Source of the DNA: Cinnamomum chago
Lineage: Eukaryota > Streptophyta > Magnoliopsida > Laurales > Lauraceae
Reading direction: 5' to 3'
Assembly (NCBI GenBank): GCA_038049695.1
Contig: CP142456.1
Location: forward strand, 68,723,922 to 68,787,921
DNA length: 64,000 nt
Under the pieces are notes generated by a model. That model made no database searches, was not told where the DNA came from, and saw nothing but the letters and a program-made list of their open reading frames with translations. Shown here piece after piece: positions 1 through 64,000 of this stretch; the first letter of the stretch is position 1, and every line of letters begins with the position of its first letter. Made by a program: the position numbers and the translations under genes.

Positions 1-2841
1 CCTCCAGACTTGAATTTGAGAACTACTCAATCATAAAGAACGTCATATACTGCAAATCGTTATACTATCTCCAGCAAGAAATTTTGATAGCCTTAAGAAG
101 CAGCAAAATAAGTATCACAGACCAATAGGACATAAATATTGCACTTGATAAATGTTACAGTGATAAAATTTTACCTGTAGGGATGAAAAAATTGAAGCAT
201 GATAAACATCTGAAAACATCAGGCTCAGTTTCATGGCTTGGATCATTGGCCACAGTAGTATCAGGGCTAGCCTCCATATCAGGCTGAAGCAACGGTTGAG
301 TTTTTTCACGCTTAGAATCAACTTGAGGGTCTTGGAGTGTCCGTTTTCTTTTACGTAAAATAACTCTCTTTGTAATGCATGAATTACAGTTAGGACAGTA
401 TAAATCATGTGTATCCTGCTCCTCCAACACCTTCTCAACATCCATTTCCACTACCGTTTTGTTCAAATTGACTAGCCCACCATTTACAATAGCACCACTC
501 ATGTCCATAGCAGGATCAGACTCTGCTGACCCATTTTCACATTGCCCTCCTGCATGCTTTTGGCTTTTGCCTTTTGCATGCTTGGGACTGCTCCAGTTGC
601 CAGCATTCTGATTTTCACGACTCTTTGATTCAAAATCCATTTCATTATTTCCAAGTTTTTCCTCCCCAATGAACAAGCTGCCAGCACTGGATTTTGTGAC
701 TGTAATTTCACATGTCGATTTGGTATCTGCAACAATGCATCAGATAACCATTTCATTTCTTGCATACGTTATATACACTAAAAATAAAGAAAAAAAAAAG
801 GGATTAAACTACTTGAATGCATGTAAAGGACTTAAAACATGCCAGAACTGATTATCACATAAACTAGCATAACTATTTATTTATTTATTTTCCAATGTGT
901 GTGTATTGTTTCATTCAAAATATCAGCATCAAAGCAAACGGTAATATAAGAATTAAGAATAAAGGGTCTTACAAGGTCAATGAGAAAGTACAATCCATGT
1001 ATTTATTTTTATTTTATTTTTTTATGCTTGGGAAAACTCGAGCACTTTCGACCTCTGTGTTTCTAACCAGCTGATCAACAGCCTAGGACAATCCGCACGA
1101 TAGTGTTCACTTGTTCAAGATTGTAATTTGAAAAAAGCCTCTAGTATTTACTGCATACATTTTGGTCAACTAGTAAAACCACATGACCTTAAATAATTTG
1201 AAACTGTGATCATCAGGTTCGAAATGTTCAGTATCTACTGACCTTCAATTTGTAAACCAAAATATAATCCCTGCTGAGATGATGTTTTGGCATTCATCAC
1301 CCCGCTGGAACACCCTTCATGATTTTGAACATGATCAATGCCAGGACTTCCCATTCGGTAGGTCCAAATGCAGTGTCGACACTTCCATAATCCTTCAGTC
1401 AAACAAATCCAAATGTAATTGTTTGTTTGCCAAACACAGAATGACAGAAATGTCACAATCAAGCTCTATTTATCAAAATGCCTTAAGTAGTGATTTCCAA
1501 TAGCCATGAAACAATCTGAAAGTGTCTCTTCCTCTGGCAGTTTAAAAGAAAACCCAGAAACAAAGATGATGCTGTTGAATTCCTGACACACAATGGAAAA
1601 TTGATTCAATGGGATGGGAATGCAAATCATCTAACTATTTTAGCCAGAAGGAATTATTTGAGTCTTCATCCACAGGTATCTATTGTTGGGAAAGTCCCAC
1701 ATCCCACATTGCCCAAGTAATGGGTTTGATAGGGCTTCATAAACCTTTTTGGGTCTTCCAACTATCAACATTAGCTTTTGGATTAGTATATGGTTTCTTA
1801 CATGGTATCAGCTCATGTGAGTTTCTTACATCTATAGCATACACGGATGATCAGCAATTACAAGTGGGGCCAATGATTTGGTTGGAGCTTTGAATGAACC
1901 ATGATCAGAACTTAAGTACCCATGAGTGGAATATCCTACGTGACCACCTATCAGGTGACCTATTAAAAAGGGTTAGGAAACTGGCCATCAATAAGCACTT
2001 CAAGGAATGGTCCAAGGGTGTCTTACATAAAACCTTACAGTATGTTATAACAGCGAAAAAAAAAAATTGGACTTTTGAATCAAACCATTACTAGAAAAAA
2101 ATTGGTAACAGAGGCACCCCAAACTTGTACCTATCAGCCAATTTTCAAAACCATGACCAAATTCCTTCTTTTCAGTTTCCAACCATCTCAACAATTCAAT
2201 ACTACAATGGGAAGAGAGCCAAATCCTACTTGATACATAAAAATCCTCCAAACAACCTCTTCTTTAGCAAGATTTCGATACCCAAATCGTAAAATCTAAA
2301 GAACCCATCATTGTATCCATATTCAATACTTCAATGCCGCATGTAAAACTAAAATCTACGACATCTATCAGCAACATCCTAGCCTAATAGTCGCCAATGC
2401 AATGAAATTCAGAAGTTGGGTATCGTTCTTCTTGCTCTGCATTTAAGACTGAGAAAGAAAAAAAAAGATCGAAACTTTTATTGTAATCAAAACTTGTGAA
2501 TGAAATTCAACCAAAGCTCCGAAATTCCCAACGCGATTTCCGATTTCCCATCCATTTCAAGAAGGTATTATATAAGGTGGTGGGGAGGAGCAAAACAGTC
2601 ATTTCACGCGAAAACGAAGGGAAAGAAAGGCAAAAGAGAAAAGTGCAGTAGCAGGTGAAGTGCTGAAAAGATGTTTTATACCTTCATCTCTGTCCAAGTA
2701 AACGAAGCTTTCCAGCTCTCCTCCTGTCTCTGCTTCTGCTGCAGCTTCGTGGGGTGGAGGATTTCTGGTTTTGCCGTTCCGAGATCGGAGTTTCAGGGTC
2801 CCGCATTCCTCCTCTCCCTCAGAAGCTATGTCTGCTTCCAT
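1..2841 (-). CDS. MEB-like (membrane protein of ER body-like) gene, 5' part, 3' end outside window
   Basis: Exon model built by eye: exon 1 2841-2682 (ATG at 2841), exon 2 1392-1243, exon 3 726-175, possibly exon 4 from 22 to beyond the edge. All junctions are GT-AG (donors AAG/GTATAA, AAG/GTCAGT, ACAG/GTAAAA) and every intron is phase 1, so the frame stays open through 287 codons. Exon 1 is acidic. Exon 2 carries WKCRHCIWTY and exon 3 carries YCPNCNSC and FRCLSCFNFFIPTG, three CxxC pairs suggesting zinc binding, with a basic KRVILRKRKR stretch between. This cysteine pattern matches my memory of the N-terminal half of MEB1/MEB2-like proteins. In Arabidopsis, MEB1 and MEB2 are ER-body membrane proteins with a C-terminal CCC1/VIT1-like iron/manganese transporter domain; that part would lie left of position 1. 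Family call is from memory, not a search. Exon 4 is uncertain. Confidence 0.72.
1684..1812 (+). mobile_element. TRIM-like solo LTR plus primer-binding site in MEB-like intron 1
   Basis: A 119-bp segment starts TGTTGGGAAAGTCCCACATC and ends in TTACA at 1802. It is followed at once by TGGTATCAGC, the usual start of a primer-binding site complementary to initiator tRNA-Met. TG...CA ends plus this site fit a short non-autonomous LTR retrotransposon. It is in sense orientation on the plus strand, so antisense to the MEB-like gene in whose 1.3 kb intron 1 it sits. I did not find the second LTR. Confidence 0.5.
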
Positions 2842-2965
2842 TCTAATTCTGCTTCTACTTCTGAAAGTGAGCTGTCAGGGGAAGCCGTCCTCGGTTTGTC
2901 AAGCAGGTAATGAGAGACAGGAAGGACTGTCTTTTGCTTTTACGCGCGGAAAATGGTTAGCATGA

Positions 2966-4205
2966 TGTCATTGTGACGAAGTGTAATGATTTCTATGATT
3001 TTTTGGGAATGGGAACATGTGATTTTGGCATCTGTAAATAGTCCCTAGGTCTTTACTTCAATACCTTTGTATCCCCATAATCAATCGGGGCGGGATTGTA
3101 AAATTAGATGGTCCCGTATTTACAAATTAGAATATGAGACCCATTTTGAAAAGGTTTATGGTAGGTAGAATCCATATATATAAATCACTATTAATAATAC
3201 ACTTTTAAAATTTTCAAACATTAAGAATTTTCTAAATTCATCTAAAGAATAATTATTTTAATTTAGTTGGATAGAGTTGTTGAGTAAGGTAGATTTTTTC
3301 ATCTAGACTCTTTAATCACCTATCCATAATAGATATATATTAAAATTTGAATTCACGTAAAGAAGTTTAACAAAAGTGGACTTTGAATTGATTGATAGAA
3401 CTTATCTCTTGAAATTGATTTGAGATCCAATTTTTCAAATTGATTTGATATTAGAGTCCAATTTTGCAATCGATTAGCAAATCGGATTCCAATTTCGAAA
3501 TCGATGCCTACGTCTATAATATATATTAATGGGTAAACATAATGAGATTTGTGTCGGACTTTTATAAAAATGACAATTTTACCCTTATATCCATTAAATA
3601 AAAATAAATATATTATTATTTATAAAAATAATATTATTTTATCCCAAGTCCCAACGGTCTCTTCCAATGACTCTTTAATGCACATGAAGACTAATTACGT
3701 ATTTTGAAATTTTCATCAGTTTAACGGTAGGTTGTGCATGGATTGGATTAGTTATAATCAATTAAAAATACAAGCGTTGATTGTCATTATGATCAATTTG
3801 GATTTAATGAAATAGGTTCTATATTGATAAAAATAGATTTACGTTCAATTATTCTCTCTGACTAAATATAATTATTAACGTTGCAACCTTTACAGAAACC
3901 TAGATCCAAGCTTTTGAATTTATGCACATAAGGATAAAGAGATGGGCAAAAGTTTCATTTCACTCTAAAAATTTTTGGTTGTTGGAAGGCCGTTGATTTT
4001 AGGGACACAAAGGTATTAAAATGAAAAAATGGGGACTTATTTATAAATCATAGAAACTTTAGGAGCCTACGTGCAAAAAACTCAAAAAGTGTAATGTATA
4101 AGAACATTTACATTTTACAAGTGAGTTCATCTTTTGTGATTATGAACATGGGACTCTTTTTTAGAAATTACAATTTGGTCCACCTTTAAAAAATTTATGT
4201 GGGGC
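2966..4205. other. AT-rich intergenic DNA upstream of the MEB-like gene
   Basis: No credible coding region or structured element. It should contain the MEB-like promoter (the gene starts at 2841 reading left), but I see no convincing TATA box. From about 4130 the first copies of a degenerate CTTTAGAAATT repeat appear and continue beyond the 4.2 kb transposon. Confidence 0.5.
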
Positions 4206-5388
4206 CTTTAGAAAGAGTGTGGCTATCTACACACTGCAAAAGTCCCTCCACACACTGCAATTTTTTTAAAAAAATTAAAATTTAAAAAATCCTCAAACTA
4301 CCCCTCTCCCTCTCCTCCCATATCTCTCCTTCCATCTCCCGCCGGCCGGCTGCCCCCTCCACCCTTCTCTCTCCCTCTTCCTCTCCTTCTCCCTCTCTAT
4401 TTCCCTCTCCCTGCTCGTCGCCGGCCGCCGCCCGCCCACCCTTTCTCCTTCTCTCTCCTTCTCCTTCTCCCTCTCTTTCCCTCTTCCTGTTAAACCCTAA
4501 ACCCTGCTCGTCCCTAGCCGCCGCCCGCGCACCCTTTCTCCTTCTCTCTCCTTCTCCTTCTCCCTCTCTTTCCCTCTTCCTGTTAAACCCTAAACCCTGC
4601 TCGTCCCTAGCCGCCGCCCGCGCACCCTTTCTCCTTCTCTCTCCTTCTCCTTCTCCCTCTCTTTCCCTCTTCCTGTTAAACCCTAAACCCTACTCGTCCC
4701 TAGCCGCCACCCGCCCACCCTCTCTCCTTCTCTCTCCCTCTATTTCCCTCTCCCTGCTAAACCCTAAACCCTACTCGTCCCCAACCGCCGCCCGAGCCAC
4801 CATCTCCCACTCCCTCTTTCCCTCTCCCTCTCCCCCTCTTTCTCCCTGTCTCGCAGCCCACCTCCGCGAGTAAGTGGCGAGACAGGGAGAAGAAGGGAGA
4901 GAGAGATGGTGGCGTGGGCGGCACCAGGGACGAGCAGGAGAGGGAAATAGAGAGGGAGAGTGGGAGAGAGAGAGGGGAGAGGGGGCGGCCGACGATGATC
5001 AGGGAGAGGGCTCAGTCGCAGGCGAAGAGGTCAGGCTAGCGGCGGAGGACGAAAGGGAGGAGGTCGATCCAGAGCGGTTTGAGGGTTTTTGTGATGGCAG
5101 GAGCCGACTGTGTGGAAGGGTTTGCAGACAAGGGAGGGTGGGTGCAGAGACCTGGGAGCAGAGAGAGAGAGGGAAGGAGAGGGGGAGGAAGATGGGTCGG
5201 CGCAGGCGGTGGCTGGCTGGGTCGGCGCAAGGGTGGCGGCAGGTGGGGGTTGTCTGAGCAGGGCGAGGTAGAGAGAGGGAAGGAGGGGGAGAGGGGTAGT
5301 TTAGGGTTTTTTAATTTTTTTTAAAAAAAATAATTGCAGTGTGTGAATGGGCTTTTGCAATGTGTAGGTAGCATGACTCCTTTAGAAA
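4206..5388. mobile_element. Non-autonomous Mutator-like (foldback) element, 9-bp TSD
   Basis: Element proper 4215-5379 (1165 bp). The left end GAGTGTGGCTATCTACAC and the reverse complement of the right end GAGTCATGCTACCTACAC match, and the similarity runs about 55 bp inward through ACACACTGCAATT. Both sides carry the 9-bp direct repeat CTTTAGAAA (4206-4214 and 5380-5388), the target-site size typical of Mutator-like elements. The interior is strikingly asymmetric: CT-rich on the left, GA-rich on the right, with an inner hairpin around TCTCGC/GCGAGA near 4850-4885. Apparent reading frames in the purine-rich half are low-complexity and not genes. No transposase is present, so it would have been moved in trans. 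The flanking DNA is itself rich in CTTTAGAAA, which slightly weakens the TSD. Confidence 0.72.
4395..4790. repeat. 93-bp minisatellite containing short telomere-like CCCTAAA runs
   Basis: Within the 4.2 kb element a unit beginning TGTTAAACCCTAAACCC recurs at 4488, 4581 and 4674 (spacing exactly 93) and in variant form at about 4755. Each unit also has a CT-rich tract and a GCCGCC-containing segment. Each carries only two CCCTAAA-type repeats, so this is a minisatellite with telomere-like words, not an interstitial telomere array. Confidence 0.8.
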
Positions 5389-5760
5389 TTACAACATAGG
5401 ATCTATCTTCATTCAGAATCTCATTTGGCCCACCTTTAGAAATTGTACGTGTAGCCCTCTTTAGAAATTAGAATGTGAATCCACCTAATAAGAATTGTGG
5501 TATATATGGCCCACTATCAGAATTGCTTTACATAGGTTCCATCTTTAGAAATTGCAACATGAGACTTACCTTGGAAATAGATTATGGAACTCACAATTTG
5601 TCGCATGTGGGCCTATCTTTAGAAATTATGATTTTTGGAGATTTCAAACTTGGCCCACCTTTTAAAGTTGTGCTATCTATGACCCTTCTTTCTAAAAATT
5701 AAATGATATTCACCTTTAAAAATTATAATGTGAGAACCACCTTTAAAACTAAAGAGTGTA
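5389..5760 (+). repeat. Degenerate short tandem repeat built on CACCTTTAGAAATT
   Basis: About ten diverged units of roughly 30-40 bp share a core like GGCCCACCTTTAGAAATTG followed by a variable tail. Similar units lie left of the 4.2 kb transposon (4135-4210), so the transposon appears to have split an older repeat tract. No coding capacity. Confidence 0.6.
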
Positions 5761-6804
5761 AGACACTGGAATTCTGAAATTCTAAAATGTCAGTGGCTTG
5801 GTTGAGACTTGGAAATGCCACATTTTGAGCATGTATAAAATTCCCAACTTCTACCAAGAATTCTAAATTTCTAGTTAGAAATGTTTGCAAAGAAACAAAT
5901 TCAAGTGTAATTCAAAATTTTTGGGGATGATAAAATATAATGTTTTCCTAAAGTTAATGCTTGGTAGTGAGTTTGATTTTTTGAAACTTTAAAAAATATC
6001 ATATCACTTTTTCATTATTAATTATCTCTCTTGCACCAAGATCTCCTTCGACTTTTTCCAATTTCCTCATCTTCTTTTAGCTGGAAGACGTAGACAAGAC
6101 ATAATGAAAATGAAAAGAAAGTTTAGTGGAAAGATACACAACAAAACAAAATACTAAAGGCTAATTTATCTTAGATGTATAATCGCTATCAAATTTCTAA
6201 AACAGAATCTAAGGATGCCTAATTTACTGAAAGTTTGGTGAGGCATCTCTCTCTTGTTGTAGCTTGGCTAGGGTTGCAGACTAAAAAAAAAAAGAAAAGG
6301 ATGCCTCATATATATGGATCCAGATCCCCTGTTTGGTCTAGACAGGAAGCCCTGTTTGGACCAATCCAGAGGTGCCACATGGGAAGATGAAATTTTTAAA
6401 GAGATGGGATTTTTTTAAGGAGATGGGATGTGACATCTCAAACGCATGTGGCACCCCCTGGTCCATTTCACACACACACATATATATATGATTCCCATAT
6501 GATACGGGTAAGATACAGGGATGGGTGATGTGCCTATTCATGTTTGAAAATATAGGATTTAGATATGAGCAGCTAATGTTTTTTTATATAGATATGAGCA
6601 GCTAATGTTTTCTCTAGATAACTTTTGAATTAATAAAATTATCATTGTGAGTGTTTAGGTTTCCTTCTAATATTTTTCATATTGAAAAGTAAGAAAATTA
6701 AAAGGGTCAAGCAAAATAATGGACTTGAGAAGTAGGATATGATTAACTTGTACTCTAAAAGTATGGGTGTGGTATCAAATATGGAGAGAGTGGTGCATCA
6801 GTCC
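5761..6804. other. Gene-free AT-rich stretch
   Basis: No gene recognised. Small features only: a (CA)n/(TA)n run at about 6472-6489 and a local tandem duplication of GATATGAGCAGCTAATGTTT at about 6563-6612. Confidence 0.5.
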
Positions 6805-7217
6805 GACATAGATAGGGGTATAAATGGGTTATCGATTCTCCAATTACCGGAGGTTTCGACCCGTTAAAAATAGGGTCTGTGTCCTTATTTAGGCCCCGAT
6901 AAGTAAATGGGTTTGAGTCCAATTTCACCTTGGTTCGGACCCATGGCCCTGAGACCAGACATATTGTCTCAATTTTCAAAAATCTCTCTTAAAAACCATA
7001 TTTTTTAATATCATTTTCTACCTAGACCCAGACCCAAATCTAGACCCGTTCCATATATAGTTTTGGTTTCGGTTCCAATTCCGAAGCTGAGAAATCGGTT
7101 CCGAAACGGTTCCAAGTCCAGATCTGGATTCGGTTCCACATGCTCCTTAACGGTTTCGGTTCCGATTCCACCATAGACCCGGACCGGAACCAACCTATTT
7201 ACAACCCTAGACATATA
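6805..7217 (-). mobile_element. hAT-type non-autonomous element, TAGGGTTGTAAA family
   Basis: Element 6813-7209. The right end read on the minus strand is TAGGGTTGTAAATAGG and the left end is TAGGGGTATAAATGGG, forming terminal inverted repeats. Flanking 8-bp direct repeats GACATAGA (6805-6812) and GACATATA (7210-7217) match at 7 of 8 positions, the TSD length of hAT transposons. The interior is built of short GGTTCCGGTTC-like words. Same family as the elements at 16.3, 24.4, 38.0 and 39.8 kb. Confidence 0.7.
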
Positions 7218-7768
7218 TATGTTGGGCTTGTACAAGTATCTTAGTACAATATATAGTCATGCCTCGCGTTAAGACCTTCATAGCGGCAAATTATCTTGTA
7301 TACTATATTAGCATATTCTATATTGATGAGAATCATCCCCACTTGAGGTCATGTCAATAATGAGAACTGTGTGAGATAGATCTCAATGAAACTCAGTAGT
7401 GTGCAAAAAATTAGTCTCACTGGATCATCTTAACATCTTGATTTATAGCTCTCAGATTTAATAATTTTAGAATATATAATTTTTTTATTTGCAATTCAGC
7501 CATGAATTATAATAGAAAGAGACTTGTTTGCAGGAGAGGGCAGAAGGGGGGTATGAGAGAGGGCCACCATGATTTTTAAAATAAAAGGGACCTGATGGCC
7601 TAAAAATTATGAGTGGGCCAAACATGTGAATCGTGCTGGTGAAGATGATTCTCCTTTGAATATTTTTACCATATTAACATCTCAAATTGTGAGGCTCATT
7701 AATGGTGCATTGCATGATACTCATGCAATCTGACATAGAACTTAAAATAATCCAAAAGGTAAATATAG

Positions 7769-7880
7769 AATTTTTTTTTCTTTTTTTGTGTTGCTATCGG
7801 AGGATTCCCAATTCTTTTTGCTGGACTAATCCATCTCGGCAGTCCAATAGAAGTGGGTGGATCCCCACCATGCGAAACAT
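7769..7880 (-). mobile_element. tRNA-derived SINE, truncated, reverse orientation
   Basis: A poly-T run is followed by GTTGCTATCGGAGGATTCCC and a GGACTAATC motif, the 3' region of the window's common SINE family in reverse orientation. The tRNA-like head is missing or too degenerate to see. The rest of 7218-8400 shows nothing recognisable. Confidence 0.5.
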
Positions 7881-8409
7881 GATTAATGCCGCATTAGTTT
7901 ACTAATCATGTTTTCAATCACATACTCAATCATATGGTGGAAACAATTCATTTAAATGTGAAATCCAAATTCATTTCACCAAAATAGATGAGATTCATCT
8001 TGATCAATCCAAATTACCTTTCTATGGGCCCACGATAGAACTTTAACATGTGTTATACATTATTGTATAATAGCTGCGATAGGGGATCCAGATTCTTCGC
8101 TGGTGCCATGTCTCGAACCCCTGACCTAATGGTTCAAACAATTGAATTTAACCATCCTCAGCTTTATTGTGACCCATCCTCATCTTTATTGTGCACCATT
8201 GTCTTTTCTCCCTATCATAATGAAGAAAAAAAAAAAGAAAAAAGAGAGACGGTCCCATCATCCAATGAATGAGAATAAATAGGGAGATCATGCACCCATA
8301 CAGTTGTTCAGTTTTCTTCTGTGATTTTAAAATTAAGAATTAGTGATCCATGTGTGATGGAGTTGTTGGAGTCGAGCTTTCGGAAGGCTTACGTAACATG
8401 AGAGTCCAA

Positions 8410-8612
8410 CTAAACACATTAACCCTAAGGGTAGTTCGTGGCTTAAAACCACGGTTTGCACTGAGAGGTTGTGGATTCGAAACTGCACAATAGGCCACAA
8501 GATAATTTTATCCGGCTTTCTCTCATGGACTCGTAGGAATTATTCTGTTCAAAAGCCAGATCCTGCATTATCAAAAAAAAAAACAAAACAAAACAAAAGC
8601 TAAACGCATTAA
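8410..8612 (+). mobile_element. tRNA-derived SINE with 13-bp TSD
   Basis: Element about 8423-8599, flanked by CTAAACACATTAA (8410-8422) and CTAAACGCATTAA (8600-8612). It contains GTGGATTCGAAACTGC, resembling a pol III B box, and ends in an A-rich tail. Same family as the SINEs at 11.9, 19.9, 20.5, 33.9, 54.1, 54.9 and 59.2 kb. Confidence 0.75.
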
Positions 8613-9120
8613 GAAAAAAAGTTGCAAAAACATAAAACGCAGGCCTAGATTCAGGCATTGCTCAATATGATTATTGCAGCCTATCACTCCAGTTCAATTT
8701 CAATTTATTTAATGCCACACATTGCACTGGAGCAGATTACAAATGTGCTACCACGATGTATGCTACCGGTCTTTTCATTCCATGGTGCATCATTTTCCCA
8801 ATAAAGTAGTCTGAAAGTGGCTTTTGAGTTTGTTGGGCTCATGCAGTATATTGATTTTGCAGAAACACCTGGTGGATGTTAGGGTTAGCTAGTATAAAAC
8901 TACTTAAAAGTCAATCTGAATGGGAAAAAATCATTTTAGTATGTAATAGAAAGGTGATTCTATTCATGTTATATAGTAAAGTAATCTCTAAAGTTTAGAA
9001 ATCACTGTCATAAGACCTCATTGCTTCAGCTTGCCGTGAAGTGGTTAAATTAATGGTGTGAATTTTCAAATTGGAACTCTCAAGATGTCAGGGTTTTTCT
9101 TGTTTTCACTATATCTACTG

Positions 9121-9868
9121 TAAGGCCCCGTTTTTTATTTGAAATCTCTAAGAATTCTAAGAATGTATTCTTATTAAAGTAGCTAAATTGAATAAACACA
9201 AGTGAATATGTACAGTTGCCCATCAAATAATCTCTTTTTATTTGAAAAATGACTACCCCATTATCACCCTTGTTAATCAAAAGTTAGTAAAGTCATTCCC
9301 TTCTATATATCCACTTTAAAGCCTTTGGCCTCTCCTCCTTTATTAATATTCATTTGTTTGAACCCATTTTAACATTGGGTCCTATAATTTTAATACCATG
9401 CAAACAAATAAGCCTATAATTCCATATGGCCGCCCATGAGCCATTAGATGATATCATTAACATTACTTGACACATCATGTCCCATTCTTCTCCTATGACC
9501 AATTAGATTTAACCTCATTTCTCATTAGAATTTAAAGCCCCTCCAAAGTAGGGTTTTTTTTTTTTTTTCAAATACCGAACCCTTTCCTATTCATATCATG
9601 CCATTTTTCATCTCCAATCAAAATTGATCCAAGCATGCTCTTCTCTCAAAAAACACTCAAGAAAATTGAAACCCATTGATTATGTAGTAAGGGAAGATGG
9701 GAGATGTATAGCCAACTATTACTCTAATAAATCAAATCGTAGCAAAGTAAAGTATCCCATCTACATCTCCTCCTTTATGCTCACCACTTTGATGACCATT
9801 TGTTGAAACCTATTTTACTATAAATTCATAGGAATTCAATTCCATACAAAAAAAAAAAAAGCCCATAA
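9121..9868. mobile_element. Probable PIF/Harbinger-type MITE, composite
   Basis: Left end GGCCCCGTTTTTTATTTG follows TAA; the right end (reverse complement TGGGCTTTTTTT) is followed by TAA (9866-9868), consistent with a 3-bp TSD. Similar sequence recurs inside (9325-9420 against 9757-9860), with another end-like CAAACAAATAAGCC near 9401-9414, so it may be two nested or tandem copies. Inner sequence resembles the MITE at 53.1-53.4 kb. Boundaries uncertain. Confidence 0.38.
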
Positions 9869-11926
9869 GAACCCACTTTTTGGGAACCATCGTCTTTCTT
9901 TGGTTTCTTAATGAAATTCTATTTATCAAAAAAAAAAATTGTAATTAACATAAGTTTGAACATAAAATTTAGAAGGTGTATATGAGTAGAAAAACTTATG
10001 GTTGATGGAAAATCAACACATGAATAAATGAGCTGAGCAAGATTAGTGATTTAGTGTGGTTGTAAGTACTTTGTGCTTTGTAACTGCATTGGAAAAGTTG
10101 AAAGAGAGTGGATTATTTTGATAGCAATTTAGGAAATTTTGACATCAAGCCGATTTCCCAAAGGCAAAGGTGTGATTATTGCCCCAACCCTGTCGAGGAG
10201 TGAGCATGGATGAACTAGTGGAAACGGATCCCCTGATGAACGACCTTGACTCAAATTAATATACCTTTATGTCTATAGAATTGATGATGACCACTAGACT
10301 TACTGTTCGATCTTGTCCTTTGTTCCACGTGAAGTCAAGATCCTCTGTCTCCCTCACACTTTCCTCTGAAGTGAGGGGAGTTGAGCTGCATTCTAGGGCC
10401 ACCATTTCAATTTCTAACCCACCAAATTTTATTCTAATCAGACTTGTTTATCCTATAAAATTGAGCGTATGGTCACTATTGTGATTCATGCAGGTAATTT
10501 ATAATGCATAAGATTATATTAATTAGTTTGTGAATCATATTTTCAGTTTTACAATGGATCCAACACCTATAAAAGTAAAATTTAGAAACATCTCATGATA
10601 GAATAAGTTATTTATGTGGTTAGGATTTTCGAAAAGGGGGGTTTTACAATAAAGTTTTGCTACTCCCACGCAAGAAAAGCACGAGTAGGACATTAGTAGA
10701 ACAAGAGGATTTCGTGCTTCATGGATTTGTGTTCCCACAGAAAAAGGAATCATGCATTCTAACGTTTCCCGTAGGAAAATCGAAATCTTTTTTTATCTAA
10801 AAAAATATATATCGAAGTCTTTTTTTATAGAAGAAAATATATTTAATTTATCTTCTTCCATAATATAAAAAAGTTTCATACCAAATAATGAAATAGTGAG
10901 TCTCATGAAAAACCAAAATAATCTCCCTCTCGATCATGAAGTTCGCTTGTCGCACAAATGAGCCCTACAGGAACATCTTTGTATAGCTATAAAAATCCTA
11001 GATTTACTAAGGATGATTTCTACATTTCACTAAATATGAGTGTAAACCTCACCATAAGAAACAATCTTTCATAGAATTGTGGAAAGCTTAGTTACTTTTT
11101 CTACCTTACTTAAAAGGGGAAAAGTGGCCATACAAATGCAATTTTTACTATACCACTGAAAATATTTTTCACTAATTTCCATGTCTTTTATGCCAAAAAG
11201 CATATACACAAACATGTCCTTAAAAGGATCCAAACACTTAAAGACCTTAGAGGTAGCAATGGATTGGCTTCAAGTTATTTGGGGGGTACCCGATAACATA
11301 CATAGGCTCAATCAATCCTGCTTTATTTGTTAATCAACTCAAAAATACTAGTTGAATTATTAATAGGATTCAAATTTAGAATTGAGCTTCAATTTTTTTA
11401 ATTAATTGAGAAATTAGAGCTCAATTTCAAATTTTATTTTGAGGGAGTGATTTTAAAATTTAAGAGAAATCTTTAATTTTAGCCATCGAAGTAAAAGAAA
11501 ATAATCTGAAAGGATTTTCCTTTTAAAAAGTCTAATCCAGTACCCTTTGTCCAAGGAAGCCAAAGTGTGTGTCATCTATGCAAGCCAAGTGTGTGCCATC
11601 AAGCACACACTAACTTTGACTTGACTTGGCAAAAGGCTTTAACAGAGTCGTCATGATGATTTGGACATTGATACGGACTTTGGTGGTATTGATTTGTGTC
11701 ACACTCATAAAACGCAGCACGCTTGACAACTATGATTGTGGTTTTTTCTTTGATTCTTTAGCTGGTTTGTTGAACTCCACATCTAATTTTTGGACTTTGC
11801 ATTTTGTTGCTGAAAAAGAAAAGTTTGGCACATGGGATCTGTTTGTGGAACTAGAGAATTTGATTTTTCATGTCGCGTATTTTTTTTTACAGTGGATCAA
11901 GAAAATTAAATTTGAGACCTCTATTT
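9869..11926. other. Gene-free AT-rich stretch
   Basis: About 2 kb without a recognisable gene, RNA or element. The short open frames (for example 11626-11928) lack similarity to anything I know and have no sensible codon bias or splice context. Confidence 0.5.
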
Positions 11927-12130
11927 AAAATAAATATTTTTTTTTTTTTTTTTTGCTTTTGAAAGGTTCCCAATCTTTTTGGGCTGGACTAATCCCTTCG
12001 GACCGAAAATGAAGCCGGATAAACTCTCATATAGTCCCAATGTAATGGTGTTGTTTCGAATCTACAACTTTCGGATGCAAACCGTGATCTTAAGCCAATT
12101 AAACTACCCCATAGGGTTCTAAAAGAAATA
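11927..12130 (-). mobile_element. tRNA-derived SINE, reverse orientation
   Basis: Element 11937-12120: poly-T, then GGTTCCCAATCTTTTTGGGC, GGACTAATCCC, a GTTTCGAATC B-box complement and AAGCCAATTAAACTACCCC. Flanks AAAATAAATA (11927-11936) and AAAAGAAATA (12121-12130) are a 9/10 TSD. Confidence 0.72.
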
Positions 12131-12922
12131 CTAGGGAAGGGGCAAATGTATATATATATATCCAAAATTTGTAGATGAGTTCTTAAAAATCTTGAGGTTC
12201 TTTGGGTATGGGACTCTTCTTATGTTTGGTGAGACACTTCTTACGGTCGAAAAAGATTTAAGAAAATGAATTAATTTTCATTGACAAAAGAAATGATTTT
12301 GATTTTTCATGGGAGAGATAGGAATGCAGGATTTCTCTCAATCACAAAAATGAAAATTCGTGGAGCGCAAAATTCTTTTTTTAGCATAAACACACCTTAA
12401 GAATCCAAACTATATGCAATTACCGTTCATCATCTCTTGTATTTCATGAGGTCAGTAGGTCCCATTATCTTGCCGCATTATCTTGTATTTCACCATGTTA
12501 CTGGGTCCATTACTGGCGAACTGAAAATAGAATTTAGATGATGTTTTTAGTAAAAAAAAATTTACCAAATAATGGTAAAAGGTAAGTACTGTAGCTGATA
12601 TGTAACAAAGTATTACATAGAGGCCGCTGATGTAAAAAGCTCAATCTATGCATGGTGAAAACTTTCTAACATAATAGATTTTGAGAAACCTCACCATAGC
12701 TTTATTGAGGAAAACTTGAACTATATAAGAAAACACATCAAAAATTAAAAATTTAGACTTTTCTAATCTCTCATATCTCTTTCTAACATCAGACAAGGGA
12801 AAATGACTTTACACAGGAAGGAGGAGCGTGAGGAAGCACATTGTAACCACTAGTGGTCAACTTGTTGTTATTGTTATCCTAATTATTGTGGTTGCTGCTG
12901 CTAATCAATTTTCAATTTTAAA

Positions 12923-13115
12923 GCGAAAGAGTTTAAGAACGGCTTCTTATCCGAGTGGTAAGGTGCGTCAGTTCTTACCTGACTGCTCCCTCTTTCCACT
13001 CGTGTGAACTTTCTTCTCACTTATACCGGCCTCCTTCCCACTTGAATGGGTTACCTCTCTTGAGTCCCAACCCCTTTAGCTCGCGTGCCAAAACAAAAAA
13101 AAGTGAAAGAGGTTT
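12923..13115 (+). mobile_element. Second SINE family, tRNA-like head
   Basis: Element about 12935-13102. The head GGCTTCTTATCCGAGTGGTA resembles a tRNA 5' half with an A box, then pyrimidine-rich body and an A-rich tail. Flanks GCGAAAGAGTTT and GTGAAAGAGGTTT form an imperfect TSD. It lacks a B box and a complete cloverleaf, so it is not a tRNA gene, and its body differs from the common SINE family. Confidence 0.5.
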
Positions 13116-13697
13116 TTGTATTATTTTCTAAAGTAAATTAGTGGCCCAAAAAGTTAAAAAAACCATTTTATACACTATCACAAAAGATATAAACACTCTG
13201 TGGAAAATGTTTAGGTCACCAAGCAATTGTAACTGAAAATGTACAAACAATATTTCTTTGTTTTTTTTATTGCAGTAATTGAGATTTTTATGTAAATAAT
13301 GAAAGATGTAGCAAACTATCAGGTACAATCATCCCTTAAATGTTGATAAGACTATTCTTAAATTCAATGAAAAAGAAAGATCATACAAACCACATGCTGG
13401 TGTGTGGGTTGTTAAGTGCTAGGCGGACACTATTTTTTGAATGATTGGTGGACATGCACTTAGATACAAAGTTGTCCCTCTACATCTATATATTATCTTC
13501 TTTTTTTTTTAAGTTCAAAAGAAGTTTTTTTTTTTTTTTTAACCCAACAAAGTGGGCTGGGTTAAAAATTTCCACAGACCAGATTTCTCAGCACTAGTCT
13601 TTTTTTTTTTTTTTGGCTAGTACCATCAGCACTAATCTTGATATTGGGTGGAAGATTCAGAAAAGGACAGTAGCTACTGAATATAGTTTCTAATGGA

Positions 13698-13811
13698 TCT
13701 ATTCATTCCTTTTGCAGTATTTGAACCAATTAAGATTTGGGGTACATTTGGATATCTGTTCATTCCTTTCGCAGTATTTGAACCAATTAAGATTTGGGGT
13801 ACATCCAAATG
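13698..13811 (+). repeat. 57-bp tandem duplication with flanking inverted words
   Basis: Two adjacent units, each with TTCATTCCTTTYGCAG and ACCAATTAAGATTTGGGG, repeat with period 57. The words GGGGTACATTTGGAT (13738-13752) and ATCCAAATGTACCCT (13803-13817) are inverted relative to each other and could form a hairpin. Confidence 0.75.
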
Positions 13812-13929
13812 TACCCTAATTAAATAAACATCACCACCTTCATTTAAGGAACTACTAACTCTCCTGTTGATACAATAGCATTTAAATGAGTTGTTATATA
13901 ATCGCTATTGTATTGAATTGCCATTTGAT

Positions 13930-14080
13930 AAAGGAGGGTATCCCGGTCTTTTGGGTCAGAATAATTCCTATGGGCAGAGGAGGAGTCGGATAAATTCCCT
14001 ATGGCCCTCATGTAGTAGTGTAGTTTCAAACCCTCAACATCCAGTACAAACCTTGGTCTTAAGAGCTACATCTAAGGGTT
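13930..14080 (-). mobile_element. Diverged SINE copy, reverse orientation
   Basis: Weaker match to the common SINE family: a TTTTGGGTCAGAATAATTCC motif, then TAGTGTAGTTTCAAACCC and CTTGGTCTTAAGAGCTAC, in the same order as other reverse copies. No poly-T and no clear TSD. Confidence 0.5.
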
Positions 14081-14308
14081 ATTTATCATTGTATTTTTAG
14101 TACAGAATACAGATAAGATCAGTTTAGTACGGTAAGACTGATCTTTACACAAATGGATAACATTGAGGAGCCTCTTATCCTTATCTTACACATTTTGAGT
14201 CTCGAAGTTGTCCGAGAGTCTGTTTCAAGGATAGTCTCAATCGATAGAGGGTGAGTACAGATGCTAACACAGTGATCTCTCGACTTAACTAGAAAAGAAC
14301 CTTGGAGG

Positions 14309-14852
14309 CAGGTAGACTGGGGCTGAACCATGTTGAGGCCTGGGGCCCAGCCTTTGGAAAATCCTATTAAAACACCAAAATGGGCCCCCCCAAGATTTTA
14401 TTCAAGCTCCTGATCTTTAGGCCCAAATCTAGGGGATGTAATAAGTCAGGTCAATGCGTCTGGCCCAATCCAAGTATTGGTTCTCTGTGTATTAAATAGG
14501 TTCTGTAGGGATAAACGAGCGCAGAAGGCCTCTTTGTGGATCTAGGCAGAGGCCCGACACAACTATTTTTAAGAACTAATAGGCCCAGACAAGGCAGGCC
14601 CCACAAGAATTGACTGCCTAAGATTCATCTTCGACAATCAGAATGAACATTGCCTTTCTTTGTGAATAGGGACCATCTTGTTTTATGTCTAAGAACAGGG
14701 ATCTTAGTGCAGGTGTGGCAGACAAGGAGGAGGAAAGAAGGGATCTTAGTGCACCCATTTTGGGTGCAAAGTAATTGATGAAATAAAATTTTATTCAAGT
14801 TTTGGCCCCCCCTCCCCCAGGATGAAATCCTGGCTCCACCCCTGCAGGTAGA
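14309..14852. mobile_element. hAT-type non-autonomous element, 8-bp TSD CAGGTAGA
   Basis: Element 14317-14844. The left end CTGGGGCTGAACC and the reverse complement of the right end CAGGGGTGGAGCC form imperfect inverted repeats of the CAGNGGCGGA type known from hAT elements. Exact 8-bp direct repeats CAGGTAGA flank it (14309-14316, 14845-14852). The interior is rich in GGCCCAG words and has no transposase frame. Confidence 0.75.
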
Positions 14853-16300
14853 TGTTTATCTTCTATTCAGATATCTTGTGGTGTGGGGAGAATTGCAGTA
14901 GGACATCAAAACTAAGTTCAACATGACAACATCTCCCCCTTCTGTGAACTTACCTTGCTAGTCCATCTTGTAAGTGGACATTCAGCTGCTGGTGTAATAC
15001 TTTGAAATATGACCACCAAACTCTTCAATGGGAAAGTTCCAGAATCTTTCAAATGCTATTATCGTGCCACTTTAGCTTTCTTTTTTTCAATGGCTGTTTC
15101 AGAAGCTTCCACATGTGTGAATTGGTTTTATTTCATTTTCTTATAAAAAGAAAAGAAAATCAGTCTTTGTCATCCAGGTAACTAATGAGGCCTTTGAATT
15201 GCTAACGATTGTTTTGAAGAATCTTGCAGTTAGTTTGGAAGACTGATCTTGTAAATTTCTCTCTAGTCCTATATATCCATCTGAGAGGCCAACCTAAGAA
15301 ATCCAAGCTGCACAAAAGCCATGCAGCCCTATGTATCAACATTAGTCTATATCCAACTCCAATTAGAGCTGGCCCTGCCTTACGATTGATCACCTGCATG
15401 AAATTTTATGTTTTTTTTCTATTGTGACCGTGTGTTTTACAGATGATCGATCTAACGATAAGCCCAATTTAATGTAAGTAAAGCTTGGGGCAAAGTTAAT
15501 GTAAGGAACACTTATCTTGAGTGGTTTGATTTTCAGATGTGGATTTCAATGATGGATTTCATAGCGTGGGCATAGACGAATTAGTTCATCAAATTAGTCA
15601 AACTCAGACTCCAAATCAAACACATTGACGAGCGAATCAAATGAACCCACTACATAGAAAGTCCTGGTCGAGCTAATTCTTGAACTATGAATTGCATACT
15701 TGAATGCAAATTAGTCCAACTGCAAGCCAGATAACTGTGGTACAACTCATCCAAAGTGGTCATGGGTCGGGTCCACCAAGGCCCAATCTAGGCTCAGTCC
15801 AATTTGGACCAGGTTTGGACCTTAGGCTTTAGTATTCAGGCTGGACCTGACCTGAACAAGTAGTGCTTGTAGTTTAGTGACTTGCTTGCCTGAATAAATG
15901 ATAGAGCTCGGCCAGGCTGGGCCAAACATGTTTCAATGGGCCAGCCACTTATGGCCCCTGTCAGACTTGGACCCGATAAGGGCTTTGTTTTTCTATAGTC
16001 CCACGCAGGTCATAAAATAAGAAGATATTTTGAGAGGCAGACAGACGAAATTCAACTCATCAGAAGCTTGTCCCCCACGGCACCACCTGATTTCCTCATT
16101 TTGACTCTCTCCTCGTTTGTTTTCTTTAGTTCAAAGAAACAACTTTGTGCGGCTGAAGGTTACTGAGCAGCCATCTCTTCTTTCTTTCTTTTTTTATTTT
16201 TTCATTTTTCTCGATAAGCCAAATCTCCCAACTCTTAACTCGATCTAAGAGCCTTGTGCCCTATCCCGGCACATACAAACCCTCATATTCACATGTATAG
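14853..16300. other. Gene-free stretch with transposon-like debris
   Basis: No gene recognised. Around 15740-15990 there are many GGCCCA and GGACC words like those in decayed GC-rich repeats elsewhere in the window, but no ends or TSD that I can define. Confidence 0.4.
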
Positions 16301-16668
16301 GGTAAAATTAGGGTTGTAAATGGGTCGATGCCGGTTCCGGGTCCATGATGGATCCGAAATTGGAACCGTTTCGGAACCGGTTCTTGGCTCCGAAACCGAA
16401 ACCGAAACCAGAACCATATATGGGACGGATCTGGATCCGGGTTCGGATTTAGATAGAAAATGATATTTTTATGAAAAATATGATTTTTATGAGAAATTTT
16501 CGAAAGCTAGGTATTATGTCGGGTATAAGACTCATAGGTCCGAACCAAGGTGGAACCGAAACCACTTAATTATTGGGGCCTAAATAAAGATCCAGATCCG
16601 GTTTTTAACAAGTCGGAACCTTCTGGTAATCGGAGAATTGAGAATCCATTTATATTCATTGGTAAAAC
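16301..16668 (+). mobile_element. hAT-type element, TAGGGTTGTAAA family
   Basis: Element 16309-16660. It starts TAGGGTTGTAAATGGGTC and ends with a decayed CCATTTATATTCATT. Flanks GGTAAAAT (16301-16308) and GGTAAAAC (16661-16668) match at 7 of 8 positions. Interior GGTTCCGG/GGAACCGG words as in its relatives. Confidence 0.68.
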
Positions 16669-16985
16669 TATGGAAGGTTGGCCCTATCCACGTGCATTGG
16701 GTAAAACTATAGAAAGTGGCCAACAAAAATAAACATGCACAGGCTAAAACCACGGGCGAAGAGAGGTAGGTGTGGAATTCGAACACAAGACCGCCCGCTT
16801 CCTTGAGGCGGAGAGAGAGCCCTTGGCCATAGCTAACTCTGTGTATTCATCAGGAACCGATTCAAAATTACTCAAAGGTTTGCAATACTTATTAAATAAT
16901 GAGGCAGAACTGGAAAGAATGACGTAGAGTGAATGAAATTAGCCATCGCCCATTTCCCACAACTGAAACTACATCTTCCCTGTTG

Positions 16986-17190
16986 CAATTAGACACCTCC
17001 ATCACAATTCTTTTCCTACTAAATGGTTTCATGAATCATGAATCTTCTCAATCTTTAATCTAACATTATCATTTTTTTTTTCTCAGAGCCAATCAGAACA
17101 TGTAACAATTAGACACCTCCATCACAATTCTTTTCCTACTCACTGGTTTCATGAATCATGAATCTTCTCAATCTTTAATCTAACCTTATC
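16986..17190 (+). repeat. 120-bp period tandem duplication
   Basis: CAATTAGACACCTCCATCAC and the following 80 bp (ending TCTTTAATCTAAC) occur at 16986 and again at 17106, period exactly 120 with only a few mismatches. It lies just outside the left edge of duplicated block A. Nothing else of note in 16669-17516. Confidence 0.85.
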
Positions 17191-17851
17191 AGAACATGTA
17201 TCAATTCCAACAAAAGTACTCATATCCAAGAGATATAGACTTATTCTGTCTATACATCCCCTCCAACAGACAACATGAATAGAATGGAAATACACCCATC
17301 AAGCTTACAGAGGAAATTCTCTGTTAACTAAACACATGAAGCTCATCTTCTTTTCCAGTTTCATGGTTTCATGAACTATCTTACTTTTAATCTACCAAAA
17401 AATTATTTTCTTCAATCAAATCATGTAAAAATTCCTACAACAAACACAAAAGAAGTATAGGCTCATAATCTCTGTAACTTCATTCCAACAAACAACATAC
17501 ACAGAATACAAATCCACCCATAAATTGTACAAGAAGAGCTTCTCTGCTAAAGTAAACACTTCAAGCCTAAATTCTTCTCTAATTCCATGGTCATGACCCA
17601 TCTCATTTATGATCTAACAAGAACACTCCATATCCAACAAATTCAATCCTAATAAAGATCATCTAACAAACACCTACAAAAATACAAATACATCCCAGAG
17701 CTATAAACTTATCATCTCTATACACCATGGAGGATAGAAGCCAATTCATGAGCTGAATCTCTTTTCTTGGGGTGCCTGCAATGAGTTTCATGAGGATCCA
17801 AAGCCATGAAGGATGATTAAATCATCCCTCCATTAACCCCAATTCACCTCA

Positions 17852-18594
17852 TTAGCATATGACACAAGCGTTTGGATTCTCCTCTGCGCTATGCACAAAG
17901 TAATGTGTGGTGTAGTGGGGATTATATGCCTGGTAGGCCTTGACAAGGTCTGCAATCTGGTCTTTTTCTGACTTCTTATCATCCTTTTTGGGTTCCTCCT
18001 TCTTGGGTTCCTCTTTCTTAGGCTCTTCCTTCTTCTTCTCTTCCTTAGCAGGTCCCACAGAGACGATTTCCGGGCGGCAGAGCTTGCGAAGTTTGCTCAC
18101 AATGGTGACCGGATCCACATCTCCAGTTACTGTCAATTTCTTCTCCTTCATGTCCATGGAGATCGATTCAAGCCCTACAAAATCAGAAAAGCAAAAGAAA
18201 CATTCAACAATCAGTGATCTTCAGAATAAATCACCCACTTGAGGAAGAATTGAATTCCGAATTCTCAATAAAGGCTACCTTCAAGGCTTGAGACAGCCTT
18301 CATAGCTTTCTGTTTATCTCTGTCATCATGTATATTCAACTTCAATACTATTTTCTGCAATAACCCAACAAGAATCAGACATCAGACACCATCAGAACCA
18401 TAAGAAAAAAGAAACCCAGATAGAAATTCAAAATTAAAAAGCCCCCAGAAGTGCATGTAGATGAGATTTAGATTGAAAAGACCCAAAACCTAGAGGTAGG
18501 GAAAAGACCCAACAAGAATTATGCTCTTGTAAAGGCTAAAAAAGGAAGAAAACACCCATCAAAAGCTATATTATGGAAGAAATCGTACCTTCAT
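17852..18594 (-). CDS. Heavy-metal-associated isoprenylated plant protein (HIPP), copy A
   Basis: Three exons: 18594-18589 (ATG AAG only), 18354-18279, 18174-17852, giving 134 residues; all junctions are GT-AG. Residues 1-70 form an HMA-like fold (starting [13 protein letters not shown], later [17 protein letters not shown]). The usual metal-binding MxCxxC loop is replaced by [11 protein letters not shown], so classic Cys-based metal binding is unlikely. A lysine/glutamate linker with EEPKK repeats follows at about 72-95, then a conserved tail ending CVIC, a CaaX box for prenylation. HIPPs act at membranes or the nucleus in metal homeostasis and stress responses; a specific role cannot be assigned here. 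The two-codon first exon is common in this family. The 5' leader is a (TTC)n/(ATC)n pyrimidine tract. Copy B encodes an identical protein. Confidence 0.93.
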
Positions 18595-18900
18595 TTCTTC
18601 CCAAACTCGATAGAAAGAATAAGAAGATGATGATGATGATGAAGAAGAAGAAGAAGAAGCAGTGAGAGTTTGATGGGAAAAGAAGGAGCTGCTGATGGAT
18701 TTAAACAAAGCAGAGAGGGAGAGAGAGGAGGAGGAGATATCGAAGAAGGATCCGGAGAGGGTTGGATTTAAGAAGGAAGGAGGAAGATGCAATTGGCTGC
18801 TTTTTTGACCTTTCCGCGTCGTCTTCAATGAAGACCGACGGAGTCAACAAGTCAACAGATCGCGTCTGCCACAATAGGGAGCTGATTTTGAAATGTGAAT

Positions 18901-18936
18901 CCCCGCCCCCCCCCCCCCCCCCGCCCCCCCCCCCCC
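18901..18936 (+). repeat. Poly-C tract upstream of HIPP copy A
   Basis: 36 bases made of C runs broken only by two G. It lies about 310 bp upstream of the HIPP A start, so the HIPP coding strand reads as long G runs. Block B has only a short C-rich stretch at the matching place (about 33294-33304) and about 60 bp of extra sequence next to it. It could be a real expansion, a G-quadruplex former, or a sequencing artefact. Confidence 0.85.
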
Positions 18937-19940
18937 AAAAAGCCCCCCTAAAAGTTCCCGTGAGTGGGGGCATATGCGCCAAATTTCACTTTAACAGGAA
19001 TTGGTTATACCGCAAAATTGACCACATTATTAATGAAATGATCAACACATTCTTATCATTATTTAGTCGCATGCATTAATTACGTTATCAATAATGCATC
19101 ATCTTAACTCCTTTGATTTGACAGTGCTAGCATTACTATTTTATTTTAATTTAATCGAATTGTCCAATCCATTCAGATCAACTAAACGCATTAAATCCTT
19201 GATGTGTGAATTGAAGGGAGAGGATTAGGAATAAAGGATCGGATTGATTAAGCGGGGTCTAGGTGGGCCTCATGGGTTATCTTGCATAGGGCATCCGCCC
19301 AGGGCCAGGCAATGCTAGTACATATTTTTATAGGGCAATTTTTTTCATGTAGGCCTCTTAAGGCCAGGCGTGTGTGGAATTACATTCCCACCTTTACTGG
19401 AAGGCCTGTGGTTTTTCCCTCATGACTTGGCATACGGATTTCGGCTGACCAGAGAAGAAAATTGGCTACATAGTTCACATTTATATATTCAAATGGGTTA
19501 AGCGGTTATTTAACTAAGTTCCATCATATCTTCACTTGTCTTGAATTTATTAAGCTCGAGTTCTATCGTGAAATTGCTGAGCTTCGGCTAGGCCCATATT
19601 TGCATAAGTTAATTGGGCTAAGTTCTGGCTCTGCCCATGAGCTAAAGAATGTAAGAATTTTGACCGTATGGCTACTTTAAGATCTGACATTTAGCCGTCA
19701 ACGTTTGAAAAAGATTTGTAGATCTATTTGTAAAAAGAAGAGGGCTAAGAAGATAGGAAATGAAGGAAAACCGTGAAATAACCTATAGATGTAGGATAAT
19801 ATCATACGAATGGTGTTGGAGAATTTTTTTTTAAATTTCAACAGTTGATAAACGAATGTTAGATATTAGGACAGTCGTACTAGAAAAATACCAAACAGTC
19901 CAGCTAAGAGAAGCAAGCCAAGCCGAGCCTAGCTGTCTCC

Positions 19941-20120
19941 TTTTTTTTTTTTCCTGCTATCGTAGGGTTCCAACCCTTTGGACTAGACTAATCTCTCCGA
20001 GCCCATAGGGAACCCTGATAAACTCCATTGTAGCCTCAGTGTAGTAGCAAAGTTTTAAACACACAACCTCTTTCGAGTACAAACCGTGATCCTAAGCTAA
20101 CTGAGTTATCCCTTGGGATT
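19941..20120 (-). mobile_element. tRNA-derived SINE, reverse orientation (shared with block B)
   Basis: Poly-T then TGCTATCGTAGGGTTCCAAC, GACTAATCTC, GTTTTAAACACACAACCTC and TAAGCTAACTGAGTTATCCC, the reverse-complement layout of the family. The matching copy in block B is 34621-34800, so insertion preceded the duplication. Flanks CTGTCTCC and CTGTTCTCC suggest a TSD. Confidence 0.72.
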
Positions 20121-20512
20121 AACCGTCTGTTCTCCTTGTTAAAAGCCCCAGTTGGAGAGTCCTTAAAAGTAGAGTGTGAGTGTGAGGTAGAGAATGAGAT
20201 CACAAGGATTGGGATTTGGGATGGTTGCTTTCATGGACCCCAGTCGGCACAACCAGATGCGGCTTTGTGACATATTCTCCTTTATTTAAATAGCTATTCT
20301 GACGTCCTCATCACCATGAAAACTGCTTGCCAACTTGTACCACATACATTTTTAGGGATAAAAAAAGAAGTGAATCCAGACTTTCCTAATCCTAACACTG
20401 GGCCTCATCATGGGTCTGATGACAATCATGATCATGATCAGCTGATCCAAGTGATTCAATTGCTATCAATAAGATGGACTATTATTACGAAGGGACCAGC
20501 CTTAGGAAGCCT

Positions 20513-20697
20513 AGAACACAATGTTTTTTTTTTTTTTTTAATTTATAATGGAAGGTGTCCCTCACCTTTTGATCAGAATAATCCCTACATCTCTTATAGT
20601 CCAGGTGTGGTAGTGTAGTTTCAAAATCTCAACCTTCGGATGCAATCCGAAGTCCTTGGCCAACTGAGCTACGGGCTTTAGGGTTTAGAATACAATG
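20513..20697 (-). mobile_element. tRNA-derived SINE, reverse orientation, 11-bp TSD
   Basis: Element 20524-20686 flanked by AGAACACAATG and AGAATACAATG. Poly-T head, then GATCAGAATAATCCC, TAGTGTAGTTTCAAAATC and TTGGCCAACTGAGCTAC. Shared with block B (35208-35367). Confidence 0.75.
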
Positions 20698-21998
20698 TTA
20701 AACACAAGTATTATCTGATTAGTAGTGTTCTTGGGCTTAAATCCATCTAAATGAATATGCTTTTGACAGTTATGATGCGACTTGCATCTCACCCCCTCAC
20801 ATAAAAGTTAAATCGGGGTTGAGATTTTTGGGCGTGGGCGTGGGCGTGGGCTTAGGCCTTAATTTTAAACAATGGAGTGTGAGTCACTCTCTTTTGTCTT
20901 CTTTGTTTTAGTAATCAGGCTATTTTACAGATGATAAGTTTGGCTGTGAAATCCACTGTGATTGGCCAGGTGCAAAAATAAGACAAGACAATTGTTTTTT
21001 GGCTGTTTAGGTTTATTAAATGTCCATTTAGATGCCAAAAAACCTCTCACAGTACAAATTTGAATTGACATGTACATTTTTTTTTTAATCAGACAAAATC
21101 TTTTGATTGGAGGTCCTTGGAGTGTAATGTAGAGACTAGCACAATAACCCATGGGAGCACAGGTAGGTCCAAACATTGCAAACAAGATATTCATATATAA
21201 AGAAACCAAACGATTGCAAAGAAAATCAAATTAACATAAAAGGGGACATAAAAATAAAAGAAAATTAACTCATAGATTCAATATCTTTTAACGAGAACTT
21301 CCAAATAATCTTCACGGGCTAGTCTTTTTCCTAAATTTAGGAGAGCTAAGTGGTATAGAATGAGAATAGAAGAATTGTGGTAGAAAGATAACAGAAGAGG
21401 TGAGGTACAAAGAGAGATTTTTAGAAAAGAAAAGGTGGAATATTGGAAATTGGAGAGTGGAAGTGAGCGGTTTCATGAGATAAAAATATATGGTTGCGTA
21501 AGGGAAGTAGTGGGGTGAGAATGTGGAGCATTTGAAAAAAAGAAAAAGAAAAAAGGGGATAACTTCCGGTCAAAATTGCAACTAACATTTAAAATTAAAG
21601 TCAAAACCCTTGGCTTTAATAAATTATAACTAGCATAATAACTCGTGCTGAGCATGGATATAGCCAACATTACACTCTAAATATTCATGCATTAAAAAAT
21701 TATAGTTTTTAGAAAGAAAACGAAAGAAAAGAAGAGGTTATGAGTACCTATTTATGTAATCCGAGAGCTAGTGGGGTAGAAAGGAAATGTGAGAATTGGA
21801 GTAGAAAGGAATTAGAGCTGGAGTAGAAAGGGGATGACAGAGTTTGGATGAAAACAAAGTCTTTACTAAAGAAGAAAGAAAGGGAGAAAAAAAAGTGGAG
21901 AGTAGATAAGTGGTTTTGATAAAGAAATAAAGTAGATAGTTGCATGAGATAGAAGTGAGGGAGAACATGAAAGATTTTGAAAATAAAAAACAATATAA

Positions 21999-23025
21999 CT
22001 AATTCCTAGAGCTACACATGGGTGGTTCGGATCGGTTTAACACTAAAACCAACAACCAAACCGAACATGTTGGTTTTTTCATTAACCAATCCGATCCGAG
22101 CGATGGAGAGGGATTAAACCGAACCAAACTGAACCAAACGGTTCGGTCGGTTAAACTGTTGTTTTTTATTTTATTTTATTTTTAAAATCAAACATTGAAA
22201 ATTTCAAAATGATGATGCCCAGTCCTTTGCATTTATTCCAACGTTTAGTGCAAACATAAAAATCCAACATTTCAGACTGGACTAAACGCATATAAAAAAT
22301 AATTCTAATCCAAAAAGAGAGTTTGAACTAAACACAAGTGCACAAAAAAAAAAAAAAAAAAAAAAACAACAACAACAACTTGCAGTGAAACATTCATTCC
22401 ACATGATACCATTTAGAATTACAATAGAATAATTATTACTGTCAAGAAAAGTCACACACAGACAGAATCTGTATCAGAACCCACTATATTTTTTAGAAAT
22501 GAATTTTTCTTAACACATTGGTTAGGTGAGACCAAAACTAACCATCAAAAGGCTAGGCTTTACCGGCTTTTCTAATATTCTCAAAAGTGCAGCCTTCTGA
22601 TAAAAACTTCATTGAAACGAGGTAGGAATTATGATGGAAGGAAAACACTATGTACAATAATCCCTCCATCTGCAATGAAGTATCAAAAAGTATTTGAGAG
22701 ATTAGAGGAAATGCAGTTGAGGCAGTGTTGACTGTTGAATTAATGTGAGAATGGAGTTGTGGAATGTAAGTATGAAAGTAGTAAAAAATGAAACACTAAG
22801 GCTAAAATAGTAAAAAAGCAATACTTAAGTTACTACATACGGTCGGTTCGGTTTAAGCGGTTAACCGTGGACTCAAACCGATAACCGACCGATGTAAGCA
22901 GTTTTTATGAATTTCAAATCGTTAACCGAACCGATCTACTATAAACTGATCTAAACCGCCCGGTTCGGTCGGTTCAGTCTTGTTTTGTGGTGATACTGAA
23001 TTTTTTATGTAGCCCTACTAATTCC
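21999..23025. mobile_element. hAT-type non-autonomous element, about 1 kb, TSD CTAATTCC
   Basis: Element 22007-23017 starts TAGAGCTACACATGGG; the right end reverse complement is TAGGGCTACATAAAAAATTC. Exact 8-bp repeats CTAATTCC flank it (21999-22006, 23018-23025). GGTTCGGT/ACCGAACC words are packed in both subterminal regions, as in hAT elements where the transposase binds such repeats. No transposase. Block B counterpart 36683-37676. Confidence 0.78.
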
Positions 23026-23076
23026 TGCCAAAATTATAACCAACAATCAAAAATTGAGTCCAAAACATTATCTTTA

Positions 23077-23103
23077 ATATAATATAATATAATATAATAT
23101 AAT
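23077..23103 (+). repeat. (TATAA)n microsatellite, longer in block A than in B
   Basis: Five units of a TATAA repeat here, against about one and a half at the matching place in block B (37738-37747): a repeat-length change since the duplication. Confidence 0.85.
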
Positions 23104-24390
23104 TGTAAGGCCTTGTTTGGTATCTCTACTCTTTTTTTTTGATAGACCCATCAAAATAGAGCCATAAAAAAAACTGCTACAATCAAAATGAGTGTTTGAT
23201 AATACATGGATCTATGTTAAATAGACTTTTTTATATCAATAGCTGAAAGTTTTTCACAAGTTTCTTGAGATTTAAAAGGTATCAAGCCTTGGTTATTGAC
23301 TCCTTGGCCGTGTTCAGCCTTCAAAAGAGATCTAACGGTTTGGATCTTGTGTTTGGAGCTCACATAATCCAAAAAAATATTATTAAATGGTTCATATGTT
23401 TTTGCTCATATGTCAAGTTTGGGGATGACGTAATGGCTAAAATTTGGTTCTATGGATGGACTTGATCTTAAGAACGGCTTCAACGGTTTAGATTTACTAT
23501 CCCAAAAATAATAAAAAAAATAATATTGCTTATGGACAAATCCAAAATTGTGCATGATACATCAATGGTTGATATTGTTTTAAAAATACATCAAGATCCA
23601 CAAAGTATCAAGCCTTGAAAATTGACGACATAGCCGTGTTCGGCCTTCCAAAGAGATCTAAATGTTTGGATCTTGTGTTTGGGACCTACAGATTTTAGAA
23701 TTTTTTTTTCCAATGAATCTTTTTTTTTTTTGCACATATCTTGAGCTTGGTGATGGACCAATGACTAAAATTTGGTTTCATACCTGTGTTTGGCCTAATA
23801 CATTGTCAAATGCCTCTATTCACAACATCTCTACCCCCTTTAGAGATTTAGAAGAAGAGAGACAAAAAATAGTGATGTCAAACCGGAGCTAAGTTGAAGA
23901 AGTGGAGCTCTTAACCGGACTTACATATTGAAAGTCTCAACTGTTGAAAATAAACCCTCTCAATGTATGAGGTATCCCTAAATTTTATCCCTATAGAAGT
24001 CGGTCCCACTGTAAGATTAACCGTTGGACAAAAAACGTGATTAGTAAATATACATAAGATTGAGTTGGTTATGCTTTAACTAAACCATCAATCTTTATGT
24101 GGGACCAATTCTTGTTGAAATAAAATTGGGGAATACCCCATTCAGTGTGAAGGCATTTATTTTGATGGCCACGAAGTGCAATGCATTGGCTTCCTTGTGG
24201 AGTTCCACTCGAACTACTCAAGATTTCTATAAGTCAGAGAGGTCGGGGACTCTTGTCACTACTCCAATCCATCTTCTCATCGTCCAAAAGACCACCGAAT
24301 TATAGGTTTTCTCATTGCAATACAGCTGTGAAAATCTGGATTCTCCACGTAGATGATGATATTATAACTTTATTTGAATCATCATAGTTA

Positions 24391-24803
24391 CCTACTTCTA
24401 GGGTTATAAATGAGTCAGTTCTGGTTCGGGTCCATGGTGGACTTGGAACCGGAACCGTTAAGGTGAAAAGGTAGAACCGGATCCGGACCCAAAACTGTTT
24501 TTGGAACCGGTTTCTCAGCTCGAGAGCTGGAACTGGAACCATATATGATACGGGTCCGAATCCTGGTCTATGTAGAGAATGATATTAAAAAAAAACATGA
24601 TTTTTAGGAGAAATTTTTGAAAATTGAAGTAATATGTCGGGTATCGGGTCTACGGGTATGAGCCAAAGTGGAATTGAACCTGGAACCATTTATTTATCGG
24701 GGCCTAAATAAAGACCCAGACTCGGTTTTTAGCGGGTCAGAACCTCCGGGTAATCGGAGAATCGGGGACCATTTATATCCCAATCTACATCCCAACCTAC
24801 TTC
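24391..24803 (+). mobile_element. hAT-type element, TAGGGTTGTAAA family (shared with block B)
   Basis: Element 24399-24795 begins TAGGGTTATAAATGAGTC, with exact 8-bp repeats CCTACTTC on both sides. The right end ATTTATATCCCAA is slightly extended relative to block B, where CATTTACATCCTAA directly precedes CCTACTTC. Confidence 0.75.
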
Positions 24804-24995
24804 GCAATTCAATGAATTTGCATTCGAGGTTGCAACTCATTATTCTCGAGTTAGCTTGATTAATAAATTTGATAGAGTAGGTTCATCTGATTGATCGCCT
24901 TTCAATTCATCTAATTTGAAGCTTGAGTTTGACAAGTTCGATGCAGTTAAGTCCATCACTAGGGCCACGTCTGAAATACAAACCACTCTAAATAA

Positions 24996-27123
24996 TTGTT
25001 ATTCTTTACATTTACACTGGGTGAAATTCTACTTCAATAGAGTTGGGCTCACAATCAGATTAATTACATGCAAATCATGGTTAAAATAAGGACTAAAGTG
25101 CGATTCCATGAGTTATTGATGATCAATCTTAAGTCCCAGTCGAATTAGATATGGATTAGGACAACACATAAAGCACAGTGCTTTTGGGGGCTTGTAGTTT
25201 TAGGTAGGCACCACTTAGTGAACTACTGGTGGGCAGTTCACAAATAGTTTGAGAACTGAACTGTGAATAGTTCAAAACGAGTTCAAAGCTCTTCTGAATG
25301 AAAGTAACTATAATTCGAGTTGTGAAGCAGTTCACAAATTCGAGTTTTAATAAGCTCTTCCTCGTCAATCTCTGTCATGTCAAGAAGGTTGCAACCTATG
25401 GTTTGGACCGTTAGGCCATGGGTTCGAGATATGGCACCAACAAACAAACAAAAAATAAGCTCCTCAAAATTAGGTCATGGGTTCCAGATATGGCACCAAC
25501 AAACAAACAAAAAATAAGCTCTTCAAAACATAGACCCGTTTCCGAGCCAAGCCCAACACGGGCCTTGATTGCATGGCCCAAGCACAGCCCACCTTCCAAT
25601 TTAGCCCATGGCGCGGCCTAGGCTGGGCTTTCTAATCACTTATTTGGGTAAATGAGTCACTAAACTACATGTATTATTTAATCATGCTGGTCCGGATCTC
25701 GCTTCAAGCTTTATATCAGTTAATCCCCAAGCCCAAACCATATATGTAACTGCCCTGAAATCTAGATCCAGGCCCAGCCCAAGTACAAAAACCCAAGGCC
25801 AAAACTCGGCCCAAAGTAGGCTAGGCATCAGTCAGGCCCGGTGGGTCATGTGTGGAAGGAGTTATTTATGGGTCCCATAGTAGATGATTCCAAAAATCTC
25901 CTAGAGTTATTTATTTATATATTTTTGGGGAAATCTCAAATAAAACCTTAATCTTTTGTCTTATTTAAAAAAAGGATACGAGTTTCAAAAAAATTCAAAG
26001 TAGGGAATATGTTTTCCAGTAACTTGTCAATTAGGGACAACCGGCCATTTCAAAGTTATTTTCTCGTAATTGTTTCCCTCAATTTTTTTTAAATACTCAA
26101 AGTGCCCTTAATCGAAATAAAACCCCTCATTCACTTTTGTCATTTTCTCCTCATTTCCTTCATTAGCATTCCTCACAGTGATTGATGGCAACCAATGTCT
26201 CCCCACAATCAATAGCATATAGTGGCTACCGGAAATATGTTATGGCTTTAAATAAAGGGTAATTTGGGTGTTTTGAGAAATCGAGGGAAAAAGTCGCCAG
26301 AAAATACCTTTAAATAGGCAGATGTCCTTAATTGAGAACTTACTAGAAAACTTAAGCACTATTTTGTGAAGTTTTGAAACTTGTGTTATTTTTTAAAATA
26401 AGGTTTAAGAGTTAAAGACCTTTTTATTGGAGATCTCTATGCCAAGAGTTAGGAAACACATATGCCGGTCTTAATGATCTTAGAGGAGGGCCATGTTAAC
26501 TGTGCTACTAACAATGTTCTAATAATATTAAACAAGACATTTGATAGGGTACATAAAAGTTCACTGGCTATACATGGAGAACTTTAAGGTCTATCAATGT
26601 GAGAAAAAAAAACCAGGTAAAATGAATATTAGTGACAGTCCAATCTAATGCTACAGAATGAATGATTAAAATAAAAATTTTATCATGTTCACCAATTTTT
26701 TACGATTTGGCATATGAGTTTTTTTTTATTGACCTAATTTTTGTAAAAGATATACATATCATAAAGTCTTCTTTTTGTTTATAAGCCATGGTTGGTTAGT
26801 CTGCCGTTTAACTAATTCGCATTAGAGTATGCAATTTGTAAAACAAGACTTAACTTGATCAGAAAAAATTCGATAATATAGGTTTATTTCATTCAGTTTT
26901 TAATTCGTTCGAATTTTAGTTCAAATTCCACCAATTCAATGAACTAATTTGTGTATGTTCTTTTGACAAATCCGTAAGTGGATCTCACATCTAAAATTAA
27001 AACCACTCAAAACAAGTGTACCTTCTTATATTGATTGAGATAAATCATACTTATTCAAAGTTGGGCCCATCATATGATTGATCACGCTTAAAATGCACAG
27101 ATAAAATTAAAAATAAAAACCAA
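24996..27123. other. Non-coding part of block A
   Basis: No gene recognised. It includes a local direct repeat of about 65 bp at 25420-25535 (GGTTCGAGATATGGCACCAAC, then CAAACAAACAAAAAATAAGC, twice), also present in block B at 40788-40905. Confidence 0.5.
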
Positions 27124-27317
27124 TATAAAAACGGGGCATTCGTCGACTAGTCCCTGAACATTGCACTTTATTGTCTTAGGTCCACAATCTTTTTTCATAG
27201 TGTGATAGGTCTTTTTTTTAAATTTGAAGACATAATATGTCTAATTTACCCTTTCTTCAAAATCATATCCCATGATTAGTGGGATATGCCATTAATAATG
27301 GTCAACTAACATTTAAT

Positions 27318-27775
27318 TAGCCAAGTAAATTTCAAAACATCCAAATAAATTTCAAAAAACATAAATAAATTTCAAAAGACGAAAATAAAATAAAAAACGC
27401 AAATAAATCCAAAAAATACAAATAAATTCGAAAGAACGCAAATAAAATTCAAAAAATGCAATAATTTCAAAAAACGCAATAAATTTCAAAACAAGGCAGA
27501 GAAATTTAAAAAGATGCAAATAAATTTCAAAATATCCAAATAAGTTTCAAAAAATATAAATAAATTTCAAAATATGAAAATCAATTTAAAAAGACGCAAA
27601 TAAATCTCAAAAGATCCAAATAAATTTAAAAAAAAAAATTAAATAAATTTCAAAAGATGAAAATCAATTTCAAAAAACTGAAATAAATTTCAAAAAGTGT
27701 AAATAAATTTCGAAGGACGCAAATAAAATTAAAAAATGCAAATAAATTTAAAAAAATACAAATATATTTGCCAAA
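27318..27775 (+). repeat. AT-rich minisatellite, core CAAATAAATTTCAAAA
   Basis: About 25 imperfect units of 17-19 bp, core AAATAAATTTCAAAA with a short variable link (ATGC, ACGC, GACG). Non-coding. Confidence 0.8.
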
Positions 27776-27899
27776 ACTAAGATAACTCAATTTTTCAAAT
27801 TTCAGAAAAATTTACCAAAAACTAAAGTATTTTTGCTAAAACTCAGTTAAATTTATTTTAAAAAATGCAAATAAATTTTAAAAGAACAGCCTGAGTTCA

Positions 27900-28205
27900 G
27901 TTCAAAAACTCAGTTAAAATTTTCCAAATGGAGATAAATTTGTCAGAAAGTCAACTATATTTTTCGAAAACTAAAATAAATTTTCGAAAAACTAAGATTG
28001 ATTTTTCCAGAACTTGGATAAATTTGTTTCAGAACTCAGATAAATTTGCCAAAAACTCAGATAGATTTGTCCAGAACTCAGATAAATTTATCCAGAACTC
28101 AGATAAATTTGTTCCAAAAGTTAGATAAATAGCAAAAACTCAAATAGATTTGTACAGAACTCAGATAAATTTGATAAAAAATACAGAACTCAGATAAATT
28201 TGACT
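27900..28205 (+). repeat. Minisatellite, core AACTCAGATAAATTTG
   Basis: About twelve imperfect 19-22-bp units of the type CAGAACTCAGATAAATTTG. It follows the AAATAAATTTC minisatellite and shares its AATAAATTT word, so the two may be related. A reading frame through it (27928-28128) is a by-product of the repeat. Confidence 0.78.
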
Positions 28206-30176
28206 TTTGAAATGGGTCAGGTTTGACCTGACCTGAACCAACTCGGAACCAAACCCAGCCCAAATCGCTGTCTTCTTCCTTTCTTCAACGACCTGGACTA
28301 ACCCTGGGCCTGTTTACTATTCTGGATCTGGCCTCCGGGTGGAACCTGACATGAACCGACCCGAGACCTGGGACACCCAAGATAGGTCGTCTTCTTCCTT
28401 TCTTCAACGACCCTGCTCTGGGACAAAGAGAAGGGAAAAACTTATATTTTAGCGGAAAAAAAAAAAAAAAAAAAGAACGGAAGAGAAGAGCTTGGAGGCA
28501 TAAAAATAATATCAGGAAGAAAGAATGACAAACACCAAAACAAAAAAAAAAGAGGAGAAAGAGTCTTCTAGATATTAATGGAAAAAATGTCAAATGGATC
28601 AAAATCACGTGGCACCCATGTGACGACAAACCCATCTATTCCCATTCGTATCCTCATCTTCATCCACAACCAACATCACCAGCGCCCCTTTCTCTTTCTC
28701 AATCGAGATCGGTTTCTAGTAGGGAGGGAAGAGAGATAAAAAAATCAAGCAGAAGAGTATGAGAGAGAGATAGATGGAGATTGAATAGAAACAGAGAGCA
28801 CCGACATCAACTGCCTACACAGAACCCATCCCAGAAATATGGGTTAAAGAAGAAGAAGGATAATACAAGATTTGAAATTTAAAATTTCAAAATTTTATGC
28901 CTAAAATGGTTGAAAGGGTAAATCAGTCATGAGAATTATATCCAGGGACGTCTGACTGTAAACAGTCTAGCTGTTTGGACCAAAGCCCTTAAAAAGAATT
29001 CGTCTGGACTGGAGGCTGGAAACATTCAATTCTAGGGATCTTTGGCTAATTGTCTCTATAAAAAATCAGTCTTCAAGTGAAAGGACTCTAATTAAAGTTA
29101 GATTGGACAAATACTAACAACAAACAGCTAAAAGTGCAATGCTTTTCAGCGGTTTGAATTTATTGAGTTGACATTGCTAATGGATTTAAATAAACACAAT
29201 TCATAGATCAGTTTGAGAAGTATTCAAACCAAGATGTTCGCATTAAACCCTGCTTAATAAAGAAGGTAACTAGTGGCCCAAAAGTAGTTTAGGGTATATA
29301 GATCCTCCTGCACAGGGTTGTCTATTTGGCACTTCCACAAGGGTATCCGACCCCTCAAAATGCTTGCAAAATGAGGGATTATGTTTTTCTTAAAATGCCC
29401 GAGGGGAATTAGACAAATTTTTTGAAGGCCCTCCAATTTGTGGATCAGGTTTGGACAATACTAAGCCCAACCCAACCCCCACCCTCTTATTTTTTTAATT
29501 TTTTTTTTTTTATCTATGTGGATTTATTTGAGCACATGTGTGCATTTATTTGAACATGTTTATTACTAGTGTGAGAGGCCCGGGTATATTCAAATATAAA
29601 AGCAATATTTGTGCATATAAAAAAATATAAATAAAAACATTAGAATCTAAATTTTTTAAAAATTGTAGAGGAAGCAAGATGAGGGAAGGAGAAAGAAAAA
29701 GATAAAAGATTTGGACCGATTATGTGGGCTCATAATGATATAGTGCTAATAATAATAATAATACTCACGTCTATATGCCTAATTTAATAATTAGGTATGG
29801 TCAATCGTCAAATGTATGGGGTTCATTATGTTTTCCAAAAAAAAAAATTTATTTATTTTCTTTTCACGGTCAAATCTTAATTATACTTAATTAATGGTTA
29901 GTTATGCATGATCTAGGGTTGGCTAGATAGGATCGTGCCACCCATGGTCATATCACCTATCATAATTATCAACTAATTTAATTTAATAATTCACGTACTT
30001 TACTAATTGAATCTTATTATTGCATTAATTGAAATTCTCATGGAGTATAATTTGTATTTATGCTTGGTATTGCTTTAAGTCTCTACCTTTATTGTAAGGA
30101 CCGTACTCCAAGAAAGTTTGTTAGAGTTTTTAAACAAAGAGGATACTTAAGGAAAGAAAAAAATTCGAATAAATGT

Positions 30177-30283
30177 GTTTATCTTAATGCAGTCATTGCA
30201 TTATATAATCTTGTGCTCATTCCACTAAATGAAATATGCATCAAGTTTATGTGTTTCTCTGAACCTAACATGGTATGAGAGCC
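30177..30283 (+). mobile_element. LTR 3' end and primer-binding site
   Basis: GAACCTAACA ends at 30270 and is followed by TGGTATGAGAGCC, close to the TGGTATCAGAGC start of many Copia primer-binding sites. The upstream part of the LTR lies inside block A, so the block edge at 30176 cuts through it: block B keeps only the left portion. LTR start not found; no gag or pol frame downstream. Confidence 0.42.
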
Positions 30284-31126
30284 AAAAATTAATGATGTGG
30301 ACCATAGGTCAAATCGAGAGTTGATCGCCATTAGATCTCAGCCCCTTGATCGGCTCTTGATCAAGGGACATCCCATCTACCTGCTTTCCTAATCAGCCCT
30401 CCCTGCACAAGCTGCTCTGCTTGCATCTGCCATTTCACAAAATACCCCAATCTGTTTAACACAACCTTATCAGGGATCCTTGAGATCCTAGTCTAGATTA
30501 TTTAGTATTATCCTACCATAACAAGCCCGACATCTAATTTCTTAACAAAACATTACTTTTATCCTCATCTAATATCTTAACAAAGCTTTGCATATTGAAA
30601 CCAGTTCAAAGGCTCACTATGTCAGTAATTCCTTCATTTTTATTATACTATAAAATATAGATGATAAAAAGACAGGCAACTTATAGTGCATCAATGCATT
30701 TTGAGTTTTATGAGGAAATACAAAGCACTGTAGAAATGCAATAATGTAGTTCAGGGTCAATGATTTCATCTTGGTTCGATGTAAGGGGTTCAGTAGTGTT
30801 GTGAGACAGAGTTTTTTGGTATTTACAAAATAGTCAAAGGAGTGCCATGTAATTAAGTTTAACTACAGGTGGTTGTCATAACCCCAACATTTTCAATTTT
30901 CTTTATTTTTTTCAGAATTTGGAAATTTTATGTTTTTCCACAAAATTATAACAATAAATACAGATTACATTGTGCAACAAGTAGCTCATTTTTCTATAAA
31001 TAAAGTTCACTATCATGGTCATGCAAGAAAGCAACATGACCAGTTAATGCAATGGGTTTTACACCATAAACAACAAATTCTGGTTCATCTTATACTGCTG
31101 TTTTGGACAATAGTTTTGTTTCATAC

Positions 31127-31396
31127 CTGAATTATTCTGTTCAACTTCATTACCCAGTTTGTCTACATTGCCAATTTGTGGCTCTTGAAGCAGTGAAGAT
31201 CCAGGCATCAACAAAACCAGACTACTCTGTTTATCTGGCAAACTGTTCTTGGTAGCATCATCTATGTGATCCCCAACGCGAGACAATCTACCAGGAAGGT
31301 GAAATCCTTTCATTGATGCAGTCCTAGCGGTCTGATTAAGTAAAGCTTCACTTTCATCCAAATGTTGTGATTGGATCAGAGGTTGTTCAATTTCTT
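31127..31396 (-). pseudogene. Orphan exon of unknown protein in the inter-block spacer
   Basis: A gene-like open stretch of 90 codons ends at a good donor (CAG/GTATGA at 31127). The best acceptor is AAAG at 31397, preceded by the long CT tract formed by the (GA)n repeat. Both boundaries are phase 1. The peptide (for example PLIQSQHLDESEALLNQTA, then KGFHLPGRLSRVGDHIDD) is balanced in composition and not repeat-derived. No neighbouring exons found, so it is likely a gene fragment. Phase-1 symmetry matches the MEB-like exons at 0.2-2.8 kb and it could be a displaced middle exon of that family; this is inference only. Confidence 0.4.
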
Positions 31397-31440
31397 CTTT
31401 ATCAGAATGGATTGTATCGTGCACATGAATAGGAGGAGGG

Positions 31441-31442
<2 letters not shown>

Positions 31443-31497
<55 letters not shown>
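31443..31497 (+). repeat. (GA)n microsatellite
   Basis: About 27 uninterrupted GA units directly upstream (on the minus strand, as CT) of the orphan exon, where they could act as a polypyrimidine tract. Confidence 0.95.
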
Positions 31498-31499
<2 letters not shown>

Positions 31500-31542
31500 G
31501 CTACTTGAAATATATAACTGTTGGCACTAGAAGATTTTTTAT

Positions 31543-31870
31543 TTATTTATTTTTCTTGAAAGGTATCATAACGATTTCATTAAAAAAATCAAATAAAAGG
31601 ACGGAAACACCGTCCGTTATAAATATAAAAATAATAATAATAATAATAATAATAAAAGAAGGACAAATAGAAAGATGGGCCCTCTAAGGTATAAGAGCTT
31701 TATACCGGATACAAAAAATAAAAATAAAAATAAAATAAAATAAAAAAAGATTACATGGGAACTACAACGAAAGGCAAGGTTCTGTCCACCCCTAGTTTAG
31801 CCAAAGAGTCCGCAAGAGAATTCGCTGACCTCCCGACATGCCTAAACACCACCATGAAGTGAAGAATCCA
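31543..31870 (-). mobile_element. 5'-truncated LINE, C-terminal RNase H fragment and 3' tail
   Basis: On the minus strand a frame from about 31868 to a stop at 31751 reads RHVGRSANSLADSLAKLGVD and on to VVVPM. This matches the C-terminal end of the RNase H domain of plant non-LTR retrotransposons (HVxRxxNxxADxLAK motif). A 3' UTR with A-rich simple repeats follows and ends in an AATAAATAAATAAAAAA tail at about 31543-31560. The element is cut at its 5' side exactly where block B begins. No clear TSD. Confidence 0.72.
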
Positions 31871-31871
31871 A

Positions 31872-31900
31872 GGATTTGGGATGGTTGCTTTCATGGACCC
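31872..31900 (+). other. 29-bp filler at the duplication junction
   Basis: GGATTTGGGATGGTTGCTTT plus TCATGGACCC is identical to 20212-20240 in block A (and its partner at about 34890-34918), but here it is joined to sequence equivalent to 17521. It overlaps the block B start by the shared bases CCC(A). It looks like template-copied filler from repair. Confidence 0.85.
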
Positions 31901-32232
31901 ATAAATTGTACAAGAGCAGCTTCTCTGCTAAAGTAAACACTTCAAGCCTAAATTCTTCTCTAATTCCATGGTCATGAACCATCTCATTTATGATCTAACA
32001 AGAACACTCCATATCCAACAAATTCAATCCTAATAAAGATCATCTAACAAACACCTACAAAAATACAAATACATCCCAGAGCTATAAACTTATCATCTCT
32101 ATACACCATGGAGGATAGAAGCCAATTCATGAGCTGAATCTCTTTTCTTGGGGTGCCTGCAATGAGTTTCATGAGGATCCAAAGCCATGAAGGATGATTA
32201 AATCATCCCTCCATTAACCCCAATTCACCTCA

Positions 32233-32975
32233 TTAGCATATGACACAAGCGTTTGGATTCTCCTCTGCGCTATGCACAAAGTAATGTGTGGTGTAGTGGG
32301 GATTATATGCCTGGTAGGCCTTGACAAGGTCTGCAATCTGGTCTTTTTCTGACTTCTTATCATCCTTTTTGGGTTCCTCCTTCTTGGGTTCCTCTTTCTT
32401 AGGCTCTTCCTTCTTCTTCTCTTCCTTAGCAGGTCCCACAGAGACGATTTCCGGGCGGCAGAGCTTGCGAAGTTTGCTCACAATGGTGACCGGATCCACA
32501 TCTCCAGTTACTGTCAATTTCTTCTCCTTCATGTCCATGGAGATCGATTCAAGCCCTACAAAATCAGAAAAGCAAAAGAAACATTCAACAATCAGTGATC
32601 TTCAGAATAAATCACCCACTTGAGGAAGAATTGAATTCCGAATTCTCAATAAAGGCTACCTTCAAGGCTTGAGACAGCCTTCATAGCTTTCTGTTTATCT
32701 CTGTCATCATGTATATTCAACTTCAATACTATTTTCTGCAATAACCCAACAAGAATCAGACATCAGACACCATCAGAATCATAAGAAAAAAGAAACCCAG
32801 ATAGAAATTCAAAATTAAAAAGCCCCCAGAAGTGCATGTAGATGAGATTTCGATTGAATAGACCCAAAAGCTAGAGGTAGGGAAAAGACCCAACAAGAAT
32901 TATGCTCTTGTAAAGGCTAAAAAAGGAAGAAAACACCCATCAAAAGCTATATTATGGAAGAAATCGTACCTTCAT
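32233..32975 (-). CDS. Heavy-metal-associated isoprenylated plant protein (HIPP), copy B
   Basis: Exons 32975-32970, 32735-32660 and 32555-32233, at a constant offset of 14381 from copy A. The 134-residue protein is the same residue for residue: HMA-like domain without MxCxxC, EEPKK-repeat linker, C-terminal CVIC CaaX box. Introns and the 5' leader differ at a few positions (for example a shorter GAAGAA run), so the copies are recent but not an artefact of one sequence read twice. The 5' flank loses similarity beyond about 33290, where copy A has the poly-C run, so promoters may differ. The 3' flank is intact for about 330 bp to the junction at 31.9 kb, after which B borders the LINE rather than the native sequence. 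Confidence 0.93.
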
Positions 32976-33877
32976 TTCTTCCCAAACTCGATAGAAAGAA
33001 TAAGAAGATGATGATGATGATGAAGAAGAAGAAGAAGAAGTGAGAGTTTGAAGGGAAAAGGAGGAGCTGCTGATGGATTTAAACAAAGCAGAGAGGGAGA
33101 GAGAGGAGGAGATATCGAAGAAGGAACCGGAAAGGTTGCATTTAAGAAGGAGAAGGAAGGAGGAAGATGCAATTGGCTGCTTTTTTGACCCTTTCCGCGT
33201 CGTCCTCTACGAAGACCGACGAAGTCAACAAGTCAACAGATCGCGTCTGCCACAATAGGGAGCTGATTTTGAAATGTGAATTCCATTCCTTGCCCCCCGC
33301 CCCAAATTCGCGTGAGTGGGGCATGTGGAACTTTACATTAAGGCCCGCCTCTTGATAATCCAGACCGCTCAAAATAAGTGGCATCTCTTTCAGTGGTTCA
33401 TCTCTAAATTTCACTTTAATAGAAGTTGATTCCACTATAAAATTGACCATATTATTAACGGAAGGATCGACACATTCTTATCATTATTTAGTCAAATCCA
33501 TTAATTACGTTATCAATCATGCATCATCCTAACCCCTTTGATTTGACAGTGCTAGCATCACTATTTTATTTTGATTTAATCGAATTGTTCAGTCCATTCA
33601 AATCAACTAAACGCATTAAATCCGTGACGTGTGGATTGAAGGGAGAGGATTAGGAATAAAGGATCGGATTGATTAAGCGGGGTCTAGGTGGGCCTCATGG
33701 GTTATCTTGCATGGGGCATCCGCCCAGGGCCAGGCAATGTTAGTACATATTTTTATAGGGCAATTTTTTTCATGTAGGCCTCTTAAGGCCAGGCGTGTAT
33801 GGAAATTACATGCCCACCTTTACTAGAAGGCCTGTGGTTTTTCCCTTATGACTCTGGCATACGGATTTTGGCTGACC

Positions 33878-34134
33878 AGAGAAGAAAATTGGTAACCCCA
33901 AGGGGTTGGTCGAGTGGTCAGGACCACGGTTCCTCCCTCTTCCGGAGCTAGAGGTCTTGGTATCGATCCCCGGTTCCCCCCTCTTCAGGAGCCGAAGGTT
34001 GAGTTTACTTGTGCTACCACCTAGGGGCTATAGGGTTTTACCCGGCTTCTCTCTGGGCCCGGAGGGAATAGTCCAGCCCAAAGGGTTGGGAACCCTCCGA
34101 TAGCAAAAAAAAAAAAAAAAGAGAAGAAAATTGG
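33878..34134 (+). mobile_element. Young tRNA-derived SINE with perfect 15-bp TSD, block B only
   Basis: Element 33893-34119 flanked by AGAGAAGAAAATTGG on both sides (33878-33892, 34120-34134); block A keeps the empty site with a single copy. A box TGGTCGAGTGG at 33907-33917, B-box-like GGTATCGATCCC at 33959-33970, poly-A tail of 16. This is the longer subtype with two CCCTCTTC-containing segments, like the one at 59.2 kb. Confidence 0.93.
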
Positions 34135-34620
34135 CTACATAGTTCACATTTATATATTCAAATGGGTTAAGCGGTTATTTAATTAAGGTCCATCATATCT
34201 TCACTTGTCTTGAATTTATTAAGCTCGAGTTCTATCGTGAAATCGCTGAGCTTCAGCTAGCCCATATTTGCATAAGCTAATTGGGCTAAGTTCTGGCTCT
34301 GCCCATGAGCTAAAGAATGTAAGAATTTTGTCCGTATGGCTACTTTAAGATCTGACATTTAGCAGTCAACCACTGAAGTTTGAAAAAGATTCGTAGATCT
34401 ATTTGTAAAAAGAAGGGGGCTAAGAAGATAGGAAATGAAGGAAAACCGTGAAATATCCTACAGATGTAGGATAATATCACATGAACGGTGCTGTAGAATT
34501 TTTTTTTTTTTTTAACTTTAACTGTTGATAAACAAACGTCAGATCTTAGGACAGTCGTACTAGAAAAATACCAAACAGTCCAGCTGAGAGAAGTAGGCTA
34601 AGCCGAGCCTAGATGTCTCC

Positions 34621-34800
34621 TTTTTTTTTTCCCTGCTATCGTAGGGTTTCCAACCCTTTAGACTTGACTAATCTCTCCGAGCCTATATGGAACCCAGATA
34701 AACTCCATTGTAGCCTCAGTATAGTAGCAAAGTTTCGAACGCACAACCTCTTTTTAGTGTAAACCGTGGTCCTAAGTCTACTGAATTACCCTTGAGATTA
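34621..34800 (-). mobile_element. tRNA-derived SINE, partner of 19941-20120
   Basis: Same element and position as in block A, with scattered mismatches (for example TTTTTAGTGTAAACCGTGG), so inherited through the duplication. Confidence 0.72.
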
Positions 34801-35207
34801 GCAGTCTCTTCTCCCTGTTGAAAGCCCTACTTGGAGAGTCCGTAAAAGTAGAGTGTGAGTCTGACGTTGGAATGAGATCACACGGATTGGGATTTGGGAT
34901 GGTTGCTTTCATGGACCCCAGTCGGCACAACCAGATGCGGCTTTGTGACATATTCTCCTTTATTTAAATAGCTATTCTGACGTCCTCATCACCATGAAAA
35001 CTGCTTGCCAACTTGTACCACATACATTTTTAGGGATTAAAAAAGAAGTGAACCCAGACTTTCCTAATCCTAAAACTGGGCCTCATCATGGGTCAGATGA
35101 CAAACATGATCATGATCATGATCAGCTGATCCAAGTGATTCAATTGCTATCAATAAGATGGACTATTATTACGAAGGGACCAGCCTTAGGAAGCCTAGAA
35201 CACAATG

Positions 35208-35367
35208 TTTTTTTTTTTTAAATTTATAACGGAAGGTGTCCCTCACCTTTCGATCAGAATAATCCCTACATCTCTTATAGTCCAGGTGTGGTAGTGTAGT
35301 TTCAAAATCTCAACTTCCGGATGCAATCCGAGGTCCTCGGCCAACTGAGTTACGGGCTTTAGGGTTT
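35208..35367 (-). mobile_element. tRNA-derived SINE, partner of 20524-20686
   Basis: Same TSD pair (AGAACACAATG / AGAATACAATG) and body as the block A copy. Confidence 0.75.
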
Positions 35368-36674
35368 AGAATACAATGTTAAACACAAGTATTATCTGAT
35401 TGGTAGTGTTCTTGGGCTTAAATCCATCTAAATGAATATGCTTTTGACAGTTATGATGCGACTTGCATCTCACCCCCTCACATAAAAGTTAAATCGGGGT
35501 TGAGATTTTTGGGCGTGGGCCTGGGCTTAGGCCTTAATTTTAAATAATGGAGTGTGAGTCAGTCTCTTTTGTCTTCTTTGTTTTCGTAATCAGGCTATTT
35601 TACAGATGATAAGTTTGGCTGTGAAATCCACTGTGATTGGCCAGGTGCTAAAATAAGAAAAGACAATTGTGTTTTGGCTGTTTAGGTTTATTAAATGTCC
35701 ATTTGGATGCCAAAAAACCTCCCACAGTACAAATTTGAATTGACCTGTACATTTTTTTTTTTAATCAGACAAAATCTTTTGATTGGAGGTCCTTGGAGTG
35801 TAATGTAGAGACTAGCACAATAACCCATGGGAGCACAGGTAGGTCCAAACATTGCAAACAAGATATTCATATATAAAGAAACTAAACGATTGCAAAGAAA
35901 ATCAAATTAACATAAAAGGGGACATAAAAATAAAAGAAAATTAACTCATAAATTCAATATCTTTTAACGAGAACTTCCAAATAATCTTCACGGGCTAGTC
36001 TTTTTCTTAAATTTAGGAGAGCTAAGTGGTATAGAATGAGAATAGAAGAATTGTGGTAGAAAGATAACAGAAGAGGTGAGGTACAAAGAGAGTTTTTTAG
36101 AAAAGAAAAGGTGGAATATTGGAAATTGGAGATTGGAAGTGAGTGGTTTCATGAGATAAAAACATATGGTTGCGTAAGGGAAGTAGTGGGGTGAGAATGT
36201 GGAGCATTTGAAAAAAAGAAAAGAAAAAAGGGGATAACTTCCGGTTCAAAATTGCAACTAACATTTAAAATTAAAGTCAAAACCCTTGGCTTTAATAAAT
36301 TATAACCAGCATAATAACTCGTGCTGAGCATGGATATAGCCAACATTACACTCTAAATATTCATGCATTAAAAAATTATAGTTTTTAGAAAGAAAACGAA
36401 AGAAAAGAAGAGGTTATGAGTACCTATTTATGTAATTCGAGAGCTAGTGGGGTAGAAAGGAAATGTGAGAATTGGAGTAGAAAGAAATAAGAGCTGGAGT
36501 AGAAAGGGGTTGACAGAGTTTGGATGAAAACAAAGTCTTTACTAAAGAAGGAAGAAAGGGAGAAAAAAAAGTGGAGAGTAGATAAGTGGTTTTGATAAAG
36601 AAATAAAGTAGATAGTTGCATGAGATAGAAGTGGGAGAGAACATGAAAGATTTTGAAAATAAAAAACAATATAA

Positions 36675-37684
36675 CTAATTCCTAGAGCTACACATGGGTG
36701 GTTCGGATCAGTTTAACACTAAAACCAACAACCAAACCGAACATGTTAGTTTTTTCATTAACCAATCCGATCCGAGCGATGGAGAGGGCTTAAATCGAAC
36801 CAAACTGAACCAAACGGTTTGGTCGGTTAAACTGTTGTTTTTTATTTTATTTTATTTTTAAAATCAAACATTAAAAATTTCAAAATGATGATGCCCCGTC
36901 CTTTGCATTTATTCCAATGTTTAGTGCAAACATAAAAATCCAACATTTCAGACTGGACTAAACGCATATAAAAAATAATTCTACTCCAAAAAGAGAGTTT
37001 GGACTAAACACAAGCGCACAAAAAAAAAAAAAAAAAACAACAACAACTTGCAGTGAAACATTCATTCCACATGATACCATTTGGAATTACAATAGAATAA
37101 TTGTTAATGTCAAGAAAAGTCACACACAAACGGAATCTGTATCAGAACCTACTATATTTTTCAAAAATGAATGTTTCTTAACACATTGGATAGGTGAGAC
37201 CAAAACTAACCATCAAAAGGCTAGGCTTTACCGGCTTTTCTAATATTCTCAAAAGTGCAGCCTTCTGATAAAAACTTCATTGAAACGAGGTAGGAATTAT
37301 GATGGAAGGAAAACACTATGTACAATAATCCCTCCATCTGCAATGAAGTATCAAAAAGTATTTGAGAGATTAGAGGAGATGCAGTTGAGGCAGTGTTGAC
37401 TGTTGAATTAATGTGAGAATGGAGTTGTGGAATGTAAGTATGAAAGTAGTAAAAAATGAAACACTAAGGCTAAAATAGTAAAAAAACAATACTTAAGTTA
37501 CTACATACGGTCGGTTTGGTTTAAGTGGTTAACCATGGGCTCAAACCGATAACCGACCGATGTAAGCAGTTTTTATGAATTTCAAATCGTTAACCGAACC
37601 GATCTACTATAAACTGATCTAAACTGCCCGGTTCGGTCCGGTTTTGTGGTGATACTGGATTTTTTGTGCAATCCTACTAATTCC
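36675..37684. mobile_element. hAT-type element, partner of 22007-23017
   Basis: Element 36683-37676 with the same CTAATTCC TSD. The right end is slightly shortened (GGTTCGGTCCGG) relative to block A. Confidence 0.78.
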
Positions 37685-37942
37685 TGCCAAAATTATAACC
37701 AACAATAAAAAATTGAGTCCAAAACCATTATCTTTAATATAATATAATTGTAAGGCCTTGTTTGGTATCTCTAATCTTTTTTTGATAGACCCATCAAAAT
37801 AGAGCCATAAAAAAAGCTACTACAATCAAAATGAGTGTTTGATAATACAAGGATCTATATTAAATAGACTTTTTTATATCAATAGCTGAAAGTTTTTCAC
37901 AAGTTTCTTGAGATTTAAAAGGTATCAAGCCTTGGATATTGA

Positions 37943-38573
37943 CTCCTTGGTAGGGTTGTAAACGGGTCGGTTCCGGTCCGGGTCCAGGGTGGACCCGGAA
38001 CCGTTTAGTAAGAGGGTGAACCGGACCCGGACCCGGATCGGAACCAGGAAACTGGTTCCGGAACCAGTTCCGATAATTTTAATGGGAACCGGAACCGTTT
38101 GCGATGCGGGTCTGGTTCCGGTTCCGGGTATGGTTCCGGTTCTGGTTAAAAAAAGTAATAAAAGGGAATGTTGGGGTTCATATGTCAAGGTCTGGCAAGC
38201 TAATAATAAAAAAAAGAAAAGAAACAAAGCCTCAAGAAGTTATTTTTACACTTGATTTAATCGCCTTTATAACATCAGAGTCAACAATTTAGTCACAGCA
38301 AGGACCGCATAAGGTTAGAAACTTAGAATGAGGGATTCCCATACAGATACTAGTATTTAGGTTAGAGTATATTAGGTCGGGTCCGGGTCCACGGGTCTGA
38401 GCTACTGTGGTTCTGGAACCGGACCCGTTTAGGTAACGGTTCCAAAAAAAGGATCCGGAACCGGAACCATTTACTTATCGGGACCAAAATAAGGACCCAG
38501 ACCCGGAACCTAACGGGTCGGAACCTTCGGATAATCGGAGAATCGGGGACCCATTTACAACCCTACTCATTGG
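37943..38573 (+). mobile_element. Intact hAT-type non-autonomous element, block B only
   Basis: Element 37951-38565 (615 bp) with 18-bp inverted ends TAGGGTTGTAAACGGGTC and (reverse complement of right end) TAGGGTTGTAAATGGGTC. Flanks CTCCTTGG (37943-37950) and CTCATTGG (38566-38573) match at 7 of 8; block A has the single, uninterrupted site GACTCCTTGGCCGTG. Interior full of GGTTCCGGTTCCGG words. The best-preserved member of this family in the window. Frames through it are by-products of the repeats. Confidence 0.9.
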
Positions 38574-39755
38574 CCATGTTCAGCCTTCAAAAGAGATCTA
38601 ACGGTTTGGATCTTGTGTTCGGGGCTCACATAATCGAAAAAAATATTATTAAATGGTTCATATTTTTTTGCTCATATGTCAAGTTTGGGGATGACGTATT
38701 GGCTAAAATCTGGTTCTATGGATGGACTTGATCTTAAGAACGGTTTCAACGGTTTAGATTTACTATCCCAAAAATAATAAAAAAATAAAAAAATATTATT
38801 GCTTATGGACAAATCCAAAATTGTGCATGATACATCAATGATTGATATTGTTTTAAAAATATATCAAGATCCACAAAGTAGCAAGCCTTGAAAATTGACG
38901 ACATAGCCGTGTTCGGCCTTCCAAAGAGATCTAAATGTTTGGATCTTGTGTTTGGGGCCTACAAATTTAAAAAAAAAAATTCCAATGAATCTTTTTTTTT
39001 GCACATATCTCGAGATTGGTGATGGACCAGTGACTAAAATTTGGTCTCATACCTGTGTTTGGCCTTGTGAACATTTCTAATGGTTTGGATTTTGATTTAC
39101 ACTCTTAGATTAAAAAAAAAAAAAAACTAGGGTGTTGTGGCCTAAAATCACTGTAATACATTGTCAAATGCCTCTATTCACAACATCTTTACCCGCTTTA
39201 GAGATTTAGAAAAAGAGAGACAAAAAAATAGTGATGTCAAACCGGAGCTAAGTTGAAGAAGTGGAGCTCTTAACCGGACTTACATATTGAAAGTCTCAAC
39301 TGTTGAAAATAAACCCTCTAGTATGAGGTATCCCTAAATTTTATCCCAATAGAAGTTAGTCTCACTGTAAGATTAACCGTTGGACAAAAAACGTGATTAG
39401 TAAATATACATAAGATTGAGTTGGTTATGCTTTAACTAAACCATCAATCTTTATGTGGGACCAACTCTTGTTGAAATAAAATTGGGGAATACCCCCAATC
39501 AGTGTGAATGCATTTATTTTGATGGCCACGAATTGCAATGCATTGGCTTCCTTTTGGAGTTCCACTCGAACTACTCAAGATTTCTATAAGTCAGAGAGGA
39601 CGGGGACTCTCGTCACTACTACAATCCATCTTCTCATCGTCCAAAAGACCACCGAGTTATAGGTCTTCTCATTGCAATCCAGCTGTGAAAATCTGGATTC
39701 TCCACGTAGATGATGATATTATAACTTTATTTGAATCATCATAGTTATCTACTTT

Positions 39756-40149
39756 TAGGGTTGTAAATGGGTCAGTTCTGGTTCGGGTCCTTGGTGGACT
39801 CGGAACCGGAACCGTTAAGGTGAAAAGGTGGAACTGGATCGAGACCCAAAACCGTTTTCGGAACCGGTTTCTCAGCTCCGGAGCTGGAACTAGAACCATA
39901 TATGATATAGGTTCGGATCTGGGTCTATGTAGAGAATGATATTAAAAAAAAACATAATTTTTAGGAGAAATTTTCGAAAATTGAGGTAATATGTCGGGTA
40001 TTGGGTTTACGGGCCCGAGCCAAGGTGGAACTGAACCTGGAACCATTTATTTGTCGGGGCCTAAATAAGGACCCAGATCCGGTTTTTAGCGGGTCGGAAC
40101 CTCCGGGTAATCGGAGAATAAATGACCCATTTACATCCTAACCTACTTC
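39756..40149 (+). mobile_element. hAT-type element, partner of 24399-24795
   Basis: Element 39756-40141 from TAGGGTTGTAAATGGGTC to CATTTACATCCTAA, followed by CCTACTTC; the left TSD has decayed to TCTACTTT. Pre-dates the duplication. Confidence 0.75.
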
Positions 40150-43100
40150 GCAATTCAATGAATTTGCATTCGAGGTTGCAACTCGTTATTCTCGAGTTAG
40201 CTTGATTAATAAATTCGATAGAGTAGGTTCATCTGATTGATCGCCTTTCAATTCATCTAATTTGAAGCTTGAGTTTGACAAGTTCAATGAACTAATTCAT
40301 TGGTGCCCATGCATTTAAGTCCATCACTAGGCCCACGTCTGAAATACAAACTACTCTAAATAATTGTTATTCTTTACATTTACACTAGGTGAAATTCTAC
40401 TTCAATAGAGTTGGGCTCACAATCAGATTAATTACATGCAAATCATGGTTAAAATAAGGACTAAAGTGCGATTCCATGAGTTATTGATGATCAATCTTAA
40501 GTCCCAGTCGAATTAGATATGGATTAGGACAACACATAAAGCACAGTGCTTTTGGGGGCTTGTAGTTTTAGGTAGGCACCACTTAGTGAACTACTGTTGG
40601 GTAGTTCACAAATAGTTTGAGAACTGAACTGTGAATAGTTCAAAAAGAGTTCAAAGCTCTTCTGTATGAAAGTAACTATAATTCGAGTTGTGAAGCAGTT
40701 CACAAATTCGAGTTTTAATAAGCTCTTCCTCGTCAATCTCTGTCATGTCAAGATGGTTGCAACCTATGGTTTGGACCATTAGGCCATGGGTTCCAGATAT
40801 GGCACCAACAAACAAACAAAAAATAAGCTCTTCAAAATTAGGTCATGGGTTCCAGATATGGCACCAACAAACAAACAAAAAATAAGCTCTTCAAAACATA
40901 GACCCGTTTCCGAGCCAAGCCCAACACGGGCCTTGATTGGATGGCCCAAGCACAGCCCACCTTCCAATTTAGTCCATGGCGCGGCCTAGGCTGGGCTTTC
41001 TAATCACTTATTTGGTTAAATGAGTCACTAAACTACATGTATTATTTAATCAAGCTGGTCCGGATCTCGCTTCAAGCTTTATATCAGTTAATCCCCAAGC
41101 CCAAACCATATATGTAACTGCCCTGAAATCTAGATCCAGGCCCAGCCCAAGTACTAAAACCCAAGGCCAAAACTCGGCCCAAAGTAGGCTAGGCATCAGT
41201 CAGGCCCGGTGGGTCATGTGTGGAAGGAGTTATTTATGGGTCCCATAGTAGATGATTCCAAAAATCTCCTAGAGTTATTTATTTATATATTTTTGGGGAA
41301 ATCTCAAATAAAACCTTAATCTTTTGTCTTATTTAAAAAAAGGATATGAGTTTCAAAAAAATTCAAAGTAGGGAATATGTTTTCCAGTAACTTGTCAATT
41401 AGGGACAACCGGCCATTCAAAGTTATTTTCTCGTAATTGTTTCCCTCAATTTTTTTAAAATACTCAAAGTGCCCTTAATTGAAATAAAACCCCTCATTCA
41501 CTTTTGTCATTTTCTCCTCATTTCCTTCACTAGCATTCCTCACAATGATAGATGGCAACCAATGTCTCTCCACAATCAATAGCATATGGTGGCTACCGGA
41601 AATATATTATGGCTTTAAATAAAGGGTAATTTGGGTGTTTTGAGAAATCGAGGGAAAAAGTCGCCATAAAATACCTTTAAATAGGCAGATGTCCTTAATT
41701 GAGAACTTACTAAAAAACTTAAGCACTATTTTGTGAAGTTTTGAAACTTATGTTATTTTTTAAAATAAGGTTTAAGAGTTAAAGACCTTTTTATTGGAGA
41801 TCTCTATGCCAAGAGTTAGGAAACACATATGCCGGTCTTAATGATCTTAGAGGAGGGCCCTGTTGACTGTGCTACTAAAAATGTTCTAATAATATTAAAC
41901 AAGACACTTGATAGGCTACATAAAAGTTCACTGGCTATACATGGAGAACTTTAAGGTCTATCAATGTGAGAAAAAAAAAATCAGGTAAAATGAATGTTAG
42001 TGACCGTCCAATCTAATGCTACAGAATGAATGATTAAAATAATTTTTTTATCATGTTCACCAATTTTTTACGATTAGGCATATGAGTTTTTTTTTATTGA
42101 CCTAATTTTTGTAAAAGATATACATATCATAAAGTCTTCTTTTTGTTTATAAGCCATGGTTGGTTAGTCTGCCGTTTAACTAATTCGCATTAGAGTATGC
42201 AATTTGTAAAACAAGACTTAATTTGATCAGAAAAAATTCGATAATATAGGTTTATTTCATTCAGTTTTTAATTCGTTCGAATTTTAGTTCAAATTCCACC
42301 AATTCAATGAACTAATTTGTGTATGTTCTTTCGACAAATCCGTAAGTGGATCTCACATCTAAAATTAAAACCACTCAAAACAAGTGTACCTTCTTATATT
42401 GATTGAGCCAAATCGTACTTATTCAAAGTTGGGCCCATCATATGATTGATCACGCTTAAAATGCACAGATAAAATTGAAAATAAAAACCAATATAAAAAA
42501 TCAGTCATCAAGTGAAAGGACTCTAATTAAAGTTAGATTGGACAAATACTAACAACAAACAGCTAAAAGTGCAATGCTTTTCAGCGGCTTGAATTTATTG
42601 AGTTGACATTGCTAATGGATTTAAATAAACACAATTCATAGATCAGTATGAGAAGTATTCAAACCAAGATGTTCGCATTAAACCCTGCTTAATAAAGAAG
42701 GTAACTAGTAGCCCAAAAGTAGTTTAGGGTATATAGATCCTCCTGCACAGGGTTGTCTATTTGGCACTTCCACGAGGGTATCCGACCCCTCAAAATGCTT
42801 GCAAAATGAGGGATTATGTTTTTCTTAAAATGCCCGAGGGGAATTAGACAAATTTTTTTAAGGCCCTCCAATTTGTGGGCGAGGTTTGGACAATACTAAG
42901 CCCAACCCAACCCTGACGCTCGAGGTTTGGACAATACTAAGCCCAACCCAACCCCGACCCTCTTATTTTTTTATTTTTTATTTTTTATCTATGTGGATTT
43001 ATTTGAACGCATGTGTGCAGTTATTTGAACATGTTTATTACTAGTGTGAGAGGCTCGGATATATTCAAATATAAAAGCAATATTTGTGTATATAAAAAAA

Positions 43101-43695
43101 ATATAAATAAAAAACATTAGAATCTAAATTTTTAAAAAATTGTAGAGGAAGCAAGGTGAGGGAAGGAGAAAGAAAAAGATAAAAGATTTGGACTGATTAT
43201 GTTGGCTCATAATGATATAGTGCTAATAATAATAATAATAATACTCACGTCTATATGCCTAATTTAATAATTCGGTATGGTCAATTGTCAAATGTATGGG
43301 GTTTATTATGTTTTCCAAAAAAAAAATTTATTTAATTTCTTTTCACGGTCAAATCTTAATTATACTTAATTAATGGTTAGTTATGCATGATCTAGGGTTG
43401 GCTAGATAGGATCGTGCCACCCATGGTCATATCATTATCACCTATCATAATTATCAACTAATTTAATTTAATAATTCACATACTTTACTAATTGAATCTT
43501 ATTATTGCATTAATTGAAATTCTCATGGAGTATAATTTGTATTTATGCTTGGTATTGCTTTAAGTCTCTACCTTTATTGTAAGGACCGTACTCCAAGAAA
43601 GTTTGTTAAGAGTTTTTAAACAAAGAGGATACTTAAGGAAAGAAAAAAATTCGAATAAATGTCTTGAGATAAGATATAATTACTAATTTCTAATT

Positions 43696-43805
43696 CCTAA
43701 CCACAAATCATCAATCCCTATCCAATAAATATAATGCATCTGCATCCTTTCCTAACCACTAATCATCAATCCCTATCCCATAAATCTAAGGCATCCTCAT
43801 CCTTT
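43696..43805 (+). repeat. 55-bp tandem duplication just outside block B
   Basis: CCTAACCAC, then ATCATCAATCCCTATCC, repeats with period 55 (43696 and 43751). It lies only 34 bp beyond the right end of block B. Confidence 0.85.
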
Positions 43806-44026
43806 CCTTTCCTTGAAGCCCATCCAGATTTGTATATATGAAAAGTTTTGATTTTTGAAAAATCTCGAATCGATGTTATGAGATGGGTGTGCCATATGTC
43901 ATTTTGGAACCATTATTATAAAAGAAAGAAAACGGTGTAAAATTGATTGAATTGAATAATTAAGACTCTGACCACTAAATCATAGATAGACCCTTAATAA
44001 AGAGAAAGAAAATCCATTTCAGTACT

Positions 44027-45162
44027 TATTAAAATGAGGATTTTACCAAAAAAATATCTTTATATGGCCGGTGCACCGAACATAGAACTTTAGCCTAATT
44101 CACACCAAACAGGAAATCCATACAAAAAAACCAACTTTTTTTACCTTTTTTTTTTTTTATGGTCGACATCATCCTTCATTTTCTGTGATCCCCGCTCTTG
44201 AGCAGGTATAAACTCTTCATCTTTTTCCTTCTTCATCTCTTCCTCAAGCCCAATTCAATGATGAAGATATTGTATTGGGTGAAGTTGGATTGCGGATAGG
44301 GCCGGTGGATGATAAAAATGCCAGAAAGATGGTGTGAGTGGGGTTTTTGAGATCATCAATGATGGAAAGGTTTGAGGGTCTCGGGTTATGGTAAAGTTGG
44401 AGACGAAAGGAGATTGGTTTTCCATTCAAGTGTGTTTGCAATCCGTGGGAACAATGATGGCTCTTGATTTAGGCGATATTTGCAAGGACGTGAGGGACCT
44501 GATGGAAGGTCAATGCAAATATAAATTTCTTATGCATGTTTAATTATGGTATTCATCTTTAGCTTACTCTTATTTTTCTGTTTTTCATGTTTGAGGCTCT
44601 GTTTTGGTATTTCTGCTTTTGATAGTCTTTGAAATGAACAATACTCAAAGCTGTAAGAGGACTAAGAAAGTAACAACAATTTGAGGCAGAAAGAAACTTT
44701 GTGAAACCCTTGTAAATGTAAGTCCCATTTTCTGTAACCCCTCAAACACAAGTGGAATTTATCCACTTTCTCTCGGGTCTCTAGACCCTGAAACTTCAAC
44801 TCGACAATGAGGAAAGAGGAAAAGATAGAATAAAGATAGAAAGGAAAGAGATAAGTGCTTGGGCGTTTTTCTTCTCTGATGATGCCAGTGGAGCTTTTTT
44901 GTGAGAGAGGAGAGGAGGGGGATTATTTAAGTGATTAGGCGGTTTTTCTCCATCATTGAACTAGGTTTGGGAGAGGGAGGAAGAAGAAGAGTTTATGTTT
45001 GTTTACGGTTGACTATCTTCACTTTTTTTTACCACAAAAAAAATGGTAAAAAAAGGTTGGTTTTCTTTACGAATTCCCTACTTTGTATGGGTCATGCTAA
45101 AGTTCCATGTTGGGTGCACTAGTCACATAAAGTTATTTTCTGGTAAAATCTTCTATTAAAAA
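44027..45162. mobile_element. Mutator-like element with long inverted repeats, 9-bp TSD
   Basis: Element 44036-45153 (1118 bp). Left GAGGATTTTACC and right (reverse complement) GAAGATTTTACC start inverted repeats about 200 bp long, passing through CTTTATRTG, GTGCACC, GAACTTTAGC and ACCAAC, and further in CTTCTTC/CAATGATG. Flanks TATTAAAAT (44027-44035) and TATTAAAAA (45154-45162) match at 8 of 9. The interior (about 44265-44930) is not repetitive and not obviously transposase. It includes a short open stretch (for example DIVLGEVGLRIGPVDDKNAR), so a captured gene fragment (Pack-MULE) is possible but unproven. Confidence 0.72.
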
Positions 45163-45635
45163 TTGATCCACCCATGATAGACGGCTAAAACAAAGATGGC
45201 TGGTAAGGTACCACCAATATGATATGGATTGCTCATCCCTGTGATACATTGATTCTGCCCAATCAATAAAGCACTATCATATAGAAATCATGTAATCAAG
45301 GAAGGTGATCACTAACATCAATTAATCAAATCAAATCATGTAATCAATGTCGTCAAATGATTATTAAGGTTAAATATCACATGAACCCTTAGGAATGCTT
45401 CTCAGCTCGAGAGTTGTGGGCCCACGTGATTTTAGAGATATCAAGGAGATCTCAAGATTAGTTCCATAAAAAGTAATTGGAATGTAGATCAGTTTGAACT
45501 GGATTCAATTTTATTGAAGGATGGATTAGTTTGAATAAGATCCACTCAATTACAGAGATTTTAGGAGAGTCTCTCATCTTTATGGCATAAAGTAATGTGG
45601 CTTATCAATGCAATGAATTTATTTTTATTTTTCGA

Positions 45636-46570
45636 AAGGAGAACTCTCATGTTGATGCAGTACCCTTTAGAAGGAGAGCTGTGCTCTCCTGTTGCTTTAA
45701 TATATATACTAGCAACAAACGCCCGTACTTTTCCTAAGAAGGGAGCTCTTCTGTTTTTTTAATATATATACTATGTGACGCCCCGGAGTCCTACATTGAC
45801 TATAGAGAGGAAAGTGAATGGGGTTATATGTAGAGCTTACACCCTTACCTTGCATGAGGCCTTTTGTTGAGTTGATGCCCATCAGAAGCAAAACTGTGAA
45901 GCCCGTGGGCCAAAGCGAACAATATCATGCATGCGTGAAGGGTGGGGCATGACAAATGGTATCAAAGCCGACTCTCAACTAGTTCGAGTGTGGGTCCCCT
46001 GCCGTGGGCGGGTCTTCATGTGGGCGGACTAAGAGGGCTGACAAGCTACAGAGACTGGTAGGCTACTGCACATGGACTTGTTTGAGTTGAGATTTTAAGG
46101 GAGGTGACTTGTTTGGGAGGAGTGTAGTGACCCACATTAAACTCAAAGCTCTGTGTGATTTTATAAGTATTTTTCTAAAAGGAGAAATTGTCGGCACCCC
46201 TCACAGCCCTCCTCCCGGTTTGCTTTAATATATATAATATATAATATGGCCTCTTATGTGATTCTTTAATTAATTTTTTATATGATTTGTATGTCATTTT
46301 TATGTAAATAAGCCACAGATAATTCTCATATTGTTTTCATTTATCTATTTATTGCAATAGCTTATGTCTGCACATTGTTGTGTATATGGATTTATTTGAG
46401 CACACATGTCGATTATTTGAGGATGATTCTTATTTAGGTTCTTAGTAGAATAATATCACTTCTCTTTAGTTATTGGATTTAATGTTTATCCTTTCTAGTT
46501 ATTAAAGCAAAGGAGGGGGTGGGCTGTGAGGGGTGCTACGTCATCCCTAAAAAGTCTCTCCTTTCAAAGA
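45636..46570. mobile_element. Foldback-type repeat with TRIM-like insertion
   Basis: Left TTTCGAAAGGAGA, then GTTGCTTTAATATATATA, is mirrored on the right (reverse complement TTTGAAAGGAGA, then TTTGCTTTAATA). A further copy of the motif lies at about 46175-46215 (CACCCCTCACAGCCCTCC). Inside, at 45776-45954, an LTR-like stretch starts TGACGCCCCGGAGTCC, ends GGGGCATGACA and is followed by TGGTATCAAAGCC (45957-45969), a primer-binding-site-like sequence. The segment 46096-46140 (TTTGGGAGGAGTGTAGTGACC) recurs inverted at about 46606-46650. Nested structure; boundaries approximate. Confidence 0.5.
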
Positions 46571-46659
46571 AATATAGAAGAAGAAAATGTATAGCCTCAG
46601 GCCTTGATGTGGGCCACTACACTCATCCAAACAAATCTCCTCCCTAAATCTACATTTCA

Positions 46660-49600
46660 ATTCTCTTCTCCAAATCACATCCCTAAATCTCTCCATTTCA
46701 TTCAATTTTATAAAGATAACAAACTCACATCTTTATCAGATCTCCAACAATTTATCTTAGAACAACCTCTTCCATCCTTCCCACACCTATATTTTTCTCC
46801 ACTTCTATCAAGAAGTTGATATTACCATGAAATGAATACATGCCACTTGAAATAGCTGTCACGAAACGAGAGTCCATTCTAGGTAGAGTAAAAAAAAAAA
46901 CTAACGATGGACTCACACGTATCATATCATCTACCCCTCTATGGACTCACACATATAAAGAGAGAGAAAGCTCGCGATGAGATGATCCAGCTAGACCACA
47001 CATTTGGTTGGCTACACCAAATTGATGGATTTGACAAATTCAATATGGTCAAATTTAAAGAGTAAAAAACTTGCTGAGTGTAAGTAGGCAAATTCCATTT
47101 CCGGTCCGTCCAGAAAGATGCATAGTCAAATCTCAAAAGGTTCAGCTAGACTTGCTGGTTACCAAACCGAGGTACTTTGGACTATACCCATTCGACTTAT
47201 GGTCTCATCTAACTCGGTGGTTTAATGAGCGAAACCACACTGGCTGAGTCTAACACAACTCAAAATGAGTTTTAATACTATAGGATGCATCAGATCCAAG
47301 GGGTGGTTGCTACTTGCTACATGTACCATAGGTGAGGTGTGGCTACTGGCTGCTAATCATAAGATTATGCTGACGTACGTGGATCAAGAAGGGTTGGAAG
47401 TGAGGGAGCTTTTTCTTCTAACCATAGGAACAATAATCCTTCTCTTTATCAGATATTGAATGGGGGCATTGACATGCATAAATAAAACTTACAAAATTTA
47501 CACATATGGCAGTAAAAAAACACTGATAAGATCAACCCACCTTTCATATAGATAGCCCTATTGTAACACCCCGACCGGAGTTAATTTTTATATAATGGAT
47601 GATTAACCGTGTTTTATTAAGTTAATTATGTTTAAGTAGTGAATTAAAGACTAGACAATGCAAAATTTCGCCCTCTAATACTTTCCTAAAATCTCTCATC
47701 CTCCTAATATCTCTCCCTCTTAAGTCTTCCCTAAAATCGTTCATCGTCATCTCTCCCCCTTATCAAGCCCCCCTATTTGATAAAGGGATCGAAATCTACG
47801 ACCAAGCTAATGGAGCGATACCGGTGGGAAGGACTACTTCCTGGTAATTTATTATGGTATTTATAAGGCTGAAAGTCACCAGATATATAGATCAACATGC
47901 AACATGTCAGCCAGCAATTGATATACAGATGTATATGATCTTAACTGCCCCATGGAACCTTTCAATTAACACTCTTGATTAGAAACGATCAAACTGATCT
48001 GAACCATCCAAAAGGTGAGATCGATCCATCACCTGCTGTATGCATCATTCACCAGTAGTATTATATGCTTCTTCCTTTTTTTAATGCAAGTAAAGAGAGG
48101 ATTCGCAGGGCATTTATTTTCATTGAAATGACTTGGATTTAAGGCTATCAAAACAAGAAGCTTGGATCGGATATCAAGCTGAGAAGCCCACCAAGCAATG
48201 TCGCCAAATTAGTAATCTTCCACACTCTCAAAGGTGCATTTCAGGTTAATATTTATGTACAATTCAAACCGTTTATCAAGCCCTGACAATTTAGTTTGGG
48301 GAGCCTGATATTCATCATAGGACAGTTAACAGGCCTGAAAATGAGGCCTTGGTCCAACCCATTTACAAACTAGATACCCTCTTTTGTATTAAGATGTTAG
48401 GTGATGCCAAGCAACCCCCACACCACCCACACCAACAAACACGCAAATCTATACTAATTAATACAAAATCCAATAAATTTTTGCTACTACATATTCGAAC
48501 AAATTTTGAATTTATAAGTAGAAATTAAGGGTCAAATAAGTCTAATCAAATCATCGCAACTAATTATTATGTAATAATCAAAATTCAATCCAAGGTGGGT
48601 ACAATACAACTGAGATTGTATGTAAAATCTCATATAATATTTGTGGGCTTTGTTTTTTTTTTTTTTTTTTCTAAGACATGAAAATCATATTATTATCCAT
48701 TATATTGGGCATTTTCATTCCTTTGAATTTTTTGGATTTTGTTTTTCAAAGAGATTATAATCACATTTTGTAAATTTCATTGGGGTTTTTTTATACATTA
48801 TTTTTTTTCCAAGGAGAGCAAGATCTTATTTTTATTAATTTGTTAGGGTTTTTTTTTTCCTAAATCCACTAGCATATGGTTTTTCTTTTCGTTTCTATGG
48901 ATTTTCTTTTAAAAAATAAAGATATTATTTTTAGTGGATTTTATAATCCATCATAATATAATTCCTTTCATCTATTCTTTATAATATATTATTTTAGATT
49001 TATTTTTTATTAATTATATTTAAAAACTCTTAAATTTTTATATATTTTCAATTTTGGCACTGAGCTTAGCACTGGGCTTTGCTGCTAGTATATTAGTGTT
49101 CAACTCATATTATCTACCTCTTGGATGAGCCACTTTTTGAAAACAAAGTGCTACAAAATCCAAATGACATACGGTAAAAGAAATCAAAAGACAATTTCTT
49201 TTTCTTGTTTTGATGATTAATTTATTTGTTCAATATTTAATTTATGAGAGTTCAGACAAATGCATTCTACCAGAGGCCTAAAATTGATAAGTTAAAAAAC
49301 CAGAGGGCCACCAATACCATATAGCCTTCTCTTGGATATAGTAAATAACTGCCCAACCATCATCCTACTAAAATGCATATTCTATCTACCACCAGGCCAC
49401 TTGTTGCTTAACATTGACCTCCCAATCTTAAATAAAGGAGGGTTAACATCAAGTTTACCCTTTCTACCTAGTGGTATTATAAAATAAAAAAAAAAAGGAA
49501 AATATAGGAATTAATTTTCTTTTCCTTAGCCTAATCCAATCCTTTGACAGCCTTATTCCCAAAAATCAAAACTACTCAAAACAAAATATGCATAAATTTT

Positions 49601-50060
49601 AACCCAGTAAAAACCTCATCATATAACATCTACCGTATTAAAAAATTACCTTAATTAAGGCATTCTTCGTATCATCAATTTTAAAGCGGAGTCCAACTAA
49701 CTCCTATTAAAGTAAAATTTAAGTAAATCTTTCATTCTTCATAAGGTCAGTAGGTCAGTTTAGGTCATTCCCATTGTCCAGTTTTACTCATTCAAACTTT
49801 GGATTGGATTGGACTCATCATTCATCAGTCATCAGCTGGTTGTGGGGAGATTAAGATTAAGAATCCCTCTGCTGTAGCCACGTGGATAATAATCCAGATC
49901 ACACCATAAAAACCCGAGGGGCATTTTCGTCATCCGATGGAAGAATATTCAGTGGCTGGCATTTGGCAAGTGGCAGACAATCAAAACTCATCGGATCACG
50001 TAAAAAACCATAGCAGAAAACCCCAAAAGCCCTTTCTCGTAATTCTCTTCAACTCCAGAC
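46660..50060. other. Gene-free AT-rich stretch upstream of the OVATE gene
   Basis: No gene recognised. 48640-49030 is very T-rich with repeated TTTGGATTTT-like words. TGTAACACCCCGACCGG near 47573 resembles the start of some plant retroelement LTRs, but nothing else supports it. The OVATE gene's promoter lies at the right end. Confidence 0.45.
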
Positions 50061-50063
50061 CCC

Positions 50064-50073
50064 TATATATAAA
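50064..50073 (+). promoter_or_regulatory. TATA box of the OVATE family gene
   Basis: TATATATAAA lies 75 bp upstream of the ATG at 50148 and is followed by a CT-rich stretch (CTCTCTTTCTCTCTCTC), a usual plant core promoter plus Y-patch arrangement. It implies a leader of about 40-50 nt. Confidence 0.75.
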
Positions 50074-50147
50074 TTCAACTCCCTCTCTTTCTCTCTCTCA
50101 AGTCTCACTGCAGCCTCAAAATCTCATCTGACTCTCAGAGAGAAATC

Positions 50148-50708
50148 ATGCCTCCTTCACCACAGAGAAAAACCCTCTTCTTCTCTCTCGGATGCGGCTG
50201 CAGGGACTCCAAAAGCGTCTCTGTGTCCGAGAAAAGCCCCTCAAAACCCCCAGAACCGAAACCCGTTACGCCCACAACCGACACCATCTTCTCCTCTGAA
50301 ACCCTAACCTCCTCCTTCGACAACTGCTCCGCCGCCTCCGGCGACAGCTCCTCCAGCTTCTCCGGCCTCCTCCGCCAGCTCAACGAGCTCGAGCAGTCCG
50401 TCATCGCCTGGAACTCCCGCCCTCAGCCGCTGCACGGGAGCGACGGAGGGAGGGTCGGGGAGAGCGTCGCCGTCGTGAAGGATTCCGATGATCCGCTGAC
50501 GGATTTCCGGCGGTCGATGCTGCAGATGATCGTGGAGATGGAGATCGTGGGGGCCGAGGAGTTGCAGGAGTTGCTCGGGCGGTTTCTGGCGCTGAATGAG
50601 AAGGAGCATCACGAGGTTATCGTGCGGGCGTTTGAGGAGATCTGGAGCGAGCTTTTTTCGGGTTATTACGATAATGCCCCTGAGTTTCTGAGGGAGCTGA
50701 AGAGATGA
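50148..50708 (+). CDS. OVATE family protein (OFP), transcriptional repressor
   Basis: Intronless, 186 residues, start ATG 50148, stop TGA at 50706-50708. The N-terminus (FFSLGCGCRDSKSV) is cysteine-containing. A proline/serine-rich linker runs to about residue 70, followed by FSGLLRQLNELEQSVIAW. The C-terminal OVATE domain covers about residues 108-171 (DSDDPLTDFRRSMLQMIVEM, then EELLGRF-type helix LQELLGRFLALN, HHEVIVRAFEEIWSELF). OFPs are plant-specific nuclear repressors that bind TALE homeodomain (KNOX/BELL) and TRM proteins and affect organ shape. Length and composition suggest a small OFP of the OFP6/11/12 type, but the subgroup is uncertain. The coding region is GC-rich in an AT-rich setting, as expected for this family. 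An antisense frame over the same bases is a shadow. Confidence 0.95.
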   Translation: MPPSPQRKTLFFSLGCGCRDSKSVSVSEKSPSKPPEPKPVTPTTDTIFSSETLTSSFDNCSAASGDSSSSFSGLLRQLNELEQSVIAWNSRPQPLHGSDGGRVGESVAVVKDSDDPLTDFRRSMLQMIVEMEIVGAEELQELLGRFLALNEKEHHEVIVRAFEEIWSELFSGYYDNAPEFLRELKR

Positions 50709-50764
50709 GGGTGGGTTGTTTTGTAATTTTGTGATTTCTTCCTTTTTTTTCTTTTTTTTTTTTT

Positions 50765-51615
50765 CTCTCTTGGTGGTGTTGTTGTGGTTATTTTGTTCCT
50801 TTTTTTTTTTTTCAAATTTTTGTGTACAAAATGTGGAGTTTTTTTTATTTGATTTATTTTTACAAGAGTAAGATGTAAGATTTGTTAGATGTGGTTGTTG
50901 TGGGACATGGACATATGGAAATTCTACCCACCCAAGAAGGCTTCTTGTTTGAGTGGTTATTTTAAAACAAAATGGAGAATTTGTTTTTTTTTTTAATTAT
51001 ATGCACATAAACATTTGATGGTTAATGAGGATTTTAAGCGGATACATAAAAGCAAAAGGGAGATGTTGGCAAATTTTAAACCTTTAGGATACATTTGTGC
51101 AAGAAAGAGTTTTGTACAAGCAGGAAGAAATTGTTACGTACTTCTGTATAGAAATGGAGAAAGGCGTTAGGTGGAGCATTGTATGTTTGTCGATGAAGAT
51201 GGGTAAAAGGTTGTCATTTTTCCAATGTTAGTGAGAGTATATGAAATTCGTACGCCGGGGAAAGGAATCGGAGTGTCGCGTAAGTGGAAAAAGGATTTTT
51301 GTTTCTATAGCACCTGCACAAATAACTCCATTTTTTTTCGTTGTTTTATGGATTTTTTCTTATTGTTGGTGGTGTTGTGGTTATTTTGTTTTTTAGTTAA
51401 ATTTGGATGTACAAAATGTAGAGCTATTTGATTATTTTACAAGAAAGATGTAAGATTTGTTAGTTGTGGGACATGGACATAGAAATTCTACCCACCAAAG
51501 AAGTCATCTGTCTTGTGTGGTTTTTTTCTATTAAAAATTAGAGATTTTCTTTTTTCAAGTATGTGCGGATTTTATGCTTGAAGAGGATTTTTTGTGGATA
51601 CATAAAACCAAAACT
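50765..51615 (+). repeat. Tandemly duplicated 3' flank of the OVATE gene
   Basis: Sequence after the OVATE stop (50765 to about 51060) recurs diverged at about 51362-51615. Shared words in order: GTTGTGGTTATTTTGTT, TGTACAAAATGT, AAGATGTAAGATTTGTTAG, GTGGGACATGGACATA, GAAATTCTACCCACC, GGATACATAAAA. Offset about 570-590. The first copy probably includes the 3' UTR; the second may be a leftover from tandem gene duplication, but no OVATE coding trace precedes it. Confidence 0.8.
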
Positions 51616-53130
51616 CATAGATGCAGTTAATTTTAGACTTTTTCAGGATTCTGAGGCACTAGATCTGAAGACAAATAGGAGATTAGCACCATATTTTTCT
51701 GTGCCTATTTTAACCATCTACACCTATTTTTTTCTTGCTTCCAAGGCACCTGCACAAATAAGTTTAAATTAACAAAAGAGTTATTATGAATTTTTGTGAA
51801 ACACTTTTTTTGATCATTTGGTGGAATGCATTTTCCTCATGAATCAGAAAAAGAATGAGCCAACTTTTAATTTTAATTTTATAGAGAGGATCTCAATTTC
51901 TTATTTGAGGGGTTAAAATACAAGATCCCCCTCTATCATAGAAATTAAAATCCATAGAGAGTGGAATCCTCTTGCTGCACGAATGCACTTTTGAGAATTT
52001 AAGGTTTAAAGCTATAGGCTAGATTTGCTAGATTTCTCTTAATTTAAATTCTTAATTGTCTCCCTTATATCTTACTTAATGTACCAAGTAGAAATTGTCA
52101 GTTTTTTTATCTTTAAAATGTGCATAAAAGGTCTTTTGAGTAGGGAAAGAAAAGAAAGAGCATATTTTGGATGAAGATGTTGGAGGATTAATATACATTT
52201 TTCGGTATGTGTCTTTCTTAGTGATGGTAATTCCTAATTTTACTCAATGCACTAGGCCTAGTAATTTAAGGGGTGCTCTACTTTTTTTGCCTGGGGCAAT
52301 GTTTATTTGATGTAATTGAATACAAAAAAATTGTAAGACCTTTATGATTAAAGATGGTTAAAACTAAAGGAGCAAATGTGGATTTTAAAAATTTATAGCT
52401 TACCTGGTTGATAACATTGGTGTTTGTGTTAGATTGCATGAGTTTAGTCTCTAGTTAACAGAAATGTAATAAATAAAACATGAAATGTCGAGAGTAACTA
52501 GCAAATTTATCTTCCCCGGTGAAAAATGAATTTAGCAGAGGTGGGTTGATGAATACCGGCCACCATCCTTTGAAAGTGGCGGTTGCAGCATCTAGTTCGC
52601 TATCTTAGATCTTTTGCCGCCGCCCCCACCCACTTCTTTAATAATCTTTCTTCCGAGCTCATTTGAACACACATTACTATATATTTAACTATTGTGTATT
52701 CTATTTCTATACAAACAAATACGCCCTTAATGGATTTTAGGTTGCACTTACATTTTAATCAGCCACCCAATCTTTTTATTTTCTTTAGTAAATACTCCCC
52801 AATCCCATGCATACACCATTCCCAAGTCCCTAACAAGCAGGGTTAGGAATTGACCCTAGTTGATTTTGTGAATGGGAAAATGGCTCACACTATGCTAGTA
52901 GTGGATTAGCAACCACCCAACCAATTTGAATTCGACCCTATAACTTAAACCTTTTAATTTATGAGTTTGCAAAAAAAAAAAAAAAAAAAAAAATAGTATA
53001 GGCAATCCCATCAAGTTTAGACATTTATGTCTCTTTCAAAAAGTAACCTTTTATTACTTTTTGAAAATAATGCAAAAAGTTTTAAAGCTTTATGAGTTTT
53101 GCAATAGAAAATTCTCTTAATCTTATCAAT
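51616..53130. other. Gene-free AT-rich stretch
   Basis: No gene or element recognised. A poly-A run of about 21 lies at 52973-52993. Confidence 0.5.
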
Positions 53131-53375
53131 TAGGGCCTGATCATCTGCTTCAAATTCTTAGGAATTCATGATAAAATCAATTTGAATGAAAGAATATTGA
53201 AGAGATAAGGGTGAAGGATATAAAGTGGATATGTAGCTGTGAAAATTACTTTCTACGTTTTGATTTATCCATTTGAAGGTCTTCACCTTTATTTCTGCAA
53301 TTTTAGCAGCTTCAATAAGAAGACATTACTTTGAATCTTTAAGAATTCAATTTCTTGCTAGCAAATGGGCCCTTT
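53130..53375. mobile_element. Harbinger/Tourist-like MITE, 240 bp
   Basis: Element 53133-53372. Left GGGCCTGATCATCTGC; right (reverse complement) GGGCCCATTTGCTAGC; both lead into TTGAATTC/GGAATTC-type inner repeats. Flanks TTA and TTT are a possible 3-bp TSD. Inner sequence resembles the 9.1-9.9 kb MITE. Confidence 0.52.
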
Positions 53376-53537
53376 GAGGAGCTGAATCAATAGGAGATAT
53401 GTATTTCTTTTTTGCTTTTCCTTTTTTTCTCCTTGGGAGGATGAACAAAAGTAACAAAATAGGGACAGACCAAAAGAAACTCAGCCCACGACAAGCCCAA
53501 ATTGAATTACAAAAGATCCTTTCCTAAGGAAGGACCT

Positions 53538-53883
53538 TAAGGTCACGTTTGGCAACCAAATCTTTAGGGAAAATATTTTTAGTTTTCCTTAATGTTATGG
53601 TAAATCCATGTTTGACAATTGTAAGTTCCCGAGGATATGGACGAATGAAAATCTTCATTTGTTAAGATTTTCAAATTCGACCACCCCCCCATAAGATTTG
53701 AAAATAATCACTTAAGTGAATTTGCATATTGAACCCTATTTTCTCAACTATATGCATCGATACACACAAATATCAATGTTAAATCATCAACTATACAAAT
53801 CCTCATCTTGAAATCCTTGTTCCAGTGGTAGTGAAGAATCATCACATCTATGGATTCCTTGCTTGTTACCAAACATGCTCTAA
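53538..53883. mobile_element. Harbinger/Tourist-like MITE, 340 bp, TSD TAA
   Basis: Element 53541-53880. Left GGTCACGTTTGGCAACCAA; right (reverse complement) GAGCATGTTTGGTAACAAG. TAA on both sides (53538-53540, 53881-53883). Confidence 0.6.
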
Positions 53884-54126
53884 GATGAAGAAACAATAAC
53901 ATTACACAAGTCTTCCACAACTACCTTATCTGAGCTGGCTGCAACGCCAGGCCATTAGCAGAATAGGGTGCAAAAAAGGCCCAAATTGTATGCTCTAGCA
54001 TCCTCCAATTCCTCATGTAGATATCATTGATGAAGGAGGGAAGATAAGTCCTCAAGTTGGTCATAATCAGATACTTCAACTTTGAGAGGCCCTCTACTAC
54101 TATATTGACTTCTCTTCTACATAAAT

Positions 54127-54330
54127 GAGCTTTCCACTAACCTCAAGGGGTAACTCAATTGGCCTAAGACCACGGTTTGCACCAAGAGGTTGTAGGTTCA
54201 AAACTGCACTACCACACTAGGGCTACATGGGAGTTTACTCAGCTTCCATTTGGGCTTGAATGAATTAATCCAGTCAAAGGGTTGGGAACCCTAAAAAAAA
54301 AAAAGAAAAAAAAAAGGAGCTTTCCACTAA
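54127..54330 (+). mobile_element. tRNA-derived SINE with perfect 14-bp TSD
   Basis: Element 54141-54316 flanked by GAGCTTTCCACTAA on both sides. Reads GGTAACTCAATTGGCCTAAG, GTAGGTTCAAAACTGC (B-box-like), then GGGTTGGGAACCCT and an A-rich tail. Confidence 0.9.
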
Positions 54331-54915
54331 TGCACACTTGCAAGCAGTCTAATTAACTTTTTTCATAATATCATTAGGTCGCAAGATATATTCCCATGAC
54401 GTTTTAAGGATCCACTAATTAAGATTAAACAGTGACCTTCAATTATAAGCTTTTGGGCCCCAAGATTTGACTCACCCCCTCAACTTTTACCAATTCTTGT
54501 GACTTTGCTTCTAGAGGATGCTCAACCACTATAGTACTTGTGTATGCAGCCATCATCTTCCTATTTTCATCTCGGATAATACCACCCTTTAGCCTGAATT
54601 ACTGATATCTTTGGTGTGTGAGCTAGTCTACGTTTTCTTCTTAGAATTTGCATTTAAATAAAGGTATTGACTTTCAATATGGCCACTTACTGCCTCAAAC
54701 TTTAGATTTTTTTTTTCTTTTTTGAACTCAAACTTTTTGTGGCTTGTCACTCACACACCTTTTTACATGAAAAGGGAAAATTACTAAACTAATTTTCTTT
54801 CGTTTTTACATAAAATCATTTATGATGAAAAACTTATTTACAGAAAGTCATTTCCTATGGGGGAGTGGTCAGAAACTCTTTTCTATACCTACTTGAAATC
54901 ACAACATTACACAAA

Positions 54916-55123
54916 CAAAATAGCTAACTTTTTTTTTTTTTTTTTTTGCCATTGGAGGGTTCCCAACCCTTTGGGCTAACTAATCATTCCAAGCCTAGAG
55001 GTAAGCTGAGTAAACTCTCCTGTAGCCCCAGTGTGATAGTGTAGTTTCAAACCTACAACATTCGAGTGCAAATTGTGGTCCTAAGCCAACTGAGCTATCC
55101 CTTGGAATTACAAAATCGCTAAC
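54916..55123 (-). mobile_element. tRNA-derived SINE, reverse orientation, 13-bp TSD
   Basis: Element 54929-55110 flanked by CAAAATAGCTAAC and CAAAATCGCTAAC. Long poly-T, GGAGGGTTCCCAACCC, then GTTTCAAACCTACAAC and AAGCCAACTGAGCTATCCC. With the copy at 54.1 kb it forms an inverted pair about 0.6 kb apart. Confidence 0.87.
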
Positions 55124-55993
55124 TGTCCTTTACTACAAATGAAACTTCATCATCACGACCACCTTTCGATTGTATTATGCTATATTATTTATAGCTAAAA
55201 TATTGCCCAAGCTATCTAAAACATAGATTTGTAAACTTTCACATTTTTAAGACATTTCTAATTTCCATTTCCACATGAAGTAAAGAGATGTACCAATTCG
55301 AGACTAATATATAGCACAATTTGGTTCGAGTGCAGGAGGGTGGTACAATGGTTTTGTGGACGAAAGTGTCTCCATAGTGGGGATCTCTCTATCACATGTC
55401 TCAATATAACTTGATCATTTCTCATGAAATCGTATTGTGAAAACAAGTAATATTTTTGTTCTTTTGAAATTATGATCAAACTTGTCGTCTCCTTTTTGCT
55501 GTAATCAAGATGGCCCACAGGTTAAAGGAATGGCAGACCCAGAATATTTATTTGGATGGTGCGGGCAATAGTCAAATTAAAAAGTTAAATACAAAAATAA
55601 AAATATTTAAAGTGTTAATTAAGAAATTTTTTGAACCTTTGGGGTGCGGTCGTATCGGCATGGTTCGATGTAGGTCCCCCCGGGCACATTGGGTGCCCCA
55701 TTTCACTAGTGGTATACAAATTCACGTGAAGGAAAGAAAGTGGTTGGTCAGGACCAAGGGCAAACTTTCCCATGTTCCATCATTGGCATACAGAGAATGG
55801 AAGAGTCCAGATCCTCACTCGACCCAAGCCCGTGATAAACTCAGTAATGTGTTTCAGGTGTGTAATATTGCCTATATATTATTTGTATGTGAAACGTTTG
55901 TATACGCGAAATATAGTTTCTCATTCCATGTCTAGAAGGCGAACTACCCTTTTGCCTCGATTGTAAAAATACAAAAGGTTCAAAAAGCACAAA
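55124..55993. other. No recognised gene
   Basis: The 141-codon open frame at 55510-55935 has no domain I recognise and includes a GC-rich repeat-like patch (about 55640-55710). Left unannotated as coding. Confidence 0.4.
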
Positions 55994-56364
55994 ATGGCGA
56001 ACAGTGGCGGAACCAAGGGGGGGCTGGCAGGGGCCATGGCCCCCCCATAGTTTTTGAAAATCCCCTTCTCTATTTTGCAAATTTTATTAATTTTTATATA
56101 TGGCCCCTCCAAAATTTCTGGAAACCCCTTTATTCTTTAAAAAACTTTTTGAATTCTTACATGTGGCCCCTCTAGATTTTCTAAAAACTCATTCTTCTTT
56201 AGAACATTTTATAGTTTTTTACATATGGACCCTCAAAATTTTCAAAAAAACTACTACAAGTTTTAAAAAACCTACATGTATTTTTCATATGTGGGACCCA
56301 AAAAAGATTTTCTATATAGTGGCCCCCCCAAGGAAGAGTTTTTGGGTCCGCCCCTGATGGCGAA
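55994..56364. mobile_element. hAT-type MITE, 355 bp, perfect 8-bp TSD ATGGCGAA
   Basis: Element 56002-56356 starts CAGTGGCGGAACC and ends GGGTCCGCCCCTG, inverted ends of the CAGNGGCGGA type. Flanks ATGGCGAA are identical (55994-56001, 56357-56364). The interior contains tandem, diverged units with a core like GGCCCCTCNAAATTTTC followed by TTTTTTACATATG. Confidence 0.9.
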
Positions 56365-56567
56365 AGGATGTCTTTACTCCCAACCCCTTTCACTTTTCTT
56401 TTTTTTTTTTTATTTGACATTCAATTTTATTTTATTTTACTCCACCTTATTAATATATAAGAAGAGACTTTGGGCACTATACACATGTGAATACATGAGT
56501 ATTTATTAGAGGAAAAAGATTTTAACTAAATATGTGGACACTCTGTGGAGTTCTTTTTTAAGATTTT

Positions 56568-56621
56568 TACGGTGGAGCCCCACCTATTACATTTCTACAG
56601 TGGAGCCCCACCTATTACATT
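56568..56621 (+). repeat. 28-bp tandem duplication
   Basis: TAC(G/A)GTGGAGCCCCACC followed by TATTACATT occurs twice, head to tail. The motif GGTGGAGCCCCACC is itself a near palindrome. Confidence 0.85.
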
Positions 56622-59191
56622 AGGAATCTAAATACTTCCTTGAAGGAGAGAAAGGTGGATATAACATGATTGCTATTAGAAAAAGTAATTCAAGGAAGGT
56701 AACATGCCTCTCATAAGTTTTAAGTCTGTGATGTTTTACTCTGATACCATGTTAATGACAAGTGGCTCAAGCCGTTAGTGAGCCGCATGACAATTGGATG
56801 AAATATCACTCAAATGACTGGATCAACGTATCAGAAGGAGTCGGACGATTAACAGTAATATGAATGATGGGACCTAAGCTTTAATCTTTTTATTCTAAAT
56901 GTACATTGGATGTTGCCTATCATCTTTAGTAACCTTCTAATCAATGTAACTGTAGATTATTATGATTGTCTATGGGCATGAGATTCTCAAATGATTCTCC
57001 GCATCATGTCAATTTATGTCTAGTCCTCTCTCTAATTAAAAAAGATTATTTCAATAAATTGCCAAATCCTAATGAACATTTTGTAATGGGGTCTTTTTCA
57101 TGATCTCTCTCTATCTGCCTGTGCATGTTTATGACTTCATATACCTTATTCAACTGCGAGTTAATTAGGGTTCCATTCAAGAAATTCATACCCAATTCAA
57201 TCCTCTCAGTGTCCCTTTAGAAATTGGCATAATCTCAAACTTGATACTGATCCAACTGTTATTCACCGTTGAACTGAAATATTCTTAAAAGCACACACAT
57301 TTTGAAATCATTAAATTTGAGGGACATGAATCAAGGAATTATATTGACCTAATAGAATCAAAACCTTGCATACATGCAGGTTGGTCTCATCCAAATCTTT
57401 CAATGCCCCACCTCTCCCGAGCGGTGTAGCTCTAGGTGGGCCAAAGGCTAGAGAGTGTCATTCTTCTTTTATCTACAGGTCACCATTAGTCCATCTTACT
57501 GGTGGTCCGGTGGACCCTACCGGCCCATATATATACATTTTCACTTGTGTCCGATCCAAAAAGAAACATACTTGAAACCCGATCATCTGCAAGGTGGGCC
57601 CCATATGTTGGCCCGAGTCTGCCCATGAGGAGGAGTGTTTACAAAATGCAACACAAAGCCGGCAACAATTATCTTATTTATTAATTACATGCTTGTCCAT
57701 TCTCTGTAAATAATAAAAATAACACTAATGATAATGATGGTGATATTAAACACAACTCTAAATTATGTGCTTCATAAAAGTAGATTTATTCATTCAAGGC
57801 CGGCCCAAAGTCATTATCTGCACTCCTGCAATGATTTTAAATATCTTCTAAACATCAATACTGAATGTTTTCTAAAGAAACCAGTGAAGAGTATGAGTGT
57901 GACACCCTTATTTACACCTGCATGGCTGCATGACTGTCTTCAATCTTTTTAAAAATCAAAACAAAGTGACATTGATTGTAGCAGTGCACCAAATTGATTG
58001 TGTGGAGCACATCATTTACTTGCATTTTGCTCACTCTAGTTTTTCATTTTGATCTCATACTTTATATATGTGATTAATGCCATATTCGCTCCGCTTCAAG
58101 TGAAATGGATTGGATATATAAAATAGGTATTCTATTTTGAGCAGTTTAGATTTATAAGCGCAACCCCATTTTAATTTTGTGCATGCCCAAGTTGGTATTA
58201 GGTGCATGACTCAAGATAAGATGTTTATTGGGCTTGTTTGACAATTGGTTTGAAATTCAGGTCCATGTCAATTAAGCAAGTAATATATTGGACCGAGTTT
58301 TCACTTTTTGACTCAGTCCAGGATCGGTTGAGTCCTTGAATCTCTAGTTGGCCGACTCACTTTCCAAGTCGAACTGACTTGCCTTCCCTAGTTTCAGATT
58401 ATGGTCAGTCCAGTCCATGTCTTCAAAACTTAATTAAAACGGGTCTGGATTCGGGTCCCCCATGAACTAAACATGTTTATACAGCTAATCTACGTTTCTA
58501 AAACACAGTCCCCACCCAGTGGCGGAGCTAGGATATTCTTATAGGGCAAGCGACCATCAATTGATAGTGTTTTATATTTATTATTAATTATTTAGAAATA
58601 AATATATTTCTCAGTTTTTATATGATAATTGATGAAAATCCTTAATTTGAAAATATTGTAGCATTTTTCATGATTTTTTCAAAACTTTGTGAGGATAGTT
58701 AAAATACGGAAATAATATATAGGGCTCACTGTAATAAATCCAAATCACTCGAAATAATTGTTTTCTCTTTGTTTTAGAATTGAGAGCTTATCTCACTCTA
58801 ATCTAAGTACGATTGATGTTGAATTGATCACATGTAACCTAATCCACCCATTGTACTTAGTGAGAATTTGTTGATTGCTAATTGTGATTGTTTGATGGGG
58901 CATGATTCCGTGGTAGATATGGATAGTTGAGAGATCATCATATAAATCTAGTCACCAAGCTATAAAAATTACTCTGATATTACATACAACGTGATGAGAC
59001 AAAGTTGAGTCCAAATCATTTGAGTGCCTCACTCACACTTTCCATGATGAGTGTGGAACTCAAGGTTGGGCCTACCTTTTGAATAGCTAAACCACTTGAA
59101 ATAAACTCCCTCCTTTTATACTGACTTTTCCTAAATTTTACTTCAATAAGAGTTGAGACCACCATAAAACCGAACATATTATTAAGAATGT
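56622..59191. other. Gene-free stretch with one isolated hAT-like end
   Basis: CAGTGGCGGAGCTAGGAT at about 58517 has the start of a CAGTGGCGGA-type hAT element, but I could not find a matching right end. Otherwise nothing recognisable. Confidence 0.4.
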
Positions 59192-59431
59192 CATATGCTT
59201 TTTTTTTTCTTTTACTATTATAGGGTTCCTAACCCTTTGGGCTGGATTAATCCCTCTGGGCTCAGAGGGAAGCCGGGTTTGTGGCCTTAAGGTGGTAGCA
59301 CTAGTAGACTCAACATTCGATTCCTGAAGAAGGGGGAATCGTGGGTCGATATCAAGGCCTCTAGCTCCGGAAGAGGGAGAAACCGTAGTCCTGATAACTC
59401 GACTAATCCCTTGGGGTTGTAACATATGCTT
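59192..59431 (-). mobile_element. tRNA-derived SINE, long subtype, reverse orientation
   Basis: Element 59201-59422 flanked by CATATGCTT on both sides. Poly-T, then GGGTTCCTAACCCTTTGGGC, a GTCGATATC B-box complement and CTCGACTAATCCCTTGGGG. Closest in layout to the 33.9 kb copy. The two long minus-strand frames here are carried by the SINE and its flank, not by a gene. Confidence 0.85.
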
Positions 59432-59667
59432 AATCTTAGCGTGAGACCAACTCCTGTCAGCTTAAATTTCGATTGAGACCACTGATGGCAAGGGCCTTCA
59501 TTTTTAACTGTTCTAATTATTAATAGGTAATCTCTACTATGGAGTTCCACTTGTCTTACCCACCCTACCCACACATGAAAAGGTTGATAGCCTTGGAGAA
59601 AACCCTAGCATTGCAGCGCACACTGTTTTTCTTCTGATGAGGAATTGATTAACCTTTTCCTAAATTT

Positions 59668-59956
59668 TTAGGGCCCGTTTGGTAATTTACTTTTAAAATA
59701 AAGTGGAGTGAAGTGAAATGAAAAGAATGAATAAAATATAAGTAAGTTATGATGATATTTTGTTTTTAGTTGTTTGGAATGGAATATTTTTGACTTTTTG
59801 TATGGGGAAATGTAGATTTTTTGTCTTTTAGTGAGTAAATGTAGTTGCTTTTTGACTTTTTTTGAAAAATATGGAGGGAATTTTTGTAAAAAGTGTTTTT
59901 GATGGGATGTTTAACTTAACTTGACTTTATTAGTAAATTTACCAAACGGGCCCTTA
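59668..59956. mobile_element. Tourist-like (PIF/Harbinger) MITE, 283 bp, TSD TTA
   Basis: Element 59671-59953. Perfect inverted ends GGGCCCGTTTGGTAA and TTACCAAACGGGCCC (right end preceded by AGTAAAT), with TTA on both sides (59668-59670, 59954-59956). Confidence 0.88.
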
Positions 59957-62170
59957 GAGGCAATTAGAAGTGAATTTATTTAACTACAATGGACAGGAAC
60001 CATTGCCAGAGAAGATGTTGCTTCACCCCTACAGCAACATGGAAGGATTATGCTATTGGGATTAAAACCCATGAAGCTTGGGCTCAAGCTTTCTGTAGTG
60101 TATATACCCTTTGTGAATATACTGTTTACTGTGTGATAATGAATTGATGAACATAAGCAAATACATGATCTTTCTAGAACTCACTCAGTTCTAATGATCA
60201 AGTGGTGAGGGATTCACAACTTGGCCCCAAGGGGAGTTGGAAAATTACAAGGGAAATGAGTTCTTAGGGTTTGTTTGGATGAGGAGAAAAAGTAATATGA
60301 GGATATTGGCATGTAAGGTATTTCCATTCGGCCTAGGCCCAAAATTGGTTGGACTCACTCATGAATGGACGGGCCTAAACCTACTTTGCTAATGGGCCCC
60401 CTAATGAATTCATGTTTTATGACCCTTAAATTTCATAAACCATATTCCATATCAAACCCCTGCGATGTTTTATGATTTTGAAGAGTTTAGGCAAACAAAT
60501 CTTATTTCATGTCTAATTTGGTCCAAACCCAACTAATTCATCACTGCACATCATATCCACCTCGTTTCACTGATGTTCATGTTAACATAATGATCTACTA
60601 GCACAAAAATCTATGCTAATCACAAATATGTATGAAGAGATATGATTCTATGCATATTAGAAAGGAAGAAGATGAGAGATTCTATATAAGTGGGGAACTA
60701 TATTAGTGGAAAGTGAAGGGAGAGTATGTTAGTAGTTGTAGAAACTGAAAATAGCTTGCTAATAGTTATAGAAATTGAACATAACTTCTCATCAAAATTA
60801 AGAAGTAAAGTCAAAATTAGATCCAAAACCCTCCAACTTAATATATTATAAGGGGTTTTATTTGACGATCACCTAATTTTTTGGTCCTAATACCAATGGT
60901 TTTTTTTAATATAATTTTAGGTCCCATACTATTCAAAACCTATGGGTCTAGACACATCAGGGTTGAATTTGTGGATTGACGAAGTCAAAGGTTTATTGTG
61001 GGGATGGCAATGGGTTAACTCAGCTTTGGGTTTAAGCCAACCCGGATTGCATGTGCACTGCCCATCCTCATTCAACCAGTGAAGAGTTTCATATCCGTGA
61101 TACGAACTCGCCCCATAAGATGTATAAGTAGATGGCTCATTTTATATTTTAAAATATGAAAATATTATTATTATTATTATTATTATTTTATAACCAATGA
61201 TATCTCCCGCCCAGCCCAAGCAAGAAGTCTTTGATCTTGAGCCCAAGTAACACTAGATTCTGGACAGCCAACAACTAATCCCTACAGGGCACATGTAAAC
61301 CCTCTTATGATAGAATGTCATAGTTTGGCCATGCTAAGGGAGTTCTCGATACAAAACATTATTGATTGACATATAAAGTTAAGACAAACAAGGCTGGTTA
61401 GGCACAGCCGAAACTCAAACCCACCTTGAACTGACTTGGGTTGGATTAGAGTATGAAAATCATTCCTCATGATCCAAACTAACCAAAACATTACGAAGTT
61501 CCCCCATAATAGGAGCGGGTCAGGTGGATTCCCATTTAAATTCGACCAATTCCCAAGTGCAGTTTATCGATTGCATATCTATACACCCTTATAATAAAAG
61601 AATACAAATACAAATGATCTGCTTCTTTTTTATCTACACAACCAACGTGGGGCCCACTTGTTACATGTATTCTGCCAAGTGGACTTCTCTCTGTGGTGAG
61701 GCTCAGCCATCTACCTTTTCCATTCTAAGTGAACATGGTCCGAAGTGAGCGTAAATTATGAAATCATTTTCAATTGAATACTTCAAAAGTGGGCTCCACT
61801 TAACAACTTATATTTTATCAATAGATATGACATTCATTTTGGCAACCCATATTATAAATAGATATGAGCCCCACGATTGCCCCAAGATGGGAACCCATTT
61901 CTCCCTCTAGTGTTTTATAAAATCATGATTTAGGGTAAAAATGGTTGTACTCCAATTTTCAGGAAACTAATTTTTTATACATATATAAAGAAAGTCCCAA
62001 AGATCCAATGTTGAAAACAAGGGCTCAATTTGAAAAGGTCTCCAATCCTCTAGCCAAGGGATGATCAGGAAGTTAGTAGCATTTAAGTTTTGTTACATAG
62101 TAGCATGCTATGTTTGCTTGACTGTTAGTAAGTTGACAGTCAGTCAAGAAATTTACAAGAAGCTTGCAGC
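59957..62170. other. Gene-free stretch
   Basis: No gene recognised. Contains an (ATT)n microsatellite at 61163-61187 and repeat-like GGGCCTAA/GGCCCAA words around 60330-60430. Confidence 0.45.
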
Positions 62171-62179
62171 ATAGTTAAC

Positions 62180-62338
62180 TACCTAGTACCCAAGACCTCC
62201 GACTCCCCTTGTTCAGGAATCAAATGTTGAATCTACTAGTTCTACAATCTTAGGGCCAAAGGGTGTTTATCCAGCTTTTTTTTTAGCCCAAAGGGATTAG
62301 TCCAGCATAAAGGGCTGAGAACCCTTCGATATCAAAAA
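62180..62338 (+). mobile_element. SINE fragment, forward orientation
   Basis: CTTGTTCAGGAATCAAATG (decayed B-box region), AGCCCAAAGGGATTAGTCC, then GGGCTGAGAACCCTTCGATA and an A-rich tail match the 3' half of the long SINE subtype; the head is missing or decayed. Confidence 0.55.
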
Positions 62339-62735
62339 AATAAAAAACTAGCAGTCAATGAAGAAATTGTCGAGCAACGAAATAGTATTGATTAATTAGC
62401 ACATTGTTCAGCTAACAAATAGTCAGTTAAGGGATTATCAAGAAGCTAATAATATTCTTAGCTAGTGGGCCATCAGCTATATGCAGTGATAGGATATAGA
62501 TAATTGATACACTTTTTTTCTTTTTAACTTTTAAATCCAAGAGACATTGAACAAAAATATATCTAAAAGAACAAATGCCATTCATTAAACATGAATTTCA
62601 AATACATAAGAGTAATAAATCTCATATAAACCCATTATTTCTAGTCCTAAAAAGTTAAAAAAAAAATTACAAAGCTTCGCAAAGTAAAGCTCAAAAAATA
62701 AAAATATAAAACCCTCGGAAGGGGCACTTTAGCAT

Positions 62736-62938
62736 ATATTTAAATGGGGGTATTCAAGTGAGGGATTCCCTCACCACACATGGTGAGGGACTCCCTTTTT
62801 TAGAAGATTTCAAGTACAAAATGGTGTACTCCTTTCAAGTACAAAAGCCCTTTTGTACTTGAAACCTCCCCAAAAAGTGGAGTCCCTCATCACACATGGT
62901 GAGGGAATTCCTCACTTGAATATTTCTCATATTTAAAT
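62736..62938. mobile_element. Hairpin MITE, 183 bp, 10-bp TSD ATATTTAAAT
   Basis: Element 62746-62928. Left GGGGGTATTCAAGTGAGGGA and right (reverse complement) GAGAAATATTCAAGTGAGGA; the match continues through TTCCCTCACCA. Direct repeats ATATTTAAAT flank it. The inside is a second hairpin (TTTCAAGTACAAAA against TTTTGTACTTGAAA), so nearly the whole element folds back. The TSD word is palindromic, so its exact length (8 to 10) is unclear; superfamily (Mutator or hAT) undecided. Confidence 0.8.
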
Positions 62939-63010
62939 ATATAACTGTTTGACAAGTCTATATCCCCACTTCTGTTTCTCTTCATAATTTTTGAAAGAGA
63001 TATTCAAACA

Positions 63011-63930
63011 TTAAAGACCGTTTGGATGGAGCAAGTAGGTGTCAGTTTCAAGTAGACAAATAACCTTTTTTGATGTCTATAAGAGGAAGACCCAAAATCG
63101 AAGCTTTTTGAGACATGTTATTGGCTAAAGCAGGAAGATGCAATGCTACAATACTCAATTAAGGTAGCAAGTGTTTTTCTATTTTTTTGAAATTAAAAGC
63201 CCCTAGGTGATAGTTCAAACAGTTGGATGTCTTAATAACCTCAAGAACGGATATGAAGTCAAGTTTGAACCATTGGAGTTGCACAAATCTCGAGATTTAA
63301 AAAAAAAAACATAAACCATTGGATCTACATTTTTGGCCTTATGTGGGACCCTCTATCAAGATCAAAACTATTGATCCTCTTTAGAAGCCTGAAAACGGTT
63401 GTAGGGTCCAACTTCAGCCTTTGATTCCTTGTGACTGTCGAGAAAGTCATGAAAACCTGTGGTATCGTTGATGCCAATGCCTCTAAACTAACCAGGTTTC
63501 ATGTGATGAAACCCAATTTGACCTTTTTCTCTTGTTTTTAATTGTGGGGTTCTCAACATCAATCAAAACTGTTACCCTCTATATTATTTTAAGCACGATT
63601 ATGGTATGAAATCTGAAACGTTGATTCTTTGTTAATCTTGAGATATTTGTGAAAAACTGTGAACCATTAATCTAAATTTATGAACTTTATGGGCCCAAAT
63701 CTCAAAATCTAAACCGCAAACCCACTTCCTAATCCCATGAGCCTTCATGGGGCCAAACTTGAGTCCTTAAAACCTTGTAGATCTTGAGAGATTCATGAAA
63801 AACCATAGAATGTAGGATCCTAAAACTTCTATTTCAAATTTGAAAATAGTCTTACCAAATGGTTTAAATATAAAACATCTATTTTATTAAGATCTATCTC
63901 ATTTAGATATATTTGCCAAACAAGCCATTA
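63011..63930. mobile_element. Possible diverged MITE sharing sequence with 23.1-23.9 kb
   Basis: Left AAGACCGTTTGGATGG after TTA, right CCAAACAAGCCA before TTA, with interior phrases such as GAGATTTGTGAAAAACTG similar to the repeats at 23.24-23.70 kb (and block B). Ends are poorly conserved, so this is tentative. Confidence 0.35.
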
Positions 63931-64000
63931 GTATATATAACAAAAAGGAAAAGAAGGGTTGGGCCAAGTCAGGCGTAGTATTGTCCCAGCCTGGGGCTGC

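Follow-up and report, generated by a model that had tools for sequence, protein, structure and literature searches.

The two copies of a HIPP-like gene that lie in the window analysed here, a stretch of 64,000 nucleotides from Cinnamomum chago, are carried by two directly repeated blocks, and the sequence that separates these blocks has likewise been copied, from part of a neighbouring gene, and is joined to the second block through a 29-bp patch that matches the interior of the blocks. The arrangement was probably produced by a non-homologous germline rearrangement in which serial template switching (of the FoSTeS/MMBIR type) copied two pieces and left the middle single-copy. We also lean, by a little, towards the fuller reading that a single germline event with at least three switches produced a DUP-NML-DUP arrangement in a plant, which has since been retained, for a span that may run to millions of years, while both HIPP-like genes stayed intact. 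The kind of event is ordinary and its history is unusually readable, the surviving joints allowing the route to be followed from a piece of the neighbouring gene through the 29-bp patch to the whole block again. If this reading is true, the locus is a base-resolved fossil, and replication-based rearrangement, not the unequal crossing-over to which tandem gene pairs are usually attributed, can seed a tandem gene pair.

Layout of the duplicated pieces

Alignment of the window yields two direct-repeat blocks in the same orientation, A (17516-30176; C6:68741437-68754097) and B (31897-43662), and places them within a base of the coordinates proposed in a first-pass annotation. The left end of A lies in its original context and the right end forms a new junction with the intervening segment S, while B, the second copy of A, is followed by the original right flank from 43663 (its right end falls at 43665 by BLAST and at 43662 by the junction sequences). 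The annotation had described a simple 12-kb block duplication, a description that must be replaced by a two-piece one, because the spacer S (30177-31873) was itself copied from C6:68719585-68721256. This source, S0, lies to the left of the window, about 20 kb left of A, and is part of a neighbouring minus-strand gene, an exon-like frame of which is included in S together with parts that we take, from their motifs, to be a copia-like leader fragment and a LINE-like remnant. The homology between A and B stops at each of the two junctions with S, so that S and B are bound into a shared history, and what looks like the spacer of a tandem pair can belong to the duplication event.

The duplicated pieces are therefore two, S and A, in direct orientation and drawn from one 34.5-kb interval. 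Between S0 and A lies a stretch M of roughly 20.2 kb, of which positions 1-17515 fall in the window and the remainder to its left, and which is single, without an adjoining second copy; a second copy was found neither of M nor of the flanks in the window or in the approximately 20 kb fetched on either side. Two direct duplicated pieces with a copy-neutral interval between them, as judged for M over this same region, constitute the DUP-NML-DUP layout, and the rearrangement has enlarged the locus by about 13.5 kb. The order S0-M-A is likely to be the older one, since relatives of the S gene and of the HIPP-like gene occur at one place each on C7 in matching order and orientation.

Each block has also acquired insertions of its own. 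A alone carries a 1933-bp insertion (27124-29056) that contains an AT-rich tandem array and is flanked by TATAAAAA repeats, a single TATAAAAA being present at the B site. B alone carries a 242-bp SINE-like insertion (33878-34119, plus strand) with a poly-A end and a 15-bp target-site duplication AGAGAAGAAAATTGG, present in single copy at the A site, a relative of this element at 82% lying at 59199-59418; and a 623-bp hAT-like insertion (37947-38569) with inverted ends TAGGGTTGTAAA and TTTACAACCCTA and an 8-bp target repeat CTCCTTGG/CTCATTGG, of which A has one copy. The private insertions with target-site duplications appear to have come later, and are consistent with two copies that have long been separate. 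In all, the alignment has nine block-internal gaps of at least 10 bp (the largest being 1933, 623, 242 and 89 bp), against the three or more block-specific indels that had been reported.

The duplication is very probably real, as the annotation had held, rather than one locus assembled twice, a conclusion that is well supported, short of proof, because A and B have private insertions with a single site in the other copy, because the blocks are separated by another duplicated piece, the third, and by the templated patch of 29 bp, and because the window is free of N. A false (haplotypic) duplication, in which two alleles, the second without M, were assembled in series, could draw on the fact that transposon insertions may be allelic as well, but it is very improbable: besides the continuity of the window, the lack of a second M or second flanks in the region searched and the patch at the gap, an intergenic divergence of about 4% together with three private insertions would be high for alleles.

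The HIPP-like genes and the divergence between the copies

The gene occupies 17852-18594 in A (coding exons 18589-18594, 18279-18354 and 17852-18174) and 32233-32975 in B (coding exons 32970-32975, 32660-32735 and 32233-32555), on the minus strand in both, the three-exon model being predicted from splice signals and homology. Both coding sequences are complete and identical at 405 of 405 bases, which bears out the claim that each block has a complete gene with the same protein. This protein, of 134 amino acids, contains an HMA domain (Pfam PF00403, E 3.3e-10, 40.6 bits against a cut-off of 24.8) and ends in both copies in the CaaX box CVIC. The first HMA strand is without the CxxC metal-binding pair, which is also missing in all four relatives for which exon 2 was recovered, among six relatives matched. 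As this pair is given as one HIPP criterion in an account of the maize family (PMC12294528), the absence of the metal site leads us to use the name “HIPP-like”. Against the C7 relative, Ka is 0.13 and Ks 1.12, values that indicate strong constraint on the coding part. Other related clusters lie at C6:12.97-13.11 Mb (three places) and C3:121.23-121.25 Mb (two places).

A and B are about 96% alike overall, and a chance origin of this likeness is excluded for a 12-kb direct repeat whose HIPP segment has only two matches of at least 99% in the genome. The likeness is not uniform, and the blocks cannot be called near-identical over their whole length as the annotation had stated: in the gene segment (17520-18640) 7 of 1121 bases differ (K80 0.0063), whereas over 18990-30177 the count is 351 of 9187 (K80 0.039, ranging from 0.02 to 0.09 by sub-segment). 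The stretch 18641-18989 is outside both K80 figures; 18641-18920 has 22 differences among 274 aligned bases, and 18921-18989 aligns poorly. Intron and intergenic differences had been noted correctly, the introns showing 4 differences in 338 bases, the 3' flank 3 in 332 and intergenic DNA about 4%; the block alignment suggested in the annotation as a measure of divergence gives 0 differences in 405 coding bases beside that intergenic value. S differs from S0 at 16 of 1243 aligned bases in 30177-31421 and at 17 of 369 in the LINE-like part (31496-31873), the GA repeat between 31421 and 31496 being excluded from these counts.

Substitution rates of 7e-9, 1.3e-8 and 2e-9 per site per year, taken as general values, convert by plain arithmetic a K of 0.012-0.013 into about 0.5-3.3 million years and a K of 0.039 into about 1.5-10 million years. 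The word “young” used in the annotation holds in a relative sense only, in that divergence is about 1.2-1.3% in introns and S and about 4% in intergenic DNA. The possibility of two separate ages, one for S and the HIPP-like gene and another for the rest of A/B, was set aside by argument, not proof: the A/B homology starts and stops at the S junctions, and low and high divergence adjoin within S (16/1243 and 17/369).

Gene conversion that homogenised the HIPP-like segment after duplication was weighed seriously, for the longest identical run between A and B is 800 bp (17598-18397) and the runner-up is 209 bp, and the contrast between 7/1121 and 351/9187 differences speaks for it. It was then downgraded, because the divergence of the introns and 3' flank is close to that of S (7/670, the total being entered as 669 in the test, against 16/1243; Fisher p 0.83), and because strong coding constraint with a slow genic rate suffices to explain the run; we consider it unlikely.

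Junctions and the route of rearrangement

The A|S junction is nearly blunt, its parents having one base in common. At S|B lies a templated patch (31872-31900, plus strand) of 29 bp that exactly matches 20212-20240 on the same strand of block A (block-B copy at 34890-34918), a source inside the block and 2.7 kb from the breakpoint. The parents share two bases on one side of the patch, GG with the end of S, and four on the other, ACCC with the start of B, which leaves a net addition of 23 bases (31874-31896). In the whole 1.06-Gb assembly there are exactly three occurrences of the 29-bp string (source in A, copy in B and junction), and none of the reversed string that served as a control. Shared runs of one to four bases are easily yielded by chance alone, a point that tells against template switching.

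The breakpoints thus combine short junction microhomology (1, 2 and 4 bases) with a templated insert, and long homologous repeats are not found at them. Direct duplications are usually first explained by unequal crossing-over (NAHR) between flanking repeats, and retroelement fragments do lie close to S0, but a model that requires such repeats is contradicted by one common base at A|S and by two and four bases with a patch at S|B, and it has next to no chance of being correct. The nearly blunt A|S junction and the 29-bp patch point instead to serial template switching, or to a tandem duplication followed by a deletion with a templated insert.

Transposon ends were looked for by reading both S junctions, and none was seen there. 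Transposition of Ac through reversed ends in maize is reportedly one transposon-mediated route to direct duplication. The block as a single gene-carrying transposon is not supported by genome match counts, since of 11 matches to the HIPP segment only A and B reach at least 99%. Among the 40 matches scored, out of 441 candidates, for a 601-bp block piece, two are full-length places and 38 are restricted to the first 130 bp or so, which this pattern marks as a dispersed repeat.

Under serial template switching, synthesis would have arrived at the end of A (30176) and returned over 34.5 kb to where S0 begins (C6:68719585); after 1.7 kb of S0 it would have moved via GG into 20212-20240 within the block for 29 bp, and then switched back via ACCC to 17516, recopying the whole block as B and continuing into the original right flank. 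The copies would later have diverged and received separate insertions. The genome would thereby have gained another intact HIPP-like gene whose upstream region is not the same, the 5' DNA of the two genes indeed differing between A and B, and a partial copy of the neighbouring gene. The one-step doubling of HIPP dosage put forward in the annotation is a possible consequence. We infer the single event and the enzymology from features read directly, namely the extents, order and orientation of the pieces, the junction sequences, the match of patch to block and the private insertions.

An appreciable though doubtful possibility is that the locus arose in two steps, a 34.5-kb tandem duplication by end joining at A|S, with one shared base, and a later deletion of the 20.2-kb M that was mended by polymerase-theta-type end joining with the 29-bp insert. 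The resulting sequence would be exactly identical, so that the two histories are indistinguishable by sequence. Templated insertions are, moreover, described as regular in plant repair, reaching up to about 35% in polymerase-theta repair in A. thaliana, with inserts of over 20 consecutive bases now and then (PMC12426944). Against it, two independent events are required, and 29 bp were copied from a point 2.7 kb within one arm, whereas that review gives such inserts as generally below 25 bp and copied from break-flanking sequence (PMC12426944).

The low divergence of S (16/1243) relative to most of A/B (351/9187) is an observation that counts against the template-switching account, for a single age of S and A/B calls for local rate differences or later conversion.

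Comparison with known systems

The closest parallel is the DUP-NML-DUP rearrangement at the human PLP1 locus, described as a pair of direct duplications that enclose a copy-neutral stretch, the distal end being joined to the proximal (PMC6902434). Short templated junction inserts are reported there in some individuals, one case of the same layout having inserts of 38 and 182 bp, and a templated patch is found here too. The present example differs from those in lying on a plant chromosome at kilobase scale, in bearing 1-4% divergence and private insertions, and in being known from one assembly rather than a cohort.

The patch resembles polymerase-theta insertions, as they are characterized in PMC12426944, in being a short insert from nearby sequence with few shared bases on each side, and is unlike them in that its source lies at a distance of 2.7 kb from the breakpoint and the net gain is about 13.5 kb. 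As in plant HIPP families, an HMA/CaaX gene is present in neighbouring copies, tandem duplicates making up 9 of 66 genes in the maize family by the account in PMC12294528, and the locus offers a clean example of the possible start of such a gene cluster; unlike the pair counts given for those families, the junctions here are resolved to the base.

Structure of the duplicated region

Self-comparison of the window, which lies at C6:68723922-68787921 in an assembly of 1.06 Gb in 14 contigs and has an N count of 0, recovers the two direct blocks of the first-pass annotation at its coordinates, and with the ends read from the junction sequences these are A (17516-30176) and B (31897-43662). The 1.7-kb stretch between them (S, 30177-31873) is a copy of C6:68719585-68721256 (S0), about 20 kb left of A, and belongs to the duplication event. 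A genome search with 30180-31430 returned nine matches: S and S0 at 99-100%, one relative on contig C7 at 70%, one inverted match adjoining S0 at 79%, and five short matches. With the GA repeat between 31421 and 31496 excluded, S and S0 differ at 16 of 1243 bases over 30177-31421 and at 17 of 369 over the LINE-like end (31496-31873).

S0 carries an exon-like frame of a gene running leftward from about window position 1600, and S has no more than a fragment of this neighbour gene. The counterpart on C7 is collinear over several exon-like stretches. The frames of S, of S0 and of window 158-739 gave no Pfam hit. On C7, a VIT-family match (PF01988, E 1.6e-9) lies in a same-strand frame some 6 kb farther on, and if the gene extends to that frame it may encode a VIT domain. 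Left of S0 (C6:68719585 leftward, fetched loci L028 and L027) the C6 copy of the neighbour gene yields to copia-like frames, and the C7 counterpart region runs on to a VIT1-domain frame; the C6 gene may be interrupted or merely lengthened.

On C7 the S gene has its relative at about 58.372-58.376 Mb and the HIPP-like gene of the blocks has its own at 58.277 Mb, one place each, in matching order and orientation. The older order is therefore likely to be S0, the approximately 20.2 kb between S0 and A (M), and then A, with the second S and second A added later.

Junctions and the origin of the second copy

At the A-S junction a single base (T) is common to the parent sequences. The S-B junction contains 23 extra bases between the end of S0 homology (31873) and the start of B homology (31897), which together with GG on the S side and ACCC on the B side make up a 29-bp string that matches 20212-20240 of A exactly. 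Because the exact string occurs at just three places in the whole assembly (A, B and the junction), with none on the other strand and none found for a reversed-string control, the patch was most likely templated by the block. Unequal crossing-over, as an origin for the tandem copy, is contradicted by these junction sequences.

From the start of S0 to the end of A is 34,513 bp, of which M is missing from the second copy. One event with three switches on one strand, from 30176 to S0, from the end of S0 to 20212, and from 20240 to 17516, would account for the whole arrangement. Inverted repeats near breakpoints are often invoked for template switching, and a piece of S-internal sequence, a copia-like leader, recurs in inverted orientation beside the start of S0 at the left breakpoint (about 86 bp at 79%; L028:5591-5684 versus window 30439-30527). 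Copia-like minus-strand frames (RVT_2, Pol_BBD) fill L028 left of this copy.

The same sequence would result from two steps, a plain 34.5-kb tandem duplication and then loss of 20.2 kb, repaired with a templated insert, and PMC12426944 reports that end joining now and then leaves inserts exceeding 20 consecutive bases. This history needs more steps, however, and the patch is long and its source distant for end joining as that review describes it, so that we favour a single template-switching event, as moderately probable, over the less likely two-step route.

Divergence between the blocks

A and B differ overall by K80 = 0.040 (10651 aligned bases). The near-identity over the whole block length claimed in the first-pass annotation holds for the gene segment (17520-18640; 7 differences in 1121, K80 0.0063) but not for 18990-30177, where 351 of 9187 bases differ (225 transitions, 126 transversions; K80 0.039); the intron and intergenic differences it reported are borne out by this latter count and by 4 of 338 intron bases. 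Outside both figures lies 18641-18989, with 22 of 274 aligned bases different in 18641-18920 and poor alignment in 18921-18989. Identity is unbroken for at most 800 bp (17598-18397), and the second longest run has 209 bp. When CG and CHG sites are removed, the spread is smaller but persists (0.005 to 0.058 by segment).

Divergence in the HIPP-like gene's non-coding parts agrees with that in S (7/670, entered as 669, versus 16/1243; Fisher p 0.83), and the intergenic remainder has diverged more than either. Because A/B homology stops at the S joints, we take all parts to be of one age, with the repeat-rich intergenic DNA apparently changing faster. Gene conversion of the HIPP-like segment is possible, but the divergence pattern does not require it.

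Insertions have followed the duplication. Two of them are in B, and from their hallmarks we take these to be SINE-like (242 bp, its 15-bp target-site duplication perfect) and hAT-like (623 bp, its ends inverted and its 8-bp target repeat showing one mismatch); A has a single site for each. A carries 1933 bp between TATAAAAA repeats, with a single site in B, and 27322-28180 within this insertion consists largely of AT-rich tandem repeats, imperfect and with units of 20 to 123 bp. A 41-bp unit has two copies in B and one in A, and the 89 bp by which the copies differ at 23795/39065 may have been lost from A or gained by B. A repeat family with similar ends partly matches the hAT-like insert (6809-7211, 16351-16655, 24388-24787, 39753-40138, 38436-38571) and is also found in fetched loci L026 and L030. 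Elsewhere, 4409-4752 holds 3.7 copies of a 93-bp unit in a C-rich stretch, the unit including AAACCCTAAA, a telomere-like motif, and 50148-50708 is an Ovate-family open frame (186 aa, PF04844, E 8.2e-24).

The HIPP-like pair and known duplications

As first annotated, each block has a gene for the same protein: three exons on the minus strand, with 405 of 405 coding bases identical; the 3' flank differs at 3 of 332. The product has 134 aa, an HMA domain and a CVIC C-terminal end, and is called HIPP-like because it lacks the metal-binding cysteine pair, as do all four of the relatives, of six matched, with recovered exon 2. Ks of 1.12 and Ka of 0.13 against the C7 relative show long constraint on the protein and an A/B pair far younger than that split. 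The 5' regions of the two copies are no longer alike: a 36-bp mostly-C tract at 18901-18936 in A, about 310 bp upstream of the start codon, is absent from B, the stretch at about 18900-18990 is poorly alignable, and B has the SINE-like insertion at 33878-34119. Equal output of both copies is therefore not to be assumed.

Other related clusters lie at C6:12.97-13.11 Mb and C3:121.23-121.25 Mb. A relative at L023:3520-3852 (C6:13.04 Mb) has an in-frame stop near its end, and this cluster may hold a decayed copy. Tandem pairs in HMA/CaaX families are described in PMC12294528 (9 of 66 genes in maize).

Two-piece duplication with a templated patch is a class already known from human disease. The human DUP-NML-DUP case in PMC6902434, two duplicated pieces flanking a copy-neutral stretch, has the same layout as this locus, and its templated inserts measure 38 and 182 bp. 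The duplication described here is a well-resolved example of that known class, and no claim is made that plant examples are absent from the literature.
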